Positions 1 to 64,000 of a stretch of DNA of 64,000 nt are shown in pieces. Each line of letters begins with the position of its first letter. Position 1 is the stretch's first letter. The DNA is from Deroplatys truncata (taxonomy: Eukaryota; Arthropoda; Insecta; Mantodea; Mantidae), in NCBI GenBank assembly GCA_030765065.1, contig CM060984.1, forward strand, positions 83,477,988-83,541,987, written 5' to 3'. Under the pieces are notes generated by a model. That model had not been told where the DNA came from. It worked only from the letters and a program-made list of their open reading frames with translations, and made no database searches. The translations under genes were made by a program, and so were the position numbers.

Positions 1-212
1 ATGAATCACAGCAGATTCTGTTTTTTCTTTTTTAGATTTAACGGCTTTAATCGGGTAGGTGTCTTGTCCAATGGCGAATAAATGAAATGAGTGAATTGAT
101 ATTTCGTCCATAGAACTTATAGTTAACTGCTACTCGTCTTCTGAGGATAGGGGTAAAACCCGAAAAAAATATTTCATCCAGGTTACTTATCCCAATCGAG
201 ATATACCAGCGA
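1..212. other. AT-rich sequence without a recognised feature
   Basis: No gene, repeat family member or RNA gene recognised on either strand. Short frames here lack any family signature. Confidence 0.5.
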
Positions 213-430
213 CCGTGAGGTCGCAAGGCACGGACTCGTGGACGGGAGGTGTGGGATTCAAATCCCGCCAAGACTTTCCTCTCTGACTGAGGTTTTCACC
301 AGGTTCCCTTAGTCCACGTAAATGTCGGGAAGGTTTCCTTCTCTGAACTTCCTTTCCAAATATAAAGTCATTGCATATATCATCAGCGTCCCCGCCTGTG
401 GTGTCACATGAAATAAGAAGGGGAGATAAA
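213..430 (+). repeat. tRNA-headed SINE-like fragment
   Basis: A B-box-like stretch (GGATTCAAATCCC) near 250 is followed by a GC-richer body of about 170 bp. The layout is that of a tRNA-derived SINE that has lost the front of its head. No second copy with the same body was found in this window, so family membership is open. Confidence 0.4.
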
Positions 431-454
431 CACATGGAAAAAAGAAAGAAAGAA

Positions 455-512
455 AAGAGTTATGAACTAGGGACCTCTTAAATGAGAGGCAGATACTCTA
501 ACCCCTTACAAC
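455..512 (-). repeat. tRNA-like SINE head fragment
   Basis: Read on the minus strand, the segment has a tRNA-like middle part (GGTTAGAGTATCTGCCTCTC) and a B-box-like end. It lacks a complete cloverleaf and sits directly beside the head of another SINE, so it is called a SINE fragment and not a tRNA gene. Confidence 0.35.
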
Positions 513-513
513 C

Positions 514-1000
514 GAGAGGGATAGCTCAGCGGCAACGCAATCGGGATGCTCTGGGTTCGATCCTCGGCGACCACTCAATCTGACCCATGATATTTTCGGG
601 GGTTTCCCGGATCAACAGGCGAATGCTGGAGTGGTTTATTTCAGCCCCCGTATTTCTTGTCCCTCCATTTCATTCCATTAATAACGTCATTCCTCTTTCA
701 TCCCGCTGGTCTCTTTTAGGGACGGAAATGCCGAAGATGGTGTTTACGTGCAGCGTGGCAGGAGAAAAGTATGCTCTGTGTGAACTCTCTCATCCCTCAG
801 CTTTCGGCTGGCTGCCGGGGTATCCGAACTCCATTGAGGCAGGGTCCCCGTTCTGCCCGTCCGTCCGCTGCGCAGTGTCTATTTCTGGAAACTTAGGGAT
901 CCTGTCATTACTGTATCGTCATTCCTGGTTCAGGCCGCCCGATGTTTCCTCTCGTCCCATCCTACCTCCCGGGGAGACCTCTTTGTGGGTCTTAGGTGCA
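514..1000 (+). mobile_element. SINE family A, copy 1 (tRNA-derived, long body)
   Basis: The head has an A-box-like part (ATAGCTCAGCGGC) near 521 and a B box (GGTTCGATCC) at 554-563. The body carries a GGGTTTCCC block, a GCGAATGCTGG block, a TGGTCTCTT block and a 3' part with GGCCGCCC and CTACCTCCC. The same blocks occur in the same order at 1880-2375 and in part at 13930-14245 and 15035-15150. An open frame of 176 codons crosses the body from 587, but it is not conserved in the other copies. The exact 3' end is uncertain. Confidence 0.7.
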
Positions 1001-1879
1001 ATACCCCCTCTGGAACGTTGCTGGGTCTCCTCCGTTAAAGATAAGATAGCCCCTCGCAACAGAGATGAGCATTTCTTGGATTTGTTCCCAAGTTTCTTGT
1101 CTCTCGTTGCTTGGTAACCTACGACCATTTGAAGTCTAATAAATGAAATAAGAGATTCGGCAATAGGATGAAAGTACAGTGTGCTTTGGATAATTTTCTT
1201 CTTGTACTCTCTCTGTCGCTCACCAAGTATAGTATTTTACCCAAAAATTCTATATGAGAGTTTACCAAAAACAGCTCGTTTCGTGATCGACTGAACTTAA
1301 CAGAGAAGAAGAAGAAAGTCTATGCATGGGTAATATAGTGATTATGTTAGTATGTGTGTGTGTGTGAGAGAGGGAGAGACAGAGAGAAAGATAGCGGGAG
1401 GAAGGAGAGAGAATAGTATACCTAAAAGCAAAACAACCGAAAAGTCTGATAAATACTAAACTTCGTGTTTTCCAAAGATGTGAGGGAAAAATCCTCTACA
1501 CAAAACAAACCTATGCATAGAAATAAAATATCGTTAATTTATTTTTCAAAAAAGGGTTTAACGATTTTGTTAATATTTGAGGCATGTTTGAGAGATTGGC
1601 ATGTCAAATGAATTGTAATACCTTGACATTTATTTTCGTTGTTGTGTCAAGCCTTAAGAGATAGCGAACGCTACAGAATAAATGTCGAGTCCATTAAAAT
1701 TAACATTAATGTAAAATAATGTTTATATTTTCCCTTGTTAAGAAATTCACGTTCTTAATAATCTTTTTTACGCAATAGCTGATGACTTGTAATCCGACTT
1801 GTGATGTAAATGTTGCTTCATAATGCCTCGCTTATCGGACTAACTTTAGCTTAAGTGGATAGTAGTATCACTTTTATTA
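1001..1879. other. AT-rich gap with a GT/GA microsatellite
   Basis: A short GT tract followed by GA-rich simple sequence lies at about 1350-1395. Nothing else was recognised. Confidence 0.5.
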
Positions 1880-2375
1880 ACGACCAGGATGTCTCAGGTG
1901 GTAACGTCTGTAGCCCGCAATCGAGACCCAGGTTCGATCTACAGCGACCGCCCACTCTCATTCACAGGTTTTTTCAGGGGTTTTCGAATGCTGCTTTCGA
2001 ATTTCCGGTCCCTCCACTTGGTTCCATTAATCAGTTTATTCATTCTTCAAACCATTTGGTCTATTTCAGGGTTGGAAGTGTCGGCGATGGTGTTTCGGTG
2101 CAGCGTGACAGAAAAATGATGTTCTCTGTGCACTTTCTCCGTCCCTCGGCCTTCAGCTGGTTGCCGAGGTATAGGGACTGCTCCTTGGGGGGTCGTCGGA
2201 CCCTGTATGGGGCAGGATCCCCGGTCAGCCTGTCCGACTGTTTGGGCGTCTATATCTGGAAACCGTAAGGACCCTGTCATTGTGCCGTCGCTCCTAGTTC
2301 CGGCCGTCCGGTGTCTCCCTTCGCCTCATTCCTTCCTCCCAGGGACGCCCTCGCGTCGGTACAATATCCACATTT
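1880..2375 (+). mobile_element. SINE family A, copy 2
   Basis: The tRNA-like head includes GTCTCAGGTGGTAACGTC near 1890 and a B box at 1931-1940. The body matches copy 1 at 514-1000 block for block, down to the 3' GTTCCGGCCGTCCGGTG and CTTCCTCCCAGGGACG parts. It is diverged from copy 1 by many substitutions, so it is not a recent duplicate. Confidence 0.7.
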
Positions 2376-2704
2376 ACTGAATAGCTGCCGCATCCCCTCC
2401 GCTCCAGATTACAATCCAGTCCATCACTTTTATTTGAAGAGTGTAATACAACAGGAATAACTATTAAATGATAGTAAGTTAATTGAATATACCAATTTAA
2501 AAGCTTAAACTTTGCTCCTTTGCCAACAATACATTTTCGAGTTGCAAAGTTTAAAATCTTTATTGGCTTACATAGACTTACATTCTTTGGTTGTTTTATT
2601 TTACATGAATTCCCTGTTCTCATCCACCTGCACCTCTCGACAGTCTGCGGTTAACGTGTCTGCCGCACATTCAAGTTGAAATCTCGATTGAGATGAGTTA
2701 CCGT

Positions 2705-2860
2705 AATAAGCTTTGATTTTTTTTCGGGGTTTTGCCTTATCTTCAGGGCTGGGTAACCTTATGCTCTATGGGCCCTGGGCTCATTTGAGCACAATTTTAC
2801 TCCTTTTGTTTATTCACAATCGGATACCACCCGTCCGGTTAATGCCAGTTAAGATACTAG
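2705..2860 (+). repeat. SINE family E, 5'-truncated copy
   Basis: The segment shares a TTTTCGGGGTTTTGCCTTAT block and a CCTGGGCTCATTTGAGCA block, in that order, with the more complete copy at 52915-53140, which has CCCGGGCTTGTTTGAGCA. The tRNA-like head is missing here. Confidence 0.45.
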
Positions 2861-2946
2861 ATTGAAATATAATTCTCTTTGTTCTAAGCCGTAGCTCGGA
2901 CTACACTTATTTTGACTGTTTGATCAATGAAATGATGAAAAAGAGT

Positions 2947-2970
2947 TAATATATATATATATATATATAA
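2947..2970. repeat. TA microsatellite
   Basis: About 12 uninterrupted TA units. Confidence 0.9.
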
Positions 2971-3289
2971 AAATACGCTTAATATAATAATACTTGCATC
3001 AGCTGTACATCGAGGTGATAAAATGAAAATGATAAAAGTAGTAGAATACATAGCTGAGATTGAAACATTTTCAAAGTATTTTTATCTCGTATTGAACACC
3101 TCATAGATGATTTAAACAGTCTGCCCAAAACTCAGATAGTGTGCAAAAACGTAGATCAATTGTACTGCTTCAGGTAATTTTGGTGCACCACAAATAGAAT
3201 CATGAATTATTGTCAAGAGGTTAAACGGAGCATGACGATGCTATTAATCTTTTCTGTGGATCTTTGAAGAAAGAAGTTAGGAGAAGCTG

Positions 3290-3570
3290 GTGAAGTGTTT
3301 GTACATTGTGTTTCTTTCTATACAGCTGAAACTTGAATGTTGAGGCAAACGATGAAAATAACTTGTAAGTAATGGAGAAGAAAAGATAATGAGAATAAAG
3401 AGAGAGAAAATCACCATCGAAACTGCTTTAGAAAGGGACGAAGGACGAAGCATGCTGAAAATGATCAGCAAAAGGAAAAGAAATTGGCTGGATATTGGAT
3501 GAGAAGTGCTTGCTAAGAGAAGATGAAGGTGAAAATGATTCGGAGTAGAAGTAGATGATGGACAATAACA
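3290..3570 (+). pseudogene. LINE C-terminal tail fragment (RTE/R2-like architecture)
   Basis: Reading the plus strand with several frameshifts gives the pattern seen at the C terminus of many insect non-LTR polyproteins: a YTAET-like part near 3320, an ERDEGRSMLKMISKRKRNWL stretch near 3430-3495, then EVLAKRR and a basic tail. KRKRNWL followed by a glycine/histidine region is the familiar element of that tail. No reverse transcriptase core lies upstream, so this is a 5'-truncated relic. The clade cannot be fixed from so short a piece. Confidence 0.45.
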
Positions 3571-4170
3571 TTAAAATAAATTATTCTTATGCGGAGACGA
3601 AGAAAGCGAAAAAAGGAAGAAGAATGGGGGAGGCTTGTTTAGTGTAGGTTCTGCCCTTGCGCAAAAAACTGTAATATGAATGCGGGTTTTCGTAAACACA
3701 TGGTTTTCACAAAAAAATCTGCGACGTAGATATATACGACACGTGAAAGGACTGATGTAGGACTTTTTTTGACTGGCATTGACTTGTCTGAAATAAGCGC
3801 CTAGTTTCAAGGGACATCTCTGGTATCACAGTGTACTTGCGTCTGGAAGCCAAAGAAAGTCGCTTGTGTGTAAGCTATCGACTAATCGCAATCGCAAGAC
3901 GAGCAAGCGTAACCGTGGCAACGTGGAGGGTAGGTGTACGGAGGAATCCGCCTGGATGGCCTTCCACTCTCCACGGTTGAGAGATTCTCGCGGCCTGGCT
4001 GGTAGCTACACTGCAGATTCTTCTGTAGGAATTATCTCACACTGCACTCTTACCTTGGGTTAACTACCTCGACACACAGCTCCGAGCCAGAACTAAAATA
4101 TGTCTTTGTGCCTTCCAGCGTTGTATCCCTCGGGAGTGACAAACTTTCTCCTGCAGATAACATTTAAAAG
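3571..4170. other. Gap with no recognised gene; GC-richer segment at 3840-4060
   Basis: The stretch 3840-4060 is less AT-rich than its surroundings. It contains a weak inverted pair (CCGTGG near 3914, CCACGG near 3973). It could be a SINE of an unseen family, but no second copy was found here. Confidence 0.35.
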
Positions 4171-4402
4171 TTTGGTGTTACATTCACAAGACTTTCTTTA
4201 CTCACTCCTCTATATCTTATTCTTCTGTCTACTTCATGTTGATGGAGATACACATTTACAGAAATCCTCTACGAGTATTACACATTTCGTTGTGGGTTCA
4301 AGAAGGATGCAGTAGGCTGTAGCGATAGCCAATCTTCATAAACTGGGTCGCTATGTGGTGGCTTTGAAATTCCCCCTTTGCATGACCACGAGAAAAGAAA
4401 AA
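4171..4402 (+). repeat. Old HL repeat, 5' part (interrupted by the copy at 4403)
   Basis: The segment begins with a degenerate HL 5' end (GTTACATTCACAAGACTTTC) and continues with the older-group 5' third. It stops at an A tract where the younger copy 4403-5313 is inserted, and resumes at 5314. Confidence 0.7.
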
Positions 4403-5313
4403 TCTGATGTGTTACACTCACATGACTTTCTCTACTCTTGTACAAACTATTTTTACAAACGCTTATTCTCCATCTACTTCATGCTAATCGAGATAAACAT
4501 TTGCAGACTCTATCTTATTGCTAATTTTCTTGTAGATGTAAGGGGAATATATATTTACAAGGGCAGTATCGAAATACAGTAGCCCTTAAGGACATACATA
4601 TCTCTTAATAGCTGGTTGCTAGGTGCAGCACCATTCCCTTTGCCACAGTTTATAACTCTTTGCATATCCAAGACAAAAAAATGAATAACGAATTCCCATT
4701 TCAGAAAATAAGTATTGAAGAATTTAAGAGAATAACAAGCAATATCTCGAAAATGGTTCACTCAAAAAAAATGTATATGACATAAATTGTGTATTTTAAC
4801 GCGATCTACATTTTTTGTGTAGTAACATTTTGTCTATCTCTTATGGTTTACCAGTTATGCAAAAGTCGTTCACAATGGAGAATACTTTTGGAGACATTCC
4901 CAGAAAATTTAAGACATACATTTTATTTGTCATTAAAATATCTTAAACCTATGATATTTTAATCAAAATCGTTAGAGCCCTTTTTGAGAAAATTAAACTT
5001 TTCGAAAAATCTTCCATGTAAAAGGTAATCTGGGGTGGGGGGATTTTCTTGAAAACCTTCGTGTCGCATCTCTGGAAGATACTGAACCCAAATACCAAGT
5101 TTGGTGTTTATCCGACTGTTCGTTTCTGAGTTATGCTTTTCACAGACAGACACACACACACAGACAGACAAGACACACACACGGACATGCTTCCAATATG
5201 CTTTTTTTGGATTCAGGGGGTCTCAAAACATACATTTCCGGTGAAATCTCGGTATGAATTTTTGGGTGGAATACAATACTTCCCCTACTTACTATACGTA
5301 GTAGAGAAAGTAA
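4403..5313 (+). mobile_element. HL repeat, young full-length copy (subfamily A)
   Basis: The copy starts TCTGATGTGTTACACTC and ends AGTAGAGAAAGTAA. The inverted motif CTTTCTCTACT lies about 25 bp inside the 5' end and AGTAGAGAAAG lies at the 3' end. A hairpin with CTACT and AGTAG arms directly precedes the 3' end. A CA/CAGA tract lies near 5140-5185. It is 911 bp long, AT-rich and has no mobility gene. Several 60-80 codon frames overlap in different frames over the 3' half and are not taken as coding. Confidence 0.85.
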
Positions 5314-5835
5314 AAAGGAATAGTAACTTAGAACTTCGAATAAAGTATAACGTATTTGAAAATACAAGCCAATAATAAAAAAATATCTCGGAAATGGTTA
5401 AAACATTTTAACCATCTACATGTTTATGCAGTAACGTTTTGTTTATTCTTATGGTTTATCAGTTAAATAAAATTATACTTCCCGAATAAAGGACATTTCA
5501 CAGGCCATTCGCAGAAAGGTCAAAACCTTCATTTTATTAATCATATAAATATCTTAAACATATGACAATCTAAATTGTTAGAACCTATTTTGAGAAGCTT
5601 AAAAGTAACGAAACTTTTTCAATGTGAAGTGTAGTTTGGGGTGGAGGGAGTTTCTTGAAAATCTTCTCGTCAAGTTGATGGAAGACGCTGAACTTAACAT
5701 ACGTTATGTGGTATTTATCGGACTTTTCGTTTTTGAGTTTTGCTGTTCACGCGCGTACTTTTTCTAAAATATCTTTTTTATTCATGATATCGCATATTTG
5801 GGTGGAATACATTACTTCCTCTACCTGCAATGTGT
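5314..5835 (+). repeat. Old HL repeat, 3' part
   Basis: This is the continuation of 4171-4402. It contains the older-group blocks ATCTCGGAAATGG, TTATGGTTTATCAGTTA, GGGGTGGAGGGAG and GGGTGGAATACATTACTTCC in the family order. The junction with 4402 is explained by comparing the uninterrupted older copy at 7128, where GACCACAAGAAAAGAAAG runs straight into the following block. Confidence 0.7.
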
Positions 5836-5854
5836 AAGTATAGGGTATACAACG

Positions 5855-6337
5855 AAGGAGAACCCCTCGCACTCTGCAACCCACGGGAGATCTATTGCGG
5901 CTACCATCCCCCAGGAGGAAGGGGTGAAGTGAAGGAACCACAGGAGGCTACACGTCACAGGCAGACAGACCACAGAAACATGCGAAAGATCCTAATAGTT
6001 CCTGGCTCGAAGACCCGTCCCACTACTGGAGCTACCCAGAGAGGGTGATGAACGACCCGTCAACCAAGCAGTCTTCTAGTGTCCACAGGTCAAGCATCCG
6101 GACCATCTGCTCGACACCGCTTCACGCCACGAAACCTGAAACACGAGAAGGAAACGAACGAAAGGGAAATGATGGGAAGGAAATCGTGGTAGATGAGAAA
6201 CCACGCCACCATTCGCCTATGGTCTAGGAAAGACCAGGCAAACCCAAGGACAGTATGGATGGTCGACGGGAATCTAACCCGAGACCTCCCGAATGCGAGT
6301 CTCACATATTACCGCAGAGCCATCTCGCTCGGTCAAT
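5855..6337 (-). mobile_element. SINE family B, copy 1
   Basis: On the minus strand the head starts near 6337 with CCGAGCGAGATGGCTCTGCG and has a degenerate B box near 6275. The body has GGCGAATGGTGGCGTGG and a run of CT-rich blocks, matching the layout of 16232-16700 and 38195-38320. The 3' end abuts an old HL copy. Confidence 0.6.
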
Positions 6338-7127
6338 GCTTAGTTGCTAGAGAAAGTAACAATTTACAGTTATCAAAAGCAATGTGCAATGTTCCCATCT
6401 GTTTCACCACATCTCAGATTTACAAACATTAGTGCTCTATTCTATAAATTATAAAATATGTGTTTAGGGATTTACATCGTTTTCTCAAGACACGTAAACT
6501 TCTTTCTCGGGTTAGCTAACACGTTCTTCATTACTACCTCACAAATGTCAATGGCATCTGAAAAGCAGACATAACTGTTAATCCGCAGCAAATGACTGAT
6601 ATTAAGAACCGGGGAGAGAAACCGACTTCCTGTTCCGCTAGCGGCAGGTTAAGTAAGAACACGGGATATGAGCGAGCGCTTTGTGATAACGATTTGCGTC
6701 AATAAAGATGACGATGATGATAATGACGAATCTGATGGCACGGATCTCCACTAAACGTGCTGTGCCATAGTAGCTTTGCACTTTACAATAAACATCAAAC
6801 ATCATAAAACACGACCTAAAGTCCTAAGCTTGACATTTCGTGTAACTGTGTCAAAGATTATTTTCGATTCGATTCTTGGGCTGCGTATTGCTTTGTTTTC
6901 TTTATCGTTCATGCTCCATGAATAATTCTAAACTCTAAAATATCAGCGAAAGCTTACAATTGAAAAAATACCTGTTCTCTAATTAGGAATTGTTAATGCC
7001 ATTCAAGTCACTGACATCACATTCTTTTATCTACAAGATAATATATATTTAATTAAAGTGAAAATGTCACATTGTGCTTTTCATACCTAGCTCTGCGTAT
7101 ACATTGAGTAAATGAATTGCTCCTAAA
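6338..7127. other. AT-rich gap without a recognised feature
   Basis: No domain signature, repeat block or RNA gene recognised on either strand over about 790 bp. Confidence 0.5.
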
Positions 7128-7589
7128 TCTGATGTGTTACATTCACGTGCATTTCTCGACCCATCCTTCTCCAAACTATTCTTCTATCTTCTTGTTAATG
7201 AATATAAACGTTTGCAGAAATGATTTATTGCACATTTCGCTGTAGGTACCAGAAGCATACAGAAGGCTGAAGCCATATTCACGTGTTTAAAAAGCTGGTA
7301 GCTATATGCCGGCATTGAAATGCCGCTATTTGCACGACCACAAGAAAAGAAAGACGAATAGCGACTTAGCACTTGAAAACAATTTGAAGTATTTGAAAAT
7401 TTAAACCAATAACAAAGAAATGCCACCTGCTCGGAAATGGTTAATGACAAAAAACATTTCACACAATTGTGAGACTTAACCAGATCTATATTTTTTGTGA
7501 GGTAAGTTTGTTGTATATTTCTTAGCATTTACAGTTATATGGTAAAAGGGAACAGGACTTTCATAGTGAAAAGAGCTTCACTGACATTT

Positions 7590-7626
7590 GAAGAAGAAGA
7601 AGAAGAAGAAGAAGAAGAAGAAGAAA
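7590..7626. repeat. GAA microsatellite
   Basis: About 12 GAA units within an old HL copy; they account for the glutamate run in the frame starting at 7539. Confidence 0.9.
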
Positions 7627-7659
7627 AACTAGGATATGCATTTTATTTGCCATGCAAAT

Positions 7660-7661
7660 AT

Positions 7662-7715
<54 letters not shown>
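7660..7715. repeat. TA microsatellite
   Basis: More than 25 TA units within an old HL copy. Confidence 0.9.
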
Positions 7716-7718
<3 letters not shown>

Positions 7719-7754
7719 TTTTAATCAAAAGACACACAGCCATATCTTTATTCC

Positions 7755-8985
7755 CCCAACGTTTTCAACTATATTCGAAAAAATTGTGTATTTTTAACTC
7801 ATCACATATCTAAATTTTTTTTTCTAAATTAAATAATTTCCAACGTGGATTTCGAGAAAAATGCTCAACAATATCCGCTTTATTAAAAATTAGATCAATG
7901 ATGTTTCACAAATGATAGATGGAAATAACATACCGCTGTTCATACACGTGATAACCCAACATCTTTCTACTGTCTGAGTCGAAATGTTAAACAAATTAGA
8001 ATTTTACGGTATCAGGAACATAGAATTAGCCTGGTTCGAAAACTTTCACAAATACCATAAACAGAAGATAATTCTAAACCATTCTATAGGAGTGGTGCAG
8101 TCAAACCGGAAAAGAATAAAAACAGGTGTCCCTTAAGTCCTCTGCTCTATATATTGTATACAAACGACCTCCCAAACTGTGTAAATTGTAAAGCAGTAAT
8201 GTATGCAGACTATGCAGCTATTTTATACTGAAAAGCATAAACAATGGAGAGTTGTTATATAATGCAACAGAAATGCTGTCCCATTTAAAGAATTGCCTTA
8301 GCAGTAATGGATTAAAGCTAAAGACCTCAAAAACGTGCATTATGCACATTCGTACTCAAGACAAACCGCATGTAGATAATATACTAATAAAACAGACAGA
8401 TACTGCAACAATCTTAGGAGTGGATGTATATATGCAGTGGTACAATCACATTCATTACGTAAACAAAAAATTAAACAGTGCTTGCTTTAATATGCGCTGC
8501 ATAGCTCAAATTACCAACCTGAAACTAGAAAGATAGTCTGTTTCAGTTACTTTCACTCTATAAGGGCATACGGGATCATGCTATGGGGCAACTCAGCCCC
8601 ATATCTATCTTCAAGTGTGAGAAAAAATTATATGCACAATGTTACAGGTTGGACCAAAAGAATCGTGCAGGAATCTATTAATAAATAAAAAAATGCTAAC
8701 ATTACCAGCAGAATACCTATATGAACTAAATAAATACATTCATGCAAGTTTTGACAAGTTGTATGGTTCATAACCTCAGCATTATCACGAAAATAGAACA
8801 AATTGAAACCACCCATGCATAGCTTAACACTACACGAAAAAAGTGCACTTTATGCAGGAATACGAACCAACCCAAATCAAGACTATAAAGGATCCAGGAC
8901 TATTTAATAAGCAATTGAAGAACCTACTATTACACAAGGCCTACTACTCAGTAGCCGACTTGTACGCTGGGACTTAATTCTAAAC
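7755..8985 (+). pseudogene. Jockey-like non-LTR retrotransposon reverse transcriptase, broken
   Basis: The family protein copies element RNA into DNA at a nicked target. Frame-corrected reading shows the expected order: a QRGFR-like finger block (FQRGFREKCSTISAL, near 7838), NKLEFYGIRN near 7990, TGVP directly followed by a stop at about 8125, LLYILYTNDLPN near 8145, and the catalytic box YADY at 8202-8213. The box normally reads YADD, so the second aspartate codon is lost. The thumb region is the longest open piece (8252-8536), followed by a SIRAYGIMLWGN block near 8560 and the C-terminal LFNKQLKNLLLHKAYYSVAD block near 8905. Endonuclease and ORF1 are absent. Stops and frameshifts throughout mean it is inactive. 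The clade call rests on the motif style only. Confidence 0.75.
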
Positions 8986-9109
8986 AGTCAAAACTAACCA
9001 AGTTTGGGCACATACTTAACGGAGGTGTACTAAGGGATAAGGTGCAGTAAGGCTTTGCCTTCTCTGTTAATATTTCCTTATTACACAAAATTATACAAAA
9101 TCCAATCAA

Positions 9110-9530
9110 ATAAAAGGAAGTTCACAGGATTTTTGGTGAAACTTTAAGATTTATTTCTCATGACAATGAATTAAATATATGACATTTTAATCAAACTCGT
9201 CAGAGCCGTTTTTGAGAAACTGAAAAATAACAAAAATGTTTGTATGTGAATGATAGTATGGGATGGGGGGATTTCTTAAAAATCTTCATGTTGCATTCTT
9301 AAAGGATGCTGAACCTATGTAAACAGTTTGATATTTAACCTACTTTTCGTTTTTGAGTGACGCTGTTCACAGAAAAAGCACACAAACGTACGCAGAGCTT
9401 CTTTTAAAAAGACTTTTTTTAATTCAGGGGATCCCAAAACATGTGTTTTGGGTAAAATCTTGATAGGTATAGAATTTTTAAGTGGAATACAATACTTCCT
9501 ATACCTAATATAAGTAAGTGATAGAGAACT
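9110..9530 (+). repeat. Old HL repeat, 3' half
   Basis: Blocks in family order: TTTTAATCAAA, GAGCCGTTTTTGAGAAA, GATGGGGGGATTTCTT, TTTTTGAGTGACGCTGTTCAC, and a 3' end reading CCTAATATAAGTAAGTGATAG. The 5' half is missing. Confidence 0.7.
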
Positions 9531-10229
9531 TAAAATTGAAAACTATGTGTACTTGAAGGATGTGATTTAGAACGTCGTTGTGGATTCTAAAGCAATTATT
9601 ATACTCGAATACCACGGAATAAGATTTAGGCGCTGAAAGTAGCTACTAGGTACGTAAATTTTAAAGAAGTTCCTTCGGGTCTCTCGGTAAAGAGTTCATT
9701 ATCACCACTATAAAGTTATTACGGTATTTCTTGCTAATAAAATCCCCCCTGCCATAGCCACACAAAGAAGCGATTAATGGCATCCATTGTTTATTATTGC
9801 TTATATGGGTAGCGTGGACGTGCATCACAACAGATGTTAATTGCTGGTTTCGGTAGCCGGGGCATAAACGTTACTTCATTAGCACCTTCCTTCCCGCTGC
9901 TGCGCTGGAAGAAGCCTCGGGCACTAGGCGCCTAGGTTTACCTACTTTGAGCTGTAACCATGAATCAAACATAATGGCTCTTTTTACCATTCACAATAAA
10001 TCAGAGTGCAAGAGATTTAGCGCAGTTGCTGTTTTCTATGCGCAGTTTTCATATCTCTGACGCTGGTAACTTATCAGGTATTAAAACCTCCAGTGTGGAC
10101 GAGGTTCTTCACCTTGCCTGCAAGTTACTGACTAGGGTGAACATTATTTCTTTGAACTTCCGATAAATATTTCAACGTTATTTCCGCATAATTTATTGCT
10201 TAATTTTAAATCAATTTCTAGGCAAAATT
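9531..10229. other. Gap without a recognised feature
   Basis: About 700 bp with slightly higher GC at 9800-9960. No second copy or domain signature was seen. Confidence 0.45.
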
Positions 10230-10397
10230 CAGATATGTTTCACTTACATGATTTCTGCCTACTCTTCTACAAATTATTCTTATAAAGCCTTATTTATCTT
10301 TCTACTTCATACTGTTGAAAATAATAGTTTCATTATACACTTCGTTGTAACTACAAGAGGGATACAGAAGACTGAATCCATGACAAAATGTTTAAAA
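10230..10397 (+). repeat. Oldest HL copy of a three-level nest, 5' part
   Basis: The segment begins TCAGATATGTTTCACTTAC and follows the older-group 5' third. It is cut at TGTTTAA, and its continuation is found at 13322, where GTGGGTCGCTATGTGCTGG follows as in other older copies. Confidence 0.65.
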
Positions 10398-10600
10398 TCT
10401 GATGTGTTACATTCACACGACTCTCTACCCTCTATATCTTATTAGTGGGTACATATATTCTTATGAAACTTTATCTTCCTATTTACTTCATTTCAATTTA
10501 GATAAAGGTTTCCAGAAATAGCTGCATTACACATTTCGTCATAGACACAAAAGGAACAGTAATGGCCAAATGTTTTAGAACTGGACGCTACACACTGGCC
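10398..10600 (+). repeat. Middle HL copy of the nest, 5' part
   Basis: It starts TCTGATGTGTTACATTCAC and runs to CACTGGCC. It is cut at TTAA by the Kolobok-like element and continues at 12689. Confidence 0.7.
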
Positions 10601-10604
10601 TTAA

Positions 10605-12684
10605 GGGGCACTGGGAGTGAAGTTTAAGGTGAAAATGACAAAATTTTCGATTTTGGAATTATATCATACAAGTATTCTATAGACGCTTGTGAATCATTTT
10701 GGCCATACATTTTTTACGATCTGCCATTTTTAAAAGCTCATCGACATGTTTAAATCAGCCGTGCGCTTCCTTAAAACTCCACTCGACCCGCCCACTTTCT
10801 ATTTATATATGTAAAGCATCAAAATTTGTTAATTTCTACATATTTTTCTATTTATTTGGCCGCATTTTGTGACCACATGTAATTACCTGCTTTGTGATGC
10901 CATCTAGCGCTTAAATGCATAACTATTTACTACGCAATGAAGACAAGTTTAGAAATTTGAAAGGAAAAATTATATTTTGGTACTGTAAGAGTCTATTTCA
11001 TTAAAATTCTCTCCATTTACCCATATCATCTTATTTTACAGCATTTTGCAGTTATTTTAATACGTTATTGGTTGTTTAAGGCTTTGTTTATATATCTATC
11101 TTACAGATCTTTTGATACACTTTGTTGTTTATGTACCATATTCAGCAACAATTGTGGTTTTTGCCCTACCCAGAAATATCTCAGTCCTCGTATCATTGTA
11201 GACAAAAAATCTAGAGGTTTCTATATGAAATAAATAGAAAATGTATAATGCCATTTTTAGCAAATTAACCTTTTTACCAATAGAAATGCTATAGTAGAAA
11301 ATATTCGTGATAAATGTGGTATGAAAGAGGTTATTTATGCCATCGTCAGTCACTGCATGTCAACAGACAACGAACCCCAGCATGGCAAATGTCCCAATGA
11401 CACTGACTCCTGGTGCTTTTTCAACAAAAGTATAGCTAATGGTACACAACCTGATACCAGTGATAAAATGTTCATACAGCTTTCTGAATCAACTGTTTCC
11501 AAGATAATGCCTGTTTACCAAAGACTAGCCTGTGATGAGCTGTTGAATAAATGTGTAAGAGATGTTACACAAAATCAACATGAATCGCTGCGTGCCATGT
11601 TACAGTAGAATGTCCAAAAGAAATATTTGTATTAAAGAAGAGCTGTTGCTGTAACAAATGCTGGTCACAATTTAATATGGGGTGCTCAGCTACAGAAGAA
11701 ATGAAATCTATTATAAAGAATTGTACAATTTGCAGTGTATCAGATGTGATTATGAAGAGATACGATAACATGAGGAAAATACGAGTGTGCTCAATCTTCA
11801 ACTAAGAAGAAGAAAACAGCTTGCAGCAAGAGTAAATTACCAAAAAAGAAAAAAGAGGAAGTCAAATAGAAAAAGGATGAGAAAACATATGCTTCAGGGC
11901 AGTTATAAGTACCTGATAAGCTGTAAATTTAAAAAGAATGTGCATGATTTAGAAATATTTTTTTTCTCAGTTTTTCATTTTTGCACATGAAATTGATTCC
12001 TTGCATTTCAGTTTTGCTCTGATTTGTATGTAAATTTGCACACATCTCCTCAAATATAATATATAAAGATTCAAGTATGCATTTTTATGATTGTTTTACT
12101 CATTAGCTCGCAAAATATTAATTTATACTAAAAAAATGCAAAGCATACAATTCACTGTTTCCCAGCATAATATTATAAAATCAGTGTTTTTATCAAAACT
12201 TCATTTTCACACATTCAAAATGATGCTTTAAAATGAGTTTTTGTTTAAATACAGCTAAACTTTCTCAGAATCTGCAGAAGTATCCATTGTAACATTCTAT
12301 GTGACAAAAATATGCCTAACACTAATAATATATTTTTAAAAATATATTTTATATGAAAAAAATAAGATTAAAATTTCTAAAGTTTTGAAAAAATTATCTT
12401 AATGGAATCATCAAAAGTTATAGAAATTTCTTCAACTTGATTCAAAGCTTCAATCCCAAAAATATCAACCAATTTTCCGAACATCTAATGCGTGTGGATA
12501 ATTTTGAATATGCGTTACATTTACATAATAAAATTTATGAAATAAGTAATATCTCACAAAGTATTTATCCAACTTAAATGAAATTTGGTATTCACATTAA
12601 TCTAACAGCAATGGAATCACAGTAAAATTTTAAGAAATATCCATACAATAATATGGAAATTTAAAAATTCACTCCCAGTGTCCC
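10605..12684 (+). mobile_element. Kolobok-like DNA transposon with TTAA target duplication
   Basis: The ends are inverted repeats: GGGGCACTGGGAGTGAA at the left, and at the right the reverse complement of GGGACACTGGGAGTGAA. They are flanked on both sides by TTAA (10601-10604 and 12685-12688). The host HL sequence elsewhere (near 47196) reads CTGGCCTTAAAGTTTC without an insertion, so the pre-insertion site had a single TTAA. The element is 2080 bp long and carries a decayed transposase relic at about 11321-11990. Known Kolobok elements duplicate TTAA and begin with purine/G-rich ends; piggyBac also uses TTAA but has C-rich starts and a different protein. Confidence 0.75.
11321..11990 (+). pseudogene. 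Kolobok/Mutator-like transposase relic, C-terminal part
   Basis: The clearest open piece (11321-11608) contains DNEPQHGKCPNDTDSWC, a CP-x-SWC block, and ends with a TQNQHESL block that corresponds to NPNESFN in the second family member at 57276-58996. After a frame break there is an AVAVTNAG block near 11645. A basic C-terminal part (QLAARVNYQKRKKRKSNRKR, 11818 onward) ends with KHMLQGSYKYL. This is the C-terminal half only; the N-terminal basic region and first catalytic segment are not recognisable upstream. No function is likely to remain. The family assignment combines the homologue at 57-59 kb with the TTAA ends of this element. Confidence 0.65.
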
Positions 12685-12688
12685 TTAA

Positions 12689-13321
12689 AACTCTTTCCAT
12701 AACATCGCAATAAACATCTGTAAATTGAGAGGACTTTTAAAGAATGGCTAAGTATTGAACAGTTCGAACCACTAATAACGATATTTCGAAAATGGCTGAT
12801 ACCACAAAAAAAAGTTGAAATAAATTGTATGTCTTAAAGAGATCTACATATTTGTGCACTATATTTTCGTCTGTTGCTTAACGTTTGCCAGTTATACAAG
12901 ATTATGCAAAATTCCTTCCGAATGAAAAGAACTTCAAGGGCTATTCCACAAAATTCAAGATATACAAGATATACATTGTATTTTTACGTAAATACTTTTA
13001 ATATGGTATTTAATAAAATTCGTTATAGCCATTTTCTAGAAAATCAGATTTCGAAAACTCTTCCATGTAAAAGATATATTGGTGTCGCATGTTTGGAAGG
13101 TAGTGAGTCTAAATACCAATTTTTTTGTTTATCCGACCTTTCATTTTTGAGTTATGCTGTTAAGACACACACACACACACACTTACACAAGGCTTTTTCT
13201 AAAAATGCTTTTTTGGATTCAGAGGGCCTCAAAACATGTATTTCCGGTAAAATCTCGATGTCGAATTTTTGGGTGGAATAACAAACCTTCTCTACCTAGT
13301 ATGTACGTGATAGAAAAGTAT
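12689..13321 (+). repeat. Middle HL copy of the nest, 3' part
   Basis: This is the continuation of 10398-10600. Blocks: ATTTCGAAAATGGCTGAT, ACGTTTGCCAGTTATAC, TTTGAGTTATGCTGTTAAG, a CA tract, TTTTTGGGTGGAATA, and a degenerate 3' end. Confidence 0.7.
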
Positions 13322-13777
13322 AAAGTGGGTCGCTATGTGCTGGTTTTGAAATTCTATACTTTTTGCATCAACACTGAAAACAAATAAATCGACCTTAGGC
13401 GCTTGCAAAAGGTTTAAAGCGTCTGAAAATTTAAACCAGTAACAATGAATACCCTCGAAGTGCTCAAGGCCACAAAAAATGCAGTTAACAAAAATTCTCT
13501 GTTTTAATGAGATCTATATGTTTCGTGTGGTAAGGTTTGTCCATCTCTTACAGTTTACTAGTTATGCAACATTTTATAAAATTAATAGAGAATGAAGAAG
13601 ACTTCACAGCCCATCTGTGCATTTTATTTGTGATGCTAATACCATATACGTATATATGTAATATTAATTTGGCATTTTAATAAGTATAGTTTGAGTAATA
13701 TTTGAGAAAATAAAAATAATGTAAAGTGTAGTTTGAGAGAGGTGATCTTCTTAATATTTTATTTTGAATTATGCTAC

Positions 13778-13820
<43 letters not shown>

Positions 13821-13928
13821 TGTTTTACTAAAACGTTTTTTTTTATTCAAGGGTCTCAAAACAGTATTTCCAGCGAAATCTCGATATCGAATTCTCGGGT
13901 GAAATATAGTATTTCCTTTACTTAATTG
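13322..13928 (+). repeat. Oldest HL copy of the nest, 3' part
   Basis: This is the continuation of 10230-10397. The HL CA tract has expanded to about 19 units at 13779-13817. The copy ends where SINE family A copy 3 begins. Confidence 0.65.
13779..13817. repeat. CA microsatellite inside an HL copy
   Basis: An expanded form of the CA/CAGA tract that every HL copy carries at this position. Confidence 0.9.
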
Positions 13929-13929
13929 G

Positions 13930-14245
13930 TAACCTAGCGGGCTGACTCAGGCGGTAACGTCTGTAGCCTAAATTCGGGAGGTCGTGGTTCTATTCCGAAC
14001 CTTTCTGGCCCATGGGTTTTTTTCGGGGGTTTCCCCGGGTCGCTAGGCGAATGCTGGGAAGGTTCATTAAGTCCCTCCATTTCACCTCCATTCACTTTAC
14101 CTTTCATCCGCTTGGTCTCTTTCAGGGTTGTACATGTCGGCAGGAGGTCTCGGCGTATGCATGGCAGGGGAAAAGGATGCACTATGGAAACTTTCGTCCC
14201 TCGGAATGGGGGCGGTCTCCGGGTTCCGGGCCCCCAGAAAATGTG
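13930..14245 (+). mobile_element. SINE family A, copy 3 (3'-truncated)
   Basis: The head has GCTGACTCAGGCGGTAACG near 13941 and a B-box-like GGTTCTATTC at 13986-13995. The body has GGGTTTCCCCGGGTC and GCGAATGCTGGGAAGG, like copies 1 and 2. The 3' quarter is missing. Confidence 0.65.
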
Positions 14246-15034
14246 TAAGACCACAGGAGGGTGAAGCCGAAATTATAAAGTCAATAATTATCTAAATAAT
14301 CTGGGAAGGATAACGAAATAAAATAAATAATAACATATTTAAAATCAGTGCATGTATTAAAAGGAGAAGCATTGGGAAAATTTTTGACTGTTAAAAGCGA
14401 CAAAATGGCCAGACAGGCACAGTTTAGCTAATTAGGGACCAGCCCCAGGTATAAAGGGTAAAATAGTTGAAGCCAGTTTCTCTTGGAATTAATGGGTGCA
14501 GTTGCACTGGCCAGGATGTGAAGGTCACTAGAAGCTTCATGACGCTGAGTTTTTGGTACGAAATGTTTAAGGGGAGAGAGGGGAAGTTAGGAGGTTTTTT
14601 GTATCGCGCGTGTGGTGAGAACATTCTCGCTGGAGCACACTTGGAGTGCGGAACAACGGTCTCGTCGAGGTCCGAAGACTGGGTGTGAACTTGCAAGAGC
14701 GTCGGACTATCTATCAGATGTAATTGATCATCTTCGGTCTTGGAAAAGACACAGTAACATCGTAAGAATTTAAAAGTGATCGGCAAATCTTAAGTCTTAT
14801 TTTAATGGTGAATAAAAGTGTTTCAAGAAAGCGTTCGTGTTTCTATGTACATACACTCACGCATACCCAGTGATTAAGATCTCATGCTCGAGCAGCCGTG
14901 GCAAAGTATAAAAAAACATCTAGGAGGAGAAAAGAAGCAATCGTGAGGCAAAGATAGTGCTTCAGTGGTTGGAGGACGTAGCGTGGCTGCGTCAAGGGAC
15001 AGGAGCTGACTGCACCAGGGTCAATCCGGGAAGT
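14246..15034. other. Gap without a recognised feature
   Basis: Moderate AT content. Overlapping frames on both strands at 14424-14786 show no family motif. Confidence 0.4.
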
Positions 15035-15150
15035 TTAAATCTGTAAATGGTAGGGACACTTCCTCTGGCTATGGTGCCCCTGGTTCGGCCGCCCTCTGAC
15101 TCCTCTCACCTATTCCCTCCCTCCAGAGGGCGCCCTGACTGAGGCAAAGG
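15035..15150 (+). repeat. SINE family A, 3' fragment
   Basis: The fragment shares CTGTAAATGGTAGGGACAC-type, GGTTCGGCCGCCC and CTCCCTCCAGAGGGCG blocks with the 3' ends of the copies at 514-1000 and 1880-2375. Confidence 0.5.
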
Positions 15151-16231
15151 TTTCAAAGGATCTATGTAGGTCGACGTGCTAAGTTCCCCTCAGCTTTGAA
15201 TCCTAATGCTAATAAATTGGTAGACAAATTAAAACCATAGTGTGAATAATTTGACATGGATAGAAGAATCAGAAGAACCATTTTGATTGAAGTATCTAAT
15301 GTTTGATACTGCAGCTTAAAAAATAAAATGCCTAACTTGAATTTTCTGCAAATATCATCGCTTTATGTTGTTGAATTATGTACAAATAGGAAACCATAAG
15401 GAATCGACAGAAACTCAGTATAGGAAAGGTGTAGAGTTCTTAAAATACGCAGTTTATGCCAAGCATGTTAAATTAATCTATGATATATACAGTATATATG
15501 CGAATTTGTAATTGTTAGAGAAAGTTGTTTGACTCTACCAGCTCGGATTTCTTCCTCTGGTTTGTCTATGGGAACCGCTAGTTCAGATAAAACAGCAAGT
15601 CCCTAGCTACAGAAACGCATAGAAAACTTGGGTAGAAATAAAGAAAACCAGAAACATTTACAAGTTAACATCATAACAGCATATCCACCGTAAGATGATG
15701 ACGAAGTTGTGTATTAAGAACAGGTTTGAACTAGTCATGAAGAGGAAGTAAAGGTAAGATATCAGAAGTGCAAAGGCATTAAGAAGTCGTGTCATGTTGC
15801 AAGCTATCACATCAATTCCCGAGTGCATCCTTGTAAAATTCCTAATCAGCCCAATCTGAAGCTGAGAAAGTAAGAGAAAATGTGTAACCTGCAGGATGCT
15901 CTTATGAATACAGATCCGAAGTGAAACTGGGTGTTCTTGGTGCAAGTCTGTGGGAATTTACCAACAGCAATGCGCTGTTATTTTCAAGTAATGTAAAATA
16001 CCTTAATGGACCGGAGAGAGAACTAATGTTAATGCCTGGTAAAAATAGAAAAGTGATATAACTCGAGGCAAACTTCACGTTAACATGATGTAGCCGTGAT
16101 CAGATCACTTAACGTTCCACATAAGCTAAATAGTTCTCTCCCAGGTTCAATATAAAAACGGCAAACAAAAGAATGTGAGTCAGTACATGCAAATGGAACA
16201 GCTTTGTTGTTACTTTCTCTACCACCTATCT
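15151..16231. other. AT-rich gap without a recognised feature
   Basis: No repeat block, domain or RNA gene recognised over about 1.1 kb. Confidence 0.45.
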
Positions 16232-16700
16232 ATGCCGAGCGAGAAGGCTCAGTATGAGACCCGCATTCGGGAAGTACGGGTTCGATTCCCATCGGGATTC
16301 AACCATAGATTCGTTTTGTGGTTTCGCTGGGTCGGCAGGCATATGAAGTGATTCTCCCTCTACCATGAATTTCCTTTCAGCTGTTTCAGGGTTGTAGGAC
16401 CAGGCGACGGTGGTTGGTGCGTTGCGGAGGACGGCGGAATTTGTACTCTGGAAGGCTTTCTCCCTGGAGTTTAGTGGACTGCTACACCGCCTTCCTGGGA
16501 GCTGTCTCGATTGCTATGAGACACGCGGGTGGCTAGAGGCTTAGACAGAGCTAACCGGCGCCATGCTGGATTGTTAAGGACCCGAACCTGCTTGAATACA
16601 TCGTCATCCGGATCTGGTAACCCTTAATGTAGGACCCCTTCCAGGGGCACATTGGTCCACTGTGGCGTACTTGTGGTGCTGCGTTCTAGTTATTGGATGC
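16232..16700 (+). mobile_element. SINE family B, copy 2
   Basis: The head is CCGAGCGAGAAGGCTCAGTA with a good B box (GGTTCGATTCC) near 16279. The body has CGCTGGGTCGGCAGGC, CTACCATGAATTTCC and GTTTCAGGGTTG blocks, as in family B copy 1 on the other strand at 5855-6337. Confidence 0.6.
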
Positions 16701-16754
16701 CCTTCCTTCTGTCCACTCCTAAATCCTAACCATCTACCTGTATAAAATAAGGGA

Positions 16755-17455
16755 GTAATGTTTTTGATCCAAAAATTTCATACCCAGAAATACACTACTT
16801 TGAGGTCCCTGTAATAAAAAGAGTACCGTTTTGGGAAAAGTTTTGTGTGTGTGTTAACAGGAAAAATCTGTCCTCCCAAACTACCCTTTATATTTCGAAT
16901 TAGATTAAACATACATCACAAAATGCATATCTTGAATTTTCTAGAACTAGCCTGGGAAGTCCTCTTCATTTGAAATACTTTTTATAATCTTATGAATCTG
17001 GTAAACATAAGACATAGATAAAATCTTACTACATAGCAAATGTAATAAGTTTCGCTCATTATTCTTTAAAATACACAGTTTAATTCAAATAACTTTTTGG
17101 GGGCATCTGGCACTTCTGACATACACCCTATTATAAGTTTGAATTTTTCAATACTTTGTCATTTTAATTGCTGTTCACCATTCACTTCTTTGCGTTGTCA
17201 TGGAAAGGGAATGGAATTTCAAGGCCAGCGTATAGGGACCTGCTTTTTAAATATTTCACTATTGCTTCGGTTTCCTCTATCTTCCTTATACTTACAACGA
17301 AATGAGTCATGAAACTATTTCTTAAAACGCTTGTCTCGATTAATATGAAGTAGATGGAAAAATTACCAGCTTTAAGAATAGCTTGTAGAAATTACATAGA
17401 AATAAATAAATGATAATGGGGAGAGAAAGTCGTGTGAATATCACATATCAGGATT
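16755..17455 (-). repeat. Old HL repeat, nearly full length
   Basis: Minus-oriented. The 5' end near 17455 is the reverse complement of GAGAGAAAGTCGTGTGAATA followed by CACATATCAGGA. The 3' third is worn but retains CCCAAACTACCCTTTATAT and AAAATTTCATACCCAG blocks. Confidence 0.7.
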
Positions 17456-18134
17456 TTTTTTATTTCCACTGGTGAGCTTTTAAGACTTATCTGTTTGAAA
17501 TATGGTATTTTACTAATGTTCATAGGTGCTGAGTAGAGAGAGGTCATGGCCAGATATTTAACCTAATGTGCAGGATAATATTTGTGAATAAAGCCTTAAT
17601 CAAACAATTGTACACGCGCTTGTACAATTGTTAGGTAAGGCTTTACAATTTCTCCAAATTGCTTTGGTCCTTGAAATGAAACCATTACAGCCAAGCTGTT
17701 CTGCGATTCTGCATTAATACAAGACAGAAAACATGCTGAAGGTGTTCAACTTCCCTAGAGTATTAATAATCGCTTATTGTAGTTATACAGCTGTAACGTA
17801 AAATACTATAGATACATGATATATATATATATATATATATAATAGATAAAATGCTAGAGCCCCTGGAATATAGAAACGGCGATAACATTTGAAAGAAATT
17901 TGTTTGGATATACTTGAAGTACTCAAGTTATCTACACTAATATTATGAAGAGAGAAAAGGTATGTAGGTAGGTAGGCAGGCAGGTAGATAATCTCAAAAA
18001 CTACTCAACCAATTTCGAAAATTCGTTCACCATTGAGAAGCCCTACTGTTTCTGACGGTAAAATTACATTGAGTTATTTCTGGAGGCTCTTTAACTGCTG
18101 TGGTCCTTACCGTCTCATATATTGGGCGTGGAAG
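17456..18134. other. Gap with a palindrome, TA tract and a short dispersed segment
   Basis: It holds an imperfect palindrome at 17591-17646, a TA tract at about 17820-17841, an AGGT/AGGC tract near 17965-17990, and a segment described separately at 17940-18075. Confidence 0.6.
17940..18075 (+). repeat. Short dispersed repeat shared with 44690-44895
   Basis: It contains CTCAAAAACTACTCAACCAA and TTCGTTCACCATTGAGAAGC, which align with GGGAACTACTCAAACGATTT and CATTTACCAATGAAAAACAC near 44817. Such a block occurs in many insect non-autonomous repeats. The class is not determined. Confidence 0.4.
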
Positions 18135-18350
18135 ACCTGAAATTTTGATCAGAGGCCTCTTTATCAAGCTAGAGGTTATTTTACGTGCCGTAAATCTACG
18201 ACGCGATATCATCGGCTTTACTTCCCTTCCCAAGGAACCCATGTTAAGGATTTTTACGCCCAAAAAATCCGTTGCCCTCCGCCGGTCTTAAACCAGCGAC
18301 CTCGGGAACTAGAGCCTAGCATGGACTCTTTCTGACAGACATGCGGTTGT
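18135..18350 (-). mobile_element. SINE family D, copy 2
   Basis: On the minus strand it shares GTAAAAATCCTTA, AGGGAAGTAAAGCCG, GTAGATTTACGGCACGTAAA and GATAAAGAGGCCTC with the copy at 46805-47044. The head is degenerate. Confidence 0.7.
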
Positions 18351-18573
18351 AAAACACCTACTAATTGCAATTCAGAGATTACTAAAATACTAAAAAGAAT
18401 TTACAAAGCCTTCGTTAAGAACGCCATGGAGATAGTTGGTGTACTCCGCAGAGTATAAAAAAAAAATTACATTTAATTCCAAGGAATATATGTAATGGCC
18501 GTGGTACACTTACGCAAACAGAAGACAGAGCTTAAAAGGAAACGATCGATCCTGTTATAACGGTATGTTATTT

Positions 18574-19435
18574 TTACTTTCTCTACTACGTATAGTAAGT
18601 AGGGGAAGTATTGTATTCCACCCAAAAATTCGATACCGAGATTTCACCGGAAATACATGTTTTGAGACTCACTGAATCCAAAAAAAGCATTTTTGGAAAC
18701 ATGTCCGTGTGTGTCTGTCTGTGTGTCTGTCTGTGTGTCTGTGAACAGCATAACTCAAAAACGAAGAGTCGGATAAACACCAAACTTGGTATTTAGGTTC
18801 AGTATCTTTCAGAGATGCGACACGAAGGTTTTCAAGAAAATCCCCCCACCCCAGACTACCCTTTACATGGAACATTTTTCTAAAATTTTAATTTTCTCAA
18901 AAACGGCTCTAACGATTTTGATTAAAATATCATATGTTTAAGATATTGTCATGACAAATAAAATGTATATCTCGAATTTTCTGGGAATGTCTCCAAAAGT
19001 ATTCTTCGTTATGAACGACTTTTTCATAACTGGTAAACCATAAGAGATAGACAAACTTTTACTACACGAAAAATGTAGATCGCGTTAAAATACATAATTT
19101 ATGTCATATACATTTCTTTTGTTGAGTGAACCGTTTGCGAGATATTGCTTGTTATTCCCTTAAATTTTCCAATACTTATACTTTTTCTCAAATTCGTTAT
19201 TCATTTTTTTTATGTCCTGGACATGCAAAGAGAATGGAATGCGCCACATAGCAACCAGCGTTAAAATATTTGACTATCGCTTAAAACCTACCATATTCCC
19301 CTTGCATCTACAAGAAAATTATCAATAAGATTGACATCTCGATATCTCCATTAACATGAAGCATATGGAGAATAAGCGTTTGTAAAAATAGTTTGTACAA
19401 GAGTAGAGAAAGTCATGTGAGTGTAACACATCAGA
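18574..19435 (-). mobile_element. HL repeat, young full-length copy (subfamily B)
   Basis: Minus-oriented, 862 bp. It ends at 18574 with the reverse complement of AGTAGAGAAAGTAA and starts at 19435 with TCTGATGTG. It has the 3' hairpin arms, the CTTTCTCTACT inverted motif at both ends and the CAGA tract. The subfamily B 5' third includes GGGGAATATGGTAGGTTTTA and GCGCATTCCATTCTC. Confidence 0.85.
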
Positions 19436-19503
19436 TTTTTTTTAAATTTATTGCTTTCGCTTTAATATTGAAGTAATAACGCGACTACAGTAAATTTTAA
19501 AAA

Positions 19504-20348
19504 TCTGATGTGTTACACTCACATGACTTTCCCTACTCTTGTACAAACTATTTTTACAAACGCATATTCTCCATATGCTTCATGTTAATCCAGATATCGA
19601 GATGTCAATCTTATTGCTAATTTTCTTGTAGATGCAAGGGGAATATGGTAGGTTTTAAGCGATAGTCAAATATTTTAACGCTGGTTGCTATGTGGCGCAT
19701 TCCATTCTCTTTGCATGTCCAGGATATAAAAAAAATTAATAACGAATTTGAGAAAAAGTAAAAGTATTGGAAAATTTAAGGGAATAACAAGAATATCTCG
19801 AAAACGGTTCACTCAAAATAAGAAATGTATATGACATAAATTGTGTATTTTAACGCGATGTACATTTTTTGTGTTGTAAAATTTTGTCTGTCTCTTATGG
19901 TTTACAGTTATGCAAAAGTCGTTCACAATGAAGAATACTTTTGGAGACATTCCCAGAAAAGTCGAGATATACATTTCATTTCTCATGACAATATCTTAAA
20001 CATATGATATTTTAATGAAAATCGTTAGAGCCATTTTTGAGAAAATTAAAATTTTCGAAAAATGTTCCATGTAAAGTGTAGTCTGGGGCGGGGGGATTTT
20101 CTTGAAAACCTTCGTGTCGCATCTCTGGAAGATACTGAACCTAAATACCAAGTTTGGTGTTTATCCTTCTGTTCGTTTCTGAGTTATGCTGTTCACAGAC
20201 ACACAGACACACACACGGACATGTTTCCAAAAATGCTTTTTTTGGATTCAGGGGTCTCAAAACATGTATTTTCGGTGAAATCTCGGTATCGAATTTTTGG
20301 GTGGAATACAATACTTCCCCTACTTACTATACGTAGTAGAGAAAGTAA
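19504..20348 (+). mobile_element. HL repeat, young full-length copy (subfamily B), head-to-head with 18574
   Basis: Plus-oriented, 845 bp, with all family landmarks. It faces the minus copy 18574-19435 across a 68 bp spacer, so the pair forms a palindrome of about 1.8 kb. It is followed directly by another HL fragment, at an A/T-rich junction reading GTAATAATAACGAATTTCC. Confidence 0.85.
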
Positions 20349-20611
20349 TAATAACGAATTTCCATTTGAGAAAAAGTATAAGTATTGGAAAATTCAAACA
20401 AATAACAAGGAATATCTCGGATATGGTTCACTCGACATACAACATGTATATAACATAAATTGTGCGTTTTAATAAGATCTACATTTTGTGTGTAGAAACA
20501 TTTTGTCTATCTCTTACGATTTGCCAGTTATGCAAAATTCATTCAGAATGAACACGGCTTTTGGGGGCATTCCCGGCAAATTCTACTTACTATACGTAGT
20601 AGATAAAGTAA
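20349..20611 (+). repeat. HL fragment with an internal deletion joining to the 3' hairpin
   Basis: The block from TAACGAATTTCC to CATTCCCGGCAAATTC is followed at once by the 3' end TACTTACTATACGTAGTAG. About 450 bp of the normal unit is missing between these two parts. Confidence 0.65.
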
Positions 20612-21035
20612 AAAGAGAAGTTTTTGAATTAAGCTTTTGCCTTTATCGGTAATACAAAATTAGTTATAGAAAATTCATGAAGAGTACTTCACAACCGTTG
20701 ACAGAAAATTCCAAATATACACTTTATCAGTCATGTAAATATCCTAAACATATGGGGTTTTAATGAAAATCCGTAGAGCGATTTTTGAGAAAATAAAAAT
20801 AACGAAAACTTGTCTATGTAAAGAGGGGGGGTTCGAAATCTTCGAGACGCAGGTTTTTGGGTTACGCTGTCAGCAGATACGCACACACATACTCATGCAT
20901 AGGAGCGTTTTCTAAAAATGTTCTTTTTGGATTCAGAGGGCCTCACCATGTATTTCCAGTGGTCTCGATATAGAATTCTCTGGATGGAATGCAATACTTT
21001 CTCTACCTACTAGATATATGGTGGACAAAGTAAGC
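20612..21035 (+). repeat. Old HL repeat, 3' part
   Basis: Blocks in order: TTTATCGGTAATACAAAATT, GAGCGATTTTTGAGAAAATA, a short ACACACAT tract, TTTTTGGATTCAGAGGG, and a worn 3' end CTCTACCTACTAGATATATGG. Confidence 0.6.
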
Positions 21036-22994
21036 TATAGCCTAGGAATGAGACACCACAAAAGATATGTCTGCATACAGCTAGTGCATTTTAATGCCAC
21101 ATGCTTCCCAATACTGCTGTTACGTCATACACTAGGCTGGAACTTGCACACACGTCGTTTTGGTGTCTTTAGCTTAGCAATTTTTCCCATCTTAACGTTT
21201 TCAAGTTATCTATCTTAGGAGAATACTTTTACTTCCTGAAGCTTTTAATCTAAACATGTTAAATTTGGTTTAGCTATGCACTTCAACAAATACTTCTTGT
21301 ATTAAATATGTTCCGCGGTTAAAACAGTACCTATGGTTTAAGTGTATAATAACCTAAACTAATGTTTAATATCAATAAAAACTAAAAGAGGGTATTTATA
21401 ATATAAGGCGAAAGGAACTGGTCGCCTTTTCTTAGTCTAAATATACTAATAAAATCAAGTAACGGTAATGTTAAGAAAGTATTACAAAATATATTGCTGC
21501 TAACGATTTTATAGGAGGCGTAACCAAATTAAATTCTCTCACGCAGCAATACATGCGGAATTTATCCAGGTATATATTGCCACAATAAGCACACAAGTAA
21601 CTCAAAGGTGAGCAAATGGCATGGCTTTATAGAGTACTCTTATAGTAATCATAAATTTGTTTACGATTGTTGTTAACAACCTGATTTTTCAATTTCGTTT
21701 ATAAATGTTGTGCAGAATAACGCAATTATTGTGGCTATTTCATTTCGAAAATATGTTGCTTGGACTATCTGCATATTTCATTTAGTCATCCTATCTTGAA
21801 TGTATCAAAATATTTCATCTTGAATCATTCGGGATAACGGATTCGCAGACATTTTTTTATAATTATAGCTGTGTGGCGTAAAGGTATTAAAAGGTATCTG
21901 GTTTCCTCTCATTGGGCATCCTCTTAAGATTATTTGGAAATCACTAATACACTTAACTTCATTTTATTTCATAGTAAATCGTTTCATTCTGCAAAATAAT
22001 ACCTAAAAATAACAAATTAGAAGTAAATTAGTAAGTTTATCTTTGCGGAAGGAGGAAGAAGGTTTAAAATACAAGACGAAGTGGAGTATTTTCACCTCTG
22101 AGTTTCTAAAAAAAATGCTTAGAGCATGTGTAATGCATGCTATTTTTTTCGATGACACCGAGTAATAGAAATGCTTACGCGAAAATAAGTTAATCACTGT
22201 CAGCTGTTAAAAAGTAGTATAAAGTTCGACCGCGCTAGCCTCTGCCCGATGATCGATTAGCCTGGTGGTGCTGTCCAACTAACAACTAAAGATGACAAGC
22301 GGCTTACGCTGAAAGATTTAAATGCTGCATGAATTAAATCTAACAAATAAAGCAAGGATGATAAGATTTAAATGGAAAAATTCAACTATCAAACGTGATT
22401 ATATTGCATATCTGTAACAACAAACATACATATCAGTAGTTGGAGGATTAAATATATTTTATTAACTCTGCGGTAAAAATACAAAAACTTCCCACAGAGT
22501 GCAGAAATTTAAACTTCCCACACATGTTAGCATACATGAGAAGTGGATGAAAACCATTATCATCAAAAAATGAATTTTGTCCTATGCATATCTTTGTATG
22601 AAAGATTTATGCCTAGAAAGGAGATAAGTAAGAATATTTAAGTACATACACATAATACAGGGGGTAAATGTAATTATTTTCAAACAACAAAATGGAGGTG
22701 TCTGTAACCACAAGTAAACAATAATGGAGCTATACATTGTAACTATTTACTACGATCTATTAAAAGCATAAAAAGTATACCCTTAAATAAAAAGATAACT
22801 ATTTATTTATGATGCTTTACACTCTGTGGAGAAATATATAGCTGAGGTAGATTATTGATGTAACTATGTATATGAAGAACATGGTACAATTCATTGTGTA
22901 AGTGTATGTAATTTATATTATTTATTGTGCTGACGTAGCCATCTGTTCTCGAAACTTTGGACAAATAACTGAATTTAATTTAATTAAATTTTCT
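21036..22994. other. AT-rich gap without a recognised feature
   Basis: About 2 kb of unique-looking sequence. No coding motif, repeat block or RNA gene was recognised on either strand. Confidence 0.45.
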
Positions 22995-23500
22995 CACATC
23001 AAATTTTCAAGAAAATCTTCCCATCACAACCCACTACATTTCCGTGTTTTTCCTTACATGGAAACATTTTCGTTATTTTTATTTTTTCAGAAATGACTAA
23101 GGATTTTGATTAAATATCGTTTGGTATACTGATATGTGAAATAACATTTATTTTTAGAGCTTTCTGTGAATAGCCTGGAAAGTCCCCTTTATCTGATTAT
23201 ATTTTGTATACTTTTGTACATATAGAAAACCTTAAAAGGTTAGAGAAGAACTGACTCCAGAAAAAATGTAGAGCTCATTACAGTACACATTTTGTGTCAC
23301 ATGAATTTTTTCTTAGCCTTCAAATATTTTATGTTGAAAGCTGACTTTCCCCAAGAGTGATCTAACGGACATGCTTGAAAATTTACGATTCCTTTTCTTT
23401 TCGTTTCTTTCCATAGCAAGAGCTTTTTATCGGGATTAAACATTTGAATGATGTTTTCGCATGTTAAATCTTCATGCTTATTTTGAAACAACTTCTAGGA
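22995..23500 (-). repeat. Old HL repeat, central part
   Basis: Minus-oriented. It has TTTTCAAGAAAATCTTCCC, TTACATGGAAACATTTTCG, GATTTTGATTAAATATCG and ACCTTAAAAGGTTAGAG in the reverse-complement family order. Both ends are worn. Confidence 0.55.
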
Positions 23501-24526
23501 CGCAACATAGCAAAGAAGAAGAATGTGAAGTAATTGAGAACATGGTGTGAATGGACCACTTCAATTCTTTTTACCTAATATTGATGCATGTGTCCCTTGT
23601 TTCAGTTATTGGAAGATAGCAACCACATCATTGTACATCAGTTTATGTTGTCGCAATTCTGATTTCATCACCAGTTTCTTAATTGCTTCCTTCGATTTAT
23701 CCAAAACGGTTTGAGACGATAGTTCCTACATTTCACTGATCGTTTTGTGATATCGTTTCAATAATGCGTGCTATGTGGCCCAAATTGAGCACCATATTTT
23801 TATCTCAAGATTGTTAAGTAAATATAAGAAAATCGAATTTAGTATTAAATACGCTATTGTACGTTAAAAGGGGAAAGTGCTTTATAGTTTCGTTTTGAAA
23901 TTCTGGCCTCATCTGAATCGTGCCTAAAACCTCGGTTTCGAGCCTTGTAATTAAAATAACTATTACCACATCGTTTAGGGCAATGCCTTTCTACTGGCGT
24001 ACATAGCAGTGTTAGCAATTTAACGGAATTTGACACTGTCATTTTTGCTGACACTCCAATACATTATGATTTGGAGTTGACAAGCTTTCGATATCCCACA
24101 TAATTTTCACGCGTTGCTATTGGTTGAATGTGCTGTGATGTCTTCACTGTAAATCTAGCCTTTCACACATATTTCCACGAGTGTTTGTTGAAACTGAACC
24201 CCCATGGGTCGCTACCGGGTGGCAGCAGGAATGTACAGAACGATTTGCAAAGTGGGCAGCTGCCCCCAAGGGACTCATCCTTCACGTATCTTGACGGCGC
24301 GGAAAGATCGCGCGAAATGCCTGTGGAGTTCTCAACCATAAATCAATTAGCAGAACGCGTTATGATGGCGTGTACACCTACTCTCACCTCCGCATCAACA
24401 ATCCATAATGGAGCCAGTCGTTACAGTTTGCTTTAACAATTCTGGTATTGGTCTTATAGTGACCTAAAAATAAAGTCTGCATTACCACAAACACCAGGGT
24501 ATAGTATCCGCTGATTATATTTGTAC
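23501..24526. other. Gap; a GC-richer segment lies at 24195-24430
   Basis: The segment 24195-24430 is less AT-rich than its surroundings and contains a frame (24128-24436) without recognisable motifs. It may be a worn SINE body. Confidence 0.35.
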
Positions 24527-24952
24527 TTTCTCTACCACGTACCAATAGGATGAGAAGGTGTTACATTCCACCCAAAAATTCGCTACCGGGATTTAACTGG
24601 GATTACAGCTTTTGAGGACCACCGAATACATTTTTAGAAAAAAAGTCCGTGCGTGTGTATCTGTGTATGAACAGCATAACTCAAAAACGAAAAGTTGTAT
24701 AAATACCAAACTTGGTATTTAGGTTCAGTACCCTCAAAAGATATGACACAAAGACTTTTAAGAAAATTCCCCATCTCAAACTACGCTTTACATGGAACAT
24801 TTTTCTAATTTCTCTTATTTTCTAAAACTGGCTCCAAAGATTTTGATTAAAAGACCATATAATAAAGATATTTACATGACAAATAAGATGCATATATATT
24901 TTGAATTTTCTGGGAATAGTCTGTGAAGTCCATTTCATTTGGAAGACATTTT
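24527..24952 (-). repeat. HL repeat, 3' half (first piece of a chimaera)
   Basis: Minus-oriented. The 3' end is the reverse complement of ACGTGGTAGAGAAAGT. It proceeds to the GAAGTCCATTTCATTTGG block, then stops abruptly at TTTTGTATTGCA, where a second HL 3' half starts in the same orientation. Confidence 0.65.
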
Positions 24953-25449
24953 GTATTGCATTCCACCCAAAAATTCGATATCGAGATTTCATCGGAAATA
25001 CATGTTTTGAGGCCCCCTGGAATCATAAAAGCATTTTTACAAAAGGGTCGTGCGTGTGTCTGTGTATCTGTGAACAGCATAACTCAAAAACGAAAAGTCA
25101 GATAAGTACCAAACTTGGTATTTATGTTCAGTATCTTTCAAAGATGCGACACGAATATTTGAAGGAAAATCCCCCACCACAGGCTACATGGAATATTTTT
25201 CGAAAATTTTGATTTTCTCAAAAATTGTTTTAACGATTTTGATTAAAATATTATATGTTTAAAATGCTTTTATGGCAAATCAAATATATATATATATATA
25301 TATTGAATTTTCTGGGTATGTCCCCAAAAGTCCTCTTCATTCTGAATGAATTTTGCATAGCTAGTAGACCTTAAGAGATAGTCAAAATTTTACTATACAA
25401 ATAATGTAGATCTCGTTAACATACACAATTTATGTCATATACATTTCTT
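24953..25449 (-). repeat. HL repeat, 3' half (second piece, lacking the 3' hairpin)
   Basis: It begins at the CATTCCACCCAAAAATTCG block without the usual hairpin end. It runs to TATGTCATATACATTTC, where the young copy at 25450 is inserted. It has its own TA tract near 25288. Confidence 0.65.
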
Positions 25450-26285
25450 TTACTTTCTCTACTACGTATAGTAAGTAGGGGAAGTATTGTATTCCACCCA
25501 AAAACTCGATACCGAGATTTCACCGGAAATATATGTTTTGAGACCCCTTAAATCCATAAAAGCATTTTGGAAACATGTCTGTGTGTGTCTGTGATCAGCA
25601 TAACTCAGAAACGAACAGTCGGATAAACACCAAACTTGGTATTTAGGTTCAGTATCTTCCAGAGATGCGACACAAAGGTTTTCAAGATATTCCCCCATCC
25701 CAGATTACCCTTTACATGGAACATTTTTCGAAAATTTTAATTTTCTCAAAAACGGCTCTAACGATTTTGATTAAAATATCATATGTTTAAGATATTTGCA
25801 TAGCAAATGAAATGTATATCCCGAATTTTCTGGGAATGTCTCCAAAAGTATTCTACATTTGAATGACTTTGGCATAACTGATAAACCATAAGTGATAGAC
25901 AAAATTTTACTACACAAAAAATGTTAAAATGCGTTAAAATACACAATTTACGTCATATATATATTTTTGTTGTTGAATGAACCATTTTCGAGATATTGCT
26001 TGTTATTCCCTTAAATTTTCCAATACGTATACTTTTTCTAAATGGGAATTCGTTGTTCATTTTTTTTTGTCCTGGTAATGCAAAGAGAATGGAATACTCC
26101 ACATAGCAACCAGCTCTTAAAATATTTGACTATCGCTTAAAGCCTTTCCCCTTGCATCTACAAGAAAATTACCAATAAGATTAACATCTCGATATCTCGA
26201 TTAACATGAAGCATATGGAGAATAAGCGTTTGTAAAAGTAGTTTGTACTAGAGTAGAGAAAGTCATGTGAGTGTAACACATCAGA
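25450..26285 (-). mobile_element. HL repeat, young full-length copy (subfamily B)
   Basis: Minus-oriented, 836 bp, with the 3' hairpin, CAGA-type tract, inverted end motifs and 5' end TCTGATGTG. It is inserted within another HL copy whose 5' part follows at 26286. Confidence 0.85.
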
Positions 26286-26519
26286 ATTTTTTGTCCTGGA
26301 CATGTAAAGAGAATGAAATGCTCCACATAGAAACTAGTTCTTAAAAGATTTGACTACCGCTTAAAGCCTACCATATTCCCCTTGCACCTATAAGAAAATT
26401 AGTAATACGATAGCTTCTGCTAATACTTATATCGATTAACATGAAGTAGATGAGAATAAGCATTTGTAAAAATAGTTGGTACAAGAGTAGAGAAAGTCAT
26501 GTGAGTGTAACACATCAGA
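26286..26519 (-). repeat. HL repeat, 5' part of the host copy
   Basis: It runs from TTTTTTGTCCTGGACATG to the 5' end at 26519, followed by a T run of about 17. The 5' third matches subfamily B. Part of the normal unit between this piece and 25449 is missing. Confidence 0.75.
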
Positions 26520-26537
26520 TTTTTTTTTTTTTTTTTA

Positions 26538-27059
26538 TGTTTCATTTGCATGGGCCCGTTTAACTTCTATGGTCACATACGTTGTTTCACTGAAACAACT
26601 AATGGTATTATCACTTTTTAAGTGTTGGTTTTATTATACAACACACACGCACATACACATTGTTCCTCACATTCATATTTCCGATTTTTACGGAGGGCAA
26701 GGAAACTTTCTAGTTAAAGAAAAATTCCTCGGTCCAGCTCGAATTGGAAGCCATAACGCTAACCACTGGGCCACAGAATTATCCTTCAACATCTTATGTC
26801 ATATTTCGACGGTTAAGTGTGGAACCTTTGGTACAGATGATTCACTATGTGCTAGATAGGTGACCTTAATTGCCTTCTTACTCTTTTATTTATGTTTCTT
26901 TGGTTATCTTTCTTTTGTTATGTTTGGCAAGTGAGGGAAACTACGGAGAAAAACATCGAAGCTGCAGATACTACTGGAGAAATGTCTCCTTTGGGGGGGG
27001 GAGTATATTAGACTGCTAGAAGTAGACAGGAATCAATTGTACATTCAGTTAAATGGAAG
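26538..27059. other. Gap with a SINE-like fragment at 26715-26800
   Basis: On the minus strand 26715-26800 reads GTGGCCCAGTGGTTAGCG followed by a degenerate second box, as in a tRNA-derived SINE head. The rest of the stretch shows nothing recognisable. Confidence 0.45.
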
Positions 27060-27360
27060 ACAATTTGAACATCTGCAAACATTTGTTCTTATGTTGTGTA
27101 TACAATGCTTTTCCTCCATACCACGACACCACCGCCCGGCTGTTCGCGCGCCGATTGACGCTGCTCGGGATCTCTCCGAAATAGTTATTATATTCCCGCA
27201 ACTGCCTCACGTTCTTATATTTACACTTACAATTACAATTATAAGCACGTACCTTATCATAAGAGATGCTGGAAATATTGTCCTTCTCTATCCATACATT
27301 TCTGGCATCTTCTCAGGAAATTTTCATTCACAGTCAGGAGTTCAATATCCGAAATTGATT
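27060..27360 (+). repeat. Left arm of an inverted repeat pair with 28690-28955
   Basis: Shared blocks, inverted between the arms: ATGCTTTTCCT, GCGCGCCG/GCGCGCGAGCC-type GC-rich core, AAGCACGTACCTTAT, AAGAGATGCT and TTTTCATTCACA. The arms are visibly diverged. They could be the ends of one element or two independent insertions. Confidence 0.5.
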
Positions 27361-27644
27361 TAATATCTCCCCTGATGTTTTCTTTTAGTGCATATAATTT
27401 ATAGGGGTTGGTTGCATATACTTCATTTTACATGTGATCATCACAATCGGGTAAATTTCTGTCATTGGATTTTGCGAAATGTCAATGATAACTGACCCAC
27501 GCTTAATATTCTTCTTTGACGAAGCATGGTTCAATTTATATAGATATGTTTCGTCGCAAGATAATAGATATTCGAGTACAGCGAAACCAGATTTTATACA
27601 CGAGGTTCCTTTGCATGTCCCAAAAATATGTGAGAAGTAAATAC

Positions 27645-28478
27645 ATGTATTGCATTCCAACCAAAAATACTATACCGAGATTTTACTGGAAATACACGTT
27701 TTTGAGGCCCCATGAATAAAATAAAGCATTTTTGGAAACGTGTCCTTGTGTGTGCGTCTGTTGTGTGTGTCTGAACAGTATAATTCAAGAACGAAAAGTT
27801 GTATAAGTACCAAACTTAGTATTTAAGTTAAGTATCTTCCGAGGATGCGGCACGAATATTTTCAACAAAATCACCCCACCCCAACTACCCTTTATATGGA
27901 ACGTTTTAGAAACTTTTGATTCACTACAAATGGCTCTAACGATTTTAATTAAAATACCTTATATTAATGATATTTATATGCCAAATAAAATGTATATCTT
28001 GAATTTTCTGCGAATAGCCTGTGAGATTCTCTTCATTCGGAAGAAGTTTTGTATATGCGTGGATAACTAGTAAATTTAAGCGACAGATGAAAACGTACTT
28101 CACAAAAAATGTAGATCTCTTTAAAACACACAATTTATTTCAAGTAAGTTTTTTGTGGCATAAGCCATTTCTGAGATATCCGTTATTAATGGTTCGAATT
28201 GTTCGTACTTGGTCAAGTCCTGTCAACATTCAGTTGTTTCTCGCGATTGCATGGAAACGGTATGGAATTTTAAGGCCAGCATATAGCGTCCAGTTCTTAA
28301 ACATTTGAATATCGCTGCTCTCTGTTTTTCTATAACGAAATGTGTAATGTAGCTATTTATGCAAAGGTATATTAGGATTAAAATTCAGTGGATAGAAAGA
28401 GGTTTTAGTAAGAATAGTTTGTATACTCACTAATAGAAGTAGAGGGTAGAGAAAGTCGTGTAAATGTATCATATCCGT
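27645..28478 (-). repeat. Old HL repeat, nearly full length
   Basis: Minus-oriented. It has the CATTCCAACCAAAAATAC 3' block, a GTGT tract near 27748-27775, CCCAACTACCCTTTATATGG and GATTTTAATTAAAATACC, and a 5' end with GGGTAGAGAAAGTCGTGTAA. It lies between the two inverted arms at 27060 and 28690. Confidence 0.7.
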
Positions 28479-28689
28479 TGAATGTCAAACCTCGCCTACA
28501 GCTATGAGTAGTTAAATTTAATTTAGGAATCTTTTGAAGATAGGGCAATTAGTAAATAATTATGTCGCTCACGATTCCCTGTTTAACTGTGTGTGACTTG
28601 TAGGTATGAGGGAACTTGAAACATAAGTGTATGCAACAAAGTTGACATTGTAAAAACTAAAAGGAAACATTAGGCGAGAAATTAACTCA

Positions 28690-28955
28690 GTTTCGGATAT
28701 TGAACTCTCAGTGTGAATGAAAACTTCCTGAAAATACCCCAGAAATATGTAGAAGGAGGAGAACATTTATAGCATCTCTTATAATAAGGTACGTGCTTAT
28801 TACCACTGAATTTGTAACGTAACTATGAGAAGGTGCGGCGATATTGCAACTGTTTTGACGGGAGTCCGGACTGCGGCGGCCGGCGCGCGAGCCGCTGTGC
28901 GGTAGATGCAATGTGAAGGAAAAGCACTGCACATTAAAGCAACGGGAGTACAAAT
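28690..28955 (-). repeat. Right arm of the inverted repeat pair with 27060-27360
   Basis: This is the reverse-complement counterpart of the left arm. The blocks TATTGAACTCTCAGTGTGAA, ATAAGGTACGTGCTTAT and GCGCGCGAGCC are in matching inverted order. Confidence 0.5.
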
Positions 28956-29780
28956 TAATTTGTAACACCACATATGAAAAGAGTCGTGTAAGTAACAAGT
29001 GTGAGACATTTTTATTGCATTCTGTAAAATAGATATTTCCTCTACCTCCTCTTCTGAAACGTTAAAGGTAAATGAACTTTTGTAATACCAGGTAAGTCGA
29101 GTGACATGTCTTTTAGGGTCATGCGTTGGCAAATTGTGTATGTGCCAGAGTTTCGCCACACCTCCTCTACCATCCCTGAAACGTCTAAACGAAAAATTAT
29201 GACATTCCTTATTTCTAGTTGGAAGAGGGATAATCCCACCGTATTTGCAAAATTAATGTGTTTTTATCATTTTTCTTTTGTAATGATACTTTACATTTTA
29301 ATTAACTTAAAACAGGATCCACGCCACGTTTCTAGTATTAAATGTTACCTCTGATTCAATACAATTACAAGGCAAAAGCAGTGTTTCTCACCGTTTACGA
29401 AAACTTATAACATTATTAATGCCTTAAACATCGCTCGTATTCCATTTGTGAACCTCAGCTTTACAAAACAATTGACAATCGTGTCATCATCAGACTGTCA
29501 GCTTCACATCTGTAGAAGGGTTCGATTCCCGGTTAGGGTAGGAGAATTTATCTTTGATAAGAAGCATTTCCTACACTGTCCAGAGTAAGTAAGTATAAAT
29601 GTGTTCATACCAAACGTTCAACGTTAAAAATTCACAGTCTATCGATTTACAGACTCCGTTTGATGTTTCTAAACTCAAAGCGCCTGATATGAACCATAAA
29701 TTTTAAATGAAACAATAAATATATAAAGTGTTGCACTCATATTTATCTCTATCCATTACAACCTGACATAATCCGTCGTA
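28956..29780. other. Gap; a tRNA-like B box at about 29518-29530
   Basis: GGTTCGATTCCCGG follows a loosely tRNA-like stretch from 29480. It is too degenerate for a tRNA gene. The minus frames at 29042-29239 share no motif with a known family. Confidence 0.4.
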
Positions 29781-29782
29781 TA

Positions 29783-30404
29783 TAGAGTAGACCATTTAAG
29801 TTGAGACTGTACCTTACCTCCAAAACTAAGCGCTGTAGAAAGAAATGTCTTTGATAAAAGTTGCTTGATATTGTGGGGGAAAGTATATGCCATTAGTCAT
29901 GTTTTGTTTGGAGGACGTTATGGTGGTCATTTTAGGCTCAATTAATTTTTTAATGGGAAACTACACTTGGTATGCTGCTTTCTCATTAGAAAACGGTTTA
30001 TAAACAGTTGTTTATTTTGAATGAGGAATAAGGAAATAAAATAAAAAAACAACCTCACCCTCAAATGACCATCTAAGGATAGTCCAACCATTCATTGTGC
30101 TCTTCGTACACAACCCTTCAAAATTTTCGTTGTTATTTACGTTGTTGTAAGAACAATTGCAATGTGCTTTATACAAATAGTGTTTAGTTTTTTATGAAGA
30201 GTGAGAAAATAGCTTAAAAAGTTAGTTTTATATTTAAAAAAATTAAATTTACCCTAAAATGACCATCACAACGTCCTCCAAATAAAGCATGACTAATGGC
30301 ATTTACTTTCCCTATGTATCAAGCAACTTTTATTCAAGACATTTCTTTCTACAACGCTTAGTTTTGGATATATTATACAGTCTCAACTTAAATGGTCCAT
30401 CCTG
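29783..30404. mobile_element. MITE with arms of about 165 bp and TA target duplication
   Basis: The left arm 29783-29948 and the right arm 30240-30404 are inverted copies. Both contain GACCATTTAAGTTGAGACTG, AAGAAATGTCTT, AAAGTTGCTTGATA, GCCATTAGTCATG and TTGGAGGACGTT. TA flanks the element on both sides (29781-29782 and 30405-30406). It is 622 bp with no coding region. TA duplication and long arms suggest mobilisation by a Tc1/mariner-type transposase. Confidence 0.75.
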
Positions 30405-30406
30405 TA

Positions 30407-31100
30407 TAATAATAATTCTAATAAAACTTCTTCTATTAAAGTCACGTTACAGACGAGAAAAATTATAATTTATTGTGGACTCTCCAATTTATAAATTTGC
30501 TTCAAATGAATTAGCTTTATTAATGGACAGAAATCATCTATGGGATGCGTTTGAATTGCATGAATTAACGGAAATAGTGAGTCAAAGAAATGAACTAGAA
30601 TTAGTGAAAGTCTGAAATAATTCAGCCATTGGGGGAAAATCACAAACGACAGATATGCAGGAGTACAATGAAAAGAGAATAACAAGCCATTATGCAGAAG
30701 AGTTTATATCAGTAGCAAGAGACTTCATTATAGGAAAAATATCTGAGAGCTCTAAAAACGTAATCTTGAATGTAGTGTAAAACAAAAAGCTAACGGAAGT
30801 AAATGGATTACCTCATGAATTAAGGTTGAAAATCGGTTTTAAGTACACGATAACGAGCAATATAGATGTAGAGGATGGTTTAGCGGCATCAATTTCTCTG
30901 AGTATGCCGCAAGCGCACGGAGCTTGCGGCATTCTCAACCGCAATGAGTTAAGTATGAAATCGAAACAGAATTCCTGTTAACCTTGTATAATATTACTGG
31001 GTCGTAAAGTAAGAATGGTGTCATTCATATATTATATAAAAAACAAAAATATTAGCCAAATTTTAACACTATTAGATTCAAAAAGGCAAATATTAAATGT
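30407..31100. other. Gap with a perfect GC-rich hairpin at 30904-30932
   Basis: Apart from the hairpin no feature was recognised. The minus frame at 30470-30685 has no family signature. Confidence 0.5.
30904..30932. repeat. Perfect 11 bp hairpin, 7 nt loop
   Basis: ATGCCGCAAGC at 30904-30914 and GCTTGCGGCAT at 30922-30932 are exact reverse complements. After one mismatch the pairing continues for four more base pairs (TGAG with CTCA). Confidence 0.85.
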
Positions 31101-31102
31101 AT

Positions 31103-31330
31103 TGTGACGATAGCGGCTGTGACCCGAACTTACCGGGAGGAAGGCGACCGGCCGATTCGCCGGTTGAAGAGATAAACAGTGTCAGCGCTAAAAATGCGAT
31201 TTTTCTGGAAGCCTCTTTCTCTCGCCTCCCTCGAACATTCTAGAATTCTCTCGAAAACTCCAGCGATATAGTATAAGCTAACTCGAGAGTGTGTTACTGT
31301 GTTTAAAATTATTTAGAAAAAATTAATATA
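31103..31330 (+). repeat. Possible solo LTR remnant
   Basis: A GC-richer block starting TGTGACGATAGCGGCTGTGA continues through CTAGAATTCTCTCGAA to a TATAGTATAAGC promoter-like part. This resembles the U3/R region of insect gypsy-type LTRs. No second LTR, primer binding site or target duplication was found. Confidence 0.25.
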
Positions 31331-31397
31331 TTGTGAAGATCTGTAATATAGGCCTGGTTTAAGGTTAAGCATTACCAATTTTTATTTATTTATTTAT

Positions 31398-32108
31398 TTT
31401 CACCGGAATTACAGCAAATTAAAAAAACAACATTTTTAGCAAATGTCCGTGTGTGGCTGTGTGTGTATGTGTGTGTGAGCAGCATAATTCAAAAAAGAAA
31501 GAACAGATAAATACCATTATCTACAAAGATGAGACACAGAGATTTTGAATAAAATTCGCGACCATAAAATACCATTTACATGGAAAGGTTTTGTAAAGTT
31601 CTGATTTTCTCAAAACGGCTCTAACGATTTGGATTAAAATACCACATATTTATAATATTTGTATAACAAATAAAAGCCTACTTTTATTTTCTGGGAATAG
31701 CCTATGAAGTCCCCTTCATTCGAAATAAACTTTGTTTAATTTTGGATAACTGGTAAACGTTAAGAGATTCATAGAAACGTAGAGCACAGTAAAAGTAAAT
31801 ATCTTTAGAACACATGCTTTATTTTAAATAACCTTTTTATGGCATCAACCGTTTTCGAGGTAACCGTTATTATGGTTTTTAGAAGTTTTCAATAATTCGT
31901 CATTTGTTAGTGTGTTGTCGCTATTCAGTTATTTCTCGCGATTACATGGAAACAGTAAGAAAGTTCAAGGCCAGGATATAGCTACTGGTTTAAACATCTG
32001 ACTGGCGATTTTGTTCCTCTATCCCCCTTGTATGTACAACGAAATGTGAAATGAAATTATTTTTACTGAGGTTTATCTAGACCGACATGAAGTAAATAGA
32101 AAAAAAAT
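31398..32108 (-). repeat. Old HL repeat, host of the insertion at 32109 (3' part)
   Basis: Minus-oriented, from CACCGGAATTACAG through a GTGT tract, CTCTAACGATTTGGATTAAA and GGTAAACGTTAAGAG to CATGAAGTAAATAGAAAA. The expected next block (AATAAGCTTTTGTAA) is found after the insertion at 33001. Confidence 0.7.
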
Positions 32109-33000
32109 TCTGATGTGTTACACTCACATGACTTTCTCTACTCTTGTACAAACTATTTTTACAAACGCTTATTCTCCATCTACTTCATGTTAATCGAGAT
32201 AAACATTTGCAGAGTCTATCTTATTGCTAAGTTTCTTGTAGATGTAAGGGGAATATATATTTACAAGGGCAATATAGAAATACAGTAGCCTTTAAGCACA
32301 TACATATCTCTTAATAGCTGGTTGCTATGTGCAGCACCATTCCCTTTACCACAGATTAATACTCTTTGCATATCCAAGACAAAAATGAATAATGAATTCC
32401 CATTTTAGAAAATAAGTACCTATTGAAAAATTTAAGGGAATAACAAACAATATCTCGAAAATGGTTCACTCAACAACAAAAATGTATATGACATAAATTG
32501 TGTATTTTAACGCGATCTACATCTTTTGTGTAGTAAAATTTTGTCTATCTCTTATGGTTTACCAGTTTACCAAAAGTCGTTCACAATGAAGAATACTTTT
32601 GGAGACATTCCCAGAAAATTCAAGATATACATTTTATTTGTCATGAAAATATCTTAAACATATGATATTTCAATCAAAGTCGTTAGAGCCATTTTTGAGA
32701 AAATTAAAATTTTCGAAAAATGTTCCATGGGGTGGGGGGATTTTCTTGAAAACCTTCGTGTCGCATCTCTGGAAGATACTAAACCTAAATACCAAGTTTG
32801 GTGTTTATCCGACTGTTCGTTTCTGAGTTATGCTGTTCACAGACATACAAACACACAGACACACACACGGACATGTTTCCAAAAATACTTTTTTGGATTC
32901 AGGAGGTCTCAAAACATGTATTTCCGGTGAAATCTCGGTATCGAATTTTTGGGTGGAATACAATACTTCCCCTACTTACTATACGTAGTAGAGAAAGTAA
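32109..33000 (+). mobile_element. HL repeat, young full-length copy (subfamily A)
   Basis: Plus-oriented, 892 bp, with all family landmarks. It is inserted in the opposite orientation into an older copy. The uninterrupted relative near 40367 shows the target as GAAAAATAAGC, so the site lies in an A/T tract and no clear target duplication beyond A/T bases is seen. Confidence 0.85.
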
Positions 33001-33085
33001 TAAGCTTTTGTAAAATTGTTTGTAGAAGCTATACGAAAATAAATCATAGTGGGTAGAGAAAGACACGCGAATATAAGTGCCGTGG
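33001..33085 (-). repeat. Old HL repeat, 5' end of the host
   Basis: This is the continuation of 31398-32108. It has TAAGCTTTTGTAAAATTG and GTGGGTAGAGAAAGACACG, which is the older-group 5' inverted motif. Confidence 0.65.
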
Positions 33086-33089
33086 TTAT

Positions 33090-33355
33090 TTAGTTGGTTA
33101 TATCATGGAAAGAGTAGGAATTTCATGGACAGTACATAGCGACTAGGTTTTAAATATTTAACTATTGATTCGGTTTCCTCTATGCCCATTGTACCTATAA
33201 CGGATTGTGTAATGAAACCATTTCCAGGTTTATATCGATCTGCATGAAGTAGATAGAAAAATAGTCTTTCGTAAGAGCAGTTTGTAGAAGTTATATAAAA
33301 ATAAACGATAGTGGGTAGAAAAAATCGCCTGAATGTAACACGTAAGATTTTTTTC
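33090..33355 (-). repeat. Old HL repeat, 5' third
   Basis: Minus-oriented fragment from ATCATGGAAAGAGTAGG to the 5' end GTAACACGTAAGATTTTT near 33355. It lies next to the preceding HL end in the same orientation. Confidence 0.65.
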
Positions 33356-33559
33356 TCTGCTACCCTAAATATTACTAAATCTAATGACAAACTTTGGAGT
33401 ATCAACGGCAAATAAAATTGATCCAATCAATAGATTCTTAATAAACAAATATCATTTCAACAGTATGCAGGTTTAAACACAGCAAATAATAATAAAAAAA
33501 ATTACACAAATTTTGAAATATTGCTATGATTCTAACTGGGCCTATATGTATCATACCTT

Positions 33560-36440
33560 CAAAATGACCAGACTATAACAGGCTAACCAACTACAAAAGC
33601 TGTGCGCTATTTTTTATAGTTATTTATAGGACCCTGACCTTTAAACAAATCTATAACAAATATATGTCTTTTTTACCATATGGCGTTTTACATCCATCGT
33701 AATACATTTTAAAGTTTTTATAATATATCTACTCAAAAGCTTTTTGTAACCTGCTCCAGTGAATCCGTATCCAAATTTGCCGCATATTGTGGAATAGGAA
33801 GGGGTGGGCATGGCAAGTTGGAATAACAATAAGTGACAGCAGTACTTTACAGTGCTGTATTTTCTTTTAATCACATGCTCTTCTATATTTAGCACCTAGA
33901 GTCTCGTAAATGCCGCAGATCCAAGGACAGAGGGGTCCGTTTGTCCAACCCCCAGCGTTCTTTCCAGATAAAGATCTGGAAGGCCTGTAGATTCGCCACG
34001 TCTCTAACTCATATTATCCAAAAATAGGAGACAAAGATTATCCGAGTGAGTGTATCCGTCAGCTTCTCATCATCTTGATGGAATTCGGTCAGATAGTCTT
34101 CCAGCAGAGACATGTGTACGCCACTACAAATCACACAGACTCGTCCATATACCCAGCCCCAAACAGAGCGCACTACAGCACACGCACAGTTTGTGATGCA
34201 AGGTTACCACCGCAATTATAGAGATTTGATATTGCTCTGCCATTCCGCTATAACGTGTCAGCTGTCGGAACAACCTCATTGACAGCCGAGTATACTGCAG
34301 CTTTCCAGTCAGTGGGGATCTTCGGATTCATAAATTTGTTCCAAATGGTCTTCCATCGTCTCAGCGAAAAGTTCCGTTGCACCCGGGGTAGAACACTGGT
34401 GGTAGTCATGATATATTTGTGAAAGGAAGCAGGCCGTTTAAAAAGTTAGTCTTTGATTATTTGCAATTCGATATAATTTGAAATTTATAAAATTGTTTAT
34501 TAATTTTTTTGTTGTTGTTGTTGGCGAATTCGCAAGAGTCTCCCACCTAGGCCTAAGTTCGGGTAGCCGCTTACTTGGAGGACGAAGTTGTTCTGCCCAC
34601 AGATATTTCTATAGGGGGGCACAGAAAAATTTCAGATCCCTGCTATCAGCCCACAACCACCTTTATTAAGTAGAAAACGTAGTTGTTTCCTGGATAATAC
34701 CCGATAAGCAGCTCCGGACCACAAAAAATAACCAATAAGGCATTCAACCCCCTGAGAAAATTGCTTGGTAATGGACAGTACTTGAGGAATTCGCCAAATC
34801 CTACTAAGTGCGTAAGTGTGCACCTACCACACCCATTGAAAAACGAGTGTCCGAGTCCGCTGCTCTACTAAGAGAATCCGTAACTTGGTCAGTTTTTCAT
34901 TCCAAATAAGCGTCCCGAAAGCAGTGCTAAACGCAATGCCTAAGATCTTCGTGTGACTTACAATCCGTATACCTAGGAGATTAAGTGGCTCTGGTCATTT
35001 CCAAACCGTAAAACCTCCGACTTGGTAAAATTTAGTTTTGTTCCAGAAACGGCGCTATAGTCTCGAAGACACTGATGCAAGTTGACCTTGTCAGCATTAT
35101 TTGCGATGAATACCGTCACATCATCCGCATATGCTGTAGCTTGAAGTCCTTGACCATGCAGTTCCACACCGCCCAGGGATGATTGCAGTCTCCGCAAAAG
35201 AGGATCGAGGCTCAAAGCAAATGAACCGATAGACAGGGGGCAATCCTATCGGACCTACCTTTATATTCGGATTATCCGAAAAAGATATCCTTTGCAGAGT
35301 ATTCTGGATGTCGTCGCAATATAAAGGTTTTGTAATAAGGAAAGAAACCTTCCGCACAAGCGACCAAAGATAAGAATGACTAACATTGCATAATCCCTTT
35401 CAAATTTACTGTTAACCAACGCCACTGGAACTCCTGGGTTTCAACAGGATAAAGAATATTCCTCAATAAGCCAAAATTCTGTATGCTGTTTCTGCCAATC
35501 GATACTACAGTCTGGGCGTTACAGAGAAGTATCTCATAAACCAAATATAGCCTTGAAAGCAATGCTTTTGCCAATAACTTTAAGTCGCAATTGAGGAGAG
35601 TAATTGGCCTATACTCGGCAACGGTTCTAGCTCGTCGGTGCTTCGGGAACAGAAGAATTACGCTCTCAACAAACTTCTCTGGAATCACAGAGGTATTTTT
35701 AACTTCTTCAAACATCGCCGTCAGTTCTGTAGCAATGACATCTCAAAACATTGAATAGAAGGCATACAGAATACCATCCTGTCCAAGAGCCTTGCTCCAC
35801 CTTTACACTCTTCAGACCTGCAGCTAGTTCCCAGGATGTAATAGGTCGCAAAAGAGAGGAGCCGATCTTCTAAGGTAGTTGGTATTGCAGCGGCGAGGAC
35901 GGGGCGGCACCGGTATCCTCACCTTTGGAAAATAAATCACTGAAATATTCATTAAAACAGCTAATAGAAGTGTTGATCCGGAAATTATCCGCCCATCGTG
36001 ACAATGTTCTGGTATATAATGCTGATTGCATTGCTTGTGATCTCCGGCAAGATGGAAGATAGAGAATGTTTGTTCCAGAACCATGTGCCGACAATGGGAA
36101 ACACAAAGGCGAAGCATTTCCAATTGCTACAGCGATATTTGTTCCTTGATAGCTTGCAGAAGTTAGGGCACAGCGCAGTTCAGCGAGATCCTGTAAAAGA
36201 GCATAATAGAAATCCAGTAGCTCTCGCCGTTCCCGGCGTTGGAAAACTGTCCGTTTAATAAAAGGAAACAATTGCTTGTTTAGCTTTACAAAACCACCAG
36301 GAGAGTTTGTTGTGGGAGTTGATGTAGGAAGGTTGTAAGCGGGGGAAGTTACCCCATTCTCGTCGACAATCTTCCTCCAAGGAGAGAATATATGCAACCC
36401 AATTTGCACATATTCACATATTATGTAGTATCTTTTCATA
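33560..36440 (-). pseudogene. L1/Tx1-like LINE open reading frame 2, broken
   Basis: On the minus strand the frames follow the order of an L1/Tx1-type polyprotein. The pre-RT linker lies at 35870-36439 with RREREELL-like and NEYFSDLFSKG parts. The start of the reverse transcriptase (35380-35715) contains PEKFVESVILLFPKHRRA and YRPITLLNCDLKLLAKAL. After frame breaks, the catalytic box YADD is at 35120-35131, followed by SGTKLNFTKSEVLRFG. The thumb and C-terminal part (34632-34823) contain LIGYFLWSG and NKGGCGLI. Worn C-terminal sequence continues with TDWKAAVYSAVN near 34300. The endonuclease domain is not seen. The two catalytic aspartates of the box survive, but stops and frameshifts break the frame many times. 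The clade is judged from motif style. Confidence 0.75.
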
Positions 36441-36889
36441 AATACTGCACTGGTGAAACTTGATATAAACAGCGTTTTCTCTTCCTACCAACTGAATTGT
36501 ATGTACCTGCTCTGGCGTGAGATCCAAAATGTTGTGCATCCATTCGTGTGGGACGTTGCTTACTATTAATTATTAAACATAACCTTTATAGTGTTTCACA
36601 TACTGCTTCTGTTGCTCCATTGCACTGCCGACACTCAAAACACAAGGAACACACAGAACACGGTAACACATCACGCGACGTGCACCGGCCGCAACTTATT
36701 AGGCCTTGCTCAGTTAGAAGGCGTGCGTTATTTAAATTCACAGTTTTCCATGTCTATTTACAATGTCAACATATTGTTTTAAAATCTGAATTGAGATTTC
36801 CTTTTAACCTGCAGAATTGTGAAGACTTTAATCCTTGAGCTATTGTGGTATACCATTCATATTTCTAGTCTAGAGGCCTAAAGTAGTTT
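36441..36889. other. Gap without a recognised feature
   Basis: The stretch upstream of the LINE relic could include worn LINE 5' sequence. Nothing was recognised. Confidence 0.4.
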
Positions 36890-37430
36890 TACTTTCTCTA
36901 CCACGCACCTAGTAGGTAGAGGAAGTGTTGCATTAAAACATTTATGTCGAAATTTCACAGAAAATGCATATTTTATGTCCCCTGAATCCCCCCAAAAAAG
37001 GATTTTAGAAAAAGGCCCATGTGTATGCATCTGTGTGTGTATGTGTTTGTGTGTGCACTCGCGCACCAGCGTGTATGCGTCGAAATGTCGGATAAATATC
37101 AAACTAGGTATTTAGCTTCAGTACCTTCCAAAGATGCGACACGAAGATTTTCAAGAAAATCCCTCCGCACCAAACTAATCTTTACATTTTTCGATATTTT
37201 TGGTTTTCTCAAATATGGCTCTAACGATTGTGATTAAAATACCACATGTTTAAGGCATTTATGTGGCAAATAAAATGCATACACTGAATTTTCTGCGAAT
37301 AGGCTGCCAGTATTCCCTTTTTACCTACAGCGAAATGTGTATAATGAAACTACTTGTGAGAACGTTTATCCTGAAATAGGTAGTAGAGTGGTATTTTGTA
37401 ATTTCTATGATAGTGGGTAATGAAAGTCAT
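36890..37430 (-). repeat. Old HL repeat with an internal deletion
   Basis: The 3' end keeps a 7 bp hairpin stem (CTCTACC and GGTAGAG). A GTGT tract lies at 37031-37055. After GAATTTTCTGCGAATAGGCT near 37305 the copy jumps to the 5' third (CAGCGAAATGTGTATAATG). Confidence 0.65.
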
Positions 37431-37989
37431 AGATAAAATTATTCCAAAGGAAATCAAAACGATGGAATTGTGTCAGTAAATGGGACACTTCCAATGTAGA
37501 CTTCTATGTGGCACACTGTGACTGAGCATATTTGGTAACCAGATAGGAGTGAGTAATTTTCTGAAACGGGCGATAATTACTTGATGCTTCGATTTAGCTT
37601 TTCAAAACTTGTACAGATATAAAGAACAACGTCGAAATAGCGTGTTGATATGCACATGCAGGTTTCTGAGCGGAATTACCTGCTTTCTTATTGAATGGCC
37701 AGGGATCTAATATAATGTGGTCTCTTTATCATGTCTATAGATTGATAAATGAAACTATTATCTTGAATAAGTTGTTGTCATTTTAACTATCCATAACAGC
37801 TGATTTTGAACCTGAAAACAGTAAGGATGACTGTTCATTAGATTACGTTATGTACGAGAAAACGTCATACATATTTCATGGCATATATTTCGCTGGAAAA
37901 TGTAGATTTCAAACTATTCCTTATGCCTTTATATGTATATGATTTGCAATGCTTTAAAGTTTAAACTGATTTTAAAAGATCCGACTTCT
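37431..37989. other. AT-rich gap without a recognised feature
   Basis: No motif or repeat block was recognised. Confidence 0.45.
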
Positions 37990-38150
37990 TCTTCTTTAAC
38001 AGATTACCCTCCTCTTTACACCCAAGGTCTTACAAGCCAATGCCTTGGGTTAGTAGCCCGTCGAGAAGCAAGCAAACTCTGGATCATAGCATATCCAAGA
38101 TGGGTGATCAGCCCAATGCCTGGTGTGGCGGTGAAGAAGAAGGAAACGAA
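37990..38150 (-). repeat. SINE family C, fragment
   Basis: It shares GATGGGTGATCAGCCCAATG and a TTACCCTCCTCTT tail block, both as reverse complements, with the complete copy at 39975-40342. Confidence 0.6.
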
Positions 38151-38194
38151 ATATAGTGATGAAAAGGTTGATAGAAAAATTGGCAGCTGAAATT

Positions 38195-38320
38195 ATCCAA
38201 CCCAATATTCGCCTTGTGACCGAGAAAGAAAACGAAAGAAACTTAGGTCAGGTTGGTCGAACCCGGAATTTCCAGAATGCGAGTCACACATTACTGCGGC
38301 GCCACCTCGCTTGCTGCGAA
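38195..38320 (-). repeat. SINE family B, 5' fragment
   Basis: On the minus strand it reads AGCAAGCGAGGTGGCGCCGC, a B box GGGTTCGACC, and GGCGAATATTGGGTTGG, in the order of family B copy 1. Confidence 0.55.
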
Positions 38321-39118
38321 AGATCCTGCATAAATAGAAAATGTATATTAACACATTTGAAACAAAGACATTGGGGTGAATTGCATCAGAGGAACATAAT
38401 TTTGAACGGCAGTAATTTTGCGATATTCAGGGTCAAACAAACTCGTGAAGTATAAACGTTTAGTCTCGCATTTCCATTATTCGAAGGTTGGAGGGTCTCG
38501 TTGCAATAAAAACCACGAAACTTTCTCAGAATCTTTTGTTCGAGCAAGGCAACCAATCAAGTCATCGCAATTTCACGGCTCGTTGAACCGGCCGGCAATT
38601 GTCATTGCATCTGTTCCTATATGCAGTGCCTTCCACCCACACTTCTCAATCAGATATTGTTAATTAACACACGCCTGTTGTTTTCGGTACTAAACAATTC
38701 ACTGCTTACCGAGGCGTAAACACTAAACACCGCGTAATTCATGTATCAGCATTAAGTGTCAAATACAAGACGTTGAGAGAGCTTAGAACACGAGAATATT
38801 CACTACGCAGCAATAATTATGCCTTTAGAGTAATACCAGCAGGTACCGGTGATTTTGAATTTATTCAAGGTAGTTAAAAGCTAAGCTCTTTTTCACTGCC
38901 CTATATTTTGAAAACACAAAACATTTAATGTAAGGGTTCTATGAAAACCTTAAAATATCCTCTTTTTTTACCTTAAAAATCCGGCATTAAACTACCATGA
39001 AAAGCGCTGCATTTTCAGAGAGAAGTTAATCTTTATTACCAAATTCTGGTTACAGATAATGAAAATTAAAAAAAAATACTCCACGCGATGAACAGAGGAG
39101 GTGAATGGTTTAATTTTT
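38321..39118. other. Gap without a recognised feature
   Basis: About 800 bp; nothing recognised. Confidence 0.45.
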
Positions 39119-39515
39119 TTACTTTCTCTAAAAGTTACCTATACTACCGTATTCCACCAAAAAATTGGATATCGAGGTTCCACCGCAAAGACATGTTTGG
39201 TCCTCTGAAACCAAATAAATCTCGTGTATGTGAACAGCATTACTAACAAATGAAAAGTCAATTAAATGCCAAAGTTGCTTGGTGTATTTCAAGCATGAAA
39301 CAGGAAGAATTTCAAGAAACTCCCTCGAACCTAAACTGCCTTTAGGTGGAAAATGCTTCGGTGTTTTATATTTACTCAAAAACATATTTTAACGATTTTG
39401 ATTAAAATACCGCGTGTTTATGAATTTGCATGAAAAATAAAGTGTATATCTTAAATTTTCTGCGAATAGCTTCGTACTGAATGAATGAAGTAAATCATAA
39501 GAGATAGGCTAGAAC
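39119..39515 (-). repeat. Old HL repeat, 3' part
   Basis: Minus-oriented with TTTACTTTCTCTAAAAGTTA, TATTCCACCAAAAAATTGG, AACGATTTTGATTAAAATAC and AAATTTTCTGCGAATAGC. The microsatellite is lost. Confidence 0.6.
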
Positions 39516-39551
39516 CCACTACACCCCATGATGAAACACTATATATATCGA

Positions 39552-39765
39552 ATCTTACTTGCTTACTTGCTTAGTTGGCTTATCCTCTTCGTATGTAGGG
39601 CTTACATCCCTAGGACTTACAACCGCACTTAGGATCAGAGACCTGTCGAGTGGTAGATGGACATTGTATCAGAGAATGAAGAATCCGGAACGGCGGTATG
39701 CGGGTTCCTGGGATCGACCCCTTAGTGAGGGCGAGCGGTCTAAACACTCGACCACTCGGCCAAGA
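39552..39765 (-). mobile_element. SINE family C, copy 2
   Basis: On the minus strand the head is TTGGCCGAGTGGTCGAGTG with B box GGGTCGATCCC. The tail reads GTAAGTCCTAGGGATGTAAG and ends in a repeated GCAAGTAA motif. The head resembles a leucine or serine tRNA. It is shorter than copy 1 (39975-40342), lacking the central body. Confidence 0.65.
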
Positions 39766-39839
39766 CAAGACTCGTTGCAGCAACAACCACTTCCGAGATA
39801 TTCATTACTACAGCTCTAAGTTTTCTAATACTTCTTCAT

Positions 39840-39960
39840 ACATATTTTAAAGGTCATTCTTTAGATTCTCAAGATATCAAAGCCGGCATACAGCTACTCG
39901 CTTTTGAAAAACACAACTAGCGTCTCAGTCAAAAGTATAATGAAGCTATTTTTGTAAGGT
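39840..39960 (-). repeat. Old HL repeat, part interrupted by SINE C
   Basis: Minus-oriented, older-group 5' third up to TTGTAAGGTTTATTTCG. It continues after the SINE at 40343 with CATGAAGTAGATAGAAAAAT. Confidence 0.65.
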
Positions 39961-39974
39961 TTATTTCGATTAAC

Positions 39975-40342
39975 GGGCGGCGCCATGGCCGAATGGTTAG
40001 ACCGCTCGTCTCGCACCGAGGCGGACCGGTTCAATCCCAGGGACCTGCATGTGGGATTTGTGGTGGACGAAGCGGCGTCTGGGCGGGTTTTCTCCGGGTT
40101 CTCCGGTTTCCCCCGCCATTCATTCCACCAACTGCTCCATCATCACCTTTCCTTTCATCCATTTCACCAACATTTCGTTTCATCTACTTCCTTCATCCCA
40201 TACCAGGCATCGGGCTGATCACCCATCCTGGATGTTCTGTCTGATCCATGACTGAGCATGGCTCTGACCCCGGGCACCCGCCTGTAAGTCCTGGGGGGTG
40301 TAAGTCCTACATAAGAGGAGGGTAAGCAGATAATGAATGAAA
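39975..40342 (+). mobile_element. SINE family C, complete copy with 14 bp target duplication
   Basis: The 14 bp TTATTTCGATTAAC flanks the element at 39961-39974 and 40343-40356. The tRNA-like head has A box TGGCCGAATGG and B box GGTTCAATCCC (40028-40038). The body has CGGGTTTTCTCCGGGTTC and CAGGCATCGGGCTGATCACC, and the tail ends with an ATGA repeat. It is 368 bp long. It inserted into an old HL copy, which resumes exactly after the second duplication. Overlapping frames from 39985 to 40255 are not considered genes. Confidence 0.9.
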
Positions 40343-40440
40343 TTATTTCGATTAACATGAAGTAGATAGAAAAATAAGCTTTTGTAATAATAGTTTGTAG
40401 AAGAGTATGAAAATAAAAGATGGTGAGTAGACAAAGTTAG
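40343..40440 (-). repeat. Old HL repeat, 5' end after SINE C
   Basis: ATTAACATGAAGTAGATAG, AGCTTTTGTAATAATAG and GGTGAGTAGACAAAG form the older-group 5' end, on the minus strand. The uninterrupted AAAAATAAGC here serves as the empty site for the insertion at 32109-33000. Confidence 0.65.
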
Positions 40441-41135
40441 ATTATTGCAACATAACTTTACTAAGTGAATCGCTATACTCTGGCTTTAGAAATTCCATGT
40501 TTTTTCTATGACTTCGCGAGAAATAAATATTGACAGCACTTAAACGATTTAAGTATTGAAAAATATAAACCAATAACAAAGAATAGTTCTCATGAAAATT
40601 GGTTGATGCCACAATAAAGATTATTCAAAATAAATTCTGGGATTTAAAGAGGTTTGCATTTTCTAAGCAGTAAATTTTTGGGTATCTCTTATGATTTACC
40701 GACTTGCAATATTATACAAAATGAATTCTGAATGAATGGATTTACAGGCTATTAATAGAAAATTTAAGATAAGTATTTTATTAGTGTTGTAAATATCTTA
40801 AGAATATGATATTTGAACAAAAATTGTTTGAATCATTTTTGAGGAAACAAAAGAGAAACGAAAATCTTTCCATATAAAGAGTAATTTATAATGGGAGGAT
40901 TTTTTAAAAACCTTCAGTCGTATTCTTGAAATATACTGAGCTTAAATACCAGTTAGGATTTATCCGAATTTTTTGAGTTATAGTGTTCATAGACACACAC
41001 ACATTAATTTAAAAACGCTTTTTTGTGCAATTCAGGGAACCCAAAAAATTATTTCTGATGAAATTCCGATATCGAATTTTTTAGTGTAATGCAATACTTC
41101 CTTTATCCGCTATAAGTACCTATAGAGAAGGTAAA
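40441..41135 (+). repeat. Old HL repeat, 5'-truncated
   Basis: Plus-oriented, from CGCTATACTCTGGCTTTAG through ATGATTTACCGACTTGC and a short ACACAC tract to the worn 3' end CCGCTATAAGTACCTATAGAG. Confidence 0.65.
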
Positions 41136-42235
41136 AATTGTTCTACTAAATGTATATAAAAATAATGTAAATAGCAGATGAAAAATTGGTACAGCGTGCA
41201 AAACAAATTCGTAAAATTAATAGGTTAATAACTAAAAAAACGCCAATACGCGTAAACTGTAACATTATTAAAAATCAGAATTTTCTGTCCGTTAATTTTT
41301 GGCACTAGAATTTTTTTGGGAGACAATTACTTTTATGTGTGAAATAGAAATATTACATGTTTATTTTGTGTAATACAATTTGGACCCCTCTGATTTTTAA
41401 AGGCATATTTTAAGATGAAAGTCCATATATGATTTCGAAATTCTTTATTATGACCAAAATGAAGTATAAAGAGGAATAAGCACTCCATGTCAATGTTCCA
41501 TAACCTATCTGTTAAGAATTACTCTCAAATTGACCTTGTCAATTTTATATCCATTTTGGTTTCATCAAAGAGACCCTAATTTACTTATTTGAACAGCCTA
41601 TAGTTTTACTTTCTCTAGTATATTTGAATGGCATAAAATGCTTCGTCTAATCAATGCGAATAAGTAGGGCTAGATAACGTAGGTTTCAGTGCGAACTATA
41701 ACGCACTTAATACTTAGAAGCTTTTGAGTGTCATTGCGCTGAAGGCCCGATGGCGCGCCGAGCCCGGCGACTTTTCGACTCTGCCTGTGTTCACACATGT
41801 ACTACGCATCAGACTTTGGTGGGTTTTTCTGCCTTAATTCCTCATCTATTTCACTTGTTATAGCTTTTGGTTGTATTGATTTTGGGAGCCAAATTTTTAG
41901 TGTAAGACACAGATTGTATAACTTTTTCAAAGTTATAAGAATAGTTTTGCCTACTAAGAGAATGTTGTATTCAGCATTGGATCGTTTCTCTATGTTTTCG
42001 ATTTTAGATGTCAATAGCGCTTTAGATTTTCAGATTAACAAGATTTATTGACTAAATTTCTGATGACTAACAGCAAATAGGATGAAGGTTCAGAAAAAAA
42101 TCATAAAATTGCAGAATTATTGGTATATAAAATTACACTAATGTTGGCTGTATATTAACTAACTAACCTATTGAAATTAACTCTGTTTTCGTAACGCTTA
42201 AGCTTATATAGAGCATTTAAAATACGCTACATGCC

Positions 42236-42272
<37 letters not shown>

Positions 42273-42579
42273 GTATATAATGCGTCACATACGACTTTCC
42301 CTACTTTCCCTATAACTTCGCGTTATCACATATTCATACGCAAAGTGATTCTTTTATTCAAGTTGCGTTTATCATCGGAAGTTTTGGACTAGAAGTTATC
42401 TTAAAGTAAACAATATTTACCTAAGTCAGTTTTTTGTCATTAATGAACCTATGAGGAGAAAAGAAGAATTGTGTAATATGCCTTATAGATGCTGCATGAC
42501 ACTTCAACCTGCGATAACTTAAATATGTAACAGCAAACATTTCCAAAATAGCAAATGCTACAAACAATTTCACATAAAT
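41136..42579. other. AT-rich gap with an AAT microsatellite
   Basis: An AAT tract of about 12 units lies at 42237-42272. The frames at 41797-42051 overlap on opposite strands and carry no motif. Confidence 0.5.
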
Positions 42580-42998
42580 TCTATATTTAAATGAGTTTTA
42601 CATGGTAAGATTTTATTCATCTCTTATGGTTTACTAATTATACAAAACTGTGCAAAATTCATTCAGAATGAACACGAATTCACAGGTAATCAGAGTATAA
42701 ATTTTATCAATCATGTAAATAAATTTAACATGTGTTATTTTAATCAAAATCATTAGAGTTTGGAATTGATGGCATTTTGTGAAAACCTTTGTGCGCATCA
42801 TTGAAAGATGCTGGACTTAAATACGAAGTTTGGTATTTATATATTTCGTTTTTGACTTGTGCTGTTCACACCGTGTATACAATTTTTTCTTGGGGTTCAA
42901 CGAACCTCAAAACGTGTATTTCCAATGAAATTACGATATCCATTTTGGTGGAATACAATACTTCATCTACTTACTATAGGTAAAATAGTAGAGAGAGT
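42580..42998 (+). repeat. Old HL repeat, 3' half
   Basis: TCTCTTATGGTTTACTAATT, CATTCAGAATGAACACG, TTTTTGACTTGTGCTGTTCAC, GGTGGAATACAATACTTC and a 3' end with AGTAGAGAGAGTAAAAG. The centre has small deletions. Confidence 0.65.
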
Positions 42999-43299
42999 AA
43001 AAGCATTTATTTGAACATGAGCACATTGTGAAGATAAAATTATGGCTACCATTAAATACATAGTATATGCTTTTGTACGCGATACTTTGAAGGACCTTAA
43101 TGCAATTTCCTCTCCTCTGTTGTTGTGGTATTATTTGTGTGACTGACACCGGTAGCATTATCTGGAACTATTTCATTATATAAAACTACTGTCTCTCGAT
43201 AATAAGGACCTAATTCAAGCGGAAAGAAAGTGACATAACGATACTACTGGAACAACTTGATTTAGCATTGTATTTTGTATTTTGACGACAGATTAAAGC

Positions 43300-43575
43300 C
43301 GGTTAGAACCAGTTATGTGATGCCGAGGTATGAATGAAAGACAAAGACAAAAGGTAAATGTCGTCCCGTTAGATACGTCATCGTCAGGAGTCGATCCCAT
43401 GCCGCAGCTAGCAACAGCTAACCTTTACACTGCATTCCTACCTCTATCGACTTCTCACGCCCAGCGATCAAGCGAAAATCGTGAGCTCAGCCAATTATCC
43501 AGCGATAGGGTGCCGCGGAAACGCTACACCACTCCGGGCTCGAACTCGGCTTCCAAAGCAAACATTTGAAATAAA
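43300..43575 (-). repeat. Possible SINE of an unassigned family
   Basis: On the minus strand a tRNA-like B box GAGTTCGAGCCCGG near 43550 is followed by a GC-richer body. No second copy was seen in the window. Confidence 0.35.
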
Positions 43576-43870
43576 CATGCCACATCAGTAGCTACGCACA
43601 TACGTTACATGTTTGTTTTCTCATTTTCATATGTTATAATTTTCTTTTAGTTGTAGTTACTGCGTTGCACTTGTGAAGCAAAACCATTAAGTTAATGATG
43701 AATTAAAAGTTTGGTCATATGCTCGTACCTAATAGCGGTTATACGAACCACTTAATGCTTGTCGAAGTTATTAATGCACATAGCCAGTTATACAAGTCAT
43801 TAGTGTGGGAACTAAACTGACTTTAAATGTGAAGATTGTTCTCAGAAGGTACAAAAGGGAGAAAGAATAT

Positions 43871-44670
43871 ATTGTGTTACATTCACATGAATTTCTCTAG
43901 CCATTATCGTTTATTTTTAATTCTTCTAATGTATATTAATCGAGATAAACTATTCTAAAAACTGTTCATCACACTTTTCGTTTTAGGTGCCAGGGGGATA
44001 TAGGAGGCTGAAGCCATAGTTAAGTTTAAAAGCGCTTATATGCTAGCTTTGAAATTCCATACTCTTTTCGTGACATCACGGGAGACAACTGAATAGTGAC
44101 AGCACTTCAAAAATGACACAGTATTGTAACATTCAAAGTAATAACAACTATCTTGCTAATGGCTAATGTACAAAGCATTATTTGAACTAAATTATGTGTT
44201 TTAAAGATATATATATATATATATGTTTTTTTGCAATTTTTGTAACCTTTTGTCAATCTCTTATGGTTTACTCGTTATACTAATCATACAAAATTCGTTG
44301 CTAAAGAAGTGTTCTTCATCTATTTCCAGAACATTTAACAAACAACTTCATTAATCATGTCCTAAATATTGTGATTGCAATAAAAACATTACACTATTTG
44401 TGAGAAAATTCAGAAAATTGTCCACGTAAAGGATAGGGGATATTTGTTTTTTGAAAATATTTGTATAGCATGTTTGGAGGTGCTAAGCTTAAATACCAAT
44501 TTTTCTTTTTTGAGCTACGTGTTTACACACACACACCCACATACGCTCGCCCTTCTTATTGTAAAAGTGCTACAGGAGTCCAGGGGATCTCAAAACATGT
44601 ATTTCCGTGATATCTCGGTATAGAACTTTTGGATTCCTCTACCTAATAAAAGCAGGTGCTAGAAAAAGTA
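43871..44670 (+). repeat. Old HL repeat, nearly full length
   Basis: The 5' end has TGTGTTACATTCACATG, then the older-group 5' third, TA tract near 44206, TCTCTTATGGTTTACTCG, an ACAC tract near 44525, and the 3' end CTACCTAATAAAAGCAGG with TAGAAAAAGTAAAAA. Confidence 0.7.
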
Positions 44671-44689
44671 AAAATCGCACTGTAAGGTG

Positions 44690-44895
44690 GCACGATATAT
44701 TTTCGAAAACTTATTATTCCCTAGTATAGAAGATAAGAGGAATTTACATGCAACAGTTCGATACAAAGTTGTGAAGGGAAACAAAATTGTCCGTATATTT
44801 GTATTGGGTAACCTCGGGAACTACTCAAACGATTTTCTTACCTCATTTACCAATGAAAAACACTATTCTTATCCACGGTCATAGACCATTAGGCA
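44690..44895 (+). repeat. Short dispersed repeat shared with 17940-18075
   Basis: GGGAACTACTCAAACGATTT and TACCAATGAAAAACAC align with the earlier segment. It abuts the 3' end of an HL copy. A 65-codon frame covers it but shows no coding motif. Confidence 0.4.
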
Positions 44896-45009
44896 CCTTC
44901 TAATTTAAGTTACTAAATGACTAAAAGCATTCACAAGACTTGTGTACTACAATAAGTTCATGATGAATCATAAAGGTGCATTCCTGCAACGATGATTGTG
45001 CATTTTCAT

Positions 45010-45096
45010 TTATTTCCGGTGTACTCCCATATCGAAATTTCAGGTGGAAAATATAATACTTTCTCTACCTACTACAAGTAAGCGGTAGAAAAAGTA
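45010..45096 (+). repeat. HL 3'-end fragment with intact hairpin
   Basis: It ends TCTACCTACTACAAGTAAGC plus GGTAGAAAAAGTAATA. The 3' hairpin arms are TCTACC and GGTAGA. Confidence 0.6.
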
Positions 45097-45989
45097 ATAA
45101 AACAAAAGCCGCCGATATTTCTTTCCAAGCAATATGGATGGCTAAGATTTAGCCACTAAGAAAGCAGTAAACACAGCAAAGAAAGAAAGTTCAGTCCTGT
45201 TTCTAATGGTGCGAAGTGTATTTTATATTTATTTCTTCCTCATACACCGCAGATTTGGGCAGGATTTATTAGTGGCTTATATTCTATATATAAGCATGTA
45301 GGTAAGTTTCTGGATGACAAAACCTTTTTATAGTCCTTACGCAAGAAAATCTTGCTGTATTTCCTCTGTATCTTATAATAAAGTTGATTGCCAATGTATG
45401 CTAATAATTATACAAAGAGATAAAATTCAGTTCAGCGTAACATCAGACATCACTCAATCGATATTCTGCTAACCTTACCTTTTCTGATGGTTACAGACTA
45501 GGTATCAATTCCGAAATGTTTAAACTCAAGACTGGAGAATTTTATATCCATTAATTTCGTCCCTATTTCATTGAATATTAATGTGAAGACCACTAAAATA
45601 CGAATGTGGAGCCCTTATATTACTAAATAAATACACAGCCAAAATGAAATACTTTAAAAAGTCATCTAATGAACGTCAAAAAATTTCTCGGCCATTGAAA
45701 TGACATAGAATATACAACATTTTCAGAATTATGAACATTTTCAGGAGGAGATTAAGGAGCTGAAAATACAGCAGCCGCCGATATTTCATTCCTATTTCCG
45801 TGAATGTCAGTCGAGTTTTGGTGTTTTATTTATATCATGGGGTCTCTAGAAATAACAGTTTTAAGTGTTAAAGGGAAGCATTCAGCAACAAAATTTTCTA
45901 GAGCACTGTATAAGACCTAATTTCTGGATAGCACATTCTTGTGAAGATCTCAACATAAGATAAAAATCGTTATTTGAGGAAATAAAAAG
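45097..45989. other. Gap without a recognised feature
   Basis: No family block, domain or RNA gene was recognised. Confidence 0.45.
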
Positions 45990-46285
45990 CAACGAAACTT
46001 TTTATAGTTAAAGGGAAGTTAGTGGTGAGGGGAATTTTGTAAAAATCTTCGTGTTGCATTGCTAAAAATATGCTGGACTTAAGCACAGAGTTGAATATTT
46101 ATCTAAACGTTTCACTGTTTTTTAATTACATTGTCCAGAGATAGACATTAAAACTGCACACACTGCCAATACTATTTTTTGGTTCAGGGAATTTCAAAAC
46201 ATGTAGTTTTAGTGAAATCCAGATAATGAACTTTTGGATGAAATACCATACTTCCTCTATCTACCATAAGTAAGTCAATTCGCAT
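45990..46285 (+). repeat. Old HL repeat, 3' third
   Basis: AACGAAACTTTTTATAG, TGAGGGGAATTTTGTAAAAA, CACTGTTTTTTAATTACATT and the 3' end CTCTATCTACCATAAGTAAG. The 5' two thirds are missing. Confidence 0.6.
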
Positions 46286-46749
46286 AAATATAGAGCGAAC
46301 ATAACGAATTAATTAAGATTGAAACTTGATTGTCTGCATGCTGATTAGAGATAAAAAGAAAGAAAAACACAAAAACTGGGTGTCCGATGATATGTTAATG
46401 AATAATTCGCCCATGAGGTTTACAAAAGTCTGTGAACAGAATATTTTTATAATAATTATAAATTAGAATTATAAACAACAAAGTTATTCGTCAAATATAT
46501 TTCCAAACATTATTTTCCTGATTGAGTATTTTCAATTTCTGCGCATCGCTAGCTTTTAAATCAAGTTGGCTAATGAGTTGTGCCACTAATGCTCAGTTAC
46601 TTATACAAACGCAGAGAAAGGTAGAAATATGCTTACTGTTGTTCGCATATGGTTCAGACAAGGATCTAACCTAATAAACGGAGATTTCCTCGCCTTGAAA
46701 TTGCAAATAAGATATTTTTGACAAGTTAAACATTAATATCCTATTAAAA

Positions 46750-46804
46750 ACTCGAACGTGTAACAATCACATGACTTTCCCTAGAGACCATCTTTTATTT
46801 TTAT
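46750..46804 (+). repeat. Old HL repeat, 5' end (interrupted by SINE D)
   Basis: CGTGTAACAATCACATGAC and TTTCCCTAGAGACCATC form a worn 5' end. The copy continues at 47056. Confidence 0.6.
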
Positions 46805-47044
46805 TCGTCCTCCGTGATGTGGTGGTTACCATGCTAACCTCTAGTTCCTGAGGTCGTGGGTTCAAATCCGGCGCGGTGCGATGGATTTTTTCGGGAGTAA
46901 AAATCCTTAGTATGGTTTCCTTCGAAAGGAAAGTAAAGCCGGTGGTCCCGTGTAGTAGATTTACGGCACGTAAAACAACCTCAACCCTGATAAAGAGGCC
47001 TCCGAGCAAAACCATAAATAAACTCGATTTAATTTTTAAATTCG
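46805..47044 (+). mobile_element. SINE family D, complete copy with 11 bp target duplication
   Basis: TTTATTTTTAT flanks the element at 46794-46804 and 47045-47055. The head has GTGGTGGTTACCATGC and a B box GGTTCAAATCC near 46859. The body includes GTAAAAATCCTTAGTATGG and TAGATTTACGGCACGTAAA, shared with 18135-18350. It is 240 bp, inserted into an old HL copy. Confidence 0.8.
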
Positions 47045-47055
47045 TTTATTTTTAT

Positions 47056-47670
47056 AGCTTCTATAAACTATTGCTACATAGGCTTATTTTTCTATCTACC
47101 TCGCATTAATCGAGATAATGAATTACATTTAGTTGTGGATACAAAGGCAATACAAGAGGCTGAAGAGATATTCAGTTCTTTGAAATCCGGTCCCTATATG
47201 CTGGCCTTAAAGTTTCATACTCCTTCTACAAGAAACAACTGAATGGTAACAGCACTTAAAAATGACAAAATAGTTCAGAACGAATTCAAACTAATAAAAA
47301 CGAATATTTTAAATAGCTGATTATACAAAAACAAGAAGATTTTAAAATAAATTGTGTGTTTTAAAGCCATTCCTTTTTGTGTAGTAAGCCTTTACATAAA
47401 TCTTACTTTGTATTACATACCAGTTATACAAATTAGACAAAATGCATTCCGCATGAAGAGGACTTTATGGTTGTTCGCAGAAGAGTTGTGATATACAGTT
47501 TATCGGTGATGTAAATGTTTTAAGAAATATGGCATTTTAATCAAAATCGTTAGAGCCGTTTTTGAGAAAATAAGAAATAACGAAACACTTTCCACGGAGA
47601 AGATAGTTTGGATTAATGGGATTTTCTTGAAAATCTTCGTGCCATGCCCTTGGTAGATACTGAACTCTTA
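47056..47670 (+). repeat. Old HL repeat, middle part
   Basis: This is the continuation of 46750-46804, from AGCTTCTATAAACTATTGC through CTGGCCTTAAAGTTTC and AATCGTTAGAGCCGTTTTTG to ACTGAACTCTTA. There the mariner element interrupts it; it resumes at 48931. Confidence 0.7.
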
Positions 47671-47672
47671 TA

Positions 47673-48928
47673 CGAGGACAGTCCCAGAAGTACCTGACCT
47701 GACGTATATATAGCGGTTGTTGTTTCAAAAAATGACTATGGTAGAAAGTACCACCCTTATAAAGCTTAAGTTTGAAGTTTGATGATGCTACGTTGTTTAG
47801 TAATTGTTTGACAACCATTAATAGTGAAGTCTCTCAGCGAATTTGTAAACATGGATAAAACTGGTCATCGTTTTGTGATACAATACTTTCATTTGAAAGG
47901 TCTTAGTCCAACTAATCTTAAAGCCGAGCTAGATTCTACTCTGGGGGAGTCCGCTCCTTCGTTTACAACAGTAAAATATTGGGTGGCAGAATTTAAGCGA
48001 GGCCGTACGAGCTGCCAGGACGAACATCGCAGTGGTCGACCAAATGAGGTGACCACACCAGAAATTGTGCAGAAAATCCACAAAATGGTATTGGATAACC
48101 GTCAACTGAAAGTGCGCGAGCTAGCAGACATTGTAGGTATTTCAAAAAGTGCTGTACATTGTATACTGACTGAAAATTTGGACATGAGAAAGCTGTGCAC
48201 AAGATGGGTGCCGCGTTTACTCAGAATGGAAAATGCAGCATCGTGAGAATGTTTCAGTCAAGTGTTTGGCGATATTTCGCTGCAATAAAGCCGAGTTTTT
48301 GCGTCGATTCATAACCATAGATGAAACATGGGTCCATCACTTCACACCTGATACGAAGGAACAGTCAAAATAGTGGATTGAAAGGGGAGAATCGGCTCCA
48401 AAGAAGGCAAAGACATCTGCAGGCAAGGTCAAGGCGTCAGTTTTTTTGGGATGCGCGTGGGATGCGCAATCAATCGCGAATATTGTGCAAACTTATTGCA
48501 GCGTTTGAATGATGAAATCAAATAAAATCGGTTGCATTTAGCGAAAAAGAAAGTTCTGTTTCATCAAGACAATGCATCACTTCACACATCCATTATCACC
48601 ACGGCGAAAATCAATGAGTTGAAGTTCGAATTGCTTCCTCACGCATCCTATTCGCCAGACTTAGCCCCATCTGATTATTTTCTGTTTCCAAAGTTCAAGA
48701 AATGGCTTGGTGGTAAAATATTTGCCAACAATAAAGAGGTGGAGTTTGCAGTTGATGGCTATTTTGCAGAACTCGACGGTTCTCATATAAGCAGGATATC
48801 GAAGCTATTGAACATCGCTGGGAAAAGTGTATCCAGCTGAAAGGAGACTATATAGAGAAATAAAGATGTTTTTTCCCAAAATGTTTGTGTTTTCTTTGTT
48901 AGGTCGGGTACTTCTGAAACAGCCCTCA
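47673..48928 (+). mobile_element. Mariner transposon, full length, decayed
   Basis: The inverted ends are 28 bp: the left runs 47673-47700 with CAGAAGTACC in the centre, and the right runs 48901-48928, with about five mismatches between them. TA is present on both sides (47671-47672, 48929-48930). The length of 1256 bp is usual for mariner. It inserted into an old HL copy: the HL text ACTGAACTCTTA plus TA plus GAATTTGGTATTTTC is continuous once the element is removed. Confidence 0.9.
47851..48840 (+). pseudogene. Mariner transposase pseudogene (D,D34D)
   Basis: The active family protein cuts and joins element DNA at TA sites. The chosen start is the methionine of MDKTGHRF at 47851. The N-terminal helix-turn-helix part is intact to about 48235, including KVRELADIVGISKSAVH and RWVPRLL. 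A frameshift follows near 48236. The first catalytic aspartate lies in ITIDETWVHH (codon at 48320), followed by a stop after KEQSK and a deletion or frameshift near 48470, where part of the core is damaged. The last part is open from 48532 to 48840 with FHQDNASLHTS (codon 48568) and SPDLAPSDYF (codon 48673). The spacing between these two aspartates is 34 residues, as in mariner. All three catalytic codons survive, but the protein cannot be made. Confidence 0.9.
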
Positions 48929-48930
48929 TA

Positions 48931-49070
48931 GAATTTGGTATTTTCACACACATACACACGACCTTTTCTCTGAAAATGCTTCCAAAATTTTCCGGTGAAA
49001 CCTCGATATCGAATTCTTGGTTGGAATGCAATACTTTCTCTTACGTACTACAGATAAAGGAAGTCACATA
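48931..49070 (+). repeat. Old HL repeat, 3' part after mariner
   Basis: GAATTTGGTATTTTCACACA, a short ACAC tract, CTCGATATCGAATTCTTGG and GGAATGCAATACTTTCTC. The 3' hairpin is worn. Confidence 0.65.
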
Positions 49071-49760
49071 AGACGCAAATGTGACGTCAACGTTTATAGA
49101 TAAGAAAATTGGTACCCTAGATCATAAGAAGCTTCTTATGTGGTTCTCGATGAAAGACTGCGTATAAGCTGAAAGAAGAAATTAACTGAGCTGGAACAGA
49201 CCATAAGGTTCGTAGACACGATAATGATGGAGTTAATGGCTTCCTCTGTGTTCAAGGTTGAGGTAAAGCGCTCCGCATCGTAACCCAAAGACATTTCAGA
49301 TATTCTCACACATACCAATTTTTATTGCAAAATTCCTGAATCATATCATATACATTATCCGTTTTATACACATGGAGTGTAAACAATAATTGTTATATTG
49401 CTTAGCTGTTTTAATATTTGAAACGTTAAAGGTTAGAAGAAATAATGAGTAGGGTAAAAAGGACAGAGCATACACAGCGGCCAATGTACGATATTGTCAT
49501 GTCAAATCTACTCGTATGGAGAGGTGGCGAGAAAATAGGTTTTAGGGAGATGAGGCAGGTGACAGAGAGACCATTTCAAAATGGTTGCCTCGCAATTTTT
49601 GGATCACGATTGTTAATCCAAGATGGTTATGTCTAGTCTAGGTTGAAGCGAGCTACATAGAATCATTACGGGTAAGCCAAGATGATGCTACGTGTAACCT
49701 AAGGAGAAAACTCTCAGAGAGTTGAGAGGAGTTGGCATCAGTATACAAGATACTCTAATT
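49071..49760. other. Gap without a recognised feature
   Basis: Frames on both strands lack family motifs. Confidence 0.45.
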
Positions 49761-49902
49761 CAAGGGTGGCGAAAAGGCCTTCCTTCCGCGAGTCACCAAA
49801 TATGCAACACACATTGCATCACACAGAGCATGTGAAAAACAAAGGAACAGTGGCAGAGAGGGAACGGCGCCTACGAGTGGAGACCCATTTTCGCCACCTC
49901 TG
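49761..49902. mobile_element. hAT-type MITE, 142 bp
   Basis: The ends are inverted: CAAGGGTGGCGAAAAGG at the left and the reverse complement of CAGAGGTGGCGAAAATGG at the right. They are flanked by an 8 bp near-duplication, CTCTAATT (49753-49760) and ATCTAATT (49903-49910), with one mismatch. The 8 bp duplication and CAG-GGGTGGC-type ends are typical of hAT elements. It is non-coding. Confidence 0.7.
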
Positions 49903-49910
49903 ATCTAATT

Positions 49911-51481
49911 TATAGAGAAGGAGGTAGACGTAAAGGAGATAGCATTCGTTGTTTTCCGAATTTAGGTAGAATTATCCTAACCTACGAGATGGCTAAATGT
50001 CTTAGATATACGTGCTATGCCCACCAGCCATTGTCACAGCTTGGATTGTACCCTCGTCTTACAGAGATGTAGTGAGAGCAATACTGCTGCGGGGAGGCCT
50101 CTGGCATTCGACCATTCACAGCTATGCAGTATGCATATTAAACTTACAGTAAATTAATTAAAACGCTATTCGTAAATTCCCCTTTATTAATTCTATTAAC
50201 GCGTGGTCTCTGAGTTACACTCTCCCTTCGTAAAAAACATCACTCACTGTAGTTAAGCTTAAAGAAACATAAGACTCATGAATGGTGATGTTATCTGAGC
50301 TTCAAACAGCAATAGAACAATTTTATCCTGGAGGCAGAGCTACCCCCTAGGGTAATCTCATTATGATATGTGTTATCTTTTGACATATGGATCTAGCCGC
50401 TACAGGTCCCCACCCCACTTTCAGGATCAAAGAAAGGAAATTTCTAGAACACGATAAATACATTATTATTTTAAGATAAGCCGGCAGCCTCTTAAGTGAT
50501 CATCTCAGTTTCTGCTCATTCCACCCTTATTCTAAATGACATTAAGATGATTGCCATGGAGAGTGTGCAGTTTATATTGTTTACTTTTAGCAATAGAATT
50601 AAATTCTGTCAAAAACGTGATTACAATTAAAATCGCGTAATAAGCAATATGGAGAATAAATCCATCTTGAAGTCGAGATAGAATGTTGAGAATAACCGTG
50701 TGGGTAAACAAACTTGCGGTATGATGATTGATCCCCCCCAAAAAAGGCACTTGTAGAACGTCAAGACAATTCCCCCACACCCCATTCTTAATGAAAGATA
50801 GCGTATTACGCAAATTTTGTGATACTCGTGTTTACATCGTCTTCTTGCGACCAGCATCAAATGTCACCTCCCTCCATTTCTGTGAGTGGTTATCAAACAT
50901 TCAAATCAATTTACATATAAAATATAAAAAAGTATAGATACTTGAATTCGGGTTAGAATTTTAAGAGGAATCCAATGGTTTAATAGGATTTTCTCTATTT
51001 CAAAGAATATGTGGTGCATATTGAATAAATGTAATAAAAATATACCTAAGGAGGACTTGTGAAACCTCAAACACGATTATATTTAACCCCATGAATCCAT
51101 TGCCAGTATCAGATACCGGGATCCTGAAGGAGGAGACTGGCTTTTAACTCGATTCGCGTGGAGTGCTTAAGTAATGAATTTTGCACTTTAATTGAAGAAT
51201 GCATTGAAGAATCCATTGTCGTAATAAGAGCCAGTTTATCGTGATGAATTGTCCTCTTGAAATCCGCAATATTTAATCAAATCCAATATTTAACGTAAGA
51301 TAGTCATGTTTCTTATGGAATAAGCCAAGAATTAACTCAGAAATGCATACAATGCTTCTTAACAAATTCCTCACCAGCCGCCATGAATATTACACAGATA
51401 TTCTTGATAGACTGTGCATTCTTAGGTGACAAAGTCTGTTTGTATAATTTGCGAATATTTCCTATTAAGTGTACTGCCCTT
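49911..51481. other. Gap without a recognised feature
   Basis: About 1.6 kb. The overlapping frames at 50532-50937 on both strands show no motif. Confidence 0.45.
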
Positions 51482-52267
51482 TTACTTTCTCTACCACGTA
51501 CATCCCAAAATTCGATACCGATATTTCACCGTAAATACATGTTTTGAGGATCCCTGAATAAAATAAACCTTCTTAAGAAAAAGGTCCGTGTGCGCATGTG
51601 TATGTTTGTGTGTGCGTCTGTGAACAACATAACTCAAAAAGAAAAGTCAGATCAACACCAAACTTGGTATTGAGATTCAGAACCTTCCAAAGATGCGACA
51701 CGAAGATTTTCAAGAAAGTAACCCGCCCCAAACTACAGTTTACATTGAATATGTTAGAGACACTTACATGAAAAATAAACTGCTTATCTTGAATTTACTG
51801 TAAATAGCCTGTAAAGTCCTCTTTATTTGGAAGGAATTTTGTATAATCTTGTATAACTGTTAAACGTTAAGCAATAGACGAAAACGTACTACACAAGAAA
51901 TGTAGATCTCTTTAAAACACAGATTTATTTCAAATAACTTTTTTGTGGCATCAGCCGTTTCCAAGGTATTCGTTATTAATGGTTCTATTTGTTCAAAACT
52001 TTGCCATTCTTTTTAAGCCGCATAATTTTCAGTTGTTTCTGGCGATTGCATGGAATTTTAAGACCAGCGTATAGAGTCCAGTTCTTCAACATTTGACTAT
52101 CGTTGTTTTCTTTGTATTCTAAACAGATGTGTAATGTAGCTACCTTTGCAAAGGTTTATCCGGATTAAAATGAAGTATATAGAAAAATATACTTTCGTGA
52201 CTATAACTTATATACCTATTAATAAATAATGGAGGGGACAGAAAGTTATGTGAATGTAATACATCAG
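51482..52267 (-). repeat. Old HL repeat, nearly full length
   Basis: The 3' end TTTACTTTCTCTACCACG has lost one hairpin arm. A GTGT tract lies at 51590-51625. The body is in order, and the 5' end is AAGTTATGTGAATGTAATAC with ATCAGA near 52267. Confidence 0.7.
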
Positions 52268-52914
52268 ATTTTTTCGAAATTCGCCTACTAATTTAACGCC
52301 TTAATGAATAAACGTTCTTTCCAAGAGTTGTGGTTCAGAAAGTTTCGATTCAATTTCCTGATCTGGCCTCGTATCCAGAACGTTTAGGTTGAAATAATAA
52401 ATCCATGGCGTAAGAGGAACCTAGCCACTTTTCTGCATATGATTATGAAAAGCTGTACAGATGATATACCTTTTTAAACATCGCAACCAAGATCCTGGTT
52501 GTAATCAAATCTATGCAGGGAGTGACACGTATATGTACAAGAAGCATGGTACATTCAGTCACTACTTAAAGGTTTTAGGAAGGTTGTTTTCTCAATAATT
52601 TTCAAATTATATTTTTCGGTTCATTTTTCGAAAGGTGACGGGCTATTTATGTTCCAGAAATTTTAGGTTTTTCTGAAATGATTTACTGACTAATGCAATT
52701 TCGTTATGTTACAGAGTGAAGAAGGTATTGTCAGAAAAAGCTTTGTTGCACTCTGTTTGTTGTTTCAATGGAGTTGAATGATATCTACTCAAAACCCTCT
52801 GCATGTTTTTGCAAATAGAACTAAACAGATCATTGTTAAATCCTTAGGCTATGTGTTTCATTCAGAGTGTTTTGCGACTGACAAAGTGGCAATTTATTCT
52901 TGTTTTGAGAGACA
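52268..52914. other. Gap without a recognised feature
   Basis: Nothing recognised on either strand. Confidence 0.45.
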
Positions 52915-53140
52915 GAACACGCCTCTGTGGTGTAGGGGTAGCGTAACCTACCTAACATTCAAGAGGTTTCAGATAGGGTGAGTTACCCGGATAAGGTTTT
53001 TCGGATTTTCCCTTATCCTGAGAAAACGAATTTTGGTTAGTTTTAAGGTCATTGGTCCCCGGGCTTGTTTGAGCATCTTCATTAATTCATCGTCCGATAT
53101 GATCTTCCAGGCCATACATAGGATGTTAAACAAAAACAAA
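52915..53140 (+). mobile_element. SINE family E, copy 1
   Basis: The head GCCTCTGTGGTGTAGGGGTA resembles a tRNA 5' half, with a worn B box near 52965. The body has TTTTTCGGATTTTCCCTTAT and CCCGGGCTTGTTTGAGCA, shared with 2705-2860. The tail is an AAAC/AAAT repeat at 53130-53150. Confidence 0.6.
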
Positions 53141-53169
53141 CAAACAAACAAAGCTGATGGCAGGTATTA

Positions 53170-54308
53170 CACTCCCATGGCCGTGTGCACTATCCTCGTT
53201 AAACAAACCCTTCCGGACCTTCAGCTTACCGCGGTAAGAATTTGACCGGAGTAATCATCACACAGTGGTGCACCAATGTTCACCGCAGTTTAGGTGACCA
53301 TGGTTACCTGGCAGGCGCTCATCTTGGTTGAGTGCAGCGTTCACTGCAGGTAAACTCTACTGAAAGCACCCGGATGTACATCGTCTCAACTGTTTTCCAC
53401 TTGTTCTACCTCTTTGCTGAAGCGCATGCATGTAGCTCAGCGTGCAATGGAGGAAAGCAAAAGTAGACCCAAGTTTCTGTGTTACGTTATTAAATTTAAC
53501 ATCAATTCTTAAGAAAAGATAGAAAGTACAGATATAGAAGCAATTACCTTTAGATGGACACGTGGGAAAAGCTGGCCTTACAATTGATAAGAAAAATATG
53601 CTGAACTATTATAGACGCTTTTTATTTCTTTCCACACTGACTAAATTCCAGTTAGCTTAGCCGATATTCACTGAAAGACAGGCAGAAAAAAACAAGATTT
53701 GGACGCGGAACCTCTTGAATAAGAGACGGACACGCTATCCCGACACCACGATGGCAACATCAGATGCAAGACTTCGGCACTAATCTTTTCAGGTTACCGG
53801 ATTCCTATATCTGTTCAATGTACTTAATATTCTTGAAAATGTAGTAATTGCACTATATTCATTCATTAATCTCCTTATTTCTTCCTTGTTCTTGGAACTC
53901 TGTTTCAACTGATATAATTATGATACGTAATGTCATGGTGGTGTGGATTTTCGTTACGTCTTGGGTCAGGATATTTAAGGCACCTGTCGCACAAACAGGT
54001 CTTAAAGCATTAAAAATTACAAAGTACATTAAAGTAACTTTATCAGAATGTATTCACTGGCGAAAATGCAGTGCATATATTCTTTAGGAATTCTAACCTA
54101 TACAGTTCCGTCATTTTAACATTTCAGCACAAGTAAAGTTGAAAATAATCGAAGAAAATCGGCCGTTCATGGCCGGTCAGATTTAACCGCGGTAAAATCC
54201 TCGATAACTTATACCGGCGTCGATGCACCACAAATGACTGTTCACTGCGGTAAAGTCCATACTTTACTACGGTAAAATCTTGATCGAGAATGGTGCACAC
54301 GGCCAGTG
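53170..54308. mobile_element. Harbinger-type non-autonomous transposon, TTA target duplication
   Basis: Inverted ends share CACT then GGCCGTGTGCAC; the left end has a 5 bp insertion between the two parts. TTA flanks both sides (53167-53169 and 54309-54311), fitting the 3 bp TWA duplication of PIF/Harbinger elements. Inside both ends lie repeated GCGGTAA motifs, including TTACCGCGGTAA at 53226-53237 and TTAACCGCGGTAAAA at 54183-54197, plus TTCACTGC-type copies near 53278, 53340 and 54241. A tRNA-like fragment on the minus strand at 53690-53760 sits inside. No transposase motif was seen in 1139 bp. Confidence 0.65.
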
Positions 54309-54431
54309 TTATATTTTCATGACATTTCTTTGTTTTTGGTCTTTCACGAAGTTACATCGGACCTATCTATATCATAACTCTCCGAAAGAAAGTTTATTCA
54401 TGGTTGAATTAGCAGGTGGATTTTAAAGATA

Positions 54432-54638
54432 CTATGCAGATTCTTTCGAAATAGAGAGTATTCCTAGATTTTTTCTTGCTCGCCAAACCATGAACTTGTC
54501 ATACAACTTTTCATAAATTTTCTTTGATTTTTCAGGAAGTAAATTCTTGCTTACATTCCTCGCCTCCTCCAGCATATCAAGAGGTGTGGAACTAAATCCC
54601 ACCTCTTCAAATTCACTAATAAACATTTCTATCTCCAT
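54432..54638 (-). pseudogene. Crypton-like tyrosine recombinase fragment, N-terminal SAM-like part
   Basis: The 68-residue minus frame has FEEVGFSSTPLDMLEEA, then LLPEKSKKIYEKLYDKFMVW followed by RARKN. This matches the style of the core-binding (SAM-like) segment at the front of the tyrosine recombinases found in many arthropod genomes, where the protein normally continues with a segment such as a leucine-rich FSELS part and then the catalytic domain with R, H-x-x-R and Y. Here the frame stops after ILSISKESA, and no catalytic part is visible downstream (toward lower coordinates, where the Harbinger-type element lies). It is either a truncated relic or one exon-like piece. The call rests on motif recognition alone. 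Confidence 0.5.
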
Positions 54639-54822
54639 CTTGTAAAATCAACACCTGCGACCTTGAATCGATATTCACTTGTTATAGAAGCGCATCTACA
54701 ATACGTATTGAGAAATTGATTTATCGCATTTTTATTTTCTTTCGTGTGCATCTAAATATTAAATATTTATTGTATATCTAAATGTCGTAGAAAAACTATT
54801 GTATGCAAGTCTCATATACTGG

Positions 54823-54894
54823 TTATTAAGACGCTCGTGAACTGTTCGGCGTGAGCGAGCGTCAAAAGTTACTCGTCACTCGTGTCTTAATAAC
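54823..54894. repeat. Imperfect foldback with GTTATTAAGAC arms
   Basis: The left arm GTTATTAAGACGCTCGTGA and the right arm, as the reverse complement GTTATTAAGACACGAGTGA, differ by a few bases around a 30-35 nt loop. It lies upstream of the Crypton-like fragment on that fragment's strand. Confidence 0.6.
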
Positions 54895-55609
54895 TCCTGT
54901 TATAGGATTGTTGCATAATTAACTATTGTTCCTTCTGCATAATGAGCATTCTCTACCGAAATATGTATATATTATACCTATAGGGGACGATTACTTTTGG
55001 GTGTCACAGTAAATGTATTATGCTTATACTTTGTTCTTTGAATTATGTAGCTAAGCTTTCGTTCTGATCAGCACTATAAAATGCGGTGCATCATAAATAT
55101 ATTAGTTTGTTGAATATTTTAGGAGAAAGCTGCACTAAGGCGTATATTTCCTATCTCGTTTTAATTGCAACAGTGAATTCAACAGCATGGTCAATTAAAT
55201 CTCGCCGAAGATACATTATGTGTAAGCAAACCACTATTTCGACCTATTGCGTGCAAAAGCGCAGTGGGCGAACATGTGTATAGAAGTGGGATGGACAGGC
55301 TTTCATCGCCTACCCGACAACAAACATACAAAATGCCACTACCTCCTTAAGAAACTTCGTCATCACAACCACTGTGACATCGGTCATCTTAATAAAGCAT
55401 GATGGTGACTTCGTATTGTGATTTCTTCGTGTGGGTTACTTCTGTGGTGAAGTAAATATACATACTTATTTGCTTCATAATGTCACTCAGCATTCAATTT
55501 CCATGCATCTTTGTTGTTCCAATGACATCCTTCAACCTTCATATTGGTGTGATGGTCTCATGTTCTGGATAACTTCCCCTGCGGTCCATATCCTTGTGAG
55601 GCTGATTTT
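54895..55609. other. AT-rich gap without a recognised feature
   Basis: Nothing recognised. Confidence 0.45.
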
Positions 55610-55724
55610 TACTTTCTCTAATGCAGGTCAAGCAAGCATTACATTCGATCCAAAACTTGATACTGGGATTTGAGTGGAAATATACGCGTTTTGAGATCCC
55701 TTGAAACAAAACCCTCTAAAAAAA
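55610..55724 (-). repeat. Old HL 3'-end fragment
   Basis: TTTTACTTTCTCTAATGCAG, ATTACATTCGATCCAAAAC and GTTTTGAGATCCCTTGAA. It is cut by the young copy at 55725; no clear continuation was found on the far side. Confidence 0.6.
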
Positions 55725-56617
55725 TCTGATGTGTTACACTCACACGACTTTCTCTACTCTTGTACAAACTATTTTTACAAACGCTTCTTCTCCATCTACT
55801 TCATGTTAATCGAGATAAACATTTGCAGACTCTATCTTATTGCTAATTTTCTTGTAGATGTAAGGGGAATATATATTTACAAGGGCAAAGTAGCCTTTAA
55901 GCACATACATATCTCTTAATAGCTGGTTGCTAGGTGCAGCACTATTCCCTTTGCCACAGATTAATACTCTTTGCATATACAAGACAAAGAAATGAATAAC
56001 GAATTCCCATTTGAGAAAATAAGTATTGAAAATAAGGGAATAACAAGCAATATCTCGAAAATGGTTCACTCAACAAAAAAATGTATATGACATAAATTGT
56101 GTATTTTAACGCGATCTACATTTTTTGTGTAGTAAAATTTTGTCTATCTCTTATGGTTTACCAGTTATGCAAAAGTCGTTCGCAATGAAGAATACTTTTG
56201 GAGACATTCCCAGAAAATTAAAGATATACATTTTATTTATCATGAAAATATCTTAAACATATGATATTTTAATCAAAATCGTTAGAGCCATTTTTGAGAA
56301 AATTAAACTTTTCGAAAAATGTTCCATGTAAAGGATACTCTGTGGTGGGGGGAGTTTCTTGAAAACCTTCGTGTCGCATCCTTGGAAGATACTGAACCTA
56401 AATACCAAGTTTGGTGTTTATCCGACTGTTCGTTTCTGAGTTATGCTGTTCACAGACAGACACACAGACAGACACACACACACGGACATGTTTCCAAAAA
56501 TGCTTTTTTTTGGATTCAGGGGATCTCAAAACATGTATTTCCGGTGAAATCTCGGTATCGAATTTTTGGGTGGAATACAATACTTCCCCTACTTACTATA
56601 CGTAGTAGAGAAAGTAA
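55725..56617 (+). mobile_element. HL repeat, young full-length copy (subfamily A)
   Basis: Plus-oriented, 893 bp, with all landmarks. It is very similar to 4403-5313 and 32109-33000, including GGGGAATATATATTTACAAG and GTGCAGCACTATTCC. The CAGA tract is at about 56452-56484. Confidence 0.85.
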
Positions 56618-57275
56618 AAATCTGTCAAAAGTTTGTGTGACCATTCATATTAGATTTCACAATTAAGAGTACTAGATAGCAAAAGGTCTAAAAAGTTCCT
56701 TTTTTAAATTTTCCTGGAAAAATCTTCAAATATTGTAGAATTACGATCAAAATTCTACTTTTGACATTCTGGCTATTTACATGCCCAAACAAGATGTTAA
56801 AACGGAGGTGTGTGTGTGTGCAAATAATGCATGGAATTTTAAAACTTAATTTTCTCGTAATATTGTTTTCATACTTTTTTGTTTTGTTTGCTTAGGGAAG
56901 GTTGTAAGCTGATTTTGTTTTCAAAAATATCGAAATTGATTCCCTGTTATAAATGTAAAAGTAAATGTCCATTTTATAAAAATCTGTTATCATTTTGCAT
57001 ACAACGACATGGATCCCAAACGGGCATAAGTGGCATTTAAATTCAGTTTAAACACCCAAGGTAGCTTGTGCCACGCCCCCTTCTTTGTTTAGAAAGTGTA
57101 GTAGGTATCTAAAACACAGTTTTTCTTGTCTAAGTTAGCGGCAGCTATAGGATATATTTTTTGTTGCGTTGAAGGGAAATGTGTGCGAGGGCAACACTGA
57201 TTGTGAAGGTAAATTCAACGTGTTTACCACTAGCTGAGCCTGTAAGTGAATGTGTTGCAAAATTTGTTTTCGGCA
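56618..57275. other. Probable 5' flank of the second Kolobok-like element
   Basis: A GTGT tract lies near 56808-56820. No terminal inverted repeat like that of 10605-12684 could be placed, so the left boundary of the element is unknown. Confidence 0.35.
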
Positions 57276-58996
57276 TGACAAAGCCAAATAAATGGTATAA
57301 AAAGCGGGCTGGAGGTCCAGGAAGGGGCAAAAAGAAGTGTGTAGAGGGTGTAAATAATATTAGTGTAATTAGTAGTAATGTAAATAATAATGCAGGTAGT
57401 GTTGCTAGTGAAAGTTCCAATTATAATAATGTGGGGGAGCTACCCCAAAAAGTGAGTTCCACAGTTCAGAAAGGAAACTCTCTGCTGTAAAAGCTTTTTA
57501 TAGGGATACAAACATTGGCCTGGGCCTAAATGATAAATTAACTTGTGGTAGCATTACAGTTGATATAAATATACTTTCCGAAGTGCTTAGTAGATTTATG
57601 CAGTGCAAATTCATGATGGTGCTAATACATTATCTTGCTATGAATTTTAAACTAAAACAGTGAGCAATTTAGTGTTTATTTGTAGTGGTTCTGGTGCCCA
57701 AGGCTATGTTTACACCTCAGAACACCATAAAAATGGGCTGGACATAAACAACAGATTAGTGTATGGACACCAGTTTAGTATATAGGGAAAGGGCAAACTG
57801 CAAGGAAAACACTATATGATGTAATGAACTTGCCTGAACCACCCACTAGATTTTCATCTCATAATAAAACTTTAAGCAATGCTGTTAGGAAATGTGCTGA
57901 GTTGCCAATGTCAATTGCAGTGAGGAAAGCTGTAGTTTGTAATGGTGATTCCAAAGACCTAATTGTTGCTCTTAATAACAGTTGGCAAAAGCGAGGACGC
58001 AAGAGTCATAATGGTGTGGTCTCAGCAACAGGTGTGGCAACAGGTAAAATTCTTGATGTTGATGTGTCATCAAAGTACTGTCAGGGATGTATTGCAAACA
58101 AAAACTATAAACAGAAACTAAAATTTCACAAAGAAAGCAGAAAGTGTAAAGCAGAGTATTTAGGGTTAGTGGTGGCATGCAGTGTGAGGGGTAGCGAGAA
58201 TCTTTAAATGTTCCCTATTTAGGTGTGGTGTAAGGTACACACAATATTTAGAGGATGGGGATGTAGTAGAAAGGAAACTATTGGGATGTGCAAAATGAAA
58301 AATTGCAAAGTGTGGGGCAAGTGCAAAAGCGTATGGGAACCAGACTTAGAAAACTGAAAAAGGATCTCAGGGGCCAAAACCTACGCGATGGTAACAGTGT
58401 TTCTGGGAAGGGCAGGCTAACTGAGAATGAAATAGACAACTTAGAGCACTATTATGACATGGCTATTCTTTTACAAGCTGTCGACAAATAAAAAGTCACA
58501 GCATGCGCTATGTCCTCAAGGTGAAGGACTCATGGTGCAAATTTAACAAAGCAATACTGGAGAAGGCATTCACTACTTTATTATGTAGGTGAAGCAATAA
58601 AACACACATTTAGGATCCCGGTTGACCCAAAACTTTTAAGTGCATGTTTGCATGGCAAATTCAAAATCCCAACGAATCCTTCAATAGTGTAGTGAGGACC
58701 AGAATTCCTAAAACTCTCTTTGTAGGGCATAATACTTTACAAATAGGTATTTTAGATGCTGTGTTCGCATTTAATGAAGGAAACTCAGATCGTGGGAAAG
58801 TGCTGCTGCAAGCAATGGAAATGGATTCTGGATGGAATGCGATGAAAATTTTTCAAGATATTGGCAATATAAGAATAGTAAAGGCACAGGCGAAGCAAGA
58901 ATCCAAGGAGGCTAGGGTGTTGCAGAGGAACCACAAGAGTCCATAAAGGATGAAGGTAATGACCCTGAACCAGAATATGGTTCTGTATTGTACTAA
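57276..58996 (+). pseudogene. Kolobok/Mutator-like transposase pseudogene, near full length
   Basis: The coding track is broken into at least five frame segments but covers a whole protein. The likely start is the methionine of MTKPNKWYKKRAGG, followed by a basic GGPGRGKKK part and a Ser/Asn-rich linker. Next come a worn segment with LDINNRLVYGHQ near 57740, NAVRKCAELPMSIAVRKAV from 57882, and NNSWQKRGRKSHNGVVSATG near 57980, where family members usually have DGTW, so the first acidic residue appears lost. They are followed by ILDVDVSSKYCQGC, GQVQKRMGTRLRKLKK (from about 58315), GRLTENEIDNLEHYY, a CPQGE block near 58510, NPNESFNSVVRTRIPKTLFVG, and AVFAFNEGNSDRGKVLL. The end is PEPEYGSVLY with TAA at 58994. 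It is homologous to the relic at 11321-11990 and is not functional. Confidence 0.7.
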
Positions 58997-59106
58997 ACGT
59001 AGCATTTCACTTTTTTGTTATTTTCCGCTAAGTTGATTTTTACGACACATTGGTCCCTATTTCTCTGGAAATACTAGACCTAGAATAATGAAACATTTAT
59101 CAGTTT

Positions 59107-59731
59107 TTACTTTCTCTACTACGTATAGTAAGTAGGGGAAGTATTGTATTCCACCCAAAAATTCGATACCGAGATTTCACCGGAAATACATGTTTTGAGA
59201 CCTCCTGAATCCGAAAAAAGCATTTTTGGAAACATGTCCGTGTGTGTGTCTGTGTGTGTCTGTCTGTGAACAGCATAACTCAGAAACGAACAGTCGGATA
59301 AACACCAAACTTGGTATTTAGGTTCAGTATCTTCCAAGGATGCGACACGAAGGTTTTCAAGAAAATCCCCCCACCCCAGGATACACTTTACATGGAAGAT
59401 TTTTCAAAAATTTTAATTTTCTCAAAATCGGCTCTAACGATTTTGATTAAAATATCATGTTTAAGATATTTTCATGACAAATAAAAGGTATATCTTGAAT
59501 TTTCTGGGAATGTCTCCAAAAGTGTTCTTCATTGTGAACGACTTTTGCATAACCGGTAAACCATAAGAGATAGAGAAAATTTTACTACACAAAAAATGTA
59601 GATCGCGTTAAAATACACAATTTATGTCATATACATTTTTGTTGTTGAGTGAACCATTTTCGAGATATTGCTTCTTATTCTCTTAAATTTTTCAATACTT
59701 ATTTTCTTAAATGAGAATTCGTTATTCATTT
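59107..59731 (-). mobile_element. HL repeat, subfamily A host copy, 3' part
   Basis: Minus-oriented, starting with the reverse complement of AGTAGAGAAAGTAA and running to GTTATTCATT, where the copy 59732-60592 is inserted. The remainder is at 60593-60856. Confidence 0.8.
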
Positions 59732-60592
59732 TTACTTTCTCTACTACGTATAGTAAGTAGGGGAAGTATTGCATTCCACTCAAAAATTCGATACCAAGAT
59801 TTCACCGGAAATACATGTTTTGAGACCTCCTGAATCCAAAAAAAGCATTTTTGGAAACATGTCCGTGTGTGTGTCTGTGTGTGTGTGTGTCTGTGTGTCT
59901 GTGAACAGCATAACTCAGAAACGAACAGTCGGATAAACACCAAACTTGTATTTAGGTTCAGTATCTTCCAGAGATGCGACACGAAGGTTTTCAAGAAAAT
60001 CCCCCACCCCAGACTACCCTTTACATGGAAGATTTTTCGAAAAGTTTAATTTTCTCAAAAATTGCTCCAACGATTTTGATGAAAATATTATACGTTTAAG
60101 ATAATGTCATGAGAAATGAAACGTATATCTCGAATTTTCTGGGAATGTCTCCAAAAGTACTCTTCATTGTGAACGACTTTTGCATAACTGGTAAACCATA
60201 AGAGATAGACAAAATTTTACTACACAAAAAAAGTAGATCGCGTTAAAATACACAACTTATGTCATATACATTTCTTTTGTTGAGTGAACCATTTTCGAGA
60301 TATTGCTTCTTATTTCCTTAAATTTTCCAATACTTATACTTTTTCTCAAATTCGTTATTCAGTTTTTTATGTCCTGGACATGCAAAGAGAATGGAGTGCG
60401 CCACATAGCAACCAGCGTTAAAATATTTGACTATGGCTTAAAACCTACCATATTTCCCTTGCATCTACAAGATAATTACCAATAAGATTGACATCTCGAT
60501 ATCTCGATTAACATGAAGCATATGCAGAATAAGCGTTTGTAAAATTAGATTGTACAAGAGTAGAGAAAGTCATGTGAGTGTAACACATCAGA
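59732..60592 (-). mobile_element. HL repeat, young full-length copy (subfamily B) nested in another HL copy
   Basis: Minus-oriented, 861 bp, same orientation as the host. Removing it rejoins GAATAACGAATT and the A tract before TCTTGGATATGC, as seen uninterrupted at 4663-4700 on the other strand. The CA/CAGA tract is at 59864-59900. Confidence 0.85.
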
Positions 60593-60856
60593 TTTTTTTG
60601 TCTTGGATATGCAAAGAATATTAATCTGTGGCAAAGGGAATGGTGCTGCACCTAGCAACCAGCTATTAAGAGATATGTATGTCCTTAAAGTCTACTGTAT
60701 TTCTATATTGCCCTTGTAAATATATATTCCCCTTACACCTACAAGAAAATTAGCAATAAGATAGAGTCTGCAAATGTTTATTTCAATTAACATGAAGTAG
60801 ATGGAGAATAAGCGTTTGTAAAAATAGTTTGTACAGGAGTAGAGTAACACATCAGA
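60593..60856 (-). repeat. HL repeat, subfamily A host copy, 5' part
   Basis: This is the continuation of 59107-59731. It has the subfamily A 5' third (GGAATGGTGCTGCACCTAGC) and ends at ACATCAGA. About 13 bp including part of the 5' inverted motif is deleted near 60843. Confidence 0.8.
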
Positions 60857-61149
60857 TCTTTTTTACTCATTATCTAGTAATTTACTGATCTTTTAAACTC
60901 AGTAAGAGTGTGAGAGCAGTAGTAAACATTTTCTAATGAAAAATGCAGAAAAATTGGTCATATACAAAAATCTTAAAAAATACTTATTAAGGAATTAAGT
61001 TGCAATAAAAGATTTTCAGTAAGTGGAGGAAGAGTCAAACCGTTAATGTGAAGTTTCATTGGTCCAGAATTGGAGGTTACCAAGAAAATGGTTTTTAAAG
61101 CAGGTAAAATTAGCATTGCGAGAATAGGCCTTACAATCTCTGAAATGTT

Positions 61150-61630
61150 CATGTTGTAGTATTGAAAATGGTTAATGATACCAACAAAAACTTATTTGAC
61201 ATAAATTGTATATTTTAACCAGTTCTGCAAATAGAAGGAAGAGGACTTCATAGCTAATCACAGAAAATTCAAGATGTTGTTCGTGATGTTTGTCTCTAAA
61301 ACATGTTAGTTTCAAAGTTATTAGAACCATTTTTGAGAAAATAAGTATAACGAAAAGTTTTCCAAGTAGTTTGGGTAAGAGAAGTTTTATTGAAAGTCTT
61401 TGACTGTCCTGCTTAAAGATTGACTGAGACATGAGATTTGGTACTTGTCTTACTTTTAGCCTTCTAAAACAAACAACATACAACATCAGATATATGTACA
61501 CATGGGAGAAGCATTCAAAAACAAATTTCTAACAAACAAAAATCCATTATTCAGAGCACCACAAATTGTACGAACTCTATATCAAATTCCTGGATGGAAT
61601 AACCATTTTTGAAAAGTTAATACACAGTTA
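61150..61630 (+). repeat. Old HL repeat, 5'-truncated and worn
   Basis: TTGACATAAATTGTATATTT, GAACCATTTTTGAGAAAATA, AACGAAAAGTTTTCCAAG and CTGGATGGAATAACC in family order. The 3' hairpin was not found. Confidence 0.55.
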
Positions 61631-61691
61631 CACGCACATTAGATTGTGATTTATATGCAGAGTGGACTTCAATAATAATAACAATAATAAT

Positions 61692-62927
61692 CAGGCTAAG
61701 AATCCGGGACAACTTAAGAGTGATGTTTACTGCGCATCGATTAGGGTGAAGCGAGGTGGCACATTGGGTGTAATTTACCTGTGAGGCCTTGTACAATCCG
61801 CTTCGTGACTAGAGACACTTGTCTCTCTCATTCCTGTATATGTGTCCTACTTCATTTTCCACCATCCTAGACTGTACTGTTTACAGTAGCAAATAAGCCA
61901 GGGCAATTGCATTTTTGTATATATCAGCAGTACTGTGTTTACGAAACTAACGGGAGAGCCAAGAAACTACGAGCCGACTGAGCGGTGTTTTTCCACTGGG
62001 CGTGTGGAAACATGATAACGCACAAGGTCACGCTGTTGACGTGGTTTTGCTCTGCAGCGTGAAGTGTAGTATTGAGTTGACATGATGTGATGTAGTTCAG
62101 TTATTAAGAGTTATTTATTATTTTGTCTTGTACTTAGTCACAAAGCATATTATACCTCAGTATATGTTTTCTACTGCACAGCGTGTATTTATTTATGGTT
62201 CGTATGTGTTAACTCAGTCGGCTCGCCAAGTGAAAGTACGATTTGCAGAAAGATTTCCGGGTGTAAAAGTTCCGGGCCGTGCCCGTAGGGTGAATTTTTT
62301 TCGAGTCAATAGTTGACGCTCGTACATACGTGAATACAATTTTGCCCCCTGTTTTTAGAGAATTAACAGACAGGGAGCGTGATTTTGCCTTTTTTCAACA
62401 ACACTCTGTAACAACTCATAGGCCAATATTTCGATGAGAACAATTGAAAGTGTGTTTGAGGACAGAATTATTAGTAAAGATTAGATTTGTAACCTCCTGG
62501 GTCCCCCAACCTAATCCCCAGCGATTTCTATTCCTGGGGCAACTTAAAACATAAAGTGTACAAGACAAACCCTCACACCCTGGAACAATTAAAACAAAAT
62601 ATTCGCCAAGAAATTGCCAGCATTTCTCAACGTGAACTACGGCGAGAGATGGATAGTTTCCTAAAGAGGTGCCAAATATGTATGGACAACCAAGTAGCCA
62701 GTTTCAGCATCTCCTTTCATAAGATTGGTAAGTAAAGCCTTTAAAAGTAGTTTTAAAAATGTTGTATGGTTTCATCCGCGCCTTTCTATGATAGCGGCAG
62801 GCGGCAACGAGCGCCTAAGACGCGGACAGGAAAAACACAGCGCAGCCGGGTCGTAGTTTTGTGGCTCTCTATGTATATAGTAAGATTGCACATACATTTG
62901 TTGCTAAGTTGTCCCGGATCCTAAGCC

Positions 62928-62929
<2 letters not shown>
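61692..62929 (+). mobile_element. Tc1/mariner-type element, internally deleted
   Basis: Inverted ends: GGCTAAGAATCCGGGACAAC at the left (61693-61712) and the reverse complement of GGCTTAGGATCCGGGACAAC at the right (62909-62928). Inside is a transposase gene whose middle is missing (62128-62752). An AAT tract lies directly outside the left end, and a long ATT tract directly outside the right end. Confidence 0.7.
62128..62752 (+). pseudogene. Tc1/mariner-type transposase with DUF4817-like N terminus, core deleted
   Basis: The front part has a start-proximal helix-turn-helix style block, STAQRVFIYGSYVLTQSARQ followed by FAERFPGVKVPGRARR. Such blocks begin the arthropod transposase group whose N terminus is catalogued as DUF4817. 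After a frame break near 62316 the sequence jumps to the C-terminal half: VFRELTDRERDFAFFQQHS, where the group has an aspartate in place of the histidine. Then, after another break, SPNLIPSDFYSWGNLKHKVY near 62499 and a tail FLKRCQICMDNQV. The middle of the catalytic core, with the first acidic residue, is absent. It cannot be active. Confidence 0.7.

Positions 62930-62984
<55 letters not shown>
62929..62984. repeat. ATT microsatellite between two inverted transposon ends
   Basis: About 18 ATT units. On its right, 62988-63024 is an inverted copy of the Tc1-type right end (CCGGGACAAGTTAGCAACCA). Confidence 0.9.
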
Positions 62985-62985
<1 letters not shown>

Positions 62986-63024
62986 CGTACCCGGGACAAG
63001 TTAGCAACCAATGTATGTGCAACC

Positions 63025-64000
63025 GTTATTATTAGGAGAATAACAATGTTGTTCATTTCCATTAGATTCGGAACAAATTTTAAATAGATTACGTCAGAGT
63101 TTTTGTATTAGTTCAGTCATTATTTCAGTCGTTGCGTAGTGGAAATATGAAATTAAAAAAGCATGAAAAGCACAGTGTACTCTAAAATAGACGGAGTATA
63201 AAATCTTGGGTACTTTTGTGGAATTAAACATCAGAAAATTGAATATTTCATAGCTTTTCATTTTTTTGCAACGGTATCTCGTCTTAATGCAAACTTTCTT
63301 AAATAGAATGAGAGATGCTGGCAGCACAACCCATAATTTGAAGCGTTTCTCTGTCATATAAGTGGTTATTGTATTAAATGTGCATGAGAAATCTATGACT
63401 TATATTAAAGGGACTATGAATATTCAACTCTTTACGGCAAACACTGTGCTTGCAATTGTCGGCTGTATGTAGCGGCACTTTTCCGGATGAACGTCCGTTT
63501 GAAGGCTTTAACAGGTCCGTTCAGGGAAAACAATTTTGTTAGAACGATGCAACAACAGTTACTATTCCAAAGGTGACTTCTTTAATACCTGAGCTCTGTT
63601 TTGTTATTTTTTGTTTAACTTTTCAATTAGCGAAGTCTCATTCTCCAGGTGCAATACGCCATCCTTGGCCGATGTAATAAGAGTCTGAATTTAAACCTGC
63701 AAGGCAAAACAAGCAGTGAGATAGGTAATTAACAGCTGCGGGATTGGAACCTGAGACATTAATGCGTCCTTGTATGTAGCCGTTCAACATGTGTACAGTA
63801 AATCACGGGTTGGTTCTCTGCGACTAAGTTCTTGCTTGGTGAGGCTTTTTGCTTCTCGTCCTGTAAAAGTAGATGCTACGCAATGCTAGTTGTCTGTGAT
63901 GTTTCGAAACATGTATCGTATATACATTAAAACCTGGAGGTGTTCAAAGAGAAAGTATTGCTCTAAACGATTCAGAATGTAAGTATGAGGGTGGAACATT
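63025..64000. other. AT-rich end of window; tRNA-like fragment at 63715-63800
   Basis: On the minus strand 63715-63800 has a B-box-like GGTTCCAATCCC after a loosely tRNA-like stretch. No full cloverleaf can be drawn. Nothing else was recognised. Confidence 0.4.

Follow-up and report, generated by a model that had tools for sequence, protein, structure and literature searches.

The 64,000-base stretch of DNA analysed here (the window) was searched with an nhmmer profile built from 41 full copies of its dominant repeat, giving 47 matches that spanned positions 1225..61601 and covered 20,657 bases (32.3%), or 33.3% once the autonomous element described below was added to the profile search. Seven of the matches were full copies (836-911 bp) and the other 40 were pieces, several of the 47 being parts of one copy split by another insertion. 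The reversed window, used as a control, gave no profile match, and reversal of the window together with 40 random stretches of the genome gave one. The preliminary description of this DNA had assigned about one third of the window to the family, in agreement with the profile search; its upper length bound for full copies (911 bp) and the abundance and presence of the family between 4403 and 60856 also hold, while its count of about 35 copies and fragments, its lower length bound of 845 bp and its outer limits do not (pieces were also found at 1225-1718 and 61163-61601). The sequences TCTGATGTG and AGAGAAAGTAA occurred 11 and 15 times, respectively, in the window (both strands counted).

Strands are given in Helentron orientation, from 5' TTACTTT... 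to 3' ...TCAGA. The reference copy (4403..5313, minus strand, 911 bp) differs from the 907-bp consensus by 2.8%, and further full copies lie at 32109..33000 (minus strand, 892 bp, inside another repeat) and 55725..56617 (minus strand, 893 bp). A second subfamily, about 9% from the consensus, is represented by full copies at 18574..19435 (plus strand, 862 bp), 19504..20348 (minus strand, 845 bp, with family sequence in its flank at 20350-20583), 25450..26285 (plus strand, 836 bp, between family pieces at 24953-25450 and 26287-26519) and 59732..60592 (plus strand, 861 bp). The last of these is nested in the 7-T tract of another copy, of which it separates the left half (59107..59733, plus strand, profile 1-635) from the right half (60592..60855, plus strand, profile 630-908). 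A decayed Helentron helicase remnant, with stops, lies at 30472..31101 (plus strand; 57% amino acid identity to residues 1778-2005 of the autonomous ORF).

Genome-wide, exact 40-nt 5' ends of the family numbered 114,152, and its share in the 40 random stretches was 12.5% (CI 7-19%), which suggests that a single rolling-circle family is a major contributor to this giant genome. The genome size is 4.3 Gb.

Element anatomy and orientation

The element is read on the strand opposite to that assumed in the preliminary description: it starts with TT-ACTTTCTCTACT, closes with the repeat's second occurrence followed by a weak stem and then TCAGA, and lies in T-tracts. The inverted motif ACTTTCTCTACT, previously noted near both ends, is exact over 12 bp in the consensus, where it begins at nt 3 from one terminus and at nt 23 from the opposite one. 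In the reference copy, the 5' subterminal inverted repeat (subTIR; element nt 3-14) occupies 5300..5311 (minus strand; AGTAGAGAAAGT on the plus strand), and its counterpart, 22 nt from the 3' end, occupies 4425..4436 (minus strand; ACTTTCTCTACT on the plus strand). A partner sequence, AGTAGGGGAAGT (5278..5289, minus strand), is predicted to pair with the 5' subTIR in single-stranded DNA, forming a 5' hairpin (z = -3.16; 1 of 200 shuffles folded as well) that has one of its arms within the 5' subTIR, as in DINE-1. Between the 3' subTIR and the 3' end, a terminal stem, ATGTG-7 nt-CACAT (4407..4423, minus strand), is weak (z = -1.09); it is present in both the short and the autonomous ends, and its folding was no better than that of shuffles (z = -1.09 and -0.69). 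As a result of the reversed orientation, the hairpin formerly placed before the 3' end is the 5' hairpin of the element, which actually finishes at its 3' side with TCAGA (the reverse of TCTGA) before T's, with no canonical CTRR, as the preliminary description had observed.

The CA/CAGA microsatellite, likewise already recognised, lies at 5141..5182 in the 5' region common to the autonomous element. Two internal T-tracts, of seven T in element orientation (4675..4681, minus strand, consensus ~629-635) and eight T (4764..4771, minus strand, consensus ~532-540), are recurrent targets of nested insertion, a form of self-targeting by the family. Both termini were sharp in the 41 short copies, which had been chosen as full length, and conservation in the terminal columns was only slightly above that elsewhere (97.4-97.6% versus 94.7%). 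This layout is that of HINE/DINE-1 elements.

Target sites and the five-base gain

Insertion into A/T tracts, as originally described, was borne out by T-rich junctions on both sides of the same 41 copies: T immediately preceded ACTTT in every one of the 41 and stood one base further out in 40 of them, and beyond CAGA bases 2-5 were T in 39-40 of the 41. At all six nested insertions for which the empty site is known (for 59732..60592 it is given by the two halves together with the consensus), exactly five extra bases, nearly all T, were present, and this gain was constant across tracts of six, seven and eight T; one nested copy (L029) had an extra A as well, resulting in the 6-nt repeat ATTTTT. 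The five bases could be carried by the element or represent a 5-bp duplication, and both fit; the duplication is still to be considered because the nested sites gain five bases in poly-T targets. As to the earlier statement that there is no clear target duplication, 5-nt repeats in the 41 copies were confined to poly-T, with a single 6-nt ATTTTT, but the gain was constant at 6/6 nested sites. For one copy (L019), both halves of the joined flanks matched only at their own locus, without an empty site in non-family DNA. The repeat hosting 32109-33000 has relatives that span the site, and in the one 101-nt stretch read the tract was too different for a count of T's.

A constant gain at any tract length is also what would be expected of a MITE that moves by cut and paste, bears subterminal inverted repeats and creates a 5-bp duplication that is always TTTTT. 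Such an origin would further accommodate the left T-run of exactly five in 24 of 41 copies and, when the boundary was set before TT, the excess of 2-nt repeats over shuffled flanks (33 versus 29.95, P = 0.0065). We nevertheless regard it as highly improbable: the 5-nt flank repeats (25 of 41) consisted of poly-T without exception, at a number close to the mean of shuffled flanks (22.7, P = 0.083), and among the 41 copies the only non-poly-T repeats of at least 4 nt were ATTTTT/ATTT (L029) and TATA (L032). Moreover, the element has no terminal inverted repeat, the outermost bases differing and the ends being asymmetric around subterminal motifs, and those coding elements with the same ends that were read specify Rep/helicase and not a DDE transposase.

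The autonomous Helentron and class assignment

The preliminary description had proposed a search for a Rep/helicase gene sharing the ends of the repeat, and such a gene exists in the same genome. Autonomous Helentrons of about 9.8 kb carry a frame of 2,324 aa in which Rep, PIF1 helicase and AP-endonuclease are combined, and match the short consensus at 60 of the first 60 and 31 of the last 33 nt (11 of 12 in the 3' subTIR). The one on C9 is 89% identical to the short element over its 5' 757 bp and also matches it in the last 33 nt. Within the short element, a segment of about 115 nt (rc 762-878) had no match in the two long copies. The autonomous 5' end was identified both on C9 and in four of six fetched 5' stretches (L123-L126), and the 11 autonomous 3' ends that were read (2, plus 9 of 9) all finished on one and the same base, ahead of T's. 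Domain matches in the ORF were Helitron_like_N (1.1e-27), PIF1 (1.7e-28) and DUF6570 (1e-16), together with Exo_endo_phos_2 in the C-terminal 400 aa (5.3e-6; 26.7 bits, 0.7 below the cut-off of 27.4); the endonuclease model was absent from a domain scan of 2,200 aa at 0.001. Along the protein, the motifs run in the order SPHEH, YIIKYISK, helicase and endonuclease-like. A Herpes_teg_N (tegument-protease-like) match was observed at the N-terminus of the protein, in which there was no OTU match. A search of IMG/VR viral contigs with a 1,400-aa part of the protein gave four pattern matches, of which none was confirmed. No link between Helentrons and herpesvirus tegument, no Helentron in planthopper and no Helitron in cicada was found in the literature searched, most subscription papers lying outside it.

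Open frames of more than 2,100 aa were present in at least 18 elements among the Rep matches listed, and the two long autonomous copies were 98.8-99.7% identical; the coding copies are a young, near-identical, long-frame Helentron set. With subTIRs, a T-rich target and a Rep/PIF1 partner with the same ends, the Helentron-associated, DINE-1-like class put forward earlier was upheld, and we are highly confident that the repeat is a non-autonomous Helentron (HINE, of the DINE-1 kind), a deletion derivative of an autonomous Helentron that probably moves in trans. The short element consists of the first ~760 nt and last ~33 nt of the autonomous Helentron, with ~115 nt between. Points that count against this reading are the poorly folding 3' stem, the position of the 3' subTIR and its single mismatch in the autonomous copies, the modest conservation of the terminal columns, the unmatched ~115 nt, the sub-threshold endonuclease match, the lack of an RPA frame among the forward frames and the five-base gain. 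By analogy with established Helentron/Helitron models, from which the steps are taken, we infer that the protein of the Helentron, with its Rep HUH nickase, PIF1 helicase and AP-like endonuclease, would nick beside the 5' TT, one strand would be rolled off up to the 3' stem and TCAGA terminator, and the displaced strand would be joined into T-tracts, the short copies probably using this protein in trans. The ends and their sharing, the domains, the target preference and the copy number are direct observations.

Descent from a canonical Helitron (TC...CTRR, A^T target) would equally provide a rolling-circle Rep with PIF1 helicase and no clear non-T duplication. It was rejected because of the element's ends, TTACTT...TCAGA without CTRR, and is scarcely credible given also the subterminal inverted repeats, the T-tract target and the endonuclease match. 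In addition, the genome holds a separate Rep lineage, whose 20 fetched loci had no DNA similarity to the Helentron core (two of the 20 matched the protein, at 24-27%). A SINE, or a retroposon of another sort ending in an A/T tail, would be favoured only by the adjoining A or T runs and can be dismissed because the 5' and 3' ends are common to the Helentron, a DNA element; the T-runs lie on both sides, the ends are fixed in copies chosen as full length, and there is no tRNA in the window.

Known Helentrons and composite elements

The family is a new member of the known Helentron/HINE kind. PMC4067079 describes HINEs of Metaseiulus occidentalis and Culex with palindromic subTIRs that measure 12-15 bp and lie 2-4 nt inside the 5' end, and a general HINE/Helentron structure of a 5' inverted repeat overlapping the 5' subTIR, a 3' palindrome, a microsatellite and a TT/T-rich target. 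The present family resembles them in its subTIRs, T-rich target and ends common to a Rep/PIF1/AP-endonuclease element, and has a candidate 3' palindrome, but its 3' subTIR is 22 nt from the end (38-60 nt in mite HINEs), and its gain at nested sites is a constant five bases, where a variable T number and no modification are reported for those HINEs (PMC4067079). Unlike the Metaseiulus and Culex Helentrons as presented there, the protein has an N-terminal Herpes_teg_N-like domain, and no RPA frame was found among the forward-strand frames of at least 150 aa in the C9 element (which comprise the main ORF and one frame of 275 aa that overlaps its repeats) (PMC4067079). Drosophila DINE-1/INE-1 (PMC4067079; see also PMC2374699) share the 13-bp subTIR class and an inverted repeat beside the 5' subTIR, as well as the microsatellite, TT preference and, with the weak folding noted above, the 3' stem, a likeness of layout; a difference is that near-identical long-frame coding copies are present here.

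For abundant HINEs an autonomous partner is not always available, and in the oyster study the HINEs (Cg_HINE of Crassostrea gigas) could not be tied to autonomous elements (PMC7492417), whereas a partner was identified here. Young long-frame Helentrons beside more than 100,000 exact family ends make rolling-circle transposition by the Helentron branch, T-tract choice, the five-base gain and alternative 3' ends testable in one system. Such loads are not unique, as in large grasshopper genomes Helitrons stand at 7-20% in the repeatomes (PMC7486953). Non-autonomous Helentrons are linked to tandem repeats or satellites in Cg_HINE as well, but there tandem repeats lie inside the element (PMC7492417), while a whole family copy lies inside the satellite unit here.

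A composite Helentron extended at its 5' side was also observed. One idea is that what moved in six of 11 autonomous copies was the entire composite, including an outer 3' end; the outer 3' parts of those six were 86-98% alike (92.8-98.3% for the five that have the same junction), below the cores. It is possible, though we think it rather unlikely, that all this reflects a live Helentron system whose own T-tracts are preferred landing sites with a fixed five-base gain, in which self-insertion leads to tandem and composite elements, and a young Helentron with a tegument-protease-like N-terminus is carried by a unit that begins at the 5' end of an outer HINE and ends at one or other of two alternative 3' ends. 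The gain would then perhaps stem from a staggered cut by the Helentron endonuclease, and, if true, this self-feeding loop alone would have given about one eighth of the 4.3-Gb genome and seeded the satellite.

Anatomy and abundance of the HINE family in the window

Self-comparison of the window, using the copy at 4403-5313 as query, gave about 60 matching stretches of the short non-autonomous Helentron-type repeat (HINE). A profile was built from 41 full copies (7 from the window and 34 of 39 loci fetched elsewhere in the genome, the other five being without one end), and a search with it resolved 47 pieces totalling 20,657 bases (32.3% of the window), in agreement with the third given in the preliminary description. 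The reversed window, used as a control, produced no profile matches, and a reversed control including 40 random stretches produced one. Four window copies formed a second subfamily, about 9% from the consensus.

The consensus (907 nt) starts with TT-ACTTTCTCTACT and ends with AGTAGAGAAAGT-CATGTGAGTGTAACACAT-CAGA, the reverse of the orientation in which the element had been read. The short inverted motif described near both ends was recovered as a 12-nt subterminal inverted repeat (subTIR), exact in the consensus, and the internal CA/CAGA microsatellite was also present. The 5' subTIR pairs with AGTAGGGGAAGT immediately inside the 5' end, and folding of this end beat shuffles (z -3.16); a 3' stem (ATGTG/CACAT) was present, its fold being no better than shuffles (HINE z -1.09; autonomous end z -0.69). 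Given the reversed orientation and the DINE-1/HINE layout, the hairpin previously placed before the 3' end is thus the 5' hairpin, and the consensus has the same arrangement as DINE-1 and HINEs laid out in the available portion of PMC4067079. Conservation of the terminal columns was only mildly above that of the rest of the element.

An autonomous Helentron with the same ends

The whole genome was searched for Helitron_like_N, giving at least 152 matches (150 of 291 candidates scored); among the matches listed, 18 fall in open frames exceeding 2,100 aa. One autonomous copy, on contig C9, was read whole, and a second was read apart from the 5' end; the identity between these two long copies was 98.8-99.7%. 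The C9 Helentron, about 9.8 kb long (positions 2253-12039 in the joined stretch), has one 2,324-aa frame with the domain order Herpes_teg_N, 21-aa repeats, DUF6570, Helitron_like_N, PIF1 and endonuclease, and so supplies the Rep/helicase gene with common ends that the preliminary description had proposed searching for. Herpes_teg_N (PF04843) matched at the N-terminus (5.9e-11; aa ~38-276 of the L070/L068 Helentron ORF), ahead of the 21-aa tandem repeats, and could be analogous to the OTU protease that other Helentrons carry; no paper linking a Helentron to an N-terminal domain of this type was found in the literature searched. Exo_endo_phos_2 was detected in the C-terminal 400 aa (5.3e-6, 26.7 bits vs a cut-off of 27.4), and was absent at 0.001 from a scan of 2,200 aa.

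The first 757 bp of the C9 Helentron matched the short element at 89%, with 60/60 of the first 60 nt and 31/33 of the last 33 nt agreeing with the HINE consensus. All nine further copies with a fetched 3' end terminated on the same base, followed by runs of 4 to 9 T (at least six in eight of the nine). The 5' end was found in four of six fetched 5' stretches, the exceptions being L121, where it lay outside the stretch, and L122, where the end present was that of an inserted HINE. The HINE is thus the Helentron 5' block joined to its 3' tip, with about 115 nt between them whose source was not found. The window itself holds a decayed Helentron helicase remnant with stops (30472-31101, + strand), its protein 57% identical to the long-frame type.

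The autonomous partner, the subTIRs, the inverted repeat at the 5' end and the preference for T-rich targets bear out the proposed Helentron-associated (DINE-1-like) class, while the 3' palindrome, the state of the target site and the accessory genes speak clearly neither for nor against it. The family is of a known HINE type, distinguished by its strong partner link, the N-terminal domain and a very high load.

Twenty further Helitron_like_N loci (L048-L067) carried other Rep types; none had DNA similarity to the Helentron core, and a protein match was obtained in two, at 24-27%. Open frames at 47812-48246 (+) and 57779-58207 (+) of the window matched Mos1-type HTH (mariner-like) and Mutator-like transposase.

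Insertion sites and self-targeting

Among the short copies (n = 41), T occupied the two positions preceding ACTTT in 41 and 40 cases, and bases 2-5 after CAGA in 39-40. Direct repeats of 5 nt, all poly-T, occurred in 25 of 41 (shuffled-pair mean 22.7, P 0.083), and longer or non-T repeats were rare (6-nt ATTTTT at L029, one poly-T 6-mer, TATA at L032). When the boundary was set before TT, 2-nt matches rose above shuffles (33 vs 29.95, P 0.0065).

Empty sites were taken from copies nested in the family, leaving out the copy at 25450-26285, the flanks of which map to different tracts. On their left, five nested copies (59732-60592 in the window, and loci L029, L013, L023 and L037) had CA plus five bases, TTTTT four times and CTTTT once; on their right they had the empty site's entire T-tract, with an extra A in L029. 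The sixth was a HINE within Helentron L122, for which the empty site read TA-TTTTTTTT-CTATATTG (four near-identical copies) and the occupied site had 6 T to the left of the insertion and 7 T to its right. The gain was exactly five bases at all six sites, with T-tracts 6-8 nt long. Both carried bases and a 5-bp duplication fit this gain; carried bases are weakly favoured, because non-T sites had no 5-nt repeat.

The flank passed directly into family sequence in 15 of 41 short copies (leaving out five weak flank matches: L015, L028, L032, 32109-33000 and 55725-56617), compared with 108 of 535 A/T tracts of at least five in random stretches that fall within the family, a modest, about twofold excess of self-insertion (Fisher P 0.015). 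All four Helentrons whose 5' flank was informative (L123, L124, L126 and the C9 copy) have the same outer 5' HINE piece, 97.7-99.2% identical among them vs 92-95% to the ten best other HINE copies, so that the outer 5' end seems to travel with Helentrons. The 3' flank was unrelated DNA in 5 of 11 Helentrons and an outer HINE 3' part, more variable at 86-98%, in the other 6.

The copy at 32109-33000 is flanked by another abundant repeat (32001-32108 and 33001-33070), for which 40 of 2,499 first-look candidates were scored. This repeat contains a T-tract and CTATTTACTTCATG, similar to the HINE 3' region, and may be an older, related family.

Genome load and a satellite array

The genome comprises 4.29 Gb in 818 contigs, the 64-kb window lying on contig C10. 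In forty random 2-kb stretches from 16 long contigs, the HINE share was 12.5% (95% CI 7.0-18.8%; 17 of 40 with matches), making the window (32%) about 2.6 times richer than the average stretch. Extrapolated at face value, this corresponds to a genome load of about 540 Mb, equal to roughly 590,000 copy equivalents. Exact genome-wide counts were 134,395 for the 24-nt 3' end (satellite units included) and 114,152 for the 40-nt 5' end (autonomous copies included), and zero for backward-read control patterns. By comparison, all Helitrons together account for 4.23% of the genome in silkworm (PMC3789558) and for 7-20% of the repeatomes in grasshoppers with large genomes (PMC7486953). The median distance of full copies to the consensus was 3.4% (K2P), a value in which older copies are under-represented because most copies were chosen for high similarity.

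Near the start of contig C1 (L127, G000:C1:19500-27800), the HINE 3' end recurred every ~3,409 bp on the same strand, with matches over C1:20526-122784 (about 100 kb, with a few gaps). Two units differed at 39 of 3,409 bases, and the unit contains one complete 836-bp HINE resembling the second subfamily; the array is a satellite into which one HINE inserted.
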